In this document: positions 1 through 64,000 of the stretch, one piece after another
Layout: each line of letters begins with the position of its first letter
Numbering within the stretch: position 1 is the stretch's first letter
From: Nereocystis luetkeana
Lineage: Eukaryota; Sar; Phaeophyceae; Laminariales; Laminariaceae
Length of the DNA stretch: 64,000 bases
NCBI GenBank assembly: GCA_031213475.1
Contig: JARUPZ010000013.1
Coordinates: forward strand, 2,018,231 to 2,082,230
Direction of reading: 5' to 3'
Position numbers and translations under genes: made by a program
Notes under the pieces: model-generated
What the model saw: only the letters and a program-made list of their open reading frames with translations
The model's database searches: none
What the model was told of the DNA's origin: nothing

Positions 1-605
1 AGCCAAACCAACTGAATTCAGTCGGCAAAAGTCGGCTGGTGAAGCCGAGCCAGCCGACTTGCCTGGTGAGCGAAAAGCCAGCCAAAACAGCCCTCGCCGG
101 CCTATCTAGACCCCCCCCCCCCCCCGCCCAAACAAGAAACCATGTATCCCGAATTCAACATTCCTTTCTACGAGCATGGAAACCCAATACGTCGGACATT
201 CGGCACCTCTGGGAAACGAAACTACTACTGGCAGTCCGAATCAAAAGTACCGCTCTGACGGGGAATGCAAGCCCCGTTTGATAGCGATATCAGAGTTGAA
301 ACGGGGGGCTTGTTCGCGGTCGGAGTGGTAGCCAGTTGGCTGCAAACCGATACGTAGCAATTGTGTTTTTTTTTGTTGTTGCTGTGGTCGTTCTGGCTAT
401 TGTTGTTGTTCTTTTTGCTGTTGTATTGATTGTTGTCGTTGTTGTGGTTGTTGCTGTTATTATTATTGCTATTGTTTGTCGAATTATCGAAACTGTTGTC
501 GAAGTACCGAACTTTCTTCAGGATAATATATATTTTATCGAACGATTTATCGAAAGGTTCGGTACGATACTCAACACTAGTTGTTTTGGTCGTTATTGTA
601 TGGTT

Positions 606-723
606 ATTGTGGTCCATGTTAAATAGGACCTACGATACGGTACACACAATATATATATTTCCAGGTATATATTTCGCTATTTTCACTAACAATATTTGGT
701 CGTGTTTATATGGTCCCCCGTAA
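606..723. mobile_element. 105-bp MITE family, degenerate copy
   Basis: The left end is worn. The interior AAATAGGACCTACG and the right end ATGGTCCCCCGTAA match the family consensus. A CCAGGTA string is inserted in the AT-rich middle (664-670). Confidence 0.6.
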
Positions 724-1125
724 TGGTTTGTTCTCGTTGTTGTTGTAGTTGTCTACGTTGTGTTGTCGTCGTCGTCATCGTCATCATTGTGCCATTGTTG
801 ACGTCGTTTTTGTTGTTGATGTCGTGGTCGGGGTTGATATCATGCTCTTGATGTTGATGTTGACCTTGCTGTTGCTGTTCTCACATTAAAAGATGCCAAG
901 AGACAGCGCTTTCACCCCTTGACAAGCAGCAACTTCGCCTTGACATGCCTTGACCGACACCAAACTTCCACCAAACTGCTAGGTTTAAGTGTGGAACACC
1001 CGGCCCTAAACCCTGGACAGCGCACGTTTTGCCTTGCTTGACATGTCTCCGGACATCTTTGCTCACATTGGTTTATACGGCCAAATTCTAGCCGGTGCTG
1101 ACGAGGCCTATAGAGGTGAAAATCA

Positions 1126-1410
1126 GGTGCAAGCAGACCCAAGTGAGCCCCAAAGTCATGAGCGCGAGCACATGATAATAAGGCGCACACACCCATGCCG
1201 GCTTCTACTTTCCACCGGCTTCTGCGGACCACCTGCGGTTATTTTATACCAGGTACCGCCGTAGTAACTCACTGCGCGCGTAGAGCGTATGCTGACCTTC
1301 AAATCATGGGGCGCAAGCACATAATACACAAATCATAAGGCACACGGCACCCTTGCCGGTTCCAAGTTCCTACTTTCCAACGGCTTCTGCGGACTACCTG
1401 TGGGTATTAC

Positions 1411-1464
<54 letters not shown>

Positions 1465-1850
1465 GGTTGATGTTGTGGTTGTTGGTGTTGTTGTTGTTGC
1501 TGTTCTCACATTAACTCATCGCCACAACACATTGCAGTCCGTGATCGCAGGACAGGCTCCAATAAAAACTCTGGAGTGGAAGAAATACCTCGGCAACAAT
1601 AATGGCGAGCGAAGAATAATACACATGATAACTGAAGCACATCTACACCTCAGACAAAAAAATAAGTGAGGACCGTGCACGTACGTATCAGATACATGCG
1701 GTTATATACAGTAGTAACTTACTGCACCTGAAGCATATAAACGGGCGCAAGCACATAGCATAGGAAGAACAAAGCACACGGCACCCATGCATGTCGGTTG
1801 CAACTTCCAATTTTTCAACGGCTTCAGCGGACTACGTGCTGCTTTAAGAT
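1126..1850 (+). repeat. Three diverged direct copies of a ~120-bp repeat
   Basis: The segment GCGCAAGCACATA..., AAGGCACACGGCACCCATGC, CCGGTT..., TTCC...ACGGCTTCTGCGGACTAC occurs at about 1130-1240, 1310-1405 and 1743-1835. A GTT microsatellite lies between the second and third. Confidence 0.65.
1405..1505 (+). repeat. (GTT)n microsatellite
   Basis: About 100 bp of mostly GTT repeats, ending in GCTGTTCTCACATTAA. Its poly-Val translation is not a gene. Related GTT/GTTG tracts are at 360-470, 735-880 and 12900-13050. Confidence 0.9.
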
Positions 1851-2006
1851 TCTAAGTTTGCTGCCCGCGCAAAGAGTAGAGGATGCCGAAACTACAGAGT
1901 GCCTACGACCTATTCATAATGAGGAGCCGAACCTTCGTATGACGGGCTTTTGAAACTACTGCCGTATTACACGCAGGATAAGGGGCGTTTTTAACAACAA
2001 TGAAAA

Positions 2007-2212
2007 AACTTGCCAAAATAGCAAGTTTTTTGGAATTTTGGGCTTTCAAGTTTTGCTAAAAACTTGCCAAATGAAATAGCAAGTCCAAATGTCGAAAAAC
2101 TTGCCAACGAAGTGCTCGGGGAATATCCATGAAAAAGCTTGGCAAAAAACTTGCTATTTTGGCAAATCCGAATGTCCGAAAACTTGCTATTTTGGCAAGT
2201 TTTTTGCCAAAT
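2007..2212. repeat. Iterated inverted repeat of AACTTGCTATTTTGGCAAG
   Basis: The words AACTTGCCAAAATAGCAAG and their inverse recur at least four times in alternating orientation. They would form extended hairpins. No coding function is visible. Confidence 0.7.
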
Positions 2213-2681
2213 ATGTGTCGCTAAAAGCGACCCTAACACACCGGCTCTGACGATTTTTTCAAGCTGTTTTTTGTGGACGACGAAGATAAGCAAAGTAGAA
2301 AATAATACGCCGAGCGATGCGGCTTTGGAAAGGTTTCGTTCGGGATCTTTCCAAAGCTGCCTTTTTCGTTGTGTGGTCCATCCCTACAGCCTAGTTCTGG
2401 AGAGAATCGGCTCTGAATTGCGTGTTATTAGTGTACCTGATATACGGTATGATATATTTATGTATATACATTTATATATATACCTGGTGTATATTTTGGT
2501 TCGTTTATAGGTTTATACCCAGCCGTTTTTTGTTTTTTGATAGTCTTCGGATATTTCTAGGGCTCCAACACCTTCGTGTGACCACGGACTCCATGATTTG
2601 AGAGTTAAGGTAAGAAGAACAACAACCACGCTGTCCATAAGTGTAAGAAACGGTGTGTGTATATTTCTTCGTCTCCACCCC

Positions 2682-2828
2682 TTTAGAACAGCAGTCCCGT
2701 TTTTGGGACAAACCACTCAATTTCTAAGTAGTTTGTCCCCAAAACGGTTCGACCGTTCTGGTCGTTTTGGGGACAAACCTCTCAAATTCTAAGTACTTGG
2801 TTCCCAAGACGGGACTGCTGTCCTAGCA
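2682..2828. mobile_element. Foldback element family 2 (GCAGTCCCGTTTTGGG), two fused copies
   Basis: It has nested palindromes built from AGCAGTCCCGTTTTGGGAC, ACAAACCACTCAAATTCTAAG and the mirrored end. Two half-elements appear joined around 2745-2770. The family has a palindromic unit of ~88 bp. Confidence 0.65.
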
Positions 2829-2929
2829 GTCAAACGGTCCTTACGTTTCCAGGCACAGCAATCAGTGGCTTTCTTCCGATTCGTTTTTGGTTGTTCCTTT
2901 TGAGTTTTTTCTCTTCCATATAATGTGTA

Positions 2930-3155
2930 CGTAACAGGTATGTCGTGCCTCTCGTACCCAGTACGATGATGGGACATCGCACTCTCGCTCTGTCTACTCT
3001 CTGCTTACTGCGCGACAACGTAGTACCTACACTGTGTCGCAGTGTTGTGACTACAGAGCTTGCATCTCTATCTAGGATTGAAGGATCTGCACGGACACTG
3101 GTTGGGCTGGATGTCGACGGGTAGACATGACGGCTTTATGTGCTGAACGCAAGAA
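2930..3155 (+). repeat. ~200-bp dispersed repeat family A, copy
   Basis: The family reads GTATGTCGTGCCT..., TAGTACCT, TCTAGGATTGAAG, ACTGGTTG(T/G)GCTGGATGTCGA and ends near GTGAAGAACACAC. This copy forms an inverted pair with 3370-3600. Confidence 0.7.
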
Positions 3156-3369
3156 GCCACCCACACCTGGTTGAAGGTGGAGCAGCGGTGGTAGTTTCGA
3201 TCCCGGGGGTGGAGGTAGTAGCACACCGGGCATGTACGCACGAATATGTACTTGAAATATGTTGATCCCTAGTGTAGTGCATTCACATGTACTTACGACC
3301 TCTCCGTCGTGGTTTGTGACCCCAGAGCTTTTATCTCTCCAGGAGGACGAACCAGCACGGACTCTGTGT

Positions 3370-3600
3370 GCGTTCTTCACATTAAACCGTTCTTTCTAGC
3401 CATCGACATCCAGCACAACCAGTGTCCGTGCCGATTCTTCAATCCTAGAGAGATACAAAATATGTGGTCACGAAACCACGCCACAGAGATACAACGTTGT
3501 CATGCATGCAGTAATCACAGTAGCCAATGCAATGCCATGTCATCGTACTGGGTGTGATGGGCACGGCATACACATTCTATGAAATAGAGAAACGAAAGAA
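3370..3600 (-). repeat. ~200-bp dispersed repeat family A, inverted copy
   Basis: It starts TTCTTCACATTAAACCGTTC and ends GGCACGGCATACACATTCTA, the reverse of the family consensus. Confidence 0.75.
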
Positions 3601-4139
3601 AACAAGGACAAACAAAAAAACAAGACAAGTCGAAAGACAAATCGAAAGAGAAAGAGGAAAAAGGAAGAAATATAGGAATAAAACTGTCGTCCCTCTCCGC
3701 AGGGGATGTGGCAGACACTTGAAAAAAACGAGTTCAAGAAAAATATCACTGCTTCTAAACAGAGTAATACTAAGAACCAAGGGAAAATATCAAGCAAACC
3801 GAAGCACAAAGCACCCTCCAGGTAGATGCAGTAATTTGTGGTACGAGTAGCATAGGCAGGTTCTCCCGACTAGTCCGCCTGGTACCTTGCTACGAACCCT
3901 GCCTGCCGTCTTCGTCCTGCGTTAGTCAACTACGCTCCGCCCCTCAGCGTTAGACAATACGAAACAAGCGAAGCAGGCTCGTCATCCACCCACGCGAAAC
4001 GACTCCTTTCTTAAGGCCTATTTATAGAAGAAAGAAGGAGAAAAAATAAAAATAAAATGAAAATTACAGAGGATCAAACGCAAGAAAAAGAAGACAAGGG
4101 AAGACCACGTTCGAACCAGCTGCTCCAGTTGGTGGCACG

Positions 4140-4440
4140 AGTAGCGTAGACATGTTTTACTTCCTAGTCGGCCTGGTCCCTTGCTACCCTGTCTGCCATC
4201 TCCTTCCGAATTTCGTCCACCGCGGTTTCCCTTCGACTCCTCCTGTCCCCCCCCCTCCCCGCATTCCCTTGGTCGAGTTTCCTTCCACTCCTCCCCCCCC
4301 TCATCCTCTTGGACACCACCCACAGCGGATGCGCGGCGATGCCTACTCATCTGTGCCTCATTCTCGTGCCACCTCACCATGAACCGTCCGGCTGCTTCGG
4401 GAACCCCCCGATACCACTGGGTTTGCGGGATGTCGACGAG
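4140..4440 (-). pseudogene. LINE C-terminal tail fragment, second copy
   Basis: The segment AAGRFMVRWHENEAQMSRHR, with its charged Arg/Glu/Lys/Gly-rich continuation, is homologous at DNA level to 61225-61445. Both contain GGACACC(A/C)CCCAC(A/G)GCGG and the flanking C/T-rich tract. It is truncated on both sides. Confidence 0.55.
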
Positions 4441-4579
4441 TATGTAGAAGAGAGGTTTTATGTGAAGAACACGCACACACACCCTGGGGGGAGGCACGAC
4501 CGTTTATTCTTTTACTTTTCCTTGTTCTCTTTCGATTTTGTTTTTTTTATGTTTAGTACTTTTTGTTTTCTCTCTTACA

Positions 4580-4800
4580 TAGAATGGGTATGTCGTGCCT
4601 TTCGTATCCACTATGATCTCATGGCATTGCATTGTCTACTGCTGTGCTTACTGAATAGCTACGTAGTATCTCTGTGGCGTAGTTTCGTGACCGCAGGGCT
4701 TGTGGTCTCTAGGATTGAAGAATAGGCATTTATACTGGTTGTGCTGGATGTCGAAGGGTGGAAAGAACGGTTCAATGTGAAGAACACACGCATATACTAT
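4580..4800 (+). repeat. ~200-bp dispersed repeat family A, copy
   Basis: Full-length copy ending GTTCAATGTGAAGAACACAC. It lies directly beside the LINE fragment at 4140-4440. Confidence 0.75.
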
Positions 4801-4889
4801 AAATTTGAAAGCATCCTATAAACCTTACCTCCCTGGTATGTATGTACGTATACTAGTAAGTTTAAGTCGTGCTATTACTATAGGGCTGC

Positions 4890-6430
4890 ACGTATGTTAA
4901 ATCTCTGTTGGCCGTCGGAGCCGATGCAGTCGCGGAGGAGCCTCGAAAAGCGAGGATCCCTTGTAGCCGTCGTTACGGCGGACGTGAGCCGAGCAGAGTT
5001 CTCTCGTATGTTTAGCAAGGGGATGCTAGACCTACAGCAGGTGTCTGACTCGATGGAGAGGACTTAGGTTCCGCCAGTCTTGCGGCGAGATAACCCCCTG
5101 ATAGCAATCTCCCGGGGACGGGTCAATACCGTCTATGTGTGAGACCGCTCGTGGCCCGAGATCTGATACTGCTTGACCGTTGACGTGTCGTTTCGCGCGT
5201 GCGTGATACGAGATCTACGATAGGTATCTCCGATCCTGTGTTCCACCTTGCGCCCTCTTTATTCACCTCAAGCCCATCTTAGCTGGGGATGGTCTTGTGG
5301 CGGGCATCGGGAGGATGATTATTACGGGGGACCATAGTCAATAGGACCTACGCTATACAAAAAAAAATATGTATTTGCTTCTTTTTACTAACCGTATTTG
5401 GTCCTATTTACTATGGCCCCTACGTAATAATTCAGGAAGCAGGGTGCTAATCTATCGGATTGAGGCACATCAGTTGCTATATGCTTGGATCCACTCCTTA
5501 TAGCTGACGTGTTTAGTAAACACGGGTGTTGAGTAAACACCGGTCTAGCGAAGATGCGCAGATTTTCGAGCTTGCTCGCTGACAGCGTATGCTGGAGTAG
5601 TTCGGGGAATTCCAAATCTTATCTGAACGCACTAGTTCCGTGTGGCCACACGTACTGTTGGCGCGCTCCTCGTGGTTTCTGTTCTGAGAACCACGGGCAG
5701 CCAAGCCATAATTTTCGTGATTTGTTGGGCTATCACGCGAAGTTGACTTGGTTGATCTAAGTGCATCAACTGGTGCCTTCGTTTTAAGCGGCGCGGAGTC
5801 GCGTGGCCCCCATTCCCTATGTGTTGGAGATTTGTTTCGAACAATTCTGTGACAAAACGGTGGAATTGCTGTGTTGTCCTAATTTTCGCCAAGTATTGGG
5901 CCGGGGCATGCAGTGAGATGCTTGTTACAGCCCCAGTACCGTGGGCACAACCTTTTTGTTAGCGTCTCCTTGCCCCGGCTAATCCCATCGGAATGCCGGT
6001 TAGGGTGCCCGTCAGATCATGATAGGTTGGCGAGCATGTTTGCCATGTCTGATGGTGGTACTCTCATCACCGTTGTTGACTCTTATGCCTACAGCTGAGC
6101 CAGCTGTGGTTTGCCAACTTGTTCGTGATTTTGTTTGCGCCGCTGAGCAAGCTGAGAACTTGTTAAGCGCTGTCTCAGTTTGTGCTCGTCCCTCGCCTGC
6201 TCTACGCTTCCGTTTCCCGAGAGAAGGGAGGGGGTGCGAATAATTTGGTTATTATCGCTATATGCAAACCTTCCTGGTCTCGGTATGCGGCCATAACTTG
6301 GTTACATTGGGGTCTTTCGTCTGCGCGATGCTCCAGGTCGGACTCCGGGCCGTACCCTCGAAGCCTCAGGCGGTACTTGTAGTTGTGGGGGGTTTTCTGC
6401 CAGGCTCACGTTTATGATCTACTGCCCTGT
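4890..6430. other. 3' flank of the retroelement, no gene seen
   Basis: A MITE lies at 5322-5427. The rest has only short frames with no recognised domain. It is moderately GC-rich and continuous in character with the retroelement. It could hold its 3' untranslated region and one LTR, but a second LTR copy to prove this is not in the window. Confidence 0.4.
5322..5427. mobile_element. 105-bp MITE, copy in retroelement flank
   Basis: The terminal inverted repeat is TTACGGGGGACCATAG...AATAGGACC, mirrored at the other end. TA direct repeats flank it (5320-5321 and 5428-5429), suggesting a Tc1/mariner-type nonautonomous element. Confidence 0.85.
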
Positions 6431-6479
6431 CTACGACGTAGGATTCAATTGTAAGTTGAGCCTCGTCTGGATGGTCCAA

Positions 6480-6725
6480 TTAGGGTAAGGGCATTGGTTT
6501 CCCTGAAAACAATGCCGCAAGTTTATCAAAATGAGGTGCTGGCTGTGTTTCCCGTGCGAGGTAGGGCTGGGTGTGGGCAAGGTGGGCGTACACTTCTCTT
6601 GTGTTTTCCGAAAGTCTTGTTCTATACACCATTGGTGATAATTGTGAGCAGGCGACATGGGGTCCTCGCCATGGTAGCAGCAGTTTTGGGTCGGTACCAT
6701 CCGCGTCCTGGTACGGTTTGTACAC
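6480..6725 (-). pseudogene. Integrase C-terminal GPY/F-like module
   Basis: The text LLLPWRGPHVACSQLSPMVY matches the GPY/F module that ends many Ty3/gypsy integrases (KL.P.W.GPY.V...... VYR). It follows the core on the same strand after a gap with stops. Confidence 0.65.
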
Positions 6726-6997
6726 AAAGTATTTCCTGTCCCGGTTGGAACACGGGGTACGGTTTGAGTGTGCTGCTACTGTCTGCCTGTTTGTCTGCTC
6801 GCTCGGTTAGATTTCTGCGTACTACAGTAGCTCAAAAAGCGATTTGCATATTGTTCCCCGTATTTCGTGCGAATTCTTCGGTGTGTGCTGTTCTTCCTAC
6901 ATGAGGAATCCCGAGAACTATATCGACTGGAAGTCGAGGTTGTCGCCCGGACATTAAGAAAAATGGCGTCTCATGTATCGTAGAACTGAAACTCGTG

Positions 6998-7560
6998 TTA
7001 TGAGCTAATTGGACGAACGGTAAGAGCGATGCCTAGTTGCGTTTTATCTATTGCGCTATGCGTGGCCAGCATGTTGTGCATGGTGGACTGTACGCGTTCT
7101 GATGCTGAATTGCCCTGAGGTCGATACGGCGTCTTTCGTGTCTTTTGGTATCCTAGAATTCGTTGCAAGTGGTATATTACCCTGTTTTCAAAGTCGGGGC
7201 CTTGATGTGAGTGCAAGGTCTCTGGTGGGCCGGAAATACCAATTATTCGTTCAATGATAGCACAAACTGCTGTGTCGGCCGCCTTATCACGTGCCGGCAG
7301 TAGCACTGCGAATCGTGTCAGCTGGTCCACCGAGAGAATACTTCGTATACTTTCATTCAACCTCTGCGGCCGAAGTTGATACCGATTTGTATTCCACCAA
7401 GTCAACCGATATTCTGTGAAACGGCCGCTCGACAGGCAAATGACCTGTCGGGGACATGGGTCTGATGTGTCCTGTTTTTCGTCGTTGATAAGCTCGGCAT
7501 TTTTCGCACCAATCTCGCACGCCGCGGCTTATGATAGGCCATCAACACTTCTGGCGGATC
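6998..7560 (-). pseudogene. Integrase zinc-binding tail and catalytic core
   Basis: In one minus frame near 7535-7440, WCEKCRAYQRRK and VERPFHRISVDLVEY are the end of the HHCC finger and the start of the DDE core. The frame then shifts. The stretch 7405-6998 carries HSHQGPDFENRVIYHLQ (usual SDxGxxF) and TPYRPQGNSASERVQ (usual TxYHPQTxGxxERxN with catalytic E). The shift and stops make it inactive. Confidence 0.85.
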
Positions 7561-8159
7561 TTGCTTAAGTAGGTCTGGGTACGAGGTCTTCTCCTGACAT
7601 GACGTGGTCGTGGTAAGCGTGCATAATAAGACCAGCAAGGGTTTCTGGTACCACCAGCTAATCGCGAAATGTGCTCCCTTTTCGAAGGTTCCCCGGAAGT
7701 TGCGATTTGAACAAATGTCAGTCTTGTACTGGATGGAAAAACATGGTTGTTTTCGTTTCTTTCTCGGGTATGAGCGCGTCTGCGTGCTGAGTGTTAACAA
7801 GGTACGGGCATTACTCTGCTGCTTGAGTCTGAGCGGAGTTTTTCTTGACCGACTGGACAAGAAAACAGTTGTCGCGCTCACGAAGACTGATTTCACCCTA
7901 AACAGCTCTCTATTGCTGCATACTGATCCTGGTTTTAAGCAGTTTGTCGGCGGAGATTTGGCAAAGACGAGGAGTTCGCGCTGTTCGTAGTTGAGGGTCA
8001 TCTGGTACGTGCCGGCAAATGGGTGCGAGGGACGGCACGGCGATTTTTTGCTGGTGCTCAAACGCAAACATTCGTTTCCGGCACATGTAGCCTACCGGGT
8101 TTGTGTTGGACGGTGAAATCATACGACTAACTGTGATGCGATTGCTAAGCGTGTTACAA

Positions 8160-8482
8160 TGTTCGATGTGTCTGGCATTGAGTATAGGTACCTTGGTGCC
8201 GCATGATCCGCCACACGCACAAAGTGTCGTCCCCATAAATAGGTAGGGCTGCCAGCGCTGTATTGTCAACACAACAGCGTAATATTCTGTGAGCGTAGCA
8301 GAGTGGTGGCGTTGGCGTTCGTTACAGCGTTGACTAAAGCATGTCGCTAATACGAGGTCGTCGCCTTTCTGCTGGGCGAGAAATGCCCCTGCGCCTGCCT
8401 CTGAAGCGTCAACGTATATCGCAAAGTCTTGACAACAATCGGGAAACTGTAGCACGGGCGCCTGGGTGAGCAAGTGTTTCAC
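8160..8482 (-). pseudogene. RNase H region
   Basis: Reads LQFPDCCQDFAIYVDASEAG, AGAFLAQQ and ATLTEYYAVVLTIQRWQPYL. This matches the Ty3/gypsy RNase H pattern with the DAS catalytic Asp and the E...A.V.....W..YL segment. It lies just downstream of RT after a frame change. Confidence 0.8.
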
Positions 8483-8683
8483 TATTGCGTACGCCTGGTC
8501 GTGTTCTGGGCCCCAACGTTTAGCACCCCCCTTGACGGCCTCGTGAGGGCTACCAGGGGTGCTATGATGCTATTAATACCTGAGTTTAGTACGAACTTGC
8601 GAACAATTTAACCATTCCCAATACTGACCGCAACTCCTTAATGGTTTTAGGCGTCGGCAGGTCAACTACAGCTTACCCAATCC

Positions 8684-9022
8684 TCACCGATTCGAATTCC
8701 GTCGGCGGTACGTATGTGTCCCAAGTTTCAGTGTGAGGCGGGCTGCTTGCAATTCTTGGAACATGTTTTCTGGCAGTTGTAGGTGGCCTTTCCAGGTTGA
8801 TGAACAACATATACAGTCGTCCATATATACCAAGAGACCACTTTTCAGACCAAAGTGTGCGACAGCTAATGCCATTACTTGCGAGAACAGAAACGGTGCG
8901 TTAGCTATACCAAAGAGTTGGCCTTCGAAGACCCACTTCCCATTCTGCGTGACAAAAGCAATCTTACCTTGTTCGCTGGCTGCTACTGGTATTTGATGAT
9001 TTGCATTTCGTATGCCGCACAC
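8684..9022 (-). pseudogene. Reverse transcriptase palm fragment
   Basis: The fragment shows HQIPVAASEQGKIAFVTQNG, then LFGIANAPFLFSQVM (usual FGLxNAPxxFQxxM), then the catalytic YMDD at residues 66-69 (VYMDDCICCS). The finger region lies upstream in other frames, and the frame ends soon after YMDD. This is diagnostic of Ty3/gypsy RT. Confidence 0.85.
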
Positions 9023-9330
9023 CGTTATACTCCGACCGTGTCAAGTTGGCTTTCTAAGTTGGGCATAGCCCATGACTTTTTGTTCATTTTTTTTTTTTGT
9101 CGACCTGTAATCTACACAGAACCGAGGAGTGCCGTCTGATTTTGCGACTATAGTTTCTGCGTAACCCCAGGGACTAGGGCGCTGTTCAATGCTTCGATCT
9201 TCTTCCATTTGACTCACGCACTTGTCGATAGTCTCCTCGACGCGGGAGTTCCCCCGGTACGGGGTTCTGTCTACAGAGCGTGTTCCAGGTTCAAGAGGAA
9301 ACGTTGCTTCGGCTAGGGTGCATCTACCTA

Positions 9331-9435
9331 TGACGGGGGTCCATAGCTAATAGGACCTATGGTATACATAAAAACCTATATATTTGACCATTTTTACTAA
9401 CAACATTTGGTTCTATTAACTATGGTCCCCCGTAA
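9331..9435. mobile_element. 105-bp MITE, copy inside the retroelement
   Basis: The TIRs are TGACGGGGGTCCATAG.../...CTATGGTCCCCCGTAA, with TA on both sides. It is exactly 105 bp. It lies between the RT and protease regions, so it inserted after or during decay of the retroelement. Confidence 0.85.
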
Positions 9436-9751
9436 TAGCTCTTATCGCGACAGAGGAAGAACTCTTCTGTATTTTGTGCATAGCTCCAGCACTTGTGCGC
9501 ATTCGCCAGGTGTGAACGTGGTGTTATCAAATGATTTTGTAAGCGCCGCACGGAAATCGTTGCGCGTAGATTCTATTGTCCTGCTGTCGGTCTGAATTGC
9601 ACGGGCCGTGTTGTCTATACTACTGATACGGGTCCAATGTGTCCTAGCAACGAGTCCCGTTCTAAGTATACGTATTGATGGGACGGGTTCGTGGTTTGGA
9701 CGACTGCTGTTTTATTTGTGGCCGACCAATGGCGCACCGTACGAGCAACTA

Positions 9752-9856
9752 TTACGGGGGACCATAGTAAATAGGACCTACGGTACACACAAAAACCAAT
9801 GTAATTCCCTATTTTTACTATCAAGATTTGGTCCTATTCACCACGGTCCCTCGTAA
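9752..9856. mobile_element. 105-bp MITE, second copy inside the retroelement
   Basis: It has family TIRs, TA at 9750-9751 and 9857-9858, and a length of 105 bp. It lies only about 320 bp from the previous copy in the same orientation. Confidence 0.87.
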
Positions 9857-10309
9857 TATCATGAATTGAAAGACTTCTGGTACAGCGGACGATCCAAAGT
9901 CCTCGACCTTGACGATCAGTCGCTTCCAATAGCGCAGCAGTGGTTACGGCTGATGTTTTCACCGATTCTACTTGTACTGCCATCTCACTCTGAGGGGGGA
10001 TGCAGCATTTGTTTACCAAAAACACCGGTGCTGGTTCGACACGAGTATGGACTGAGACGACGGAGCACTGAGCTGTCGCGGTATTCTCGGGGTGTGCCGT
10101 AACGTTCACTCTACGGTGAGATGCTTAGATTTTGACTTGCTATGTTTTGAACAACAAATGCCCCGTGCTCCAATCGAGGACGCCTCCGAAGGCGTTCATG
10201 ATGGTGTTATCGAGTAGCATAATGTCTGGCCCTAAAGAAAACAACACAAGCGCCTCGACTGGTAGCTAACGTCAGTTCAAAAGGCACGTATCCTAACTTT
10301 TTGAGAGGC

Positions 10310-10780
10310 TTAGCCATCAGCACTGCTGATGTTGATCGCTCCCGCGGGCACTCTCAAAATTTCAGAGTATTTTATAGTGGGGTGTGTCTGAGCGAAGGTA
10401 GCAGAAATGCACGGTTCATCGGCTGCTGTATCAATGGTGACACTGTGCGCTAGATGATTGTTTACTCTGGCCTTTACTCGGACGAGTTTCGACGAGTTCA
10501 AAACCTTGGAATATTCGGGACACCCACTTATTGCTGATGCGTGGAAAGCATCAAAGTGTTGTTCCTGACCGGCGTCGCATGATGAAAAAACTTGATGGTG
10601 ATCCTTCTCATTTAAATTGCGGTACACGTCAGAAACATGCAAGGCTTGCGATACCACTGAAGCTGAAAACGTAGCATCTTGACGCTGGCTGCTCCCCTCG
10701 AGTCTGCTTGTTGTTGCTGGGGCGTGCCCCACTCCATGCTGTCCTGCAAAAACGCTCGGAACCTGCTGCTTATTTGCCAA
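10310..10780 (-). pseudogene. Retroviral-type aspartic protease region
   Basis: A 156-codon open frame has VRVKARVNN...HSVTIDTAADEPCIS at residues ~100-125. The DTA triad stands where the catalytic DT/SG of retropepsins sits, after a beta-strand-like segment. Gly is replaced by Ala, as in DTAA-type proteases. The N-terminal 95 residues are a linker of unknown role. The element is decayed. Confidence 0.55.
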
Positions 10781-11411
10781 GTCTGTTACTGTCCAGTATT
10801 CGAATGGCTGTCTGAATGTAGTTGCCCAGCACGGGTGTTCGTCAGAGGGGTGGCGCTCGTTTTTCGGCCGCGCTTGTCCCTGCTCTCATCATCAGGTCTA
10901 CCGACGCGTGCTACGGTTTCGCTAGCTACTTGCGCTGTCGTTTGTACCGCGAGCTCGGTGGCTCCTAGCTAATCTACTCCACGAACCGGTGTGAGGCAAC
11001 CGGCGCGCGCCCCCTCACCCATCGGTCTTAGTGACCACCCATCCCTTTTCCGCATGTGGTTTCGCCAACCGGCACTCGGGGGCGCGAGTGCGAGTCGTGG
11101 TGGCGACACTTAGGGTAGTCACACTCCTTCCCGGCGGCGACCTTTAGCCTTGTAATCCTTGGGGTGGCCGGCTTCGAATGTGACGCCTTTGCCGCGGCCC
11201 CGGACTGCTGTGAGCTTCGGCACGATCGCCTTCTCAATGTTGGCCGTTGAGGTGATCAGCGGCCGGTGGGGACCAGGGGATGTGCCAGTGAGGGCCGGTG
11301 CAAACGTGGCCGGGAAGGGGGGGGGTGATCCGCGTAAGGCGTTTGTTTCGTGTTTTTTTTGCGAGCGTACGTGAGGGTTGGTATGTGAGGGAAGGGTTTT
11401 TGCGAATTTGC

Positions 11412-11645
11412 TCAACTCATATCTTGGGAATCATAACCATTTTCAAAAGTAGCCATCAGTGAGGTGTACCACGCGTGTTTGTATGGCCAGACGTTCTGAG
11501 GATCGGTGCGTTTGGCGTCGGCTAGGAGTCGTGCATAAGCTTGGGTTACTCTCAATCCGTAAGAGTCGACATATTCACTACTTCCTTGCCTGAGTTTTGC
11601 GATGGTGCTCGCGAGCAGGACGATGCGGTTGACCGGGTTGAACAC
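11412..11645 (-). pseudogene. Gag-like fragment of the Ty3/gypsy element
   Basis: A 77-codon open stretch reads IVLLASTIAKLRQGSSEYVD and SYGLRVTQAYARLL. This resembles the Gag segment where a short-tract Q...ESV..Y..RF pattern is common. Its place directly upstream of the protease on the same strand supports the call. It is short and cut at the 5' side by another repeat. Confidence 0.45.
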
Positions 11646-11671
11646 ATTTGTGAAGGCATTAGTCCTAAAGG

Positions 11672-11850
11672 GATGGTATAAGCTCTGTGGTCACAAAACT
11701 ACGCTATTGATAAAGAGATACTACATTGTTATGCAGAGTAGAAAATGCAATGGCATGTCTGCATTGTTATGCAGTAAGCAGGGTCGACAATACAATGCCA
11801 TTTCATCGTACTGGATACGGCAGGCACGGCATACACATTCTACTAAAGAG
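11672..11850 (-). repeat. ~200-bp dispersed repeat family A, truncated copy at the retroelement edge
   Basis: Reverse copy from the TGTGGTCACAAAACTACGC segment to GGCACGGCATACACATTCTA. An internal 40-bp stretch (TTGTTATGCAG...AATGCAATGGCATG) is partly duplicated. Confidence 0.65.
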
Positions 11851-12114
11851 ATGCGGACTATTGACTATGGAAAGTAGTATATTTGTATATATGGAGTGTC
11901 AGCGCGGGTATTGTTCAGGTCAATGTGGTGTGTGTGTTATGGAATATGCATATCAGATAGCAGGCGTGTTCCTCTGTGTTCATATCTACCGTGCGTTTCG
12001 TACGGTGCAGGCAGCACTCCAGACAGCAACAGCTGCAGTCAGTAGCCACGAGTTGATTAGTTGTGGGAACGGGGGAACTCTAACAGGTACGCTGTAATTG
12101 AGTGGGTACCTGTG

Positions 12115-12375
12115 GCCATGTTAGTAATATTTTGATATTAATAGTGCATTTTGCACATTGATACCTTCCGTGTGTGCGCCTTCTTCGTCTCGCGTGTTTT
12201 CAGGTGGGAAGCGTCGATCTTGCCAGTCGGATTTTATGTTTGTGGTTTTTCGGATCTTCCTCGTATTAATAAGACTCCGGCACCTCTGTGTACGTAGCCA
12301 CCACGGACTCTTTGATTCAAGAGTTGATGTGAGGACAACAGCAGTAACAACAATCGCGCATGTCAAGACCACAAT
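12115..12375 (+). repeat. Dispersed repeat family B with (CAA)n-type end
   Basis: The segment GGATCTTCCTCG...CCGGCACCTCTGTGTAC, CCACCACGGACTCTTTGATT, GATGTGAGGACAACAGCA is homologous to the reverse of 56262-56440. It is also homologous to 2530-2640 and 56060-56150. Confidence 0.6.
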
Positions 12376-12595
12376 AAAAAGTACGACGATGACATGGCAT
12401 TGCGTTGTCTACTCTGGTTACTGCATATAACTGCTTACGTATGGATATCTCTGTCCCGTAGTCTTGTGACCACAGCTGCTTGCATCTCTCTAGGATTGAA
12501 GAATCGTCATAAGACACTGGTTGTGCTGCATCTTCGAAGGGTGCACAGAAAGGTTTACTGTCTGTAGTGTGAAGAACACACACACGTCTCCGGTG
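12375..12595 (+). repeat. ~200-bp dispersed repeat family A, copy
   Basis: Forward copy with TCTCTAGGATTGAAGAATCG and the terminal GTGAAGAACACACACACG. Confidence 0.7.
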
Positions 12596-12896
12596 TCAGT
12601 CGCTGTGGGTATTACTACGAATTACGATTCATAGTAGCTGTGACGGGTTGAATGTTCTTGGGCGGCGCTTTCCCCCGTACGATTCAGCCTCCGGCCCTAA
12701 AGCGTGCAGGGGTAGTAAGTGGGCAATACCCACCTATGTCACGAGTTGAAGGTATTTTGTCATCGAGCTGAACGCGTCGTACCCGGACGCGCCCTCGGCA
12801 GAAATTCGCGATGCAGTACGCCGGAACCACAATACAGCAACACGGCGGTGGCAGCACGTACTTATTTTTTTTTCATACGTACCCGGTAGAATATAG

Positions 12897-12897
12897 G

Positions 12898-12931
<34 letters not shown>

Positions 12932-13050
12932 CGTCGGTTGTTGATGTTGTTTTGGTTGTTTTGGTTGCGGTGGTTGTTGTGGTTTTTGTTGTTGCTGTTG
13001 TTGTTTTGGTTGCTGTGGTTGTTGTTGTTGTTGTGGTTGCAACACGGCGG
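12897..13050 (+). repeat. (GTT)n / GTTGTGGTT low-complexity tract
   Basis: A trinucleotide-derived tract flanked by copies of AACACGGCGGTGGC(A/C)GCACGT (12839-12860 and 13039-13060). Confidence 0.85.
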
Positions 13051-13458
13051 TGGCCGCACGTGCTTATACTATTTTATGACGTACCAGGTACCAGGTGTAA
13101 GATATAATGTTGGTGATGTTGCTGTCGTTGTTCTCGCATGAAGGCATTGCTGCAGTGCAGTTTGTGGTCACAGCACAGGCTCCAATAAATCTGGAGTGGA
13201 AGGTTAGGCTTAAGGTTAGGATGTACCCTGGTATGACACTACTGCTGCATGTACTCTGTGCGCTTTGCAGCAATACTACAGCAGTATGTGCGATTTGTAG
13301 CATTTAGTAGACATGGCCTACGCATCATGATCCAGTACACTAACATCATGTACGTACGTGGGTTCATCTCTCACCGAGTTATATATATATACTATCAATA
13401 ATAGTACGACGGACTTTTTCTTGCATACCGGGTACCAGGTACCAGGTATTGTTTTTCC

Positions 13459-13640
13459 AGCGGAAAGCGCGAGAGCGTGAGTTGCGAGTTACGGTATTAA
13501 TGGCAGCATTCGATGAAAATTGACGGGTAGTGGGAATGTTGAATTGACTCTATTCGCGATAAAAATATAGGCACGTGCCCGGAGAGAGAAAAGATTACGC
13601 CTGTGACCACGGCTGGTGCACAAGCTGGAAAGTATAGTTG
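13459..13640 (+). repeat. Dispersed repeat pair, copy 1
   Basis: It shares GCGGAAAGCGCGAGAGCGTG, GTGGGAATG, GGCACGTGCCCGGAGAGAGA and CTGTGACCACGGCT, in order, with 62939-63080. The GATAAAAAT..GGCACGT core also resembles the SINE body. Confidence 0.7.
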
Positions 13641-14283
13641 TGATACAAAAAAAAGAAGAAGCGACATCCCATACGTACCAGGCATTTCGGCATTAGTTTC
13701 ATTGATACTGGAAATCGGTGATAAGGTATACGTCGCACGTACACTATAAACAGTGTACCAGGTATACTGCGTACTCGTATATCATGTGAGTACGTATTGT
13801 GTATGCCCATTCCGTTCGCACTATTAATAAGAACGTAACGACATTTTATCTCCGGCAGCAATTGAACCTATCGGAGAGGCGCTACGTATGATGTATCTTA
13901 CCGTACGTACGTATGGCCACTTTATGCCTGCACCCCCGTTTACATACGCCTACAGGAGTGAGGTTTTAATATTTTTTATAGAGTCGAATCGTCGTTTGCA
14001 GTACGTCAGTCGTGTAGGAATATTTAGGAAGAAATATCCTGCTTTTTAAATACCAGGTACAAAAAACCATCCGTATGATAGCTACGGACTACCAGGTACA
14101 CAATTTGTCCCTGAACATGAGCACTGTTTTAATATTAATACTCTATGCGAAAGATCCTTATATTGAGGGACATGATGGCATTTCCGTGAGGAGCGTCGAC
14201 CTTACACAGGGGTGCGATCGATTTTCGGCGCTCGGTTTTTTCCAGAACGGGAAGGCTTAAAAAAATATCGAACAGGATCAAGC

Positions 14284-14370
14284 CTTTAAGGGCTGCAGTC
14301 CCGTTTTGGGGATACTGGCATTTAACTGGTTAATCCCCAAAATGGGAGTGCTGCAGTCCTTGAAGGGTTT
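14284..14370. mobile_element. Foldback element family 2, diverged copy
   Basis: AAGGGCTGCAGTCCCGTTTT and its mirrored end CTGCAGTCCTTGAAGGG enclose a short AT-rich centre. Confidence 0.6.
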
Positions 14371-14452
14371 AGGTGCGTTCTGAAATATCTGGTCGAGAGC
14401 CTTCCGAAAAGGTACTCGTAGCGTCCTTGAGGACCCCTGCCGTTGTTATCAC

Positions 14453-14540
14453 CTTTAGAACCGCAGTCCCGTGTTGGGGACAAACCACTCAAATTCTAAG
14501 TAAGTTGTCCTCAAAACGGGACTGCGGTCCTAAAAGGGTT
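14453..14540. mobile_element. Foldback element family 2
   Basis: ACCTTTAGAACCGCAGTCCC and the inverse GGGACTGCGGTCCTAAAAGG flank ACAAACCACTCAAATTC. It is 88 bp. Confidence 0.65.
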
Positions 14541-14554
14541 AACCCTTTTTATAC

Positions 14555-14650
14555 AACCCTTTTAGGACTGCAGCAGTCCCGTTTTGGGGACAAACTACTA
14601 GGAATTTGAGTGGTTTGCCCCCGAAAACGGGACCTAGTCCTGAAAAGGGT
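14555..14650. mobile_element. Foldback element family 2, adjacent copy
   Basis: AACCCTTTTAGGACTGCAG and a mirrored end GGGACCTAGTCCTGAAAAGG. It lies about 15 bp after the previous copy and shares the AACCCTTTT border. Confidence 0.65.
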
Positions 14651-15779
14651 ACGGGAAAAACGAGCGCCGAAAAACGGTCGACATCAACCCTCTGCGAACT
14701 CAACGCTCTTTTTCCGGTAGGTTTAGGCGAGGCGCGTTTCGCCCTCTTTTTGATTCCGCGCCCCAAGAGAACAGACCGCGCCTATTGGTGTTTCATACGA
14801 CAGAGCAGTCAGTGGTGTACACCTGGTATCTATTTGTGCGATCACAGCGATACCAAAACGCATTTATTTTTCTTGATTCTTCCGGTTTATGGACCTGTTT
14901 TCACGCTGCTCTATTTCCTACCAGGTAGGTGTTTGTAATTTTCTACGGATGGTTATGTTGTACGAGCTGGTTCCAGCGACTCGCGTAAAACTCCACCTTC
15001 GGACCATAAAACAATGAATAATCTGAAGCTCACGAAACGCTACATATACCCCATGACCGCATCAATAAGGGAAACACATCGGTGAAGCTAGTTTTGGTGT
15101 ACGCGCTGTAGTTCTGTAGTTCGCGAGATATGGGGATTTTCCCTATTGCTCGGTTGGCGTTGGTGCGTAGAGGTTTTAAGCGGCCCATCGTAAAAATCCA
15201 TACCCTGGTAGAGTTCAGTCTTCAGGACTTATGTCGGTCAATACATCGAATAACTGGACGGTAGACGTGTTTACATGATCGTATCAACAAGCGGAAGGCG
15301 TCCGTGATACTAGTTTTTTTTCTGCGAGCCGTCGTACGAGGCTGTTGCGCGAATAGTCTGCCAAGTTGCTACTGTAGAACAATGTATAGAGCTCTTTGGA
15401 AACCCTTGGGGGAAAATCTGTCTTCCCGAGAAATCTCTTTCGCACTCTTCATTTTTTTCAGAGTTGAAATACGACACTTGGCGAGGTTGTTCCTCTTTAC
15501 AACACCAGCAGAAAACGAGGGGATTTTTTCATTCTTCATTTTTCTTCGTTGACGCGTCAGTCGGGGTCACAAGGCTGGTGAAAAGATCCCCCCCTAAACG
15601 TCAAATGCACCTTAGGAAGTATAAAACTAAAATGAAAGAAACCATCTCGTTGTTCGTTCGTAGGTAGTGAAAGCCAAATTTCGTATTCCAACTCTTCAAA
15701 AACCTGGGTGCAAAAGTCTGAAGAAATAATGTTCCGCCTGTCGCTGGAACCAGCTCGTACATGCCCAATGTTTCCAATA

Positions 15780-16480
15780 TTTGGTATTCTTTTCTTTTTT
15801 TGACTAGAGGAAAAATAGGGAATAAGCTTTTCAATAACAACGGTTGACAAGCCTCCACAGATGGACATACTTTTGCGTCTCGGCTGTTCTCGCCAACGAA
15901 AACACACCAACGCCGAACGGCAGCAGTCGGCCACAATTCCCGGCTTTCCCTGTGACCAGACAAATCATCGCCTGATCACAGCGAAACGATTCCCTGCCAA
16001 CGCACACAGGCAACTGTTGTTGCCTTTCCTTTCTCACGGGGTTCTTTGGCAGCGCTGCCTTCAGTGTCAACCGGGTGCACCCTTTCAGAGGCGTTGCTTC
16101 GCCGCGACCTAAAGCGATTGATTCCATGCTTGTTGCGTCCCGGCCGCGCGATCAGACCGTAGTTTATTGCTCCAGGTCGGCTCGCCATTGATTTGCTGTG
16201 ACGGCGGGGAGTGACTAGATTGCATCCACTGCCGCTCTTTTCTACAAGGTCTCGTTGCGTTGAGACACCCCCGCCCCTCCGCCCTTCGCCTCTGGCGTGG
16301 CCGTCGCAGCGGTTAATGTCGCCTACATTTCCTGGTTCTCAAATCCACCCCCCCCGTCCGTCGTTGTTGAGGTAGTGACTCTGGTGGATAAACCGCACCC
16401 CCTCCCTTGGACTCTCCTGCCCTTGTCCCGGGAATGATCTTCTGGCGTTGGACGCGTGCCCGAGGAAATGCTTACCTCCT
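15780..16480 (+). repeat. Left arm of a large inverted repeat
   Basis: Its reverse complement matches 17213-17640 and then 18187-18445. Landmarks are the CGCGTCCAACGCCAG segment, CCGCTGCGACGGCCACGCCAGAGGCG, CCGGGACGCAACAAGCA and CTGTGTGCGTTGGCAGGGA. Short frames here are unlikely to be genes. Confidence 0.7.
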
Positions 16481-16630
16481 CCCCTCCCTCCAAGCGCTGG
16501 TTGCAGACGAGTCAAGCCTTGTCCCCCCCCCCCCCAGTGGGAACGTCCAAGCCATGGCTCCCCCCCGGCCGATCCATTGATCCTGTTCAAGACACCCTGA
16601 CCCCCCTCTATGGCAACCTCATTGAATGGG

Positions 16631-17190
16631 GGGGGTGTACTCGATAGGAGAGATGTACTCGATCTCATGCATGACCGTGGTCGTATGACTATAGACCCTC
16701 GCATCCCTACAAGGCCGGGACGGAGCATGTCGGGTTTTCACCGACCAGGCAGACATTGCTTGCACCAAGCGCGAAGCGCCGTGACGTGTCTGGCGAGTCG
16801 CATGAAGGGTGAGCTGCATCCTACTAAGAAGCGCTTTAGAGGCGGATTTTCTTGCATATGGATGACAGCATCAATGAAGTGATTTAATTTCTGGTATGGA
16901 CACTTCCTGAGACAGCAATGGGGTTAGTATGTAACTGCCTCGTGGGTGCCTCACCATATACACACTACGTGATACGATCACCCCCCTTGTGCGCAGTGAA
17001 GGTTCCCCCCGCACAAAAATGACCCAACTTGACCGCCAGCCGTGGTATCCGCCAAAAAAACAAAAAGAAACGAAAACGGTACCCTGGCTGTCTAGCTCAC
17101 GCAGTGAGTGGCGTGCTTTACAGCGTCGTTGCCAATCGACGCCAACCCAACCTATATATATACATATATATATACCAGGTATGTAATATA
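16631..17190 (-). repeat. ~500-bp dispersed repeat, reverse copy
   Basis: Reverse-strand copy of the same repeat. It has an extended AT-rich end that includes one TACCAGGTA motif (17173). It is bounded by G runs on this strand and sits in the centre of a large inverted repeat. Confidence 0.8.
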
Positions 17191-17888
17191 GGGGGGGGCG
17201 GTGGGGGGAGGGGGGTACGCTTCTTCGTGCACGCGCCCAACGCCAGGGCATTATTCCTAGCGCAAAGACAGGAACCTAAGGAGGGGATGCGCTTTCTCCA
17301 CAACAACGGTCCCCACCCACACGACGGGGGAAGGAGAGGATGGTTCGGACACCGAGAAAGCGTAGGGGGCATGAACCGCTGCGATGACCACGCCAGAGGC
17401 GAAGGCGGGGTGTTCCATCGGAACGGCGATGAGGCTGTGAACGACGAGCGGCTGTGAACGGAATCTGTTCGCCCGCACGGCCACAGAAAACCAATGGCGA
17501 GGCGATCCAGGGCGAAAGTTCAACGATCTGATCGCCTGACCGGGACGCAACAAGCACGTTATCAACCGTTTTACGTCGCGGCGACACAGCGCGCCTAAAC
17601 CGATGTGTGCCCGATTGAGAGCCGTAATGCCAACGTACTCCATGATACGCAAAAAGGCAGCAACGGCCGTCCACGAGATATCGGTAACAGTGTGTGGCCG
17701 TTTTCTGTCTACCGGGTCACTTAGCCCAATATCGCTGGGATACGACTATACAAGTAGGGTTTTACCATATTGTACGTTGATATAGTTCATCGAATTTTGT
17801 GCCTTTTTTGTTTTTCTCAAAGTCTAAGTCAGTGGGTGAGGTGGAGATACCCTATACTATAATGGAGTAAGGAGTCTCGGAAAACATT

Positions 17889-18182
17889 GGGCGCTACCTC
17901 TAGCAGGCAAGCACATTTGGCGCGGCCCCTATTACGGGGGGCCATAGCAAATAGGACCTACGTTACACACAAAAACCTACCAGGTATATATTTCCCTATT
18001 TTCACTAACAATATTTGGTCCTATTCTTTGGTCCCCCGTAATAGTAGGCAAGCACATTCGGCGCGACCCGTAGCGAGCAAGCACATTAGGCGTTACCCCT
18101 CGCAGGCAAGCACATTAGACGCTACCCCTATTGTAGTAGGCACGCACATTATGCGCCATCCCTACTGTAGTAGGCCAGCGCG
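17889..18182 (+). repeat. ~30-bp tandem repeat AGGCAAGCACATTAGGCGCTACC
   Basis: There are about six degenerate units with GGCAAGCACATT(A/T/C)GGCG. The MITE at 17932-18041 interrupts the array between units. Confidence 0.75.
17932..18041. mobile_element. 105-bp MITE carrying a 7-bp TACCAGGTA insertion
   Basis: It has family TIRs and a TA target duplication. In the interior, where sister copies read AACC-TA-TATATTT, this copy reads AACC-TA-CCAGG-TA-TATATTT. It is itself inserted within a ~30-bp tandem repeat. Confidence 0.87.
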
Positions 18183-19591
18183 CGTCCTGTGTGCGTTGGC
18201 AGGGATATCGATTTGGCTGTGATAGAGCGTTGGTGCTGTGTCTATTCACGGATACAAACAGCCAGGAATTATGGGGTACTGCTGCCATTCGGCGTAGGTG
18301 TGCTGTGCGTGCAGTTGCAACAACAGCCAAGACGCACAAATACGACCATATGTGCACGTTTGTGAACCGTTATTATTGAAAAGCTGGCTCCCTATGTTTC
18401 CTTCTTTTTTGGTGCTGTCAAAACGAAAAACTGGAAACAGGAAAATACACTACCAGGTATACTTTTGGGATGATCGAGGTCCGAGATCGGATATCATATT
18501 CAGGGGGAAACGCCTCCTCAATAATGCCGGGTATCGAATTCCGCCCGTGGTATCGGCGCCCAACGTAGGTTCTGATACCGGGAACCACTCACCTCTCTTC
18601 TTACTTCTTTTGGGCTTTGGGTACTCGGAAAGACGGTCAGAATGGCGAAATCCAGGTATACGGTAGTGGTATCTCTATATTACTCCCGGTACGTGCCAGG
18701 CCAATAAGCCAGCAGTTTTTAGCGGGCACCAGCACCCTTCTGCACCCTGCCACACTGGGCGATCCCATCTGTGCCGAGCGATGTTCACAGGCATCGTATC
18801 GGGCACCGGCATTGTGGGGGAACGCCTACTTTAAGTCACACGACTTTACGTACACCATCGACAACAGGAAGCGACTTTGGGTGCTAGGTTTAAGGGATGG
18901 TGCTTTCGGTTGTTGTTGCTGTTGGCCACACACTTCGTCACTGCCATAATAAGGAGGGTCTAGCCCGTGGTCTCACAAAGGCGCAAAGAGCTCCACGCCT
19001 CGGACAGATCATCTACAGATAGATCATAATCTAGATAATCTAGTTCTTCACCTGCCGTTGTGAGAGGTTTTGCGGGATCTGCATAGTACAGGTCCAATCC
19101 AGGAAACATGTGCTAGACCATGCGCTAGACCATCTGTATGATCTGTATGGTATGTATGATATGTGGCTGATCTACGAGCTCACTCACGTTGCCTGGAGGG
19201 AGCCGTGTATCCTCGTGACCTAGGACTTGTCTCCTGGGTTGGGTCTGTAGTAGACAGACCCTGCGGAACACATCAGAGCTGCGGGTTGGGATCAATCTGT
19301 AGATGATCTAGACCGTGATCTGTCATGGCGCGTGTCTACACCTGTTCGTGCTGCTGTTGATGTCTCGTGAGCCTGTGGATGGTCCCTTGGGGTGCGTCGA
19401 AGTGAGAGGTCAGAAGGAACCGTTTCTGTGCCTTCGCGATGACCGTTATTCTGCGATCGTCTTCGATGCTTCGCTCGGAGTCTGTCGAAGTGATGTCACG
19501 AGGGCCACCCGGGTGTGTGCTTGCATGTGCTCGCACTTACTAGTATTTAGTTAGTCTTTCAGATGGTTCCTTGGGGCATATCGGAGAGAAC

Positions 19592-19909
19592 TCGTAGCAA
19601 CTACTCGGCTGTGTTTCTAGATGTGCTTGCACTGCCAATTGTTTTGGTGGCTCTTTTAATGGGCCCTTGGGGGCCGTCAAGGTGACGTCATGAGGACCAC
19701 CCGGGTGCCGCGTCTCCACGTGCTCGTACTGCTTGATGTTATGTGAGCAATCGTAGCAACTACTCGGCTGTGTTTCTAGATGTGCTTGCACTGCCAATTG
19801 TTTTGGTGGCTCTTTTAATGGGCCCTTGGGGGCCGTCAAGGTGACGTCATGAGGACCACCCGGGTGCCGCGTCTCCACGTGCTCGTACTGCTTGATGTTA
19901 TGTGAGCAA
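19592..19909 (+). repeat. Near-identical 159-bp tandem duplication within the satellite
   Basis: The units 19592-19750 and 19751-19909 both start TCGTAGCAACTACTCGGCTG and end TGATGTTATGTGAGCAA. I saw no clear difference by eye. Confidence 0.9.
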
Positions 19910-20539
19910 TTGGATTGTCCCTTGGTACAGAAAGTGGTTAGGTCAGAAGGACCACTTGGCTGCGTGACTAGACGTGGTTGTGCTGCCTAATTATTTGGCG
20001 ACCCTTTCGATGCGCCCTTGGGGGTCTGTCGAGGTGACGTCATCGGGACCCCACCCGGGTTATGTGCCTACACGCGCTACGCACTGCTTGATTTTTTGTG
20101 AGCCTCTAGATGGTTCCTTGGGATCTACCGAAGTGAGGCCATGACGACCACCCGACCGTGTGTCTCTATGTGGTAGCACTTTAATATACGCTGACCCTTT
20201 GGGTGTTGACGTGATGTCATAACGACCACCCGGCTGCGTGTCTACCCTTGCTTGAGCTGGCTACTACCTGGTAATCTGTGACGGCTCTTGGTGTGTCCTC
20301 GTGTCTATCGAAGTGAGATAGGAACAGCCACCAGGGTGAGCTTCTATACTCAACTAAGCTAGATATTTTTGATATGACTGGTTCCATGTATCCTTGGGTC
20401 TGTTGACCGTAAGTCCTAAGGACCACCCCGGTGTTTTGTCTGCCCGTGGTTTGAGCTGGCTGTTCTTATCTCCACGTTTGATTTGTCGTCGGGTCTATCG
20501 AACAGAGGGCATAAAGGGCTATCCAGCTGTGTGTGTCTA

Positions 20540-21180
20540 CATGTCCCGTTCGTCCACTACCCGGGTACCTCGCGGGTATTATCCGGGCCTGTCACTACCC
20601 GTCCGGGTGCGAGTAATACCTCGTACCCGCCGGGTTATTGGACCCGAGTACCTAAGTACCCGGGTACTCGAGTGCCCGGTTAGAATACGTGTCCCCGGTT
20701 CGAACCTTCCCTCTCCATACCTCCTAAAAGCTATATACAGTACTTGATTAACAAATAATGTCGAGGTCCTCAACACTCACACCAACATGTTATATGTTGG
20801 AAAAGGCGGAGGGTTCACAGGCACCCCGGGTACCCGACATGAACGAGTACCCGGGTACCCGGCATGAACAGGTACCTGGGTATCGGACAAGAGCGCACGT
20901 GGTATATTTCTTTTGGGGTTAGGCGTGTTCCACATTGATTCGGTGCTTGTTAGTTGTCCTGCGGGTGTGAAATTTTCATGAGTTAGGGTACCCGGGTACC
21001 GTGGTACCCGCACTACCCTTGGTTCTTGTGCCTGAACAAACGAGTACCCGGCCACGGGCACGGGTAGTAACTCTGGACAAAGTCCGGGTACCCCTTCGGT
21101 CCGGGTATCCGGCTACGGCTACGGGTACTACGTCCGGAAAAAGTCCGGGTACCCATTTGGTCCGGGTACCCGACGAGGTT
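20540..21180. repeat. GGGTACC/CCCGGGTACC palindrome-rich block
   Basis: Dense CGGGTACCCG-type words recur in both orientations (20555-20690, 20820-20885, 20985-21175), separated by ordinary sequence. Confidence 0.8.
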
Positions 21181-21498
21181 CAACTCTAGCCTACACCTTG
21201 CACGCCGGCTATGCTTTGCAACTCTTTACGTGCCTCCTTGGGGGCTATCGTTGTGGGGTGATATCGACCGCCCAAACGTGCGGATCCGTGCTTGCTCTGG
21301 CTGGTGTTATGTTCCACACCCTTTCGACGTATCCTTGGTGTCTGTCGAGGCGGTGTCATGAGGGCCACCCGGGTGTGAGTGTACATGTGGCAGTGCCCGC
21401 TTAGTCTTCCGTTGTCTTTTCGATGTGTCCGAGGCGTGGCCATAGTAGCCAGAGCTCATCATATACGCAAAAAACTATATATTCCAGTATTTTTACTA

Positions 21499-21603
21499 TT
21501 GCGGGGGACCATATTAAACAGGACCTATGGAACACACAAAAAGCTATATATTTTACTATTTTTACTAACAATATTTGGTCCTAGTTACTATGGTCCCCCG
21601 TAA
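21499..21603. mobile_element. 105-bp MITE copy
   Basis: The TIRs begin TTGCGGGGGACCATA and end ACTATGGTCCCCCGTAA. TA lies on both sides (21497-21498, 21604-21605). It is 105 bp long and sits inside the satellite region. Confidence 0.86.
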
Positions 21604-23097
21604 TAAGTATATTTGGTCGTGATTAGTGTGTTCATCCACAGTAGAGCCTATCGAAGTGAGGCTGTAGGAGATCACGCCGCCGTGTTTCACGAATGTTTGG
21701 CTGCACTGCCTTGTCATTCTGCGACCCTTGCCCTATGGATGATCCCTTGCGGTCTATCGAAACAAGGTGATGAAGACCACGCGGCTGTGTGCCCACCAGT
21801 GCTTGCGCTGCCATATTTGTTGTTCTGCGACCGTTTCGGTGTTTCTCAAGCTCGAGGCGAGGGTCATACGGGCCACACGGCTGGGTTTCCGCACGTGCTT
21901 GGGCGCGCTATTGTTCTGTGACGATTAGAACCGTTCTCGAGTCCGTCGTTTTGAGGTCACAAGGATTACAGGAGCGTGTGTCTACAAGTGGTATTAACTG
22001 CGCTGGCTGTTGTCCTGTCACCCTGTAGATGCCTCCGCGAGGTCCGTCGAGGTGGTGCCATGGAGCCACCCGGGTGTGTGTGTACATGCGCCTGAACTGA
22101 CTATGGTTTCGTGAGCCTTTAGATATTATTCGGGGTCTATTGGGGTCATAAGAGCCGCCCCGCTGTGTGTATACACATGCGTGTGTTGGCTGTTATTCTG
22201 CGAGCCTTTTGATGTGTCGGCGGGTCTATCGAAGGGAGAATATAAGGACCGGTCGGCTGTGTGCCTGCACATGTATACGCGCTTGCACTGGAGTCTAATT
22301 ATTTGGTGAAGCTTAGGATACATTCTCGAGGTCTACCGAAACGATGTCATCAGGGCCATCAGGCTGTGTGTCTTCACGTGCTTGCGCTGACTGTTGTCCC
22401 CAAGTTCGATGTGCCCTCGAGCCTGTCGAGTTGAGATAGTAAGGTCCACTCGAGTGTGTGCCTGTACCTTTATCTGACTTTTTTCGGTGGCCCTTTCCAT
22501 GTTGTGCGTGGGGTCGTAGTAGCCACCCGGGCGCGATTTTATATGCTTGCACTGGCTGTTATTTTCAGACCGTTGGGGGGTGTCCTCGGGGCTATCAGAG
22601 TGAGATCATGAGGACCAGCTGGGTGGCACACAGGCTGTTGTTTTGCGACCCGTCCGGGGATCTTCCAAAGCGAGATCAAAAGTCTACGCGGGCGCGCAGC
22701 ACTTTGTATCCCCCATATTGCATGTCAACGTGATTGGAATTCGGTTAGATGTTCGAATATTTGCGCGAATCTTTTGTAGGCTTGCCTTGGGGTACCTAGA
22801 GCCGGCTCGTTCGGGAAATAAAAGCGGGAAGATAAAGGGTTTCTTCCGACGGAAATCACGGGCATTTTCCTGCTTGATCATTGCCGAACCTTTTGAAGGC
22901 TTGAGGTTGTTGGGGACATATTTTCCCCGCTAGCGCCAGCTGTAAGTCCTTCAGCATAAAGCTGGCTGTGTCACCCTCTTCCACCGTGCATGGCGATCAG
23001 TATGGTACCAAATACCATGGTATGTGGCCATCGAGTAGCTATCGCATGCGGCATTCGCAAAGGATACAATCTGGGGCGTTTTGCTCGAATCAGCCTG

Positions 23098-23310
23098 TAC
23101 TCGGCTTTGGTTGGTCGATGCTCAGCTTTGATTGGTCGATCTTCGCATTTGAATGATCGATACTAGGCTTCGATTGGTCGATAATGGATACTCAACTTCG
23201 ATTGATCGATACTCAATCTTTGATAGGTCGATACTCAGCTTTGAATGGTCGATCCGCACTGGTAGCTCTGACTGGTCGATACTGAGCTGTGGTTAGTCGA
23301 TACTCAGCTT
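23098..23310 (+). repeat. ~21-25 bp minisatellite GATACTCAGCTTTGATTGGTC
   Basis: There are about nine degenerate units with the invariant GGTCGAT(A/C) core, for example TGGTCGATGCTCAGCTTTGA. Confidence 0.85.
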
Positions 23311-23615
23311 GGCAAGCTGCGTGATGTGATACGTCGGCCGCTCGTGTTCCGCGTCCCCCAGTTTCCTCTAGAAGCATGGTGGTCGTTGTTGTTGGGTGCA
23401 CGACGTAGTCCCGTTGCCAGCTCGAAACGGGAATGCTGTTCTAAAAGGGTGAGCATGATGGTTGTAAATATCCCGATGCCATGCTGTATTGGTCGGCGCC
23501 AATGATGTCTTAACATGTCTTACGATTCCCCCTTCGCGAGATTTGCACTCTGGTGTGCGAGGTATCCACGCCGGCATGCCAATTACGGTATATAGCTGGT
23601 GATACACAACTACTA

Positions 23616-23720
23616 TCGCGGGGGACGATAGTAAATAGGACCAAATATGGTGAGTAAAAATAGGGAAATACGCAGTTTTTTGTGTGTGCCGTTGGTCCTA
23701 TTTACTATGGTCCCCCGTAA
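23616..23720. mobile_element. 105-bp MITE copy, opposite orientation
   Basis: The ends are TCGCGGGGGACGATAG and CTATGGTCCCCCGTAA. The interior is the reverse complement of the other copies. TA flanks both ends, and the length is 105 bp. Confidence 0.86.
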
Positions 23721-23784
23721 TAATAGCTGTACTTAGTATAGGTCTAGTATACCACCATATTGTGTCGATTTACACCGCGTCTTA

Positions 23785-23873
23785 CCTTTTTGGGACTACA
23801 GTCGCGTTTCGAGGACAAATCAGTCAAGTTATGAGTATTTTGTCCCCAAAACGGGACTGCGGTCCTCAAAGGG
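23785..23873. mobile_element. Foldback element family 2
   Basis: CCTTTTTGGGACTACAGTCG and the mirrored CGGGACTGCGGTCCTCAAAGG core surround TTATGAGTATTTTGTCCCC. It is 89 bp. Confidence 0.6.
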
Positions 23874-24099
23874 CCAGTGAATATCTGGTAGGAACACCAA
23901 GTCACCCTCGTTGCCTCTGGCTGCTACAGGATAGACCACCGGCCATGCAGCTGTTTACATGTTACCCGCAAATATTTGAAAGGCTTATCAAGAGATCATG
24001 TTTATTACTCGCAAGAAAAAAGGTTTAACTGTTCGTATAGTTAACCTTGATCACTGGGTGCACCTCCTCAGCATTGGTTTCTTGACGTATACGTACTAG

Positions 24100-24676
24100 A
24101 TTTCGTCAATTATTTTTTTAAACATACTGTAGTCTGCTGTACCAACACACCATGAGCACTGACTGCTTATCGCCAGCCACACATAGCTCCTTTGTTTTCC
24201 CGTTTCTACATTTTAGACTTACGCCACCACTATATCACCACGAAGGACTACAGTATAAACTACTATTTTTGCACCCGTATCATATAATGAGCGATATTTC
24301 TTTTGTGTGACACACTTTATAGGGTTTGTTCATGTTTCCCTCGTCGATATCTGTCGAAGTTCGATATTTGGCATCTCGGACCTCACCCTCTCGCGCTTTC
24401 GGTGACTGACTAACTGACTGACTGCACCGGCAAACTTGGGAATCGGAACCTGGAAACTGTCGAAATGTGGAACACTGGAGCCTTTTTTTTTTTCACAAAG
24501 AAGGCAACTTTGTGCTGCTCGCCAATTCCGCGAGCTACTTTCGTACGAATTAACTGACTTGTGGGACACGAAAATGTCGGTAGTCATGTTTGAATCCAGG
24601 AACTGTACAGCAGACACATGCTAAGGTAGACTTGCCCCATTTTGTTTTTGGGAGGTTCCTCGTTTGAGGAGCTCTA

Positions 24677-24741
<65 letters not shown>

Positions 24742-25770
24742 AGGGATACACAAAATCTGGTTTCAGACAATATCGAGGGTGAAATAGCTGATGAACAATC
24801 GCATGGCCAGGGGGTACCGATACTAGTGCTTTGTAAAATAAAAAAACAGCAGCTGTGAGATCGAGGACTTTGGTCGATCCTCATATTTGCGAGCTGTGCG
24901 TGATACTTCGATCGCGCTTACTAGGGGTTTTATTTGGCCTCATACAAGAAGTACAGTCCGTATATAAGGACGCCTGAAAAATAGTAGCTTTCCGACGATT
25001 GGATAAAGAAGCCCCGTCATTCAGAAAATATTTTCGCCGAAACAAAAAAAGTTTCAGAAACCCCTATCGTAGGACGCGTTCGCTACGATGTTTTTTTCGC
25101 AAAAGATCACGCGTTTTACGACAATGGTAGAGCGAGCACCTTTTGGCCGAAACATTGTTGGCATACGGGGGCCTCGAGTGAGGTTACCACCCGGCATTCG
25201 GCTTGTGTTGACACCGTAGTTTTCGCCGGCACCTATTTAGGCCAATGGGACATTTCTTCGGGTTAAGCGTACATCCTGTTCGTATTGCACAGTACTTTTC
25301 ATAAGCACGGATTTTTCTTCGGGTTAAGCCTACACTTTTTAAAAAACCAAAAAGTCGGTTTTGACTCACCAATAGTGTGGAGCTCCTCAAACGAGGAGCT
25401 TCAGAAGGCAATAGATAATAGGTGCCATTAATGTCCCCCTTACCGTAGCAGGAGTGCGCTCTGATCAACCTTACGCTGTAGTGGAAGCTAGCCAGTTGCG
25501 GTACAGGAACTGACGCGGGCTACAGCAGGGGTGGCAATACAGTTTTCTGAGGCTCCTCACTCGGCTCAATCGATTATTTTCAAGAAAAAGTTGTAAGGCA
25601 CTGGTACTGTGAGCCTCGTACTGTAAGCCCAATAAACAATTACAGAACGGGCTTGCAAATAGTGATGTACAATACTCATCGGCTGTGCGATGACATTGGG
25701 TACATATCCTCCTCGGTTGAGCAGCCTATACTATAACCAAGTAAAACACCTGCGGTATAGCACGGCTCAT
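24100..25770. other. No gene seen
   Basis: Apart from the (AT)n tract this stretch has only short frames without recognisable domains. A segment at 24855-24925 (GAGCTGTGCGTGATACTTCG) is repeated at 58005-58075. Confidence 0.5.
24681..24738 (+). repeat. (AT)n microsatellite, ~58 bp
   Basis: Perfect AT dinucleotide run. Confidence 0.95.
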
Positions 25771-25774
25771 CTAT

Positions 25775-26045
25775 CTTATACTGGGATATACATACTGGTA
25801 CTTTGTATATTCATTATACATACATCGTATATACATTATATATGCATCGCATCTACACTATATGAATATATACTTCGTATCAACACATTTTATATACTTC
25901 GTTCGTATATACCTGGTACAATATATGTACTTCGTACATACATCGATTGCCAGGTATATATACATATGTCGTATATGCATTATGATGTGTATACTTCGTA
26001 TATACATTGTACGAGGGGTGTAGTAAGGATATATAATGTATTTAC
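25775..26045 (+). repeat. AT-rich minisatellite TATACTTCGTATATACAT
   Basis: Degenerate units of ~18-20 bp with (C)TTCGTATATACAT words and one TACCTGGTA motif at 25910. Confidence 0.7.
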
Positions 26046-27197
26046 GAAGTGTACATAGTTTGCCGCCGCCTATCATATGGTACCGTTATACACACAACTC
26101 CTTGCCTTGCGTTTTCATCCCCTGTGTCCCCAGGCGTAAACGAAAACCCAGGCGTAAACGAAAAAAAAGTTTTTCCCGACACCTAACCATATACGTACCC
26201 ATTTGCGAGACCCAGACAGGGGGTATTCTCATCGTCGTGCATGGCCGGAGGCAGTCGTATGACCATAGTTTGTAAAACCGAGTAAACTACATCTACGTAC
26301 GACAAAAAAAAGAAATGGCTTTTCGTGCGTAACGTCGTCCAGAAGTCTCACCTCTCTGCACGGGTTTGTTCTTCATTTTGACCTTGGGAAGGAGTGCAGT
26401 CCGTTTTATCATTTTTGTCGAGCACCCCTGCCATACCCGTTCTACAGCAGAAACCCGGGATGCTTAAAATTTGGCCGGTGCTGTGTTCAGTCGTTTTTTT
26501 TTTGTCGTCGTGTTTTTCGTCGTGTTTTCCCCTCTACAAAAACGGAAGGGGTTGGCGGTTGACCGCTACGAGTATAGAACAGCCGCCTCGTTTTCGGGGG
26601 CAACTTTACTTGGAATTAGTGCGAGGAAATGTTTCCAGTACGTAGCCGAAGGGTTACTTCTTCTCACAGCTGTCAGATCATTTGTTTTTCTCTCAAAACC
26701 CATATTTTGCAAGCTTTGTGCGGCACTTCGATCAAAACGTTGTTCTCTGGGGTGGGTAGGTTTTTACAATGGCCTATAAACAAACTCTGACAGGTTTTGT
26801 TCGCAACGGAATAGCTTCCTGCGTGATATCAAGCAATACCTACCGCCGTGCTCGTACCTAGTGTACCTCGTACGTACCTGGTGCGTTTTTGGGCACCACC
26901 TACTTGGGAGTAGTGTACGTAGTAGGGGGCGGCCACTCGCAGCCGGGAGAGGTTTGAAACGATGCTCTTCCGTCGTCGACATATGCGAAGTCAACCATCT
27001 TCATGGTAGTCTCTACGACCTATTGACAGATGGTTGAGGTCCGATTAGTGCACTGTATATCGTACCATGTTCGTTGCCGTTGTCCCTGCTGCTTGTTTAT
27101 CAAATCGTTTTCTCAGAGCTGTTGAAAATCGTTGCCGTCGCTGTTAATCGTTATCGTTATCGGGTTTTTTTTTCTTCGTATGTGTCCTTGCGGCCAG

Positions 27198-27342
27198 GTT
27201 CTGGAAAGCATGTGCGGCGTCCTCGCGAGGCAGGACGACGGCAGCGAGGGGCTTCGAGCCATGGCCGCGGTCCTGCTGCGCACCCTCTTTGACGTGCGCT
27301 CGAATCTCTGGTCCCGCGTGCAGCCCCACACCAAAACCGCAG
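27198..27342 (+). CDS. Importin-5 exon 1 of those located
   Basis: Reads VLESMCGVLARQ... and then RAMAAVLLRTLFDV, matching the first HEAT repeats of IPO5 (human ARQMAAVLLRRLL). The acceptor is ggccag| after a T-rich tract; the donor is cgcag|gtgcaa. It starts in phase 0 and ends with one base over (phase 1). The open frame runs upstream of the acceptor, but those residues (MPSLLIVIVIGFFFL...) do not resemble the family. A separate 5' exon must therefore exist. Confidence 0.85.
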
Positions 27343-30300
27343 GTGCAAAAAATATACCCCAGACGTTACCAGCACCGGTTGGGTTGGGTTGGGTTGAGCT
27401 GGTCTGGGTCAGGTCAAGTAAAGTGGGGTTTGGTTGGGTTTGGTGCGGTTTGGTGGATGTCTTGGGTTGGGGTGGGGTGCGAGGGGGTTGGATGAAATAG
27501 GTTGAATGGGGTTGGGGTCGGGAAAGATGGGGTCGGGTGGATTGAGTTTGGGCAGGGTTGGGTTGAACTGGATGGGATGGGAGTGGGATGGTGTCGCGTC
27601 GGTTTGGTTGTGTTTGGAATTTTATGGTGTGCTGCGGTATGCTGCTCCTTTTAACGCTGCCAGAAATACAAAACGACAGGTTGGTCCGATTGTATTGTAT
27701 TTGATTGGGGGGGGTGGGGTGGGGGGTTTGGTTTGGTTGGGATGTATACACAAACGGTTCTTATGTTTCCGGACATGTTGGAACCTGGTGAAAAAACATC
27801 TTAATTTCTTTTCTTCGCGCCCTTTCTCTTCCTCCCTGATAAAAACGCCTCAGTCAAGGCCGCGCTCCTGGCCCGCCTGACCGATGAACCTGCCGCTCAC
27901 ATTCGGAGGAAACTAACCCACGCTGTCGGGCAGCTTGCCGGGGTTTCATCTAGGGAGGCAGAGGTGCGGACGAGGGTGCGAATGAAGGGGGCGCGAGGGT
28001 GAGAGGGGGAGGGCGGGGGGGGGCGAGAAGCGCTTGGAGCGCTTGTAGCAATGAAGATGAACGGACGGGAGGGGGGCGTGGGAGCGGGACGTAGAGACGA
28101 TGGCGAGTACTAGCGAAGGAGCGATGAAAAAGACAGCGGTCGCGCGGGAGAGAAAAACAGCGGTCGCGTGAGTTTCGTGGAGGGGGTAAGAGTGTTCGCC
28201 ATCTGCTGTATGTGCTCCACTCGGTGGAAGGCCACTCTGTGGTAGATCAACTCTCGTTGGTTGGAGTGCATGAGCGCTCTCGTTCTCCGCCCCACCCGCG
28301 AAAGCAACGTTGCGTAACATTTTAACATTGGCGGCTTTGCTTCCCCCTTACTATGTACCTGGCAGTTGTCAAAACAGGCCGAGAGCGCGCTTCATCTTTC
28401 GCCGGTTCATGATTTCCCCCCCGCCCCCTCTGTATATTATATATAGGTCGGGTCCGTGTCGGTTAGCAACGAGACTGTAAAACACGCCGCTCACTCCTTG
28501 AGTTAGACAACCAGGGTAACCCCCTTTTTTTGGCGGTCGGTCACAGCTGGTGGTCGAGCTATAGATCATTTGTGCGGGTTGGAGAACCTTTACTCCGCAC
28601 AAGGGGAATTATCACATCACGTGGTGTTTAGGGTAAGGCACCCACGAGGCAGTTACATAGTACTCCCATTGCTATCTCTGCAAATGGGTACACCGGAAAC
28701 TATATTTACTCATTGAAGCTGTCATCCATATGCTAGTCCGCCTCACAAGTGGTTATTAGTAGGATGCAGCCCACCCTTCATGCGACTCGCCGGACACCTC
28801 ACGGCGCTTCGCGCTTGGTGCGAGAAATGTCTGCCTGGTCGGTGAAAGCCCGACGTGCTCCGTCCCGGCATTGTAGGGATGCGAGGGTCTATGGTCATAC
28901 GACTACGACCAGGCATGATATCGAGTACACCCCACCCCCTCCCGCTCTCCGGTCCCCCCTTTCCCGACTTCTTGCACCCCCGCCGCTTTAGCGTCTGGTT
29001 TCGCGTGACGCTGCACCTCACACTTCGTTTGTTGTTGGTTTTGTGTTATATTTTTACGCGTTGCGCTCCTTTTCCTCGGCAGTAAGTGAGAAACTACTCT
29101 GGCGGTCGATTTCGCACCCCGCTAAAATACACCCCAGCTTTGATAGTGTGGTGTTTGCCGTTTTATGGTTTTGTCGTTTGTTGTTTTTTTTGTGTTTGGT
29201 GTTGTTCATTATTATTCGTTGCTTGGCTATTTGCTGTTCCGCCGTTTCGCTGTTTTTAAATACGTTTTGTTCGTTATTCGCTGGGTGCTGTTGACTGTAC
29301 ATTTTGTGTTGCGCGTTGCGCGTCTTTCGGCAGTGGCCGGAGCTGATGGCGCTGACGGTGGCCCTGTGCAGCGCGGCGCAACCGTCCCCCGACTTGAAAG
29401 TCGTCGGGCTGGACCTCGTCAACATCCTGGCGGAGTTTTGCTGGCAGAGCCTGTCACCGCACCAGGCAGGTCTCCTACAGGCGAGTTGATGCGCGAGGAG
29501 GAGGAAGCGGAGGAAGAGGAGGAGAAGAATAAGGGGGAGGAGGAGGAGGAGGACGAGGACAGTAACAGGGATGGGAGAGGGGGGGGCAGGTTGGGGCGTA
29601 CTTATTTGTTACTTGGTTCAGTTATTTGAAGTTTGACCTCGCATCCCTTTCGAGACGGGGCACCGTTCCTACTCCTAATAGAGACACCTCCAACTGTGGG
29701 GCGCTCAATACGTTGTTTCCATATATTACGGCGAAACTTGTTGCTACAGTAATCTCATCACTTTTTCCTGCGTCGCCGCCTGTCACCATTCGTCTCCTAT
29801 TAATAGGATGGCCGTCGCTTTCTCGCTGCTATATAGTGTACCAAACTCCTCCATGCTAAATTCGTCTATTTTCCTCATCTTCTCTAACATGTCCCGTTCC
29901 TCCTTGCTCAGTTTATATTCTTCCACTTTGTGGGGTCTACTGTATTTCATCGCCCCAAGGGGACATCAGTGCATCTATTTTCTCCCCCTCCCGGCTGATG
30001 GGACGCTTCTTCATCCTTTCTGGCAGGTCCAGGTCCCCAACACGAAATCGCAGTTTCAGCGTCTTCGCGAGGTCCATTTTTGTTTTTGTTTTTTTTGGGC
30101 CGTGCAAATACGTTTTCATTCATATATTTTCTCGTAACCCCCCGCATACCTCTGCTAAGCGTTTCTCCGCTTTCACCTTATTTCTTAGCATCAGCCTTCC
30201 CCTTCTTTCTGCCCCTTCTTCTACTTCTATTTTGTACCTCTCAAAGTTCTCTATGGACAGCCTCTCTCCGTGATTTCCTCCCACACCTTTCCACACTTTT

Positions 30301-33300
30301 TGGACTACGCTATGCCATCTTATTACAGCTCGCCCTTTGGTTACTCCCCCCCAAACAGCTCTATCAGCTGTGGCTAGCAACTTTTTTATCGCCATGGGCT
30401 CACTTAGTGTTGTCAGTTCACCTTTCTCACGTCCCTATTTGTTCCAAGTGGGTGGGGGGGGGGATAAGAAAGGAAGACGGGAGCGGGGTGAGGAGGAGGC
30501 GTTTTTGGGCTTGGGGCTCGGTTTGATATTCGTTCGGGGTTTTGGTTTTCGACATTTTGGTTTAGGATTCGATTTTAGTTTTACGGTAGGTTTTGGTGTT
30601 CACTGGACGCGGCTGCGACTTCGGTTGTGCCGTTCGCCTCGGCTTCGTCTTCAGTGTACGAGTACGATTGTTTTGGCTGCGGTGTTAATTTTGGCTCGGT
30701 GCTGGTTTTGGTGTTAGGTTAGGTTATAGTTCAGTTTTGGTGGTGGGTGTGGTTTAGGTTTGTGTTATTACGTCTTTGGTTCTAAGATTGGTTTGTAATT
30801 GTTTTGGTTCTGGTTTCGGTTGTTTTTTTGGCTTTGATTTTGGTTTCGATTGATGTTTCGGTTAATATCTTGTGGGTTTGGTTTTCTGTTTCGGTCCTGG
30901 TTTCAGTTCTTGTTTAATATTTCTGTTTGCATGTTTCTTTTCTGTTCGCTTCCTTCGCCACCACCACCACCACCACCAGTGCCGCCGCTATTGCGAATAT
31001 TTTACATATCGCCATCACCATCGCCTTCGCGACCTTTAAATACACCTTTGAGTTTCCGTTCCCCTCTCAACCGCCTTTGCTACCACCATCACCACCACCA
31101 ACGCACCCAACACTGACAACGCCATCACCACCGCCACAATCACCAACACCAACACCAACGCCACCCCTACATCGCAACCATCACCACCACCAACACCACC
31201 ACCACAAAAACTAGCACCGCCACCAACACTACCAACTCCACAGTCCACACCGCCAACGCCAACTCAACACGAGCACCAACACCCACCACTACTCACACCA
31301 ACGCCGTCACCACCACCACCCCATCACAATCGTTATCGGCGCTATCGTCGATACCTACTTACAATTTCGTTCCTATTTTTGTCGTTTTTGTCTCTGAGGT
31401 ATCGGGTTCTTCATGCTATAATAAGAGCCCAATGAAAAATTAGGTACCCATCCCACATTGTCCAGCATGGACCTCAACGTTGATCACTCATAAGCATTTC
31501 CCGGAAGAAGAAAGCGGAAGGGGAGCTAAAAAAAGAAAACCCTACGCGCTAGAGTATGCGGTATACCTTGCATCCCTTCTGTAGCTACTTTCGGCTTCAT
31601 TCGTTTGACTCCTTTGAGACCTCAAGATAACGACCAAAGCGAGGATAACGACTGTGTTGCCAATTATCTAAGAGCAGGGTGAGGACCCAGAGGTGCGGGT
31701 GATACCATGTTGCGGCCGTGCCGCACGACTCCTTTCGTTGTCACTCGGACACCAATTATGTATCACATCCCCCAGTCACGCGGTGAGCACCGCTGCAGTC
31801 GTGTTTTTTTCTCGCCAATTTTTCCCTTCTGGCGTCCCCAGAAGGTTGACATCTACTGCATTGCACCCACCCCCCCCTATCTGTAGGTACTAGCCATTAT
31901 CATCGTCTCTAATCCATACCTCCCTTTTTTTGTGTCGTGACCTTTTTTGTATTGTGATACGGCAGATGTTTGATGGCTGTCTCGGGGACGCGGATGTTGG
32001 GGTGAGGGTGGCCGCGTTGAAGGCCGCTTGCTCCTTCTTCCAGGACGTCTACACTGCTGATGCCGGTGGGCGTTGTGGTGTTGATCGTGATGGTTTTGGA
32101 TAGGGTGTGGGGGGAGGTGGGAAGGGGTAAGAGGTTGCTGTTGGTGTTGTTGGTGGTGTTCGTCTTGTGGTGGTGTGGGGGAAGGTGGGGAGGGGGAGGA
32201 GCTTGTTGGTGGTGGCGCTGATGGTGTGTCTTCGGAGCTGTCGTTTTGCCGGTTGTGCTTTTGGTGGTGGTTCCGGGGGGAGTGTTGTTTTTGGTGGTGG
32301 TGGTGTTGGAGATGTCGGTGGTGCTGGTATGAGTGTTGGTGGTGGTGTTGGTATGGATGCTGTTGGTGGTGATGCTGTTGGTTGTGTCGGTGTTGGTGCT
32401 AGTGGTGGTGGTGATGTTGGTATTGGTGTTGGTGTGTGTTGTTCAGTAGTTGCTATTGTTGTTGTTGTCGCTGTGGTGTCGCCTTGCCAACACAGTAGCG
32501 CCGCAAGTCCTCGACCCGACTCGCTAATAATCCACAAGAGCCCCCCCCCTTGATGGCAGTAGAATTGCGAGTAAAACACCCCCCCCCCCCCCCTCTGGTG
32601 GTAAAGTCGTTTTAAAAAAATGCCTCAAATAGTGAACCCTTACCCTTGGCTTCGCCAATCGCCGGGCGATCCTTCATGCCGTGCATTACCGGTTTTTATC
32701 CGTGTGTGTTTCGTGTTGCCGCGCCAACACCACGCCGCGCTACCCAACACCCCGCCGCGCTACCGCCGCTCGCAGGTCCATCGACGACTCGGCCAGAGTC
32801 TTCCCTGGTGCTGAAGATGATGTCCGTCTTGGAGGTAAACCGCCAAGGGTTGTATGTTCCTTGGTCTTGTTGCGATTAGCTCATTCGGGTGTTTTGGGAA
32901 TAATGTGGTTGAAATCATTTCGATGGGGTTTCATCTCCTATTTATATAGACGATCCCAACCCACGCATGTTAACGATCTTCCGAGGGTTGCCGCAAAAAG
33001 TGGCCAGAATGGCATTTTGAACTAATTTACTTGGATTGGGTTTGACTCTTAGGATGTTTCCATGGGTTGGGGTCATTTTCTATAGGAAACAGAACAAGAA
33101 ACCCAACCAAATTGATTCCGACTAAATTGTCCGCGAATACCATAGTGCCGTGCTGCAAGGGGGGTGTTCGGTAGGGAGCGTACCAAAGTACACCGAAGAT
33201 ATTGTCTCGGTAAATCCACCGAAGGCTTCGCTGAGCTTCGGTACGGCCTCAATACCCTACCGAGCGCTATGGCGAGGTTCGGCACGAACTCAATACCGGT

Positions 33301-36300
33301 GCCCGACCCTTCGGTGTAGCCCTGGTACGCCCACCAAAGATACCCGTGGTACCGGTATAACCTACATACCGAAGTTACCCTTAGAATCGTGTGTTTTTGG
33401 CTTCGAACCGCATCACTATCCGCGATGGCATGGTAAACTTATCGAAATGAGGATGGTAATGATGAGTTGTTTTGGCAGGGGGACGTAGTAATCTTAACCA
33501 AAATGGTGTGTAAACATACGGTGGATACATGATTCTTGTGTCCATCGCGGTTTCTGATCGCAACGCTAGCCCCCCCCCCGTGTTGATGCTGTCATCCTCA
33601 TACATGTCCGCCTCACGAGCGATTCTATGTAGGAGGCAGCTCACCCTTCATGCGAGTCGCCGGACACCTCACGGCGCTTCGCGGTTGGTGCAAGCAATCA
33701 ATATTTGCCTGATAAGTGAAAACCCGACGTGCTCCGTCACGGCATTGGTTGCAAGGGTCTATGGTATTACGACTAAGGCCGTGAATGGTATTGAGTACAC
33801 CCCCCCAGTACTCATACCACTGCGGCCATGCATGAGATCGAGTACATGTCTCCTATCGAGTACAACCCACCCCCCCCGGTACTGGTGGGATTGTTGCTGG
33901 AAATGAACATGCAATGAGTATAATGTTTTTTTTTCTTTCCGGGAACGAAAATGTAATGAGGTGCAACACGGTAGTGATCCCTCTATAGTGCCGGTTGAGT
34001 AGTGATTGATGTGCCGGCTGCCCGCTATAGTGCCTGTGAAGTCGCTTGGCACAAGTGAGATTAACCGGTGCGCCAGCGTGCTGAGAGAGTGGTGCCGGTT
34101 GCCGCTAATGTACAGCGCCGGTATTGTTAGCTGGCGTACACCGGTCACGGTGCAGGGACCGCAGCGCTGTAGGGAGAAAAAAAAACGCTCGGCATGAAGT
34201 TGTAGTAAGGAGTTGGTGTGGACCATCAACGATTTTGGTCCTAGCAGGGCTAACGGCGAGGTTGTAATCAGTTCCGGAAAACCGACAGAGAGTTCCGCCT
34301 CACCGTCAAGCAAGCATAACTTGGCTTCCGAAGCACGCCCCCTCCCCTCCCAGCGTGGGGGAGCGGAGTCACGGCAAGATCAGGGGAGAGGGGCGGGGGT
34401 GGGGGTCAGGGTGTAGAATGAAGGTCGGGGCGGGGTAGGGGAAGGAGCTGGGGGTGGGGGGCAGTAGGGGCGGGGGTGGGGGGCGTTGCGGGGGTGGCAG
34501 GGCAGGGGGGTGGGGGTCGACATGGTGCAGGGGAGAAAGGCGGGAATGATGTAGTGGAGGTGGACGTGGGGTAGGATAGGGTAGAGGGGTGGGGGTACGG
34601 GTGGGAGGTGGGGTGTGGTAGGGGTAGGGCTCGAGCCGGGAGTGGCGGTCGAGGTCATGGGCGGGGGTGCCTGCGGGGCACATGGGGAGAGGCTGGAGGC
34701 GCCGTGATTTTGTGTTGTTTGTCTCGCGTGGCCGGCCAGACAGGTGTCGGTCTGTCCCCAGAGATCGCGGCGGGGAGGAGCCACTCGCATCGCTTCCTTT
34801 TCGACAGCGTGTGGCAGATGCCCAGACGACTTGGTGGATGTGTTTTGTCTTTCATTTCCCCGTTGAAGCTTCGTTCGTTCGTTTCGGTCATTTTTTATTT
34901 TGTCACTTTTTGTTGTGTTTGTTGGTATGTTTGTTGGTTTATTTTTTTGTTCGGTTTGCTCGACGTGCTCGTTTTTTCCACGATCGTTTTATTCCCGCGT
35001 CCATTTGTGTCGTGATTTCGTTCGTTCCTTTGTTCCATGCCGCCCCTCCCCTCCCCCGTCCCCCGCCTCACCCTGCCGCGGTGTGTCGATGATTGCGCCC
35101 ATCTCATCCGACGACGTTTTCCGGGGTCTCTGGTGACGCTCTCCCTTCCTCCCTCATCGTGGGCGGTGGCCACGGACCTACCCAGGTGACGGTCAACGCG
35201 GGAGACGAGGATGCGGCTAGGGATGCCCTGGAAGCGCTGAACGTCATAGCCGCGAAGCAGCCTCAGCTGCTGGCGGAAGGGGAGGGCTTGGACGTGACCG
35301 GGAAGGCGATGCTCTCTCTCGCGGCTAGTCCAGCTCTCGAGGTGTGAGCAGGTGGTGGTAGCGGTGGTGAGGTTTTTAGTTTTTGCGATTGGTTGCTTGT
35401 TCATTGTTCGTTTGTTAAGCTTTTCGCATATATTGTCTTTCGTACTTTTTTCGTATTTGGTGTCAGATAAAGATATACATTGCACGAGCCTCTAGTTTTT
35501 CAGCTCTTAGGATATTACAGACTCTTCCCCTTACCCCCAACCTCAAGCGCAACGGGATTTGGTCGAGTCGAGCCCCACATCAGTCGCTGTGCACATGCCA
35601 CCTCCATGCGTTAGCTTGGACGGGTAGATCTGTGTCTTTAGGCAGGAGGCGCGGTTCCTTCGTACAGGTAGCTTTAGATGGTGTCTCGAAGTGAAAAATC
35701 GGGCCTGCCTACGAGTACCAGCTACTGCCCATCAAAACGGGACGGGCACTGCACTATCCACTAATCAAAGCGGGCACCGCGCTTGGCTGAAGAGCGTTGG
35801 ACCGTTCCACGGATCGATACTGGGTCAAAATCATAAGTTGTGTGATGGGTCTATTTCTTCATACCAGTCGAGTGGGTTTTTACCGATGCTCGCCCTTTTT
35901 TTTTTTTCTCTCGAACTTTGTAATTTCAACTTCCTCAGCTATCGACGAGAGAGCTGTCGCTGGAGTTCCTCACTAGCCTCTGTGAGAGTGCCCCGTCGGG
36001 TATGGGCGAGCGAGGGGTTCCAATCGTGCAGGCGGTGGTCAGCTTGACGATTCACATGATGGCCCAGCATGAAGGTGAGTTGGTGACGGTCGAGTTTGTA
36101 GCCGTCAAGTTTGTAGCGTCGAGTGAAACCGTCGAGCTCGTAAGCGTGGATTTTGTGTCCGTCAAGATAGCAGCCGCCGAGGTCGCAACCGACGAGTTTG
36201 TACAAATCGAATTTGAAATTGTCAAGTTTTTACGTTTCGAGGTGGTACCCGCGTTTGTAACCGTCAAAAGTATGGCCGTCGGGTTAGAAACCGTCGAAGG

Positions 36301-39300
36301 CCTGCAGCCGTCTAGTTTGCAGTTGTCAAGTTTATCGCAGGCCCTTTTGTAGCCCCCCACGCCGCAACCACCGAGATTGTAACGTTGTAACCGTCATCTT
36401 GAGCTTGTAACCGTTGAAAAAAGTTGTACATTAACCACCGAGTTTGCAAGCGCCGATTTTGTAACCGCTGAGTTTATAGGTCGTCTAATCTTTAATCGTG
36501 GAAGTTACCCGTCGAGTTAGTTGCCGTCGAAACAGTACCAGTTGATTTTGTATCCGTCAAGACCGTCGGCAGTGTACGTCAAAACGCCTCGCCTGGTGTC
36601 ATAGCGCCAAACGAGTGCAAGGCCAAGGGCGGTTCTAGGCATTTTGGGACCTCCCTGTAGTCTTGTACTTGGCGTGGTGCACGAGGTGTTTTTTTTTTTT
36701 TTCATCGATGCGATTCGGCGTTTTTTATTCAAAGGAGGGGGACTGAAGCCGGGTATCGATAATTGCTACGTGCGACGAGATGCGCAGAATCACCGCAAAC
36801 TCTTTGCCGAAAAAACGTCGCGCACGCTCTCTCATGTGTCTAGCACGCAGGTCACTCCTGTGCATGCTATTTCGATAAAACACTCAAATCGGAACCTCGC
36901 CGTTCATATAACGCCACACGGTTACATTATTTTGGGCTGATGCCGCCATGCGATGGTTCCGCTTCCCGCCTCAAGGCAGGGCGAGCGGCCACGAGGGAAT
37001 GAATACATCGTAGTTGTTTACGACTTGGCCCCGATCGGATAAAATGGTTGATAGGTCACACTGAGTCTTCATTTCGTCTGCATTCCGAGAAAATTATCAG
37101 AAGATCAGGGTCATGGTTCAGATCAGGGTGTGACGTCAAAAATGGTTTCACCTATTTTGTCGCATCTGGCCCAAGATCTACTGGTTTACAGCTCTCTTCG
37201 AGAACGACCCCCCCCCCCCCCCCCCCGCCGCCTCTATCTATCGTTCTCGACGCGTCCATCCATCCTTGGACGGAAAGAAGTAATAATTAGGTCCTTCCAT
37301 TTACAAGTCGCCCGCGAACTGTGGTAGGTCTGCGTCGCGCTCCGCTCTATTCTTGGAAACACGAGAATGCGTGTAGCTCCCCTCAGTCCCCCGTCTTTCT
37401 CCTCCCTCTCTGTCCCCCCTCCTTCGCACCCACCCCTAAAAAGATGAGGATGATGCCGAGCTGGGAACGTGGCTGTCCATGGTAGACGGCATGGGCGGCG
37501 ATGATGACGACGGCGGTAGCGGGGAAGATGAGCTAAGCATGGTCGCGGCAAGTTCCCTCAGCAGGTATGAGACCGGCACACGGTTTTGTTCAGCTCCGGA
37601 ATGCAGTTTCTGATGCCTCGACAGGGTGGTGTACCAAAACCAAGTTGTTGGTTGCCTGGTATGTATGTGACGGAGTAGGCGAGTGGGTATTACTATTCAG
37701 TAGTGGCCCCTCCATGGTGCCGGTGTGCGCCAGCCAGCAATACCGGTACTATAACGGCAAACGGGACTACTACGCACACTACGAACCACATTGGGTAACC
37801 CCATCTGTGCCAAGCGATTCGATAGACGCTATGCAGTAACGGGCAACCGGCACTACGGAGGGGGCCACTACTGTATCCAACCAACCAAGTACTTTGGGTT
37901 TCGTCGATTATTTTCACCATACTGCATGGATCTGCGGGCCCCTCCCCTCGCCGCAGGCTAGCATAAATGCCTCCAGGTCGTGCGCTCGAAATGAACAACC
38001 ATGAAGTAAGATGGGATTCGAACGCACTGCACATCCTTCGGTGGTGGCATAGCACTAACCACTGATACGTGAACGGAACGCTTAGTCACGTGACGAAGTA
38101 GGCCACCCCCTAGGTAGAAAAATAATTAGGCACGTGCCTAAGTAGGCTGGCGGGTATTGATAGTGCTATATAGCCAGCACGGCTTAGTTTGGTACTGTGA
38201 AGAAATAACGCCCCCCGCTGGTTTGTTTTTTTAGTTCTGACAGCTCAGATATCGTCAAGAAATACCACCTCCCACTTTTTGTGTTTCTGACCTAGGGGAG
38301 AGTGTAGTGGCGGTTTTCACGTTATTTTCGCGTACCACTGGTCCGGTCGGTGCTTTACTTTTTTACCTTCGACCGTTCTTTTTCCGCTGAAAAAGGATCG
38401 CCATCGCACTGGGTGGGAAACCCGTCCTGCCGTCTGCCCTGCCGGTGTCCTCGGAGTTCTTGGGAGATGCTTCCGATTGGCGTCGACGCAAGGCGGGGCT
38501 GATGACAATTCTGCTCATCGGCGAGGTTTGTTGCTGTTTTGATGCTGGTGTTGGTGTGGATGTTTGTGTTCGTGTTGGTGCTGGAGTTGATAGTTTTGGT
38601 GTTAGTTGCCGTTGCTGACGGTGATGTAGATGTTGCTGTTGTTTGTGCTGGTGTTGTTGGTGTTGTTGGTGTTGTTGGCGGCGCTGGTAGTGTTTTTGGT
38701 GGTGGTGTTGTTTCTACATGAAAGTACCACCACAACCTGGACCGTTCCGACATCAAACTGACCGTACATGCCATTCTAGAAATAAGCAACGAGAGAACCA
38801 AGAGAAAACACTGCATTCGCTGTGTACGAGGGAGGGCTTGTGGCTACGTTATAGCCTGAGGTGGGGCGAAAATTCTCCGTTGATTGCTTTTCGGCGTATC
38901 GGGTCGGGGGGCAGGCGTGCTCGTATGAACATCCAAGTTTGGTTTTGATTTGTACCCACGTTTTGGGGTACAAACTATTTTGAGTTTGAACTTTGAGTTA
39001 AATTCGGGTTGAAACCCAAATGCTAAAAGGATCTGCGCGTTACGCAGCCCGGTGTAAACCTAGGCTCTGGGCAGCGGTGGCGGCGGCGGCCGCGGAGCGA
39101 CCCTCGGGGAACGATTGAAATAGCGGCCATGCCTGTGTGCGCTCGCCTTTGCGCTGTGTCCACGCGCCGTCTTGCTCAACCGGCCTGCCGGCATGTGTTC
39201 AAAAGCTATTTGTTATTATCTGTGTGAGCATACCCCCCCCGTTGCTTGCTTGCTTTTAGCGCGTTGCCGTGATGCGATCGTTCGAGCTCCCACCTTCGCG

Positions 39301-42300
39301 TACGTAGCGAAAGGGGTATTTCCATGTGCTCCTGTGGCCACATACCTCGGACAGCCCAAGTAATCGGCATGCAAAAGGGCACCTCATAGAGTGGCAGGGA
39401 CGGTGGGACGTCTTGAGCTGTCACACACACATCTACACGGGTAAACACTCATATATTACCAAGTCAACGACGGGTGGGCAGCGAACGATGTGCGTTGTGT
39501 TTTTGATAGTGCGGAACTGGGGGTGCCGCGCGAACGAGCAAGGCGTGTGTCCTGCCAACATCCCTCGGCCTTGGCCTCGTCCGACTCCGCCGTGCTGATG
39601 CGGGATGCGATTGTAGTGGGTCTTGCTGGTGTTCAACCATACATACCAATTCGAGCCAATGGCGGTTTGGTGCGGCGGGTTGGGGCGTTTTCTGCTCGAT
39701 TGAGCCGGTGCCGTGAACAGGGTGAGGTTGTGACCATGGTGCGTAATTATTCGCTGATTTTTATTCGTATCATTCCGCGCATTCTGGGAAACATTAACAG
39801 GGATGCGGCGAGGATATGGCTGAGAGCGGACTGTTGCCGCAAATCGTTCTCGGGCCCGTTCTAGCGGGGATAGGAGACGCGCATCCCCGGGTGCGATACG
39901 CCGCTCTCACCTGCCTGGGGCAGATGACAGAAGACTACGGCGACTGGGATGGTGGAGGGGGGGAAGAAGACGAAGAAGGGGGGGCAGGATCGTTCCAAGG
40001 AACGTTCCACGCTCAGGTGAGGCGGGAGCAAAGGAGAAGAACCGGGAGAAGTCGTGGTGGTTTCGATGGTACTATTGGTGATGGTGGGCGGTGGTGTAGG
40101 TAGCATTGACGGTGTTGATGATGGTGTTGTTGGTGATGGTGATGATGGTAAAGTCCGCAAGAAGGAATGCTTAAAGTTTTTTACCGCTGTGGATATAAAG
40201 GGGTAGCTCAAGATTTTTGAGATCGTAGTGTCACTCTGCGGAACTTCACGACATCCCCGGAGATAGGATGATAACGCTCCCGCTCCCCAGTCATCGTGCG
40301 CATTACCACAAGCCCGCATGGGCGAGGGAAAACATCGAGGCAACAGCTTTAGTCCACCCGAGTATCTCCTAAAAATTAAATTACAAATTTCAATTCGCGC
40401 ACGAACTATAGCAGGACAACTCGGGGTCGATTGCAAAAACAGTTTTTACCTCCATCCCTCACGTATACACCACCCTGCCCCCTCTTTGCCCCCCCCCCCC
40501 CCCACCACTCCTGTCCAGCTCCTACCCCTCCTGGTTCAGAGCTTGGGAGGGCCGAACGCGACCATGCCTCGCCTACAAGCGGCGGCCGCGGGCGCCCTCA
40601 TCACCTTCTGCAACCCTATGCGGATGAACGCCGAGTGGCTGTACGCCCCCGCCCCGGCGGGCATGGGCGACGGTGTCATCGGCATGGTGCTGCTTGAGGC
40701 GCTGTCCACCCTGGTGCGCACGAGTTCCTCGGTGGTGGTGAGGGAGGAAGCCTTAAGCGCGGTCGGTTGCATCGCGCAGGTGAGAGCTACGAGAAAGTCT
40801 ATGGGGTGGTTTGGGCGTGGCCGCAGATTTCGGTGTTTTTGTCGTGTTCGGCGAACGGGTAGGATATGGCATGGTTAAGTGTGGCATTGTAGGGTAAAGT
40901 ATGGCGATTCAAGGTTTGGTAAGGTGAGGAAAGGGGAGGTAACGCAACACATAGCAACGCAAGGCAAGGCAAGGTAAGGTAATTAAAGGTAAGGTATTGT
41001 GAGCTAAGTAAAGCTAAGCTGACCTAATTTAAGGTAATGCAACGTAACTTGTCGCAAGGTAAGGCAAAATGCGGTAAGTCAAGGTAAGGCAAGGCAAGGC
41101 AAGACGAGGAAAGGTAAAGTACAGTGTCACGCGATGTTATATGGCGAAGAGGATGAAGCATGGCAACGCAATGGAAGGCAAAGCCTTCACCAGAGCTAAA
41201 AAGCGCCGCCTGGATCGATGTTCCTCCTTCTGTGCAATACTTTCCCTGGAGAAAATGTCCCTCCAGAAACGTTGAAGTATTTGCAACCTTCCGTGCTTTT
41301 GCTATTGCGTACGAGGTCCGTCACAGAATTTCGATGAGTATGGTGTGTAAGACTAATGATTGGGCTGGCCACACACATGCTTCATATCAATAACTGAATA
41401 TCAGCAGAAGGTAACTATATCCTCTCAAGCCCCCCCCCTCCATCTCGAAAGGGATGCGAAGCCAATAGTTAAATAACTAAGGCAAGCGACATATGAACAC
41501 CCCCCCCCCCCTATCGCGCGTTTGCCACCCACCGTGGATATAGCCCTATGATGGCTAGGTCCAAGAATGGGCTATTGATAGGTGAACACTGACCGGTCCC
41601 ACCCCGTCCTGTCCGTTCGCCCCGTGATGATCAGGTCCTGGGTCCCGGGTTCGAGTCGTTCTACGCCAACTTCGTTCCGCTTGCCTTGGAAATACTGATG
41701 TCCACTTCTCCTTTGAGGGGCAACTCTGGCGAAGGCGTCCCCGACGGCTCGGCCGTGCCGAATATGGACACCTTGCGAGGCAAATCAATGGAGACGATAG
41801 CGCTAATAGGGCAAGCGGTCGGGATCGACGTGTTCCGCGCTGATGCGCACCAGGCGAGTGCTCGATGATTCGATCCTGCCCGCCTCTGTGTCTCCGCTTG
41901 GACGCAGACATTGGACCAAAAGAGTGAAAAGCGTGATCTTGGCAACTGTCTACGATAGTGAGGGGGTGTAGCGCCACACGAGCAGCGAGTGGCATTACGC
42001 GCGTTTCGTGCAACCCCTCGCATTGCGGCTGGGGTACGGGTACGTACTGAATGGTGGGATGTAGCACCCAGTACGAGCATGCTGCGCGCGCGTGTCCATC
42101 AACTCCTCGCTACGTGCCGCTCTGGTACTAGCGTTGCCGATTAATCACCCTGTATCCCTAGCCGGCGGCCCTGACTTCTTCGTGTGACCGTACCAATCCG
42201 TTACCCGTCTTCGGCTTTTGTCTCGTTTCCCCCCCTCTGAAATGCCAGTTGGTTAGGGTCTACGAAGGTTCTTGCTTTCATGGCGGAGGGTACACACAGC

Positions 42301-44761
42301 ACACACGGTGCGATGCACAGTAACACTATCTAATTTTAGCACCACTTTGGGAGTTGATACATATTATGCATCGACGTTTCCACGAAACTTGAAAAAAAAT
42401 GTTTTGTTTAATAATTTAACTCGTCTAGGACACCCCCCTCCCCGCCTCACATAAGAACTTGGGCAAGACCCACAATAACACGTGCCTTAAGTGGCGTCGC
42501 CTGCTGCTGCCGTGCTCCATCCGCAAGGCTCGTCTGAGGACTGCACGCCAGGCAGTCGAACGTATCGACGGTACTGTTTTCTGGCATTTTATTTTTAGTA
42601 TACAATGCGAGTATGCCCTCACCTCGAAGTGCATTCCAGCCAATCGATATTTTTTCAAGGCACCGTTCGAACATTCGAGATAATTGGCGCCTCCTCAGAG
42701 TACACATCAGCCAACATGACATATTTGAAGTTGAAGGCATGCTCTTCTAACATTTCTTTTTCGTCCCCGCGATTCTGGGATTGGGAACTGGCACGTCTCC
42801 TTCCTTACTTTTTTATGTCGTGCACGCTCGCGCAGGTGATCAAAGTTCTGCTTTCCGAACAGACGACTGTCTCCCGAGATCCCGGCAACCCTCAGTCTAC
42901 GTACACCCTTCAGGCGCTGGCCCGCATAGCGGGGGTCTTGCGAGAGGAGTTCTTGCCCTATCTGAGCGAGGCCGTGACGCCTCTTCTGGCCGCGCTGTCG
43001 ACGGATGCGGAGATCAAGGTGTCGTCAGTGTCGAACATTGCCAGCGCCAAAGAAGAAATGGAGGCGGCGGGGCTAACCGCGCTCGAGATGGATCTGAGGG
43101 GCGTCGGGAAGCAGCTATTCGGCGTGAACACGAGCCTCATGCAGGCGAAAGAGTCGGCGTGCAAGACGCTGTACCAGTACACGGACGACCTCAGGGATGG
43201 GTTCGCCCCGCACGCGGCGGGCACGCTTGCTGTCGTCCTCCCCAACCTCGGCCCGCGGAACGCGGTTGCCGTGCAGGTGGTCAGCGCGGCGATCGTCCCG
43301 AAGCTGCTGGGAATGGCCAGTCGAAGGGCGGCAGCCGTGGTAGGTGGAGGAGAGATGGCGAGAGCGTTGGTGGTCGAAGCGCAGGCCATGCTTGACGCGG
43401 CGGTAGACGCGCTATGCGAGGTGATTTCGCGCATATCGGGCGAACAAGGCCAGCACGTCGAGACGGGAGGAGACATGGAACCCGCGTGCATCGCGGCGGA
43501 CTCGCTGGCGTCCCTCCTAGGAGACCACTGCAAGGCGAAAGATCCCTCGCCGCTGGTTGTGACTCAGAAGGGGCTGGCGACCGCGGTCACAGTGTTGCGA
43601 GACGCGGCAATCGGATCTATGCGTAGGACTGAGGTGCGGACAGCGGCGGCATTACGGGGGTTGGGTGGTGGGGCAGGTGTGGGGCACCACCCCCTGACGG
43701 GAATGACGGGGGCGGTCGACTCCGCGGAGCTCGAGGAGCAGGAGGAGTGGGAAGAGGATTTGCTCACCTCTGCAGTAGACGGAATCGGTTGGATGATCAA
43801 GGGGGAGAGGGAGGCGTTTTTGCCGACTTTCGAGTCCATGCTGAAACCGCTTGTGTTTTCTCTCCTGGACAAGGGGGGGAAGACGAACACGGCGGTACCA
43901 ATGCCTCCTTCACAACTGTCGTTCGGACTGTGCATGTGCATTGACGTCCTTGAGCACTGCGGGGTCTCGGGTCGACTTGCAGTCTTTTCGACCCTCCTGC
44001 CTTCGCTAATGCGCGGATGCCATGACGAGGTTTCCTCCACCAGACAGGCGTGCGCGTATGGACTGGGAGTCGCGGCGGAATTCGGGGGGGAGGAGATGGA
44101 CCCAGAGAGCCCCGAAGCGTTGCGCATTTTGATGGCCCTCGTTACCCAAGGTCGAGACTCCGACGGGGGTGAAGACTTGGAGATCGCGTCGGTTACAGAT
44201 AATGCGGTTTCTGCCGCGTTTAGGGTCATCTTCGCCCGCCTTCCTGTTCTTGCTGCGTCCTTTGCAGGCCACCCTACGAGAGACGTGTCGGAGGCGTCCG
44301 TGTACTTGAGGCCAGTTTTGAGCTCCCTTCTAGGCGAGCTACCTTTGAAGGCGGATGTGGCGGAGGGGCACGACTGTCATCGCAGGATTGTTAACCTCGC
44401 CTTGGCTAGGGAGGAGCTTTTGTTAGGGGGGAGCAGCGGCTATCACGTCGCGGAACTCGTATCCGCCATGGCCGGGATGATGTTGTACCAGCCCGGTCCT
44501 CACGAGCAACATGGTGGGGCGGGTGAGGGGGGAAGTCAGCGCGGCGATTACGGGCAGACTGAGAGTGAGGATGCAATGTGGACGCGCCAATTGGTGGATA
44601 GGGAAACTCGGGAGACTGCCGAGAAGGCTGTGCTAGCGTTGAAGGATGCTCATCCGGGAGTGTTCGAGAAGGCGTGGGCACGGCTCGAGGTGGAAAAGCA
44701 ACGGGCGCTGCAGGTGGCCACGAGTAGCATGCGACCGCACGGCGCACAAAATCACCATTGA
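27198..44761 (+). CDS. Importin-5 / RanBP5 / Kap121-type karyopherin beta, 13 located exons, 5' end missing
   Basis: The protein is a HEAT-repeat nuclear import receptor. The family carries ribosomal proteins, histones and other cargo through nuclear pores and releases them on binding Ran-GTP. I joined exons 27198-27342, 27854-27963, 29334-29480, 31966-32065, 32776-32834, 35186-35341, 35939-36074, 37444-37564, 38396-38525, 39801-40016, 40519-40779, 41635-41853 and 42836-44761. The phases agree at every junction and the sum is 3726 nt: 1241 codons and a TGA. The order of conserved segments follows human IPO5 from residue ~35 to the C-terminal third. Examples are RAMAAVLLRTLF, the acidic DEDDAELGTW loop, DAHPRVRYAALTCLGQM, LRGKSMETIALIGQAVG and RQACAYGLGVAAEFGG. 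The protein is longer than human IPO5 (1097 aa) through Gly- and acid-rich insertions. Exons are GC-rich and introns are full of repeats. The start exon (~35 residues) was not located. Confidence 0.9.
27343..27853 (+). other. Intron 1 (511 bp), GGGTTG-rich
   Basis: The stretch 27370-27760 is a low-complexity array of GGGTT/GGTTGG words on the + strand. Translations of it on either strand are artefacts of the repeat. The acceptor is cgcctcag|TCAAG. Confidence 0.8.
27854..27963 (+). CDS. Importin-5 exon 2
   Basis: With the leftover G of exon 1 it reads VKAALLARLTDEPAAHIRRK and on to GVSSREAE. This aligns with human [21 protein letters not shown]. It ends in phase 0 at gag|gtgcgg. No long open frame marks this exon. 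It was found from family alignment and phase, and it repairs the frame between exons 1 and 3. Confidence 0.85.
27964..29333 (+). other. Intron 2 (1370 bp) with a ~500-bp repeat copy
   Basis: It carries a full forward copy of the ~500-bp dispersed repeat at about 28432-28934, listed separately. The remainder is G-rich DNA (27970-28090) and T-rich DNA before the acceptor ttcggcag|TGG. Confidence 0.8.
28432..28934 (+). repeat. ~500-bp dispersed repeat, full copy (intron 2)
   Basis: It starts after a C-rich tract at TATATATAGG. It runs through CTAGACAACCAGGGTA-like, TTTTTTTGGCGGTCGG and CACGAGGCAGTTACATA words, then CGCCGGACACCTCACGGCG. It ends ATCGAGTACACC before another C-rich tract. It matches 49345-49850 and the reverse of 16631-17190 along its whole length. 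It has no clear coding frame. Confidence 0.8.
29334..29480 (+). CDS. Importin-5 exon 3, GC donor
   Basis: Reads WPELMALTVALCSAAQPSPD and on to LSPHQAGLLQ, matching human QWPEGLKFLFDSVSSQN onwards. The length of 147 nt (49 codons) keeps phase 0 only if the donor is the GC site cag|gcgagt at 29481. The nearer GT donor at 29470 (gcag|gtctcc) leaves phase 1 and puts a stop three codons into exon 4. Confidence 0.8.
29481..31965 (+). other. Intron 3 (2485 bp), low complexity
   Basis: It contains an acidic-looking GGA/GAGG tract (29488-29590), a T/G-rich stretch (30480-30950) and a long CCA/CAC trinucleotide-type tract (30955-31340). No gene is visible inside. The acceptor is ggcag|ATGTTT. Confidence 0.75.
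31966..32065 (+). CDS. Importin-5 exon 4
   Basis: Reads MFDGCLGDADVGVRVAALKA then ACSFFQDVYTADA. This is a typical HEAT repeat that aligns with human [22 protein letters not shown]. The acceptor is ggcag|ATG. The donor gccg|gtgggc leaves one base (phase 1). The ATG is internal, not a start. Confidence 0.85.
32066..32775 (+). other. Intron 4 (710 bp), GTTGGTGGT-rich
   Basis: The stretch 32070-32480 is a TTGGTG/GGTGGT low-complexity tract, and 32581-32593 is a poly-C run. The Pro/Thr-rich and Gly/Val-rich frames here are microsatellite translations. Confidence 0.75.
32776..32834 (+). CDS. Importin-5 exon 5 (59 nt)
   Basis: With the leftover G it reads GPSTTRPESSLVLKMMSVLE, bridging exon 4 and exon 6 at the position of human HFADLLPGFLQAV. 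The acceptor is ctcgcag|GTCC and the donor is gag|gtaaac, ending in phase 0. It is short and found by phase, so it is less certain than its neighbours. Joined to exon 6, however, it gives the family spacing. Confidence 0.7.
32835..35185 (+). other. Intron 5 (2351 bp)
   Basis: It holds a block rich in TACCGAAG/CTTCGGTA words (33170-33385), a truncated copy of the ~500-bp repeat (33575-33870) and a G-rich tract (34380-34690). No internal gene is seen. Confidence 0.75.
33575..33870 (+). repeat. ~500-bp dispersed repeat, 5'-truncated (intron 5)
   Basis: Only the downstream half is present, from GATGCTGTCATCCTCATACA to ATCGAGTACA, with a small internal duplication near 33805-33850. A C run precedes it. 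Confidence 0.75.
35186..35341 (+). CDS. Importin-5 exon 6
   Basis: Reads VTVNAGDEDAARDALEALNV, IAAKQPQLL and GKAMLSLAASPALE. It aligns with human [21 protein letters not shown]. The acceptor is cccag|GTGACG and the donor is gag|gtgtga. At 156 nt it stays in phase 0 on both sides. Confidence 0.88.
35342..35938 (+). other. Intron 6 (597 bp)
   Basis: It is unremarkable sequence ending in a strong poly-T tract (35898-35912) before the acceptor cttcctcag|CTA. No repeat copy is recognised. Confidence 0.7.
35939..36074 (+). CDS. Importin-5 exon 7
   Basis: Reads LSTRELSLEFLTSLCESAPS then VPIVQAVVSLTIHMMAQHE. It aligns with human [21 protein letters not shown]...IPQMLAMMVDLEE. The donor is gaag|gtgagt (phase 1). 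The same frame stays open into the intron, where a 15-bp repeat begins (see findings). Confidence 0.9.
36075..37443 (+). other. Intron 7 (1369 bp) with a 15-bp minisatellite
   Basis: From 36080 to about 36560 it is built from a degenerate 15-bp unit, roughly GTCGAGTTTGTAGCC. The acceptor ctaaaaag|ATGAG lacks an adjacent pyrimidine tract but follows a C/T-rich stretch (37378-37437). Confidence 0.8.
37444..37564 (+). CDS. Importin-5 exon 8, acidic loop
   Basis: With the leftover G it reads DEDDAELGTWLSMVDGMGG, DDDDGGSGEDE and LSMVAASSLSR. This corresponds to the acidic loop of human IPO5 (LEEDEDWANADELEDDDF) followed by its ALDRMA segment. Acidic loops in this family contact Ran or cargo. The donor is cag|gtatga (phase 2). 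Confidence 0.88.
37565..38395 (+). other. Intron 8 (831 bp)
   Basis: It contains a dispersed-repeat copy around 37690-37860 and a tRNA-like A/B-box pair on the minus strand at about 38005-38080, listed separately. The acceptor is preceded by TTTTTTACCTTC...TTCTTTTTCCG and is gaaaaag|GATC. Confidence 0.7.
38005..38080 (-). repeat. tRNA-like A/B-box pair, possible SINE head in intron 8
   Basis: The minus strand shows ATCAGTGGTTAGTGC (A-box-like) and, ~35 bp on, GCGTTCGAATCCC (B-box-like). Stems are imperfect. This is a tRNA-derived retroposon head rather than a gene. Confidence 0.4.
38396..38525 (+). CDS. Importin-5 exon 9
   Basis: With AG from exon 8 it reads RIAIALGGKPVLPSALPV then DASDWRRRKAGLMTILLIGE. 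It aligns with human RMACGLGGKLVLPMIKEHI...PDWKYRHAGLMALSAIGE. The donor is gag|gtttgt, in phase 0. Confidence 0.9.
38526..39800 (+). other. Intron 9 (1275 bp), TTGGTG-rich start
   Basis: The stretch 38530-38715 is a GTTGTTGGTGTTG-type tract. The remainder has no recognised repeat or gene. The acceptor is attaacag|GGATGC. Confidence 0.7.
39801..40016 (+). CDS. Importin-5 exon 10
   Basis: Reads GCGEDMAESGLLPQIVLGPV, then DAHPRVRYAALTCLGQM. The latter is nearly identical to the human hallmark DPHPRVRYAACNAVGQM. It then runs into an extra Gly/Glu/Asp-rich insert (GDWDGGGGEEDEEGGAG) absent from human, ending TFHAQ. The donor is cag|gtgagg. At 216 nt it is in phase 0 on both sides. Confidence 0.92.
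40017..40518 (+). other. Intron 10 (502 bp)
   Basis: It starts with a GGTGATGGTG-type tract (40060-40150) and ends with a poly-C run (40489-40503) before the acceptor ctgtccag|CTCC. Confidence 0.7.
40519..40779 (+). CDS. Importin-5 exon 11
   Basis: Reads LLPLLVQSLGGPNATMPRLQ, then AAAAGALITFCNP, then SSSVVVREEALSAVGCIAQ. It aligns with human [28 protein letters not shown] and EQVVTSIASVAD. The donor is cag|gtgaga. At 261 nt it is in phase 0. Confidence 0.9.
40780..41634 (+). other. Intron 11 (855 bp), AAGGTA/AAGGCA array
   Basis: The stretch 40900-41115 is an irregular array of AAGGTAAGGCAAGG words, which contains many splice-donor-like GGTAAG strings. The acceptor is gatgatcag|GTCC. Confidence 0.75.
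41635..41853 (+). CDS. Importin-5 exon 12, GC donor
   Basis: Reads VLGPGFESFYANFVPLALEI, then LRGKSMETIALIGQAVGIDV and FRADAHQ. It aligns with human KFVPYYDLFMPSLKHI and [22 protein letters not shown]. The frame continues past CAG only to a stop at 41866. Phase 0 joining to exon 13 requires the GC donor cag|gcgagt at 41854, the same donor string as exon 3. Confidence 0.88.
41854..42835 (+). other. Intron 12 (982 bp)
   Basis: No repeat copy is recognised. The acceptor is ctcgcgcag|GTGATC. The frame of exon 13 is open upstream to 42605, but those residues do not match the family. Confidence 0.75.
42836..44761 (+). CDS. Importin-5 exon 13, C-terminal half and stop
   Basis: It is a single 1926-nt exon encoding 641 residues and TGA. 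It begins VIKVLLSEQTTVSRDPG, matching human VMQLLLKTQTDF. Family blocks in order include YTLQALARIAGVLREEFLPY, KESACKTLYQYTDDLRDGF, FGLCMCIDVLEHCG and RQACAYGLGVAAEFGG. Human IPO5 has AYGLGVMAQYGG at the last. Insertions of Gly/Ala-rich and acidic sequence (for example ELEEQEEWEEDLL) make it longer than human. The C-terminus ends ...VFEKAWARLEVEKQRAL plus a short polar tail. Confidence 0.93.
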   Translation: MIKVLLSEQTTVSRDPGNPQSTYTLQALARIAGVLREEFLPYLSEAVTPLLAALSTDAEIKVSSVSNIASAKEEMEAAGLTALEMDLRGVGKQLFGVNTSLMQAKESACKTLYQYTDDLRDGFAPHAAGTLAVVLPNLGPRNAVAVQVVSAAIVPKLLGMASRRAAAVVGGGEMARALVVEAQAMLDAAVDALCEVISRISGEQGQHVETGGDMEPACIAADSLASLLGDHCKAKDPSPLVVTQKGLATAVTVLRDAAIGSMRRTEVRTAAALRGLGGGAGVGHHPLTGMTGAVDSAELEEQEEWEEDLLTSAVDGIGWMIKGEREAFLPTFESMLKPLVFSLLDKGGKTNTAVPMPPSQLSFGLCMCIDVLEHCGVSGRLAVFSTLLPSLMRGCHDEVSSTRQACAYGLGVAAEFGGEEMDPESPEALRILMALVTQGRDSDGGEDLEIASVTDNAVSAAFRVIFARLPVLAASFAGHPTRDVSEASVYLRPVLSSLLGELPLKADVAEGHDCHRRIVNLALAREELLLGGSSGYHVAELVSAMAGMMLYQPGPHEQHGGAGEGGSQRGDYGQTESEDAMWTRQLVDRETRETAEKAVLALKDAHPGVFEKAWARLEVEKQRALQVATSSMRPHGAQNHH

Positions 44762-44947
44762 GATTGGCGTGCGGAGATAATTTTCTCGTTTTTTGTAACG
44801 ATTCTCTTGATGTCACTTTTTCAGCACCAAGGTTTTTTTACTCCACGAGCACTTTTTCGCGTGCTGAAGTGTCCCTACGATTTATAAGAGTTTACCTGGT
44901 ACAGCAGTTAATGCCGTATATTCTCATTGTACGCGGTAGTCCTACTA
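44762..44947 (+). other. Probable 3' untranslated region of the importin gene
   Basis: This AT-richer sequence follows the stop. No AATAAA is present. A TGTAA word lies at 44794-44798, which serves as a poly(A) signal in some algae; I do not claim that here. A TACCTGGTA motif is at 44893, and a MITE starts at 44948. Confidence 0.4.
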
Positions 44948-45051
44948 TTACGGGGGACCATAGTAAGTGGGACCAATAATATCAGTAAAAAAAGTAAAAT
45001 ACATAGATTTTTGTGTCTACCGTGGTTCCTGTTTAATATGGTCCCCCGTAA
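44948..45051. mobile_element. 105-bp MITE copy downstream of the importin gene
   Basis: The ends are TTACGGGGGACCATAG and ATATGGTCCCCCGTAA. The right TA duplicate has decayed to AC. The interior is in reverse orientation. It lies about 190 bp after the stop codon. Confidence 0.83.
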
Positions 45052-45704
45052 ACAGTGCCGTATGCTCGCATTTTGGTCTGTTTTTCGTGTATTTCCTTTT
45101 GTTGTTTTGTTCCGTTCGGTTATTTCTTCGTTGTATATTTCTGCTTCTCTCCTGCAACTTTTACTGCCCCTTGGTGGATTCGTCTTCCGATTTTCGTGTA
45201 CTGTTCGTTTGGCACTGCATTGTCTAATCTCCATAGTTTCGGGTACTACTGCTGCATTTGCGACGTACCGGATGTTGCGGTATCTCTGCCTCGTAGGTTT
45301 TGACGCAGTGCTTGTACGACAGCATCTCTCCGGGGCGAACAATCAGCTGACACTGAATGTGGGTGCTGCTGTGCTGGATGTCGGTCCTGTAGAAATAAGA
45401 AGACGCTTACACACTGTTCGCGGCGATGACGAGAAAAACAACAGCAACGCCAAAACCAACTAGACAAACACAAGAGCCACAACTAAAACAAAACAATCAG
45501 CGTGGAAATATGTTTTCCCAAGCTCGATTCGATTTCATGGTTTGTTTTCGGACCCGAACAAGTATTTTTCGTGAAATTGAATCCAAAGTATACTATTGTG
45601 CTGCTTGCTAGTGTCGTAAACACGTGAACAGTTTGCAACATCAGTACTTGCCAGCCCGTGGTTGCGTTGTCTTCATTAAATGAGCAACACAGTGAGATGT
45701 GTTA

Positions 45705-45795
45705 GTTGTTTTCACATTAAACCGTTCTTTCTACCCAGCTGCAGCAGTACACCCAGTGCCCGTCCTGATTCCTTATCCTAGCGAGATACTACTAT
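45705..45795 (-). repeat. ~200-bp dispersed repeat family A, partial
   Basis: Reverse copy of the terminal ~90 bp (TTCACATTAAACCGTTCTTT to TATCCTAGCGAGATAC). A more diverged forward copy may lie at 45196-45400. Confidence 0.6.
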
Positions 45796-46444
45796 TAATA
45801 TTGTATCCACGGACTGTCAGACAGAGGACTACAAAATAATAATAACAAATTAATGGGTAACGCAAGTGAAATATGCCGGCGTACCAGGAACGAAAACACA
45901 ACACAAGCGAGACAAAAAAGTAAGAACAAAATCTACGATAACACAAAAACAAATTCTGAAATGAATCATGATACAAATGCCGCAAGGAGACCAGAAAGGC
46001 TGCTAAAGAAAAAGGATAACGCACGTACTCAAGGACAGATCGCTGCTGCGCAGACGAAACAACTCAAAGAAGAGGAAGATACCGGCATATGGGCGGTGGG
46101 GAGGGGAAATGATTTTTTGAAGGTAACGACATGGCACAAAGCAAGAAAGAAGAGCGAAGGGAGAAAAGAGAAAATCGTACTCCAGGCGGTGTTAGCAACA
46201 TGGGTGCGCGTCTCTGCCGGAAAACAGATTCGGGAACCTAGCCATACCCCTTGACGTCTCCTGCCTACTCTCGGCAATAGCGGCGTCAAGTGTCAGTACT
46301 GTCGCTGTCGCCCCCCCCCCCCCCCCTCATTCATTCGAACAACTCAACAAGAAACACAACAACCTGCTAGAATATCATGGGCTAGTCGAACCCATACCTA
46401 GCCCCCGATCTATCCTTTCATTTCTGCATTCGTCGGCAGCTGTA

Positions 46445-46760
46445 TCAGTACGGCTCTTCCACCCTTCCCTTGTCGCCGATCTTGGCGTCCCCAGCTGCGT
46501 AGTGCAGCCGGCTTCTCTGCGCCTCATCCCTGTGCCACCTCACCATCGAATAGTCCGCCGCTTCGATGACCCCCGGTACCACTGCCCGCTCTTCTTCGCC
46601 TCCCTCGGCCATAACACCGTCTCTCTCCGGACAGCGAAGGGGGGCTTTCCGTGGACCGCTTGGTCGCTTGAAAAACCGTGGGATCATCTGCTAGACACTG
46701 AGCCGAGCTATGTTCTGGCTGGTCTGGTCCCGGGTTGTCCCCACACCAGCCTGTGAACCT
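46445..46760 (-). pseudogene. LINE C-terminal tail fragment, third copy
   Basis: The segment VIEAADYSMVRWHRDEAQRS matches the VERFMVRC and GRFMVRWHENEAQ segments of the two copies above. The preceding GQWYRG block is in another frame. This is a short fragment only. Confidence 0.5.
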
Positions 46761-48515
46761 TTTTTTCACGACGAAGCTTGGACAAAGGGAAAAATCTTGA
46801 AGTTTCGGGGGAATCACAAATCAACCGTCAATAACCTGAACGGTTGAAGTGAACTTCGAGACTCACACTTCCTCCGCGAAAGTGCTGTTTGTAGACATGT
46901 ACGTACATTGCATGGCTATCATAACGACGGCATCAATTTCAACCATGCATGATGGGGCTACTATTATTGAAATGCAATGATTCAACGCTCGAAGAAAAGC
47001 AAAAAGTTGAACTCGCGGGCTGCATCGTCAGAAGATCGGAAGAACTCAAGCGGGCTGCAGCGTCAACCGACATATCATAACTGAGATTGACTGCAAGGTT
47101 TCCTCAGCAAGCGCAACACAGCAAAACAATCCAAGCGATGAAGTGCCCGTCGACATCTGGCCACACAGCAGTCGTGGTGCGCACCTATGCTTTGGCGAGG
47201 ACTCTCGTCTGCCTTCTAAACGGCTGATAAATTCCCAGATATCACCTTTCGGAGACGTATTGCAAATAAATGTGCTTGTTTCTGGGAGCGAGCAAACTGT
47301 AGTGGCAGCGTACCCATCAATTTCCAGGGGTGCCTTCCGAGGGCCTTTAACAATCTGGCAGAAGGGATCTTTAGGTTGGTAGGCTGTTCAGGTGTTTTGG
47401 TTCCTGTTGGGATCAAGGTGCGGGCGAAAGCCCAACCCAACCCCTGACTCTTAACGCTAAAACCCTGACCCCAAACCGCAGCAAAACTCGCCATTAACGC
47501 GGCTGCGCCGCGTTTGCATCGAACCAGGAAATTTCTCAGTTAGTTGTAGACAACGATTCCGATGTGCAGACCACGCTACGTATTTTTCAAGTCAAAAACA
47601 TCCCTGAAGATCCCTTCTCCCATATTGCTAAACCTACTCGGAGGGAGTTGCCTTTCCGCGAGTCACAAGCTGCAAATATCACGACGTACAATTTCGATCG
47701 GACGGAGGGCGCTTGGACGCGAGTCCAGGCATGACAGGTGGGTGCACCTTGGTACGCAAGAACACCCGTGGGGCTGCGGACCGAGCTGTTGCGGTGGGCC
47801 GCGTCGATCTATTCCGTTCGTTTGTACTGGGGAAAACGAGTTCGCGATCACGATAATCAAAGCACGAGACAAGAGGCAGAGCGCTGCATTTCACGAGCGA
47901 GGCAACATGAAAGGTGAATGAGGGTACATCAGCAGTACGCGACAGCACTTAAGAATGTCCGATTTTAACTCAGTCTCGAAACTTGTTTCCTGTCCGACTT
48001 CAGCAGAAAAAAAAACTTGACTCCAAATTCTTATTGGGCGAAGAGGCGCAAAACCCCTTATTATCAAAATTCAAATTCTTGTTTTGCACAGGCGTTCAAT
48101 GCGTCCTTTTTTTTATCTTGAGCGGATATCAAGATTTTGTTTTTCCACATGACATCGATCATTCATAAATTCACAAGATCTTCATCAAAAACGATGCTCT
48201 TGGGGACTGCAGGCATCAAAGTTCATCCTGGTCACCTTCAACGACTCTACTGTAGCACTGTTAATACTTGTACATAGGGTTTACAGTATATCCACTCAAT
48301 CGACATGGTCTACGTTACGCACGTTGGGCGTCAATGCCCCCCCCCTGCTACTGACTGCCGGTTTTTCTCTGGCTGCTTGTGAATCTCCCAGCTGGCTGTT
48401 CTGCCCGCCCGCTCCGAATGTCCCCCCCCGTCTGCTCATTGCCATAACGCTCTAGTAAAACCCACGCACCCACTGCCGCGCTTGTTTCCGTGTTGTATGC
48501 ACCTAACTGTAGCTT
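46760..48515. other. No gene seen
   Basis: Only short frames and one dispersed-repeat copy (47344-47440) are visible. Confidence 0.5.
47344..47440 (+). repeat. ~96-bp dispersed repeat, copy 1
   Basis: CTTTAACAATCT..., TAGGTTGGTAGGCTGTTC, GTGTTTTGGTTCCTGT and GGGCGAA(A/G)(G/A)CCCAACCC are about 90% identical to 56159-56252. Confidence 0.75.
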
Positions 48516-50560
48516 CATGCTCCGCACGATTTGGTCTTCTTCAAGATGTACACGGTAGTCGTACTCTTATTTCGTGCGCTCTTGCGAGTGATCAGGTCAC
48601 CAAACCACCCATGCGTAGTCTGACTTAACACACCACGTTTCACAAAAGAGCTGTCTAGATCAGGTGGTCTCGGCTCTTGGAGACGAAACCCATCCGGAAT
48701 AACCATTTCGATTGCCTCATCCTCCCGTGGCATGTCGTCTTCGTCGTCCAGCAGGGTCAGCGTTTTTTTCCCGTTGTCAGAGGCATCTGCATGCCAAACG
48801 ATGAGAGTGTGGGTGCAAACAAAATTGAAAAGAAGGCCGTCCTTCACGATGTTCAAAGGTCAAACTCTGGGACAATTCCCGAGAAGAGAACCACACAGTG
48901 CAATACTGCTGTGAGTCGAAAAGTTAGGAAACGTCTTGTCAAGTACCCACTAAACACTGAAAATACTGTATCTAGTTACCTGTACAGTAAACCACCTTAA
49001 AGAGCTAAACTAAACGAGACTAGATACAACAACAATAAAACATGAAACCCGTATACCATCACCTTCTACCAAGCTGTCCTCGTATTCCTCCTCGCGGTTC
49101 TCGTCCTCGTCCCCACTGTGCTCGCCCACCTCATCGCTATCCTCGTCCCCGTCCCCACTGCCCCCGTCCTGCCCCCCTTCTCCTTGCTTTTGCTCCCCGT
49201 CCCCTGACCCATCCGCTTCCTCTCCAACTCTCCTCACCCCCCCCCCCCCCCCTCCCGCGGCCATCCCCATCACTTTCTCCATCAGCCCCTTGCACATCGA
49301 TTTCCTCCCCACCGCCCCCCCCCCCCCCCCTCCCCCTGTTTTATATAGATTGGATTGGCGTCGGTTGGCAAGGACACTGTAAAACATGCCACTCACCACG
49401 TGAGCTAGACAACCAGGGTACCATTTTTTGTTTTTTGGCGGTCGCCCACAGCTGGTTGTCAAGTTAAATCATTTATGCGAGGTAAATAACCTTCTCTCCC
49501 TGCAAGTGGGAATGATCGTATCACGTCGTGTTCAAGGTAAGGCACCCAAGGGGCAGCTACATAACACTCCCATTGTTGTCTCTGGAATTGCCTACACTGG
49601 AAATTAAATTATCTCATTGAAGCTGTCATCGACATGCAAGTCCGCCTCACAAGCGGTTCTTAGTAGGATGCGGCGCATTCTTCATGCGACTCGCCGGACA
49701 TCTCACGGCGCTTCGCGCTTGGTGCAAGGAATGGCTGCCTGGTCGGTGAAAACCCGACATGCTCCGTCCCGACATTGTAGGGATGCGAGGGTCTATGATC
49801 ATACGACTACGGCCGTGCATGAGCTCGAGTACATCTCTCCTATCGAGTACCCCCCTACCCCCCCCCGGCCCCTACCACCTCGTCCTCGCTTGCATTGTCC
49901 GTGAACGCCAAAGGCTCCGTCAGCCCCTCCAGGTTGATTCGCACGTCACCTGTCCCGTCCGCCGTCATTAGGCTCCCTGTATTCTCGAACAGGCGACACC
50001 TGCAGCCAGCGCGGTTGTAGACGGTGTTCACGGCCGTTGCGACCCACTTGGTGAGCAAGACGCGCCGATCTGATTCATTCAGCGCGTTGATCTCCCATCG
50101 TTCCAGATTTTCTCCGTTATCAAGCCATAGTAGGTCGAGTTGCTTCCCAACCTCGACCTTGATGAATGCCCCAAGGCCTGCATCGACGGGCTGCAGTGCG
50201 CCCCTGCACCCTCCAGGGTAAAGCCACACCGGCGAGTTGCACTCCTTCTTGATGTACCTGGTATGCCTTAAATGTGTCCGTTGTCTGTCCGCGCAAGATA
50301 TCCAGAGTCAGCAGCGATTGCTCCGCGGACATCCTACCCCGGGTTTGCATAAGACTCTCGCGAGATCATTTTTCAGCCCACTTCATGCAGTAGTAGTCGC
50401 TGTCCGCCCACGCGTTTCTCTGGGAGAAAAACGTCCACGCGAGAGTCATAGGCCTTCTTCCCCGGTGCCTCGAAGCATTATTTCTATTTGCATGCTTGCA
50501 GAGGGGAAAGGATATTGTTCGGCGAAACAAATAAGAAACAAAAATACAAAACGCCACCTG
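48515..50560 (-). pseudogene. pogo-type DDE transposase (DDE_1 family), broken
   Basis: Minus-strand pieces follow the DDE_1 order. AWADSDYYCMKWAEK is at about 50460-50370. LLTLDILRGQTTDTFKAY, with the second catalytic Asp, is at about 50320-50255. GCRGALQPVDAGLGAFIKVE, with the third catalytic Asp, and ESDRRVLLTKWVATAVN lie in 50229-49960. An acid-rich stretch follows (49230-49090). A C-terminal part, VIPDGFRLQEP...HGWFGDLITRK, is at 48856-48515. A 7-bp TACCTGGTA insertion at 50255 shifts the frame. A ~500-bp repeat (about 49345-49850) separates the core from the tail. Such transposases cut at TA dinucleotides. There are close-looking relatives in oomycetes and brown algae, by memory. Confidence 0.8.
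49345..49850 (+). repeat. ~500-bp dispersed repeat inside the DDE transposase pseudogene
   Basis: It is a full copy bounded by C runs (49318-49330 and 49848-49866). It separates the transposase core from its acid-rich tail. Confidence 0.8.
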
Positions 50561-51604
50561 TGAGGACGGTTTTGGAGCAGAGGCAATTTGGCGGGGGGCA
50601 TGATTTGGCCTTCAAGGGGATTTTTGGGCAGATTTCGTATTTTTCAGGGATGCAGTGTATTCAGCCAGATTCTTACCTGCCGACCCCCTTGCGCTTCCCA
50701 ATTAATTTCCAACTATCATTTCCTCCTCGAGTTCAGCACATATGCTTATCTGTACTTTCTTTAAATTCCGCAAATCCCAGGCTGACATTCTTAACTGCCA
50801 GATTATTAAGTGCTGTCGCGTACAGTACCCACTATTCATTGCAGTGGTAGCGGCCCCTCTAGTGCCAGTATGCGGAAGCTACCAACGCCAGTATGCGCCA
50901 GCTACCAACACCGGCGTTATGGCGGCAATCCGCATCATAATCCGCACACTGCCCTCCTGGTTATTCCAATCTGCGCCACGCGATTTCACCTGCACCTATA
51001 GCACGCAGCCGGCGCTATAGAGTGTCCGATACTGCTGTATTCTTAACAATAAACGTATGTAGGTCCTCGCATGGGAAGCTTTATATCATGCCCCGCCCAA
51101 AACCCTATTTTGAGAAACATCCAACACACGACCCGATGAGCGATCCCAGTGCAGTACTGCATCCCAATAGTTGGGCATGCCACACTGGGTTGCTTCTTTT
51201 CCCTTCCCATCTGTACGGCATCGTTGTCTGTCACCCCCTCACTTTATTAATAGTTCGGATCCGCGGCCATATAGCAAGCACCCCTCCCACTACCTACAGG
51301 GGGGCTATAGTCACCCCCCATACGTAGCCCGCTACGGTGCATGCATTTTCGTCCTCCGTCGACTTGCGTCGAGTTGTGCATACTGTACGTATAGTACGAG
51401 CCTTGTTCTGCTTCAATTTTGCACAAGCAAATGCCCCTTGGGGCTGGATTGAAGTCACGAAGTCGAGCTTCGTCAGTGGTTACGACATTTAATGAACGAT
51501 TTCATAGTCCACCGGGAACACCGGCTCGATAAACGTTATTAAATTAGGTAACCCATTTCAAGGGAGAGTACACGATTGACTTTTTCGCGGCACGCCATTC
51601 GAGC

Positions 51605-52835
51605 ACGTCATGGTGCTTCATGGCACATCATGGGCTCCCACGAAATATCATGGTACTTCGTGGCAATGCCATGGGTGTGCCATGGATATCCATAACATTG
51701 GCCAGGCGTTTCACCACACGATACGTCAGGGCATGCCATGAAAAATACCATGGCAATGGAACGGCCAAAGCAAATTCCATAGTAATGCCATGATATCGTC
51801 ATGGAATGCCAAGAGCTACCATGGTACTGCCATCGCGTACGCATGGTGTCGCTATGACATTGCCACGGGGGGGCATGGTATCGCCGTCGGTTACCATGGC
51901 ATTGCCATGGCAGCTCATAGCAATAACATCGCAGGCTACGCCATTGCCATGGTCCTGCGATGATATGTCACGGCATTGCCAGGGCAGGCCACGAGCCATT
52001 GCAGAGCCATGACAGGTTATGGAGAAGTTCATGGTACTCCATGACAGACCCATGGCCGGCTATATGGTGCCAAGAAAGCCCATGTCGATGCTATGGCGTG
52101 CTGTGAAGGTTCATGGCAATGCCATGGTGTGCCATCTTCATGGTAATTCCACGGCAATTCCATGGCTCATCGTGAGACTTCATACCAGACCTCTGGAAGT
52201 TCATGCCAATGCCGTGGCGATGCAATGGAGCTTCATGGTAAACCATGATGGACCCATGGTAGATCTATCGCTGGTCGTGCAGAAGTTGATGCCGCGCCGT
52301 GACAGGCTCATGGTCGGTCATGGCTTGCCTTGAACGTTCATGGCAAAGCCGTGGCAATGCTATGACCCTTCAGGAACACCATGCCAGACCCATGGCATGG
52401 TGTGGAGAAGTCCATGGAGTACGATGAAGGTTCATGGGTCTCCGTAGCACTACCATATTGGCTTATAGCGATGATACCATGCGGCCCCGTGATGCCACGG
52501 TAGCCCATAATAACGCCCCGTCATAATTTAATAGTGTAGAACGTTCGTGAACAGGTGCCCTTGTGTTCAATCAGGCTGGTGCCATGGGGTATGACGTGAA
52601 ACGTGCCATGACATTGCTATATCATGGTCATGGCGTGTTGCCACGGCATTTAGCGATGGCGATGTTATGGCATGCCATGATAATACCACCATGAACCATT
52701 TTGGTGCGCCATGACCCAGGACCCTTGGCATTGCCATGGTATGGCATGGCGTGCCATTGCATTTCCATGGCCTTTCCATGACTGTCATGGCATTGCCAGG
52801 GACCCTGGTGGTCCATGGTATGCCACGAAAACCAA
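51605..52835. repeat. CATGG-word array (CCATGGCATTGCCATGG)
   Basis: Over about 1.2 kb the palindromes CCATGG, TTCATGG and CATTGCCATGG recur dozens of times in both orientations at irregular 8-20 bp spacing. The frames that cross it are repeat translations. No family is recognised. Confidence 0.85.
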
Positions 52836-52929
52836 GTATATATCGTAGATGCCTGATAAAGGGCCTTGAAGCACGGAGCGCCCTCGGAATTCCAGTGCTG
52901 CGACGACACACATGTGGGTATGGCACACT

Positions 52930-54505
52930 AAGAAGATGTACTTGAAATTTAATCTACCGTGTCGCCATCTACTGTAGAGCAGAACGGACAGTTGGAACTT
53001 CGCCATTGGAATATCGAAGCAAACTCCGGGCTCGTCACGATTGAAGATATTGCTTCGGGAGGTGTGGCTCTGGATTATGCCTTCCGTATTTGCAGAGAAC
53101 ACTTCCGTAGCTGAGAGCGGATATAGGTTCCGGACATTTCGATGTCTGTAGTTTCCGTATCTGGGTATTGTTTCCGGACATTTCGATGGCTCCCGTGTTG
53201 TCGGATACTGCAATATATCAGGCGGAAAAGGAATGCCAAAACGCCGTGTTGTTCGGGGAAGTGCCGCCTGAATCCAACCTGTGAACGCACCCTGGTGTCT
53301 ATCGATCGGAGCGCAGCCACCCTTCGATTTGACATGATACCTCACGAAATCCACGGCGTTTTGGCACTTCTGTGGATCATTCGCCTAACACCTTGCCATC
53401 TCGGAAGACGTGCGAACGATCGCCACCATCGTCGTGTTTGAGGCCGATGCCGGGGGGAAATCATAGTCGCCCTCAGTAAAGTGTGTTCTTGTGGTAGGAG
53501 GCTTTACTGCGTATAGAGAACTACAGCTTCCATGTTTTGCAGAGAACGCCGCCGTAAATGAGGACGGTTATGCCCCCCACCCCCGGCATTGTTCTCAGAC
53601 ATTTCGTTGGTTCCCGGGTCTTCGGAAAGGACAATGTTTGAGGCGGGCATATCATTTCAGAACGCCATGGGTTTTGTCAAGCGCCACTCTACGCTAAAAT
53701 GTGAGTGAACCCCGGTGTTACGTTGACTGCTGTGGTGCAGTCAAACATTGGTTTGGGGGGACAACTGATGAACGCCATGGCGCTCTGGTCTTTCTGTGGT
53801 TCAATTGCCTGATACTTTGCCATCTCCGATGACGCGGGAACGATCGGAACGACGGGTGGCTCATGAGACCGACCCCGGGGGTGGAACCGTACCTGTCCTC
53901 GGCAGAGAGTGTTTGTTGTCTGCAGATAAGGGAGTTGCAGTACAGAGCGTCGATTTATGGAATAATACCTCCAACCACGACGAGCCTGGGGTTGTGATCG
54001 TTTGGCTTGGATTTTTCAACAACGAACTCCCAATCCTGCGCCCTGCTCTGAAAGGCGGCGTTCAGTATTTCGCAAATCTTTGCCTGAAGCAGCCTCTATC
54101 CGAGGGCCGGGCTTTCTTTCTACACGCCCAATGACCACACCGAGGCGATCGGGTACACGCCAACTGATCTGGTCGTGTGAAGGCAAACTGCCGTATCGAC
54201 TTTCTTGTACGCAATGAACTGGTTGGGGTGAAAGAACGTGTACAGAGCCCCGCCCTCGGCAAAGGGGTGAGACAAATCGTTGCGAAATCCGAGTGTGTGT
54301 GCACAATTACTCGCCCGAACACCACTTGACGTTCAGACGCTGCGAAACACCTGCCGAGATGTACCATGCCAGGTGCAGGACAGTATATGATATACTGGGC
54401 GATAGGCAATTTCGCCTTCCACAGCAGGCAGGAGGGCTGGAACTTCATCATTGAAATGTCGAAGCCAAACGACCACCACTCCGGGCTCGTTGTGGCTGAA
54501 GACAT
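52930..54505. repeat. Tandem and inverted repeat cluster
   Basis: The unit GACATTTCG(A/T)TGG(C/T)TCCCG..., AACGCC..., GATCGGAACGACGG occurs at about 53040-53450 and again at 53470-53900. A second unit, translating as DEPGVVIVWL, is forward at 53968-54065 and inverted at 54505-54370 and 53065-52930. Confidence 0.65.
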
Positions 54506-54670
54506 TACATCGCACGATCACCAGCAAGCTAACGATCACCAACAACCAACAACTTATGAAATACCCGTTATCGCCGGAATATCATTTTTTTTATGATACG
54601 TTTAACGATCAAGGTCGTGGGAGTGTCCATCGAATTATACTTGTTTTTCCTGACAAAGCAAGAGCTCTTT

Positions 54671-54957
54671 AGGCTCATTCTTGTCGGAGAGAGCTTTTTC
54701 CAAAATCTCCAAAGCTTGGAAATAATTGGAGATATGTATCAATATACGGAGGCGTTGAGTCACTATTCGTGAAATTCTCCAAAAAAAGCAAAAATGTCAA
54801 GTTCGTTAACATTCCAATATTTCATTTGGGGAAAAAAAACAGGAAAATTGGAAGATTGAAAATTGCGCGAAAAAAACGTCGAAAATTTGGAAAAAAAGCT
54901 CTCCGATAAGAATGTCGAAAATTTGGAATAAAAAGCTCTCCGATAAGAATGACCCTA
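54671..54957. mobile_element. TIR element with duplicated right end
   Basis: The left end AGGCTCATTCTTGTCGGAGA is mirrored by CTCTCCGATAAGAATGACCCT on the right. The last 35 bp of the right end occur twice in tandem (54875-54955). The interior is A-rich with no coding frame, so it is a nonautonomous DNA element by structure. Confidence 0.6.
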
Positions 54958-55716
54958 CCTGAGGAACTTTCGAAAAAGTAGACGCAAGTCTATCGTAGCA
55001 CGACTCACTATTTATAGTATTAATAGAGCATAAAACTAGTTTGATCTTCGTCTACGCCATTTGATGCAGTTTTGGGCTCGGAGAGGCATCATGGCGACTG
55101 CCAGGTATGCATCTACAAACAAGGTGAAATGTGCATTTCCGTTTATTTTATGCATGTATGTATGTACGAAAATTAAATGCAAACCGCTCGGCGTTGTGGG
55201 CTCCAACGCCTGCTTTTCTAAACACATTCGAACCAGCTAAATAGTAAGAAGTGTAATACCTGGTACCCTCTTAGGATTATCAAAGAAATATAAGCCCAGT
55301 TTTTAGCAGAATGAAGTGGCGCAATAATGGATGCAGTGCACAGCACGATGCTGCCGTTTGACGGGGCAAACAAATGTCACAATGCATGGATATGCCGATT
55401 ACACGCAGTCGAGAGCTGAGCGGGGCTTTCCGAACTGACAGGGGAAAAGACAGTGGCGACTACAGTGCGAGTATGACTTGCGTGGATATCTTACTAATAT
55501 TTGCTAGGCAACAAACAGCGATTTCGATGTAGTCACCACACATATATAAATCCTTTCCCTCTTCTGTGTTTTGTAAATAAATCAATAGTAATAGTATAAT
55601 ACACACTACAGCTGCTAGCAGTAGATTACCTGATAATTCATTACCTGGTATTATATTACAAACATTAGTTTCATTCACCCCTGTACATACATAGTATATA
55701 CCCCTGCGCCTCGGAG

Positions 55717-55930
55717 TTTTTTTTTTTTTTTTTTTGCTCGTCCCATCTATCATCTTCGCCCATCTTCTTCTCTCTCTTCTTCCAACTCGTAACTCAGATC
55801 CGGGGTCACATAGCAGGCTCTTCCCCCCCCTTCCCGCTACGGTACGTGCCTTCATTTTTATCGCGAGAAGGTTTCAGCCGTTTCTTCCCTCGCCGACTCG
55901 CATCGAATTGTGCCTAACCACGAGGGACTG
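55717..55930 (-). repeat. 5'-truncated copy of the same SINE
   Basis: The poly(T) tract at 55718-55734 is followed by the same body, for example AACTCGTAACTCAGATCCGG and GACTCGCATCGAATTGTGCC. It lacks the tRNA head. Confidence 0.75.
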
Positions 55931-56158
55931 AAGGAGTGACACTGTGTTACACTGCGTTAATACTGTAACTCAATATTGTCACCACCTACCTGGTACGTCA
56001 TTAATACATTACAACCGCAACCGAATTTCGTTAAAACAAAATATGCTTTCGGACCTCCTGGGCTCCTGGGGCTCCAGCACCTTTCGTGTGACCACGGACT
56101 CTTTGATTTGATGACTGTTGATAGTTAATGTGAGAAGAACAACATAATACTCGAGGAC

Positions 56159-56252
56159 CTTTAACAATCTAGGAGAAGGGACCTTTAGGTTGGTAGGCTG
56201 TTCGGGTGTTTTGGTTCCTGTCGGGATCGAGGTACGGGCGAAGACCCAACCC
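56159..56252 (+). repeat. ~96-bp dispersed repeat, copy 2
   Basis: Forward copy of 47344-47440, abutting a (TTG)n tract and family B. Confidence 0.75.
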
Positions 56253-56261
56253 CACTTGTTG

Positions 56262-56440
56262 TTGTTGTTCTCACATTAACTCTCTGACGAAGGAGTCCGT
56301 GGTCACACAAAGGTGCTGGAGCCCTAGGAAGATCCGAAAAACGAAAAAAATCGAAAATTCGGCTGCCTCAAAATACACGAGACGGAAAAAGCGCACACAA
56401 GATAAAACCAATGTGCAAAACTGAACTAACATGGCCGCGG
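56262..56440 (-). repeat. Dispersed repeat family B with (TTG)n end
   Basis: It starts TTGTTGTTGTTGTTCTCACA and continues GAGTCCGTGGTCACACAAAG, AGGAAGATCCG and CTAACATGGCCGCGG. It matches 12115-12375 in reverse. Confidence 0.6.
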
Positions 56441-57350
56441 GTATATCCTCTCAACTATAATATAGAAGAGTACCACTGCCCACCCCTGACTCTAACCCTA
56501 ACCATAGACACAGCATCAACAACCCATGCCCTCTTGCAATATTTTTAAAATTACAGGGCTCACTCCGGTATACGCCTTTTTTAGATTGGTATCGTTTACA
56601 GCGGTATCCAGCCACCACGGTGCTGCACGGTAATTATTGGATGGTAACTGGCCACCTTAGTACTCGTCGGTGCAGGAACCGGCTACCACGGTAGGTAATA
56701 CACGGTAAAATAATGGCGCGCCAAGCAGGCGGTTCCGCGGGGATGGTCGAAAAGCTTCAAAGCAGGCAATGGGCGGGCGGGAGGCGCCCGAACATATACT
56801 CTTGGCGCTCCCGCCGTGACGGAACACACGAAGCCTGGTGACTCTCTGGAGGCCCAAGTGGAGCTCATGGTACGTATTATACGTACAGTGAGAGAACAAC
56901 AGCAACAACAACAACAACAATAACCCTAAAACAACAAAACAATTCAGATTTTGGAGGCCACAGGCTTGATGTTTATAAGGCGCATTAAAAAAAAAGGGTT
57001 TTCATGGACAAAACACCGCTCGTGGCGCGAGTTTACTTACTCGGTTTTAGTATGTATGTACCTGATTTGGACCCAAATGGATCAGGTATAATATACCTGA
57101 TTATGGCCACCGCCCAAAAACATGACAGGCTTGTTTCCAGTAAAAGAAACCGTTCAGAACGAAAGCAGTTTTAAAGTATAATCGCCGAAACAAATGTATA
57201 CTGGTAGTCGCCAAGAGAGAATTGAACCCTGAGGCTGGTCTATCAAAATTGACCTACTCACCCACTGGCGTAAATGGTCATATCGAATTGAGGTGTCAGC
57301 AGAAATTCATTTGACTGTACGGTAATTATTCGGAACTGAACATTTGCGCG

Positions 57351-57694
57351 TTTTTTTTTTTTTTTTCTCATCCCATTCATTATCTTCGCACATCTTCTCC
57401 TTTCTCTCCTTCCAACTCGTAACTCAGATCCGGAGTCACATAGCAGCAGGCTCTTCTCCCCCCTTCCCGCTATGGTACGTGCCTTGATTTTTATCGCGAG
57501 AAGATTTTAGCCTTTTCTTCCCTCCTCGTCGACTCGCATCGAATTGTGCCTACCCACGCTGCAAGGCGCTCTCAACAATTGAATCCTTTTTTATTTTTGC
57601 AAATAAAGTCAAAGTCCGACCCACCTGGGGCTCGAACCCAGGACTCAAACAAGTAGAATTCGAGGTTAACCACTTGAACCACCGGGGCGACCGG
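57351..57694 (-). repeat. tRNA-derived SINE with poly(A) and ~42-bp flanking duplication
   Basis: The minus strand begins with a tRNA-like head: A box TGGTTCAAGTGG and B box GGTTCGAGCCC in a perfect 5-bp T arm. The acceptor stem does not pair. A ~270-bp body and an A tail follow (the T run at 57351-57366). A 42-45 bp sequence from TTCATTTGACTGTACGGTAA to CATTTGCGCG stands directly on both sides (57306-57350 and 57702-57743), as a target-site duplication would. Transcription by RNA polymerase III is expected for SINEs. Confidence 0.75.
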
Positions 57695-57744
57695 CTCTAT
57701 CTTCATTTGACTGTACGGTAATTGGGAACTGAACATTTGCGCGT

Positions 57745-59430
57745 TTTTTGGTTGGGTGTTGACGACAAACCACAGAAATAAATGCCGATATTTTCATGGT
57801 AATTGTTTGGACGGGAGTGGGATGACATGATTCTCTCGGTAGCGATTTGGGTGGGAATGGGAGAACGTGATTTGCTTGGTAACGGTTTGGATGGGAACGG
57901 TAATTGCGATTTTTCACGGTAACGTACCGTTTACCAAATACAGTAGTAGTTTTACCGTGATAAAATGATCGAAGTAAGCCCTGTAAAATTATGTAAGAAC
58001 AGCTGTGAGAGTCTTTATCTCAAACTCATCTTTGCAAGCTGTGTGTGATACTTCGATCGCGCGTACTAACGGTATCGCGTCTCCAAAAATTTAGAGGGCA
58101 ACAGCCTAAGATAGGTGGTACACCTGTTCCATTCGAGCCAACAACAGGTAGGTACATAGTAGTGAAACCAAGTCTATCGGGTCGTTTTGGCCGTCAGGAA
58201 TCAATAAAACATGTACCTGGTATTGTTTTGCGCATGAACAGCAGTGACCATTCATTGAGGAAATTGCATCTATCTCGTATGTATGTAAAAAAACTTCAAA
58301 TAAATGCGAAGCATTCGCCTTAATTTGTGAATTCTACGACTGGTTTCGTGACCACTCTCGCTCTTCTTGCGTACCACCAGTAACGGACAAATCACAATAG
58401 AGCCAGCGTATATCGCTTTTTGCGCCCACTCGAAGGCACGAGATGGAGCATGACCGTTCTGACGAGCTCCTCTAACAGGGCTGGCCAAGGGGTTTCGCAG
58501 GATAATTTTGGTTATCTGATACACCACATGGTTCTGGAGATACGGCTTGGTTCTCATTTTAGGCTTCGTTCCCATTTTTCCGATTTGTCTGTTCAGTGGT
58601 ACTACCGTAGCCACATCGTTAGCACAGGTGCAAAACCTCAGTAGTATAGTATCAGGTTCAATGTGAGGGAACTGCTCGCTACCCATACCATCTCGTGATG
58701 CAGCACCAGTACTTCAATGAATGGGAAGAGACCCCGTCCGCCATAGCCAAAGTACCTGTGGCACCCCCCCTCGTTGCCCAGCTGAGAGGCCTCAACCATC
58801 CTCGGGGAACCGCTTGCACACGGCGGAAGGGCGTTTCCTCAGCGAGCTGTAATGCATAGTAGAAGGGAGCCCAGGGAGCCCACCTCGACGCGGGGTGCGG
58901 CGGACGAATTGCAGTCTGTGCCCATCGTCCTGTGTACGAGCGTATCATTCGTACATATTTAAGCTGATCTACTGCTGTAGTGGGTCGTACGTACTACTAC
59001 TACTGCTGTACACGCAATGTGGTGATATTTTCGTGTGGAGTATTATAGGAGACAGTCAGTGTAATTATGTCCTCTGACTGGCCCTATATTCGGCAAAATC
59101 AGTGAAAAGCTAGACAAAGTAGACAAATCTAGGTGCCTGACCCCTTCGAGCAAAAACAACAGGTAGGTTGTGAAGCTGGGCAATCGCGGGGCTCCTGGCG
59201 TGTGATTTGTGCATGGTTTCAGCGTGTACCCATTTATTTTTGGAATGGACCAGGTATACATACGTGCTTTTGGCTAAAACCCAAAAATTTGAAGTCTAGG
59301 TATTCCCACCACGGAGTAAATCATCAAGCCATTTATTTAATGTTCCCACCCACATAGAACTGTTTTATCTGTTTGCTCGGTCCTTGCTCCTTGCTCCCGA
59401 GATGCATGCTATTCTGCTGTCTGACGTTGG
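57745..59430. other. No gene seen
   Basis: Short frames only. One TACCTGGTA motif at 58214 and a dispersed-repeat segment at 58005-58075. Confidence 0.5.
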
Positions 59431-59799
59431 CCGTCAAAACCAAGGCCACAGCAAGCAGTAATCGCATGCATCTGTTTTCTTGTAGACTCTAGACGGCAGA
59501 ATACAACATACCTGGTACATACAGTAGTAGGCGTAGAAAAGGCTACACGCCCTCAAGCCCGAAGTGTGACGTGAGGCTGTACAGAAGGCCCCGGAAAAAG
59601 GGTTTAATTGATAGAGGACGGGGTGGAGGCCTACACGAGGAAGTGTCACGACGCGGACAGGCGCACTGCGGCAAAGCAACACGCGACGGCTGCAGGCGCG
59701 ATATGGACCGTTAACACCTATACGCGCAGTGAGGGGGGAAATGGGAGCATCCTGCCCACAGTAAAAAGAGAGCCAAGGAAGATTTTGTTTAGGTGTATC

Positions 59800-59876
59800 A
59801 ACCTTTAGTTTTGAACCTGCAATCTTCACCTTAGGAGGGCGACGCCTCATCCATTGGGCAACAGGGGCAACTTGAT
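59800..59876 (-). pseudogene. tRNA-Arg(CCU)-like sequence, degraded (SINE head or tRNA pseudogene)
   Basis: The minus strand reads GCCCCTGTTGCCCAATGG, which is tRNA-Arg-like. It has a 5-bp anticodon stem around the loop CTCCTAA (anticodon CCT) and then GCAGGTTCAAAAC in place of the T arm. The T stem and acceptor stem do not close, so a working tRNA is unlikely. Confidence 0.5.
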
Positions 59877-60002
59877 GATTTTGGGATAGCCGCCACCCTC
59901 CTAATATTAAATAAATGCCAAAAAAAAAGAACCTGATCCTCAATTATTTGTAAAACTAAGTCTCTATTTCGGTACATACATGTAGTCGCAAATCTGTCTG
60001 AC

Positions 60003-60032
60003 TCTGCCTGTCTGTTTGTCTGTCTGTCTGCC
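60003..60032 (+). repeat. (GTCT)n microsatellite
   Basis: A short tetranucleotide run, GTCTGTTTGTCTGTCTGTCT. Confidence 0.85.
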
Positions 60033-60635
60033 CGCAGTCACGAGGAAACCCCAATTCTCGCAAAACCTGGTCCCAAACCGCTCCCGACGCCGATGTGTAT
60101 ACCGCGCGAATCGATAGCGGACACGAATGCAAGCAGTCTGGGTCAACGTTCGGACTCAACGGAGCCCTGCGCCTTGAGCTATGTGACCCAGCCTCACCGG
60201 GGGGGCAATCGCTTGTAGACAATCGCTTGTGCCAGTGTCGATACGAGCAGCGAGATTTCTCGCAAATTTGCGACAGCGCATCGATCATAACAAAAGTGGG
60301 GTCACCTTATAGAAGCATGGCTCGCTCAGCGCGATTGGCTAACGACGTCAATGAGGTCGCTGCCCGCCGCTCGCACACGACCGTGCAAGGTCGCTTCTGG
60401 TTGGCCAGTGTCCGTGCCTAACCTCCGTAGGCATTTTAGAAAAACGTACGAATTAACGCAAGCGTGACACAGACATCTTTTCGTATCATTTTCATGTGTA
60501 TTGCGTGTGTTCACGGTGGCTTTCCACCCATGAGTTTCGCCGCAACTACAGTATAAATAAACAGAAAACTACCGATTGCGACATCGTTACATTTTTGTGG
60601 AGATTCCCATGGCGACATCATGACGCTTATTTGAT

Positions 60636-60965
60636 GTCAATCTGTCGTTTACTATAAGCGTTATGCGTGTTTCTTGGCACAACCGACATTTGACGACCGA
60701 GATACAACCGACGGCAGGCAGGTGCATGCCGCGGCCGCAGTATCAAGAAACCCCGCTGTATGAAATGCGTGGGAAGTGCTGGTGTTGCGGACCTGCTTGT
60801 TGGGGGTCACAAACCCTTCCTGGTGGACTCTTATATTTCGTGGTGCAAAGATCTTTTGTCAATCTGTCTTTTACTTTGTAGTAGCCGTCGTGCGTGTTTC
60901 TTGGCACAACCGATATGTTTTCATTGGACAACCGACATACAACCGACGGTTGGCAGAAATCCATC
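60636..60965 (+). repeat. ~100-bp direct repeat, two copies 222 bp apart
   Basis: GTCAATCTGTC(G/T)TTTACT and CGTGTTTCTTGGCACAACCGA then ACAACCGACGG occur at 60638-60720 and 60860-60950. Confidence 0.75.
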
Positions 60966-61381
60966 CCAAAGCTATAGTGTGGGTGCGGGTGCTCGTGCCG
61001 CTGTGGAAGCTGGAGTAGTTGTGCAAGGCGTCTGCGCTCGCGACGTGCATCGCTCAAGTAATTTATTTACCTGTGCGAAACCGATTGTCTCTATGAAATC
61101 AATCTCAATGCTGTTGTACCGGTGCGTGGTTCGCGCCGCTGTGGTGCGCTGCGGCTGGTGGCACTTCGCTTCAAAACCCAAAGTGTTGTTCCTGTATCGC
61201 CGCGGTCGTCCCTGGTCTGTTGTGTTCGCGGGGTCTCTGGTTTCCCTTCTACTGCTTCTGCCCCCTTCCCTCCCCGTATTCCTTGGTCGGGTTTACTTCC
61301 ACTACTCCTGTTACTTCTCCTCCCCCCATTCCGTTGGACACCCCCCACGGCGGATGCGCGGGGTTGCCTGTTCAGCTGTGC

Positions 61382-61860
61382 CTAGTCCTTTTGACACCTT
61401 ACCATGAACCGTTCGACTGCTTCGAGGATCCTACGGTACCACTTCCCCGCCGTTTTAGCCGCAGTGGACCACAGTGCGGTCTCCAATCCACACACAAAGG
61501 GGGCAACTTCCGTTGGCCATTCGGTGGCTCGGAACTCCCTAAAGTCTTCGACTATGCATCTATGCCAAGTCTTGCACTGTCCGCCAGGTTTCGGGTTCTC
61601 CCCACCAGTCATCGTCCCGAACATCACCCGACAGGGTAATTGTTCCTTGCTTTGCCGTGCCCCGCCTCTCTCAAAGAAGAGCCGATGTGTACGGATGGTC
61701 GTTTCGACGCTCTCGCAACGTGTCGTGGTGAGGGCCTTCGCGTACGAGAGGGTGGCTGGCTTGGTTAGTACAAAGTTGGCGCTGGACGCCATTGACTCGC
61801 AACAGGACTTGATGGTGAGCCGTCCAAAGCTTGACAAAGTGTTCAGCTCTGACATGGTAT
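61382..61860 (-). pseudogene. Non-LTR retrotransposon (LINE) reverse-transcriptase C-terminal tail
   Basis: Reads THRLFFERGGARQSKEQLPC, then MFGTMTGGENPKPGGQCKTW and HRCIVEDFREF. This is the pattern that closes many LINE polyproteins (R.L...GH..R....RLP....FG....G.R..GGQ...W...V..DL). It continues as WYRRILEAVERFMVRCQKD and then, with a stop or shift, as a charged tail to about 61090. The 5' part of the LINE is absent; a dispersed repeat abuts at 61845. Confidence 0.6.
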
Positions 61861-62025
61861 TGCGTTGATTGCTCTGCTTACTGCATAACAATGTAGTACC
61901 TCTGTGTGGTATTTTGTGGCCACAAACCTTGAACTCTCTAGGATTAAAGAATCGGCACGGGCACTGGTTGTGCTGGATGTCGACATGTAGAAATAACGGT
62001 TTAATGCGAAGAACACACACCAGGG
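61845..62025 (+). repeat. ~200-bp dispersed repeat family A, copy
   Basis: Forward copy from CATGGTATTGCGTTGATTGC to GCGAAGAACACACACCAGG, directly adjoining the LINE tail at 61382-61860. Confidence 0.7.
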
Positions 62026-62242
62026 TACCAGGGATCAAACAATTGGGTTTTCAGAGTATGTATTAGTGCGTCGAGCTTCTACTGCTGTGAAAGTGTCTGC
62101 GCATCACTATTAATACCAACAAGACGAAGCACTTTTTTCTAGCATGTCGAATGTCCTATGCGAACCACGACGAGTATCCCATGCCCCTGCCTAGTACGAC
62201 CACGAGCAGTACCGGTAGCCAGCACGCAGCGCCCAGTCTGCA

Positions 62243-62345
62243 GAAGTTGAACACTCTAGGATTGAAGAATCAGCACGGACACTGGTTGTGCTGGATGTCG
62301 ACCTGTACAAAGAACGGCTCAATGTGAAGAACACACACACCATGG
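62243..62345 (+). repeat. ~200-bp dispersed repeat family A, 3' half
   Basis: It contains TCTAGGATTGAAGAATCAGC to GTGAAGAACACACACACCAT. It lies about 220 bp after the previous copy. Both are followed by GGTATCAAA(C/T)AA and GTGCGTCGAGCTTCTA, so the larger block is duplicated. Confidence 0.7.
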
Positions 62346-62938
62346 TACTAGGTGCCAGGTATCAAATAACATGTTTTTTCGGAGCATGCAATAGTGCGTC
62401 GAGCTTCTAGTAGTGGTAGGCTGTGAAAATGTCTCGCCCATCACTACTGTACTGTATTAATGCCCTCACTACTGTACTGCATTAATGCCATCAGCATGAA
62501 GCATATTATCGGGTTCTAGTGTGCTGAATGTCCTTTACGAACCACGGAGAATATCCGACGTACCCGACCAGTACGACCACGAGTACTACCGACACCCAGC
62601 ACGCAGGCGCTTAGCCTCAGCCAAACCCCGCCTGCTTTGAGGGCCGTTTGTCCCGACTGGTCTCTCTTTCACCCTCACTAACTCCAACTGCGACTTTACA
62701 GAAAAAAACGGCAATCACGCCGAGAACAGCGCTTCAATGCTTTTCATCCGAGGGTCATAACAAGTTTGTATTGCGCACCACATCTCCGTCGAGGGTGCAC
62801 AACTCTTTCGTGATCTCTTATTTCTTTCTTTTCTTTTTTTTGTTTGTGTTGATGTGTCTCTCTTTCCACATATGCTATAATAGAGCGCAAAAAATGTCGT
62901 GCCTGTCGTATCCAGTGTGTTCGTATGGCTTAGATTAG

Positions 62939-63080
62939 CGGAAAGCGCGAGAGCGTGAGTTAGCAACATTCGATTAAAACCGACGAGCAGTGGGAATGCT
63001 GAACCCCACGATGCGCGACAATAAACAAAGGCACGTACCGAGGGAGAGAAGGGACGGCACCTGTGACCACGGCTTGTCCA
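62939..63080 (+). repeat. Dispersed repeat pair, copy 2
   Basis: This is the second copy of the repeat at 13459-13640, in the same orientation, with a ~25-bp deletion near its start. Confidence 0.7.
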
Positions 63081-63712
63081 GAACATGGCTGAGCGTAAAA
63101 CCTCCTACGAGTTAGGCTGGGAAGTAAAAGCGATGATTCAAAAACATTTGAAAAACATGGGTAGATACGTTAGGGCGTCCGTGAAAAAGAAAAAACGAAA
63201 CACCACTGACCACACTCGCAGAGGTCGGAATGGAAAACCGGTGCCACCGTTGTGATCACATGATGAAATAACGAAAAGAAAAAAGTCCAGGGGCCAAAAT
63301 CAGGTACCCGGTATACCCGATGACGTTGTGGACAGAATCGGGTACCTTTCTATTTCAGTAACCGCGAAGGCCCCAGGACGCCATCTCATTGGTCAACGCC
63401 GGCCACCACCCGATGCTGGCCACGTTTACGCCGGGTAGACTCGATTTTGGCTAGTTACCCCCAAAGGGTACCCGACTGTTGTACCCACCCACCCGAAAAG
63501 GGCCAGACTATTCTCCCACAACGACCAGCCACCACCTCGGGACTTATGCCTCTCGTCTCTCGTCCCGGCGAAAATGGGGAGGTACCTCCTGCGTGATGTC
63601 CATGAAAATATTCATTCTAAACTACTGTAGTTCATTCGCTTTCTCTCTGCTGTAGTGACGAGCCAACCTCACACAAACCACCGCTCTCCCTCCCTCTCCT
63701 CTCCTATCCCAG

Positions 63713-64000
63713 ACCAAGTTCAGCACAGCCCTCTGTCTCCCCTTCTCCCGAACCAAAAGCACCCCCCGGCGGCTACGACTGCTCCCGATACCCACGGAAC
63801 CTTCCCCGCCCGTTTGGTAATCAGCCGCCGGTGCATGGGGCGGACCCTCGCAAACGATGCCAGAACTGCAACGAGTTGGGGCAAGTGCATCAGTATTGCG
63901 CGTGGCGAGTGGATCCTCCAGGGCACCCTCACCTCCCCGGACTCGCGCCACCTGTCCCCGGGCGCACCGCCCCCGGTGCCCCCCCTCACTTCTCGTTTGC
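63713..64000 (+). CDS. Probable exon of an unidentified gene, zinc-knuckle-like, runs off the window
   Basis: After a long pyrimidine tract (63682-63710) and a CAG acceptor, one frame is open to the window end and is Pro-rich. It contains CQNCNELGQVHQYC (codons from 63858), a CCHC-like zinc knuckle of spacing C-X2-C-X4-Q-X4-C. The usual histidine is Gln, and a His lies two residues later. Such motifs occur in RNA-binding proteins and in retroelement Gag. The downstream part is Pro/Gly-rich (HPHLPGLAPPVPGR). I cannot name the gene. A retroelement gag fragment is the main alternative. Confidence 0.45.

What the first reader, a model, noticed from the sequence alone, without database searches (positions are those of the whole stretch)
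1247..59517. TACCWGGTA is a dispersed 7-bp insertion scar, massively over-represented
Seen: 20 exact TACCAGGTA/TACCTGGTA words, starting at 1247, 13082, 13433, 13440, 13756, 14051, 14090, 14919, 17173, 17978, 18451, 20265, 25910, 44893, 50255, 55257, 55642, 55987, 58214 and 59509. A 9-mer plus its reverse complement is expected about 0.5 times in 64 kb at equal base frequencies. Two internal alignments (next findings) show a plain TA on the empty allele and TA-CCWGG-TA on the filled one. Inference: a micro-insertion or excision footprint, TA duplicated around a palindromic CCWGG. Tc1/mariner/pogo elements duplicate TA and leave a few terminal bases on excision, so an element with ends starting CC(A/T) would fit. 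None occurs inside the importin coding exons I defined. CCWGG is also a possible cytosine-methylation context.
Basis: partly seen in the sequence, partly recalled or inferred. Interest (0 to 1): 0.88.

Follow-up and report, generated by a model that had tools for sequence, protein, structure and literature searches.

The report
Excision scars littering a brown alga

Summary
The window's genome (465 Mb; brown alga, importin 85% identical to Laminaria digitata) holds 182,395, against 1,744 for the word read backwards. They are insertions: copies of a ~110-bp MITE show a plain TA against TA-CCWGG-TA at several positions. At one MITE hotspot 2,064 copies carry an insertion and 9,130 are empty; of the first 100 insertions 61 are exactly +7, with +6, +8 and +14 next. 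Targets share a palindromic preference around TA. I read this as the footprint of a TA-specific cut-and-paste element repaired by end joining; the A/T centre would be one mismatch in an otherwise self-complementary 5-nt overhang. Tc1/mariner overhangs are 2-3 nt, so 5 nt would be a new variant. The donor is not found: no TA-CCWGG element seen in 264 kb, and the pogo elements I could delimit begin CAG. The A-then-T block order in the window did not recur on contig 1.

The parts
1247..1255 (.). scar TACCAGGTA
13082..13090 (.). scar TACCAGGTA, followed in register by TACCAGGTG at 13089 (decayed tandem)
13426..13448 (.). triple tandem TACCGGGTACCAGGTACCAGGTA; two exact scars at 13433 and 13440
13756..13764 (.). 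scar TACCAGGTA
14051..14059 (.). scar TACCAGGTA
14090..14098 (.). scar TACCAGGTA
14919..14927 (.). scar TACCAGGTA
17173..17181 (.). scar TACCAGGTA in a TA repeat
17929..18045 (+). MITE copy (TIR TTACGGGGG, TSD TA) that carries the scar at 17978
17978..17986 (.). scar TACCAGGTA at the MITE hotspot; 41 of 47 gapped alignments to other copies lack exactly 7 bases
18451..18459 (.). scar TACCAGGTA
20265..20273 (.). scar TACCTGGTA; one weak 7-base-gap alignment (71%), partner without TA
25910..25918 (.). scar TACCTGGTA
44893..44901 (.). scar TACCTGGTA
50255..50263 (.). scar TACCTGGTA
55257..55265 (.). scar TACCTGGTA
55642..55650 (.). scar TACCTGGTA
55987..55995 (.). scar TACCTGGTA
58214..58222 (.). 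scar TACCTGGTA
59509..59517 (.). scar TACCTGGTA
13224..13233 (.). probable variant scar TACCAGGGTA or TACCCTGGTA (+8)
   Evidence: the variant recurs at the MITE hotspot
15201..15210 (.). probable variant scar TACCAGGGTA or TACCCTGGTA (+8)
659..667 (.). probable decayed scar TTCCAGGTA in a MITE copy

Best explanation
Each TACCWGGTA is an excision footprint. A cut-and-paste DNA transposon that targets TA (the IS630/Tc1/mariner/pogo way of working) inserted and duplicated the TA. It was later cut out with staggered cuts that left the first 5 bases of its tip, CCAGG (or CCTGG), as single-stranded overhangs on both flanks. The two overhangs anneal through four C:G pairs and one A:A (or T:T) mismatch, end joining seals them, and the mismatch is resolved to either base, giving TA-CCWGG-TA. 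Less tidy joins give the minor forms CCGG, CCA, CCAG, CCAGGG and so on. Re-insertion into a TA of an old scar gives the tandem copies. Shown: insertion at TA, the length spectrum, both centres at the same site, tandems, the target preference. Inferred: the transposon, its tip sequence, the 5-nt overhang, end joining. Confidence in 'footprint of a TA-specific cut-and-paste element' 0.72; in the 5-nt-overhang detail about 0.5.
For: Genome-wide excess 182,395 against 1,744. Filled/empty: among 56 MITE copies in 264 kb, 8 carry exact TACCWGGTA at five consensus positions, each at a TA of the consensus; relative to the consensus five are +7, one +14 (tandem), one +8, one +5. At the hotspot AAAAACC|TA|TATATTT 2,064 copies have an insertion (0 for the reversed pattern) and 9,130 are empty, 18.4% filled. 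Insertion lengths for the 100 listed of 2,064: +7 61, +6 10, +8 7, +14 6, +13 3, +4 3, and ten others of +3 to +17. Letters were visible in 17 of these 100: of the nine +7 rows seen, eight are CCWGG and one CCGGG; also CCGG, CCA, CCAGGG, two tandem-like forms, a single C, one TA-repeat variant and one unrelated 17-base insert. T-centred copies at the hotspot number 429, and both centres occur in both MITE subfamilies in the list of 100 of 925 (by eye). Tandems 7 bp apart: 11 in 264 kb (4 of 11 mixed A/T) and 8 in the first 100 on contig 1 (3 of 8 mixed), so at least the mixed ones are not plain slippage copies. Target preference: A at -6/-3 (T at +3/+6) fraction 0.468 in 86 isolated scars against a mean of 0.269 and a maximum of 0.378 in 3,000 random TA samples. 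Other TA scars occur: a TATTAATA site with a 6-base gap in 4 of 4 alignments, and TACAGTA sites with 5-base gaps in 1 of 2 and 5 of 8; TACAGTA fits the CAG-tipped pogo elements present here. Mechanism of overhang-derived footprints: PMC7827188 (passages).
Against: No donor: no TA-CCWGG...CCWGG-TA element recognised in 264 kb beside 134 scars. Known Tc1/mariner stagger is 2-3 nt (PMC7827188, PMC2170065, passages). 182,395 surviving footprints is far beyond anything I know of (recalled, no survey made). At the hotspot T is the minority (19 of the 61 exact +7 rows in the first 100; the other 42 are A or other centres), so some filled MITEs may be copies of filled MITEs rather than fresh events. 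TACCATGGTA (2 in 264 kb against 0.25 expected) and TACCATA (61 against 34) would also suit a 3-nt overhang. CCWGG core changes are fewer than MITE decay predicts, TA changes about as many: unexplained. Not all filled sites give +7 in alignments: of 17 exact-scar sites with gapped partners, six show 7 in most (30 of 45 at the lowest) and one (20265) in its single weak partner; one inside TATATA shows 5 in 49 of 53; one shows mixed gaps (7 in 6 of 27, 8 and 4 in 9 each); eight have a single partner with a gap of 4, 5, 6 or 11.
Confidence: 0.72

Rival explanations
1. Footprint of an ordinary mariner-type element with a 3-nt overhang CCA (tip CCA...), mostly joined so that the two terminal A's face each other: TACC-A/A-GGTA.
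For: TACCATA/TATGGTA 61 against 34 expected and TACCATGGTA 2 against 0.25 in 264 kb; a CCA scar at the hotspot; 3-nt overhangs are the rule for mariner and Sleeping Beauty (PMC7827188, passages).
Against: The dominant product would rest on no base pair at all, yet 61 of 100 hotspot insertions are exactly +7; +5, the length of a 3-nt footprint, was 2 of 100.
Confidence: 0.15
2. The 7 bases are inserted directly in one step by an enzyme (for example a transposase carrying a 5-bp tip remnant, or a templated end-repair product at a TA break), with no full-length element ever present at the site.
For: No donor recognised beside 134 scars in 264 kb; very uniform sequence; 18.4% fill of one hotspot.
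Against: I know of no enzyme that does this (recalled); the +6, +8, +4 and +5 variants look like joined breaks; other TA scars in the same genome match the tips of elements that are present.
Confidence: 0.08
3. A highly iterated palindrome that arises by substitution and is kept for a function (as proposed for the cyanobacterial HIP1 octamer, recalled), for example a protein or methylation site.
For: Palindromic but for its centre; extreme abundance; core decays less than MITE C/G positions.
Against: 7-base length differences at TA, tandems, +6/+8 variants: substitution cannot do this.
Confidence: 0.02
4. Most hotspot copies descend from a few MITE masters that already carried the scar, so independent events are far fewer than the count.
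For: T is the minority centre at the hotspot (19 of 61); hotspot filled at 18.4% against about 0.94% of all TAs in 264 kb (134 of 14,250).
Against: Both centres, second-TA positions, tandems and length variants are spread over both MITE subfamilies in the 100 listed of 925 (by eye); most scars lie outside MITEs (8 of 56 MITE copies hold an exact scar, against 134 scars in all).
Confidence: 0.03

Closest known systems
Sleeping Beauty and mariner excision footprints (Tc1/mariner)
   Same: TA duplication; remnant of the tip overhangs between two TAs; central A/T ambiguity as in the Sleeping Beauty footprint TAC(A/T)GTA (that letter form is recalled; overhang-equals-footprint is from PMC7827188, passages); palindromic A/T-rich target preference.
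   Different: 5-nt core instead of 2-3; CCWGG tip not matched to any element seen here; 182,395 exact copies in one genome.
pogo-type elements of this genome (DDE_1; TIRs CAGTGGGGGGCCC... and CAGTACCGGCCCGC...)
   Same: TA-flanked, inverted repeats, DDE_1 transposase.
   Different: Tips begin CAG, predicting TACWGTA scars, not TACCWGGTA.
Stowaway-like MITE of this genome (TIR TTACGGGGGACC)
   Same: TA target duplication, seen in a nested copy; extremely abundant.
   Different: Tip TTA; its own insertion targets prefer C at -1 (13 elements), unlike the scars. It is the substrate that reveals the scars, not their source.
Mariner-Tc1 families of Ectocarpus (PMC12477816, passages)
   Same: Brown alga; 17 families, almost 12,000 copies, most non-autonomous.
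   Different: The main text has no word beginning 'footprint', 'excision', 'MITE' or 'Stowaway'; tip sequences not seen.

Membership tests
Tc1/mariner/pogo (IS630-type) excision footprint | Insertion at TA with TA on both sides of the remnant | tested here: met
Tc1/mariner/pogo (IS630-type) excision footprint | Remnant of 2-4 bp (range given in PMC7913693, passage) made of the element's tips | tested here: not met
   dominant remnant is 5 bp (61 of 100 at +7); tips unknown
Tc1/mariner/pogo (IS630-type) excision footprint | Length variants from imprecise end joining | tested here: met
Tc1/mariner/pogo (IS630-type) excision footprint | A donor element with matching terminal repeats in the genome | tested here: inconclusive
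   none recognised in 264 kb or in 15 DDE_1 loci; most of the genome could not be read
Tc1/mariner/pogo (IS630-type) excision footprint | A TA-targeting DDE/D transposase gene | tested here: inconclusive
   DDE_1 28 matches, DDE_3 0 (control rang in 3 of 14), Transposase_1 0 but its control rang nowhere; none linked to CCWGG
Tc1/mariner/pogo (IS630-type) excision footprint | Palindromic target preference around TA | tested here: met
TTACGGGGG MITE of this genome as donor | Tip letters equal the scar | tested here: not met
   tip TTACG, scar CCWGG
HIP1-like iterated palindrome | Arises without a length change | tested here: not met
   7-base length difference
Methylation site (Dcm-like CCWGG) | Cytosine methylated | not testable with these tools
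   no methylation data

The most novel reading that the evidence does not exclude
The donors are missing because this alga removes them: a TA-bounded element family is cut out so completely, perhaps by a developmentally programmed excision in the sequenced life stage, that the assembly shows only closed scars, 182,395 of them, each made with an unprecedented 5-nt overhang. The mutations carried by many scars (53 TA-transition forms, about 9 expected by chance, beside 134 exact ones in 264 kb) argue that most are old and inherited, which lowers but does not exclude this.
Probability: 0.06. Interest if true: 0.95.

Novelty: new variant of a known kind. Interest (0 to 1): 0.72.

Why it matters
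Footprints are normally seen one by one in assays. Here one genome appears to hold a fossil record of about 180,000 events, one per 2.5 kb, with filled and empty copies side by side in a MITE family. That would let one measure end-joining outcomes, mismatch resolution, target choice and element turnover over evolutionary time, and would ask where an element that active has gone. If the overhang is really 5 nt, it extends the known range of TA-specific transposases.

Tried and rejected
Strand or replication-linked A/T order: rejected as general, although the 264-kb run test is nominally low. Splice-site reading (CAG|GTA): considered because TACCAGGTA looks like joined splice sites; rejected since both centres occur at the same oriented hotspot. 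CA/TG as alternative targets: the excess of TACCWGGTG/CA forms is roughly what TA mutability in the MITE predicts (6.7% transitions at TA against 3.1% at CC/GG). pogo elements as donors: tips CAG; two of the copies (L032, L041) have CCAGG|TA on their left flank, but L037, L040, L042, L043 and L029 do not, so CCAGG is flank, not tip. TIR scan of L033-L036, L038 and L039 gave nothing usable; L031 had only the general scan and the CC-tip scan. One search compared 7,474 end pairs; 73 reached the score and I saw the best 25. One of those, 195327-197938 of the 264-kb string, has exact scars at both ends and a shared ACAGGGCAA; it is single-copy there, about one such pair is expected by chance (my estimate, not computed by a call), and I did not take it as a donor. 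Literature: searches found no description of this scar in the listings shown (15 of 119, 12 of 332, 12 of 344, 12 of 301, 8 of 8, 7 of 7, 5 of 5, 10 of 477 papers); passages were seen in PMC12477816, PMC9976928, PMC7913693, PMC7827188 and PMC2170065, no paper in full; the library holds open-licence PMC papers only. One search was a failed script (no rows) repeated; outputs were cut and seen in part. The genome-wide count of TACCATGGTA was requested and never answered.


Full report
What is there. The 20 words are exact and far above chance in the window (0.38 expected). The window lies in a 465-Mb genome (contig 13, 2,018,231-2,082,230) that holds 182,395 of them against 1,744 for the word read backwards. 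The importin reading frame at 42599-44761 gives 26 protein hits; all that carry an organism name are brown algae (Laminaria digitata 85%; Ectocarpus 45-75%), and the best unnamed hit is 93%.

It is an insertion. In 264 kb around and including the window I found 134 exact words and 56 copies of a MITE with ends TTACGGGGGACC and TA duplication. Eight of the 56 hold an exact word, at five consensus positions (23, 33, 49, 53, 93), each where the consensus has a TA; five are +7, one +14, one +8, one +5. Other copies hold TACCAG, TACCTG, TACCGG or TATGG before the TA (the TATGG case could also be a plain tandem duplication). One search found gapped partners at 17 exact-scar sites. At six of them most partners lack exactly 7 bases: 41 of 47 (window 17978), 40 of 46, 19 of 21, 17 of 18, 30 of 45 and 3 of 3; the first five are MITE copies, the last another repeat. 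Window 20265 has one weak partner with a 7-base gap but no TA at the join. Against this, one site inside TATATA shows 5 in 49 of 53, one shows mixed gaps (7 in 6 of 27), and eight have a single partner with a gap of 4 to 11. Only alignments with a gap of 3-16 at the word are counted there.

Genome-wide hotspot. AAAAACC-TA-N(1-16)-TATATATTT occurs 1,039 + 1,025 times and never in reversed form. The empty AAAAACCTATATATTT occurs 4,548 + 4,582 times. So 18.4% of intact hotspots hold an insertion, against 0.94% of all TAs locally that hold the exact word (134 of 14,250); the first figure includes a few inserts that are not scars. Of the first 100 listed (contigs 1 and 2), 61 are +7, 10 are +6, 7 are +8 and 6 are +14. 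Letters were visible in 17 of the 100; of nine +7 rows among them eight are CCWGG and one is CCGGG. The T-centred exact form occurs 429 times, and 19 of the 61 are T, so A is the commoner centre there, at most about 2:1; genome-wide the two must balance because the word is its own reverse complement apart from the centre.

Tandems and targets. Eleven pairs lie exactly 7 bp apart in the 264 kb, four of them with different centres, and eight among the first 100 on contig 1, three mixed. Mixed tandems need two events or a duplication followed by a mutation. Around 86 isolated scars the flanks prefer A at -6 and -3, a pyrimidine at -2 and a purine at -1, mirrored on the other side. The combined A/T score is 0.468 against at most 0.378 in 3,000 random samples of TA sites. 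This resembles the palindromic preference of Tc1-type elements (the Tc1 consensus CAYATATRTG is recalled) and differs from the MITE's own targets (C at -1; 13 elements, which one search counted once per strand).

How it probably works. Sleeping Beauty and mariner nick three bases inside the tip, leave 3-nt 3' overhangs, and end joining turns these into the footprint (PMC7827188, passages); the general range is two to three nucleotides (PMC2170065, passages). For a tip CCAGG and a 5-nt stagger, the two overhangs pair except for A against A in the middle. Resolution to A or T gives exactly TACCWGGTA in both versions, and removal of the mismatch gives TACCGGTA (16 in 264 kb against 4 expected). 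A 3-nt stagger (CCA) can give the same word only by facing two A's with no pairing, which makes its dominance hard to explain; but TACCATGGTA and TACCATA are in slight excess, and the genome-wide count that would decide did not complete. The 5-nt detail is therefore an inference.

Where is the donor? A scan of TA-bounded inverted pairs in 264 kb (8 identical tip bases, at most 3 mismatches in 20, 40-6,000 bp apart) found no CCWGG element (three pairs starting CC, two between different MITE copies and one a 79-bp pair). A scan of nested insertions (173 candidate clusters, read by eye) and a tip-directed scan (73 of 7,474 pairs over the threshold, 25 seen) gave none that I would call a donor. 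By family, DDE_3 gave 0 of 30 candidates, Transposase_1 gave 0 with a silent control, so no evidence either way, and DDE_1 gave 28 matches. I read 16 of these 28 places in 15 loci (L029-L043). Four loci have TA-flanked inverted repeats at both ends (L032, L037, L040, L041) and three one such end (L029, L042, L043), all beginning CAG; the rest gave no usable ends. Such elements predict TACWGTA scars, and TACWGTA is indeed in excess (78 against 35) with 5-base gaps at two sites (1 of 2 and 5 of 8 alignments). TATTAATA, as the TTA-tipped MITE might leave, is in excess too (52 against 1.5) with one site showing a 6-base gap in 4 of 4 alignments. So this genome appears to keep scars from several TA elements, which makes the footprint reading of TACCWGGTA more credible although its own element is unseen.

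Age. Beside 134 exact words there are 53 with one TA transition (about 9 expected) and 35 with one core change (about 22 expected). TA changes are about as many as MITE decay predicts; core changes are fewer. Most scars therefore look old and inherited; the core deficit is not explained.

Verdict. Real, insertional, and most likely an excision footprint; donor unknown; 5-nt overhang and abundance unusual. The block order of centres in the window is a local fluctuation. Novelty: a new variant of a known kind. No description was seen in the listings of eight literature searches of an open-licence library, most of them capped.

Noticed in passing
window 5319-5428, 9328-9437, 9749-9858, 17929-18045, 21496-21605, 23613-23722, 44945-45051: Copies of a very abundant ~110-bp MITE (ends TTACGGGGGACC, TA duplication); 56 copies in 264 kb, its central 16-mer 9,130 times genome-wide.
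   Followed up: partly
window 8571, 12136, 12264, 13822, 14133, 29798, 45793, 51245, 55018, 62108: TATTAATA is about 35-fold over-represented in 264 kb (52 against 1.5); at one site of the 264-kb string (41519) 4 of 4 alignments lack 6 bases: perhaps the scar of the TTA-tipped MITE.
   Followed up: partly
L032 1552-4163; L037 1037-3225; L040 923-3155; L041 909-2887: Two pogo-type element families with TIRs CAGTGGGGGGCCC and CAGTACCGGCCCGC; L029 and L032 share stretches at 99.7-100% identity; in L041 the element sits in the right TA of a TACCAGGTA scar.
   Followed up: partly
L031 1-6201 (contig 34): Two DDE_1 matches of equal score in opposite orientation, about 2.4 kb between them, with exact inverted arms of at least 60 bp.
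   Followed up: no
window 1247-59517: Centres of the 20 scars run A x11 then T x9 with the switch between 18451 and 20265; not repeated on contig 1.
   Followed up: yes
window 6998-8566, minus strand: Remnants of a retroelement: RT RNase H domain (E 5e-21) and integrase core (E 3e-5, below Pfam's cut-off), in separate reading frames.
   Followed up: no
window 19472-22616: Array of diverged repeats (many spacings near 78-99 bp or multiples) with a 159-bp unit duplicated at 99% (19586-19903).
   Followed up: no
window 40880-41136: Stretch with 5-base periodicity (AAGGT/AAGGC-like repeats) upstream of the long importin frame.
   Followed up: no
264-kb sample: TA dinucleotides in MITE copies show transitions about twice as often as CC/GG (6.7% against 3.1%), which suggests little C-methylation decay.
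   Followed up: no
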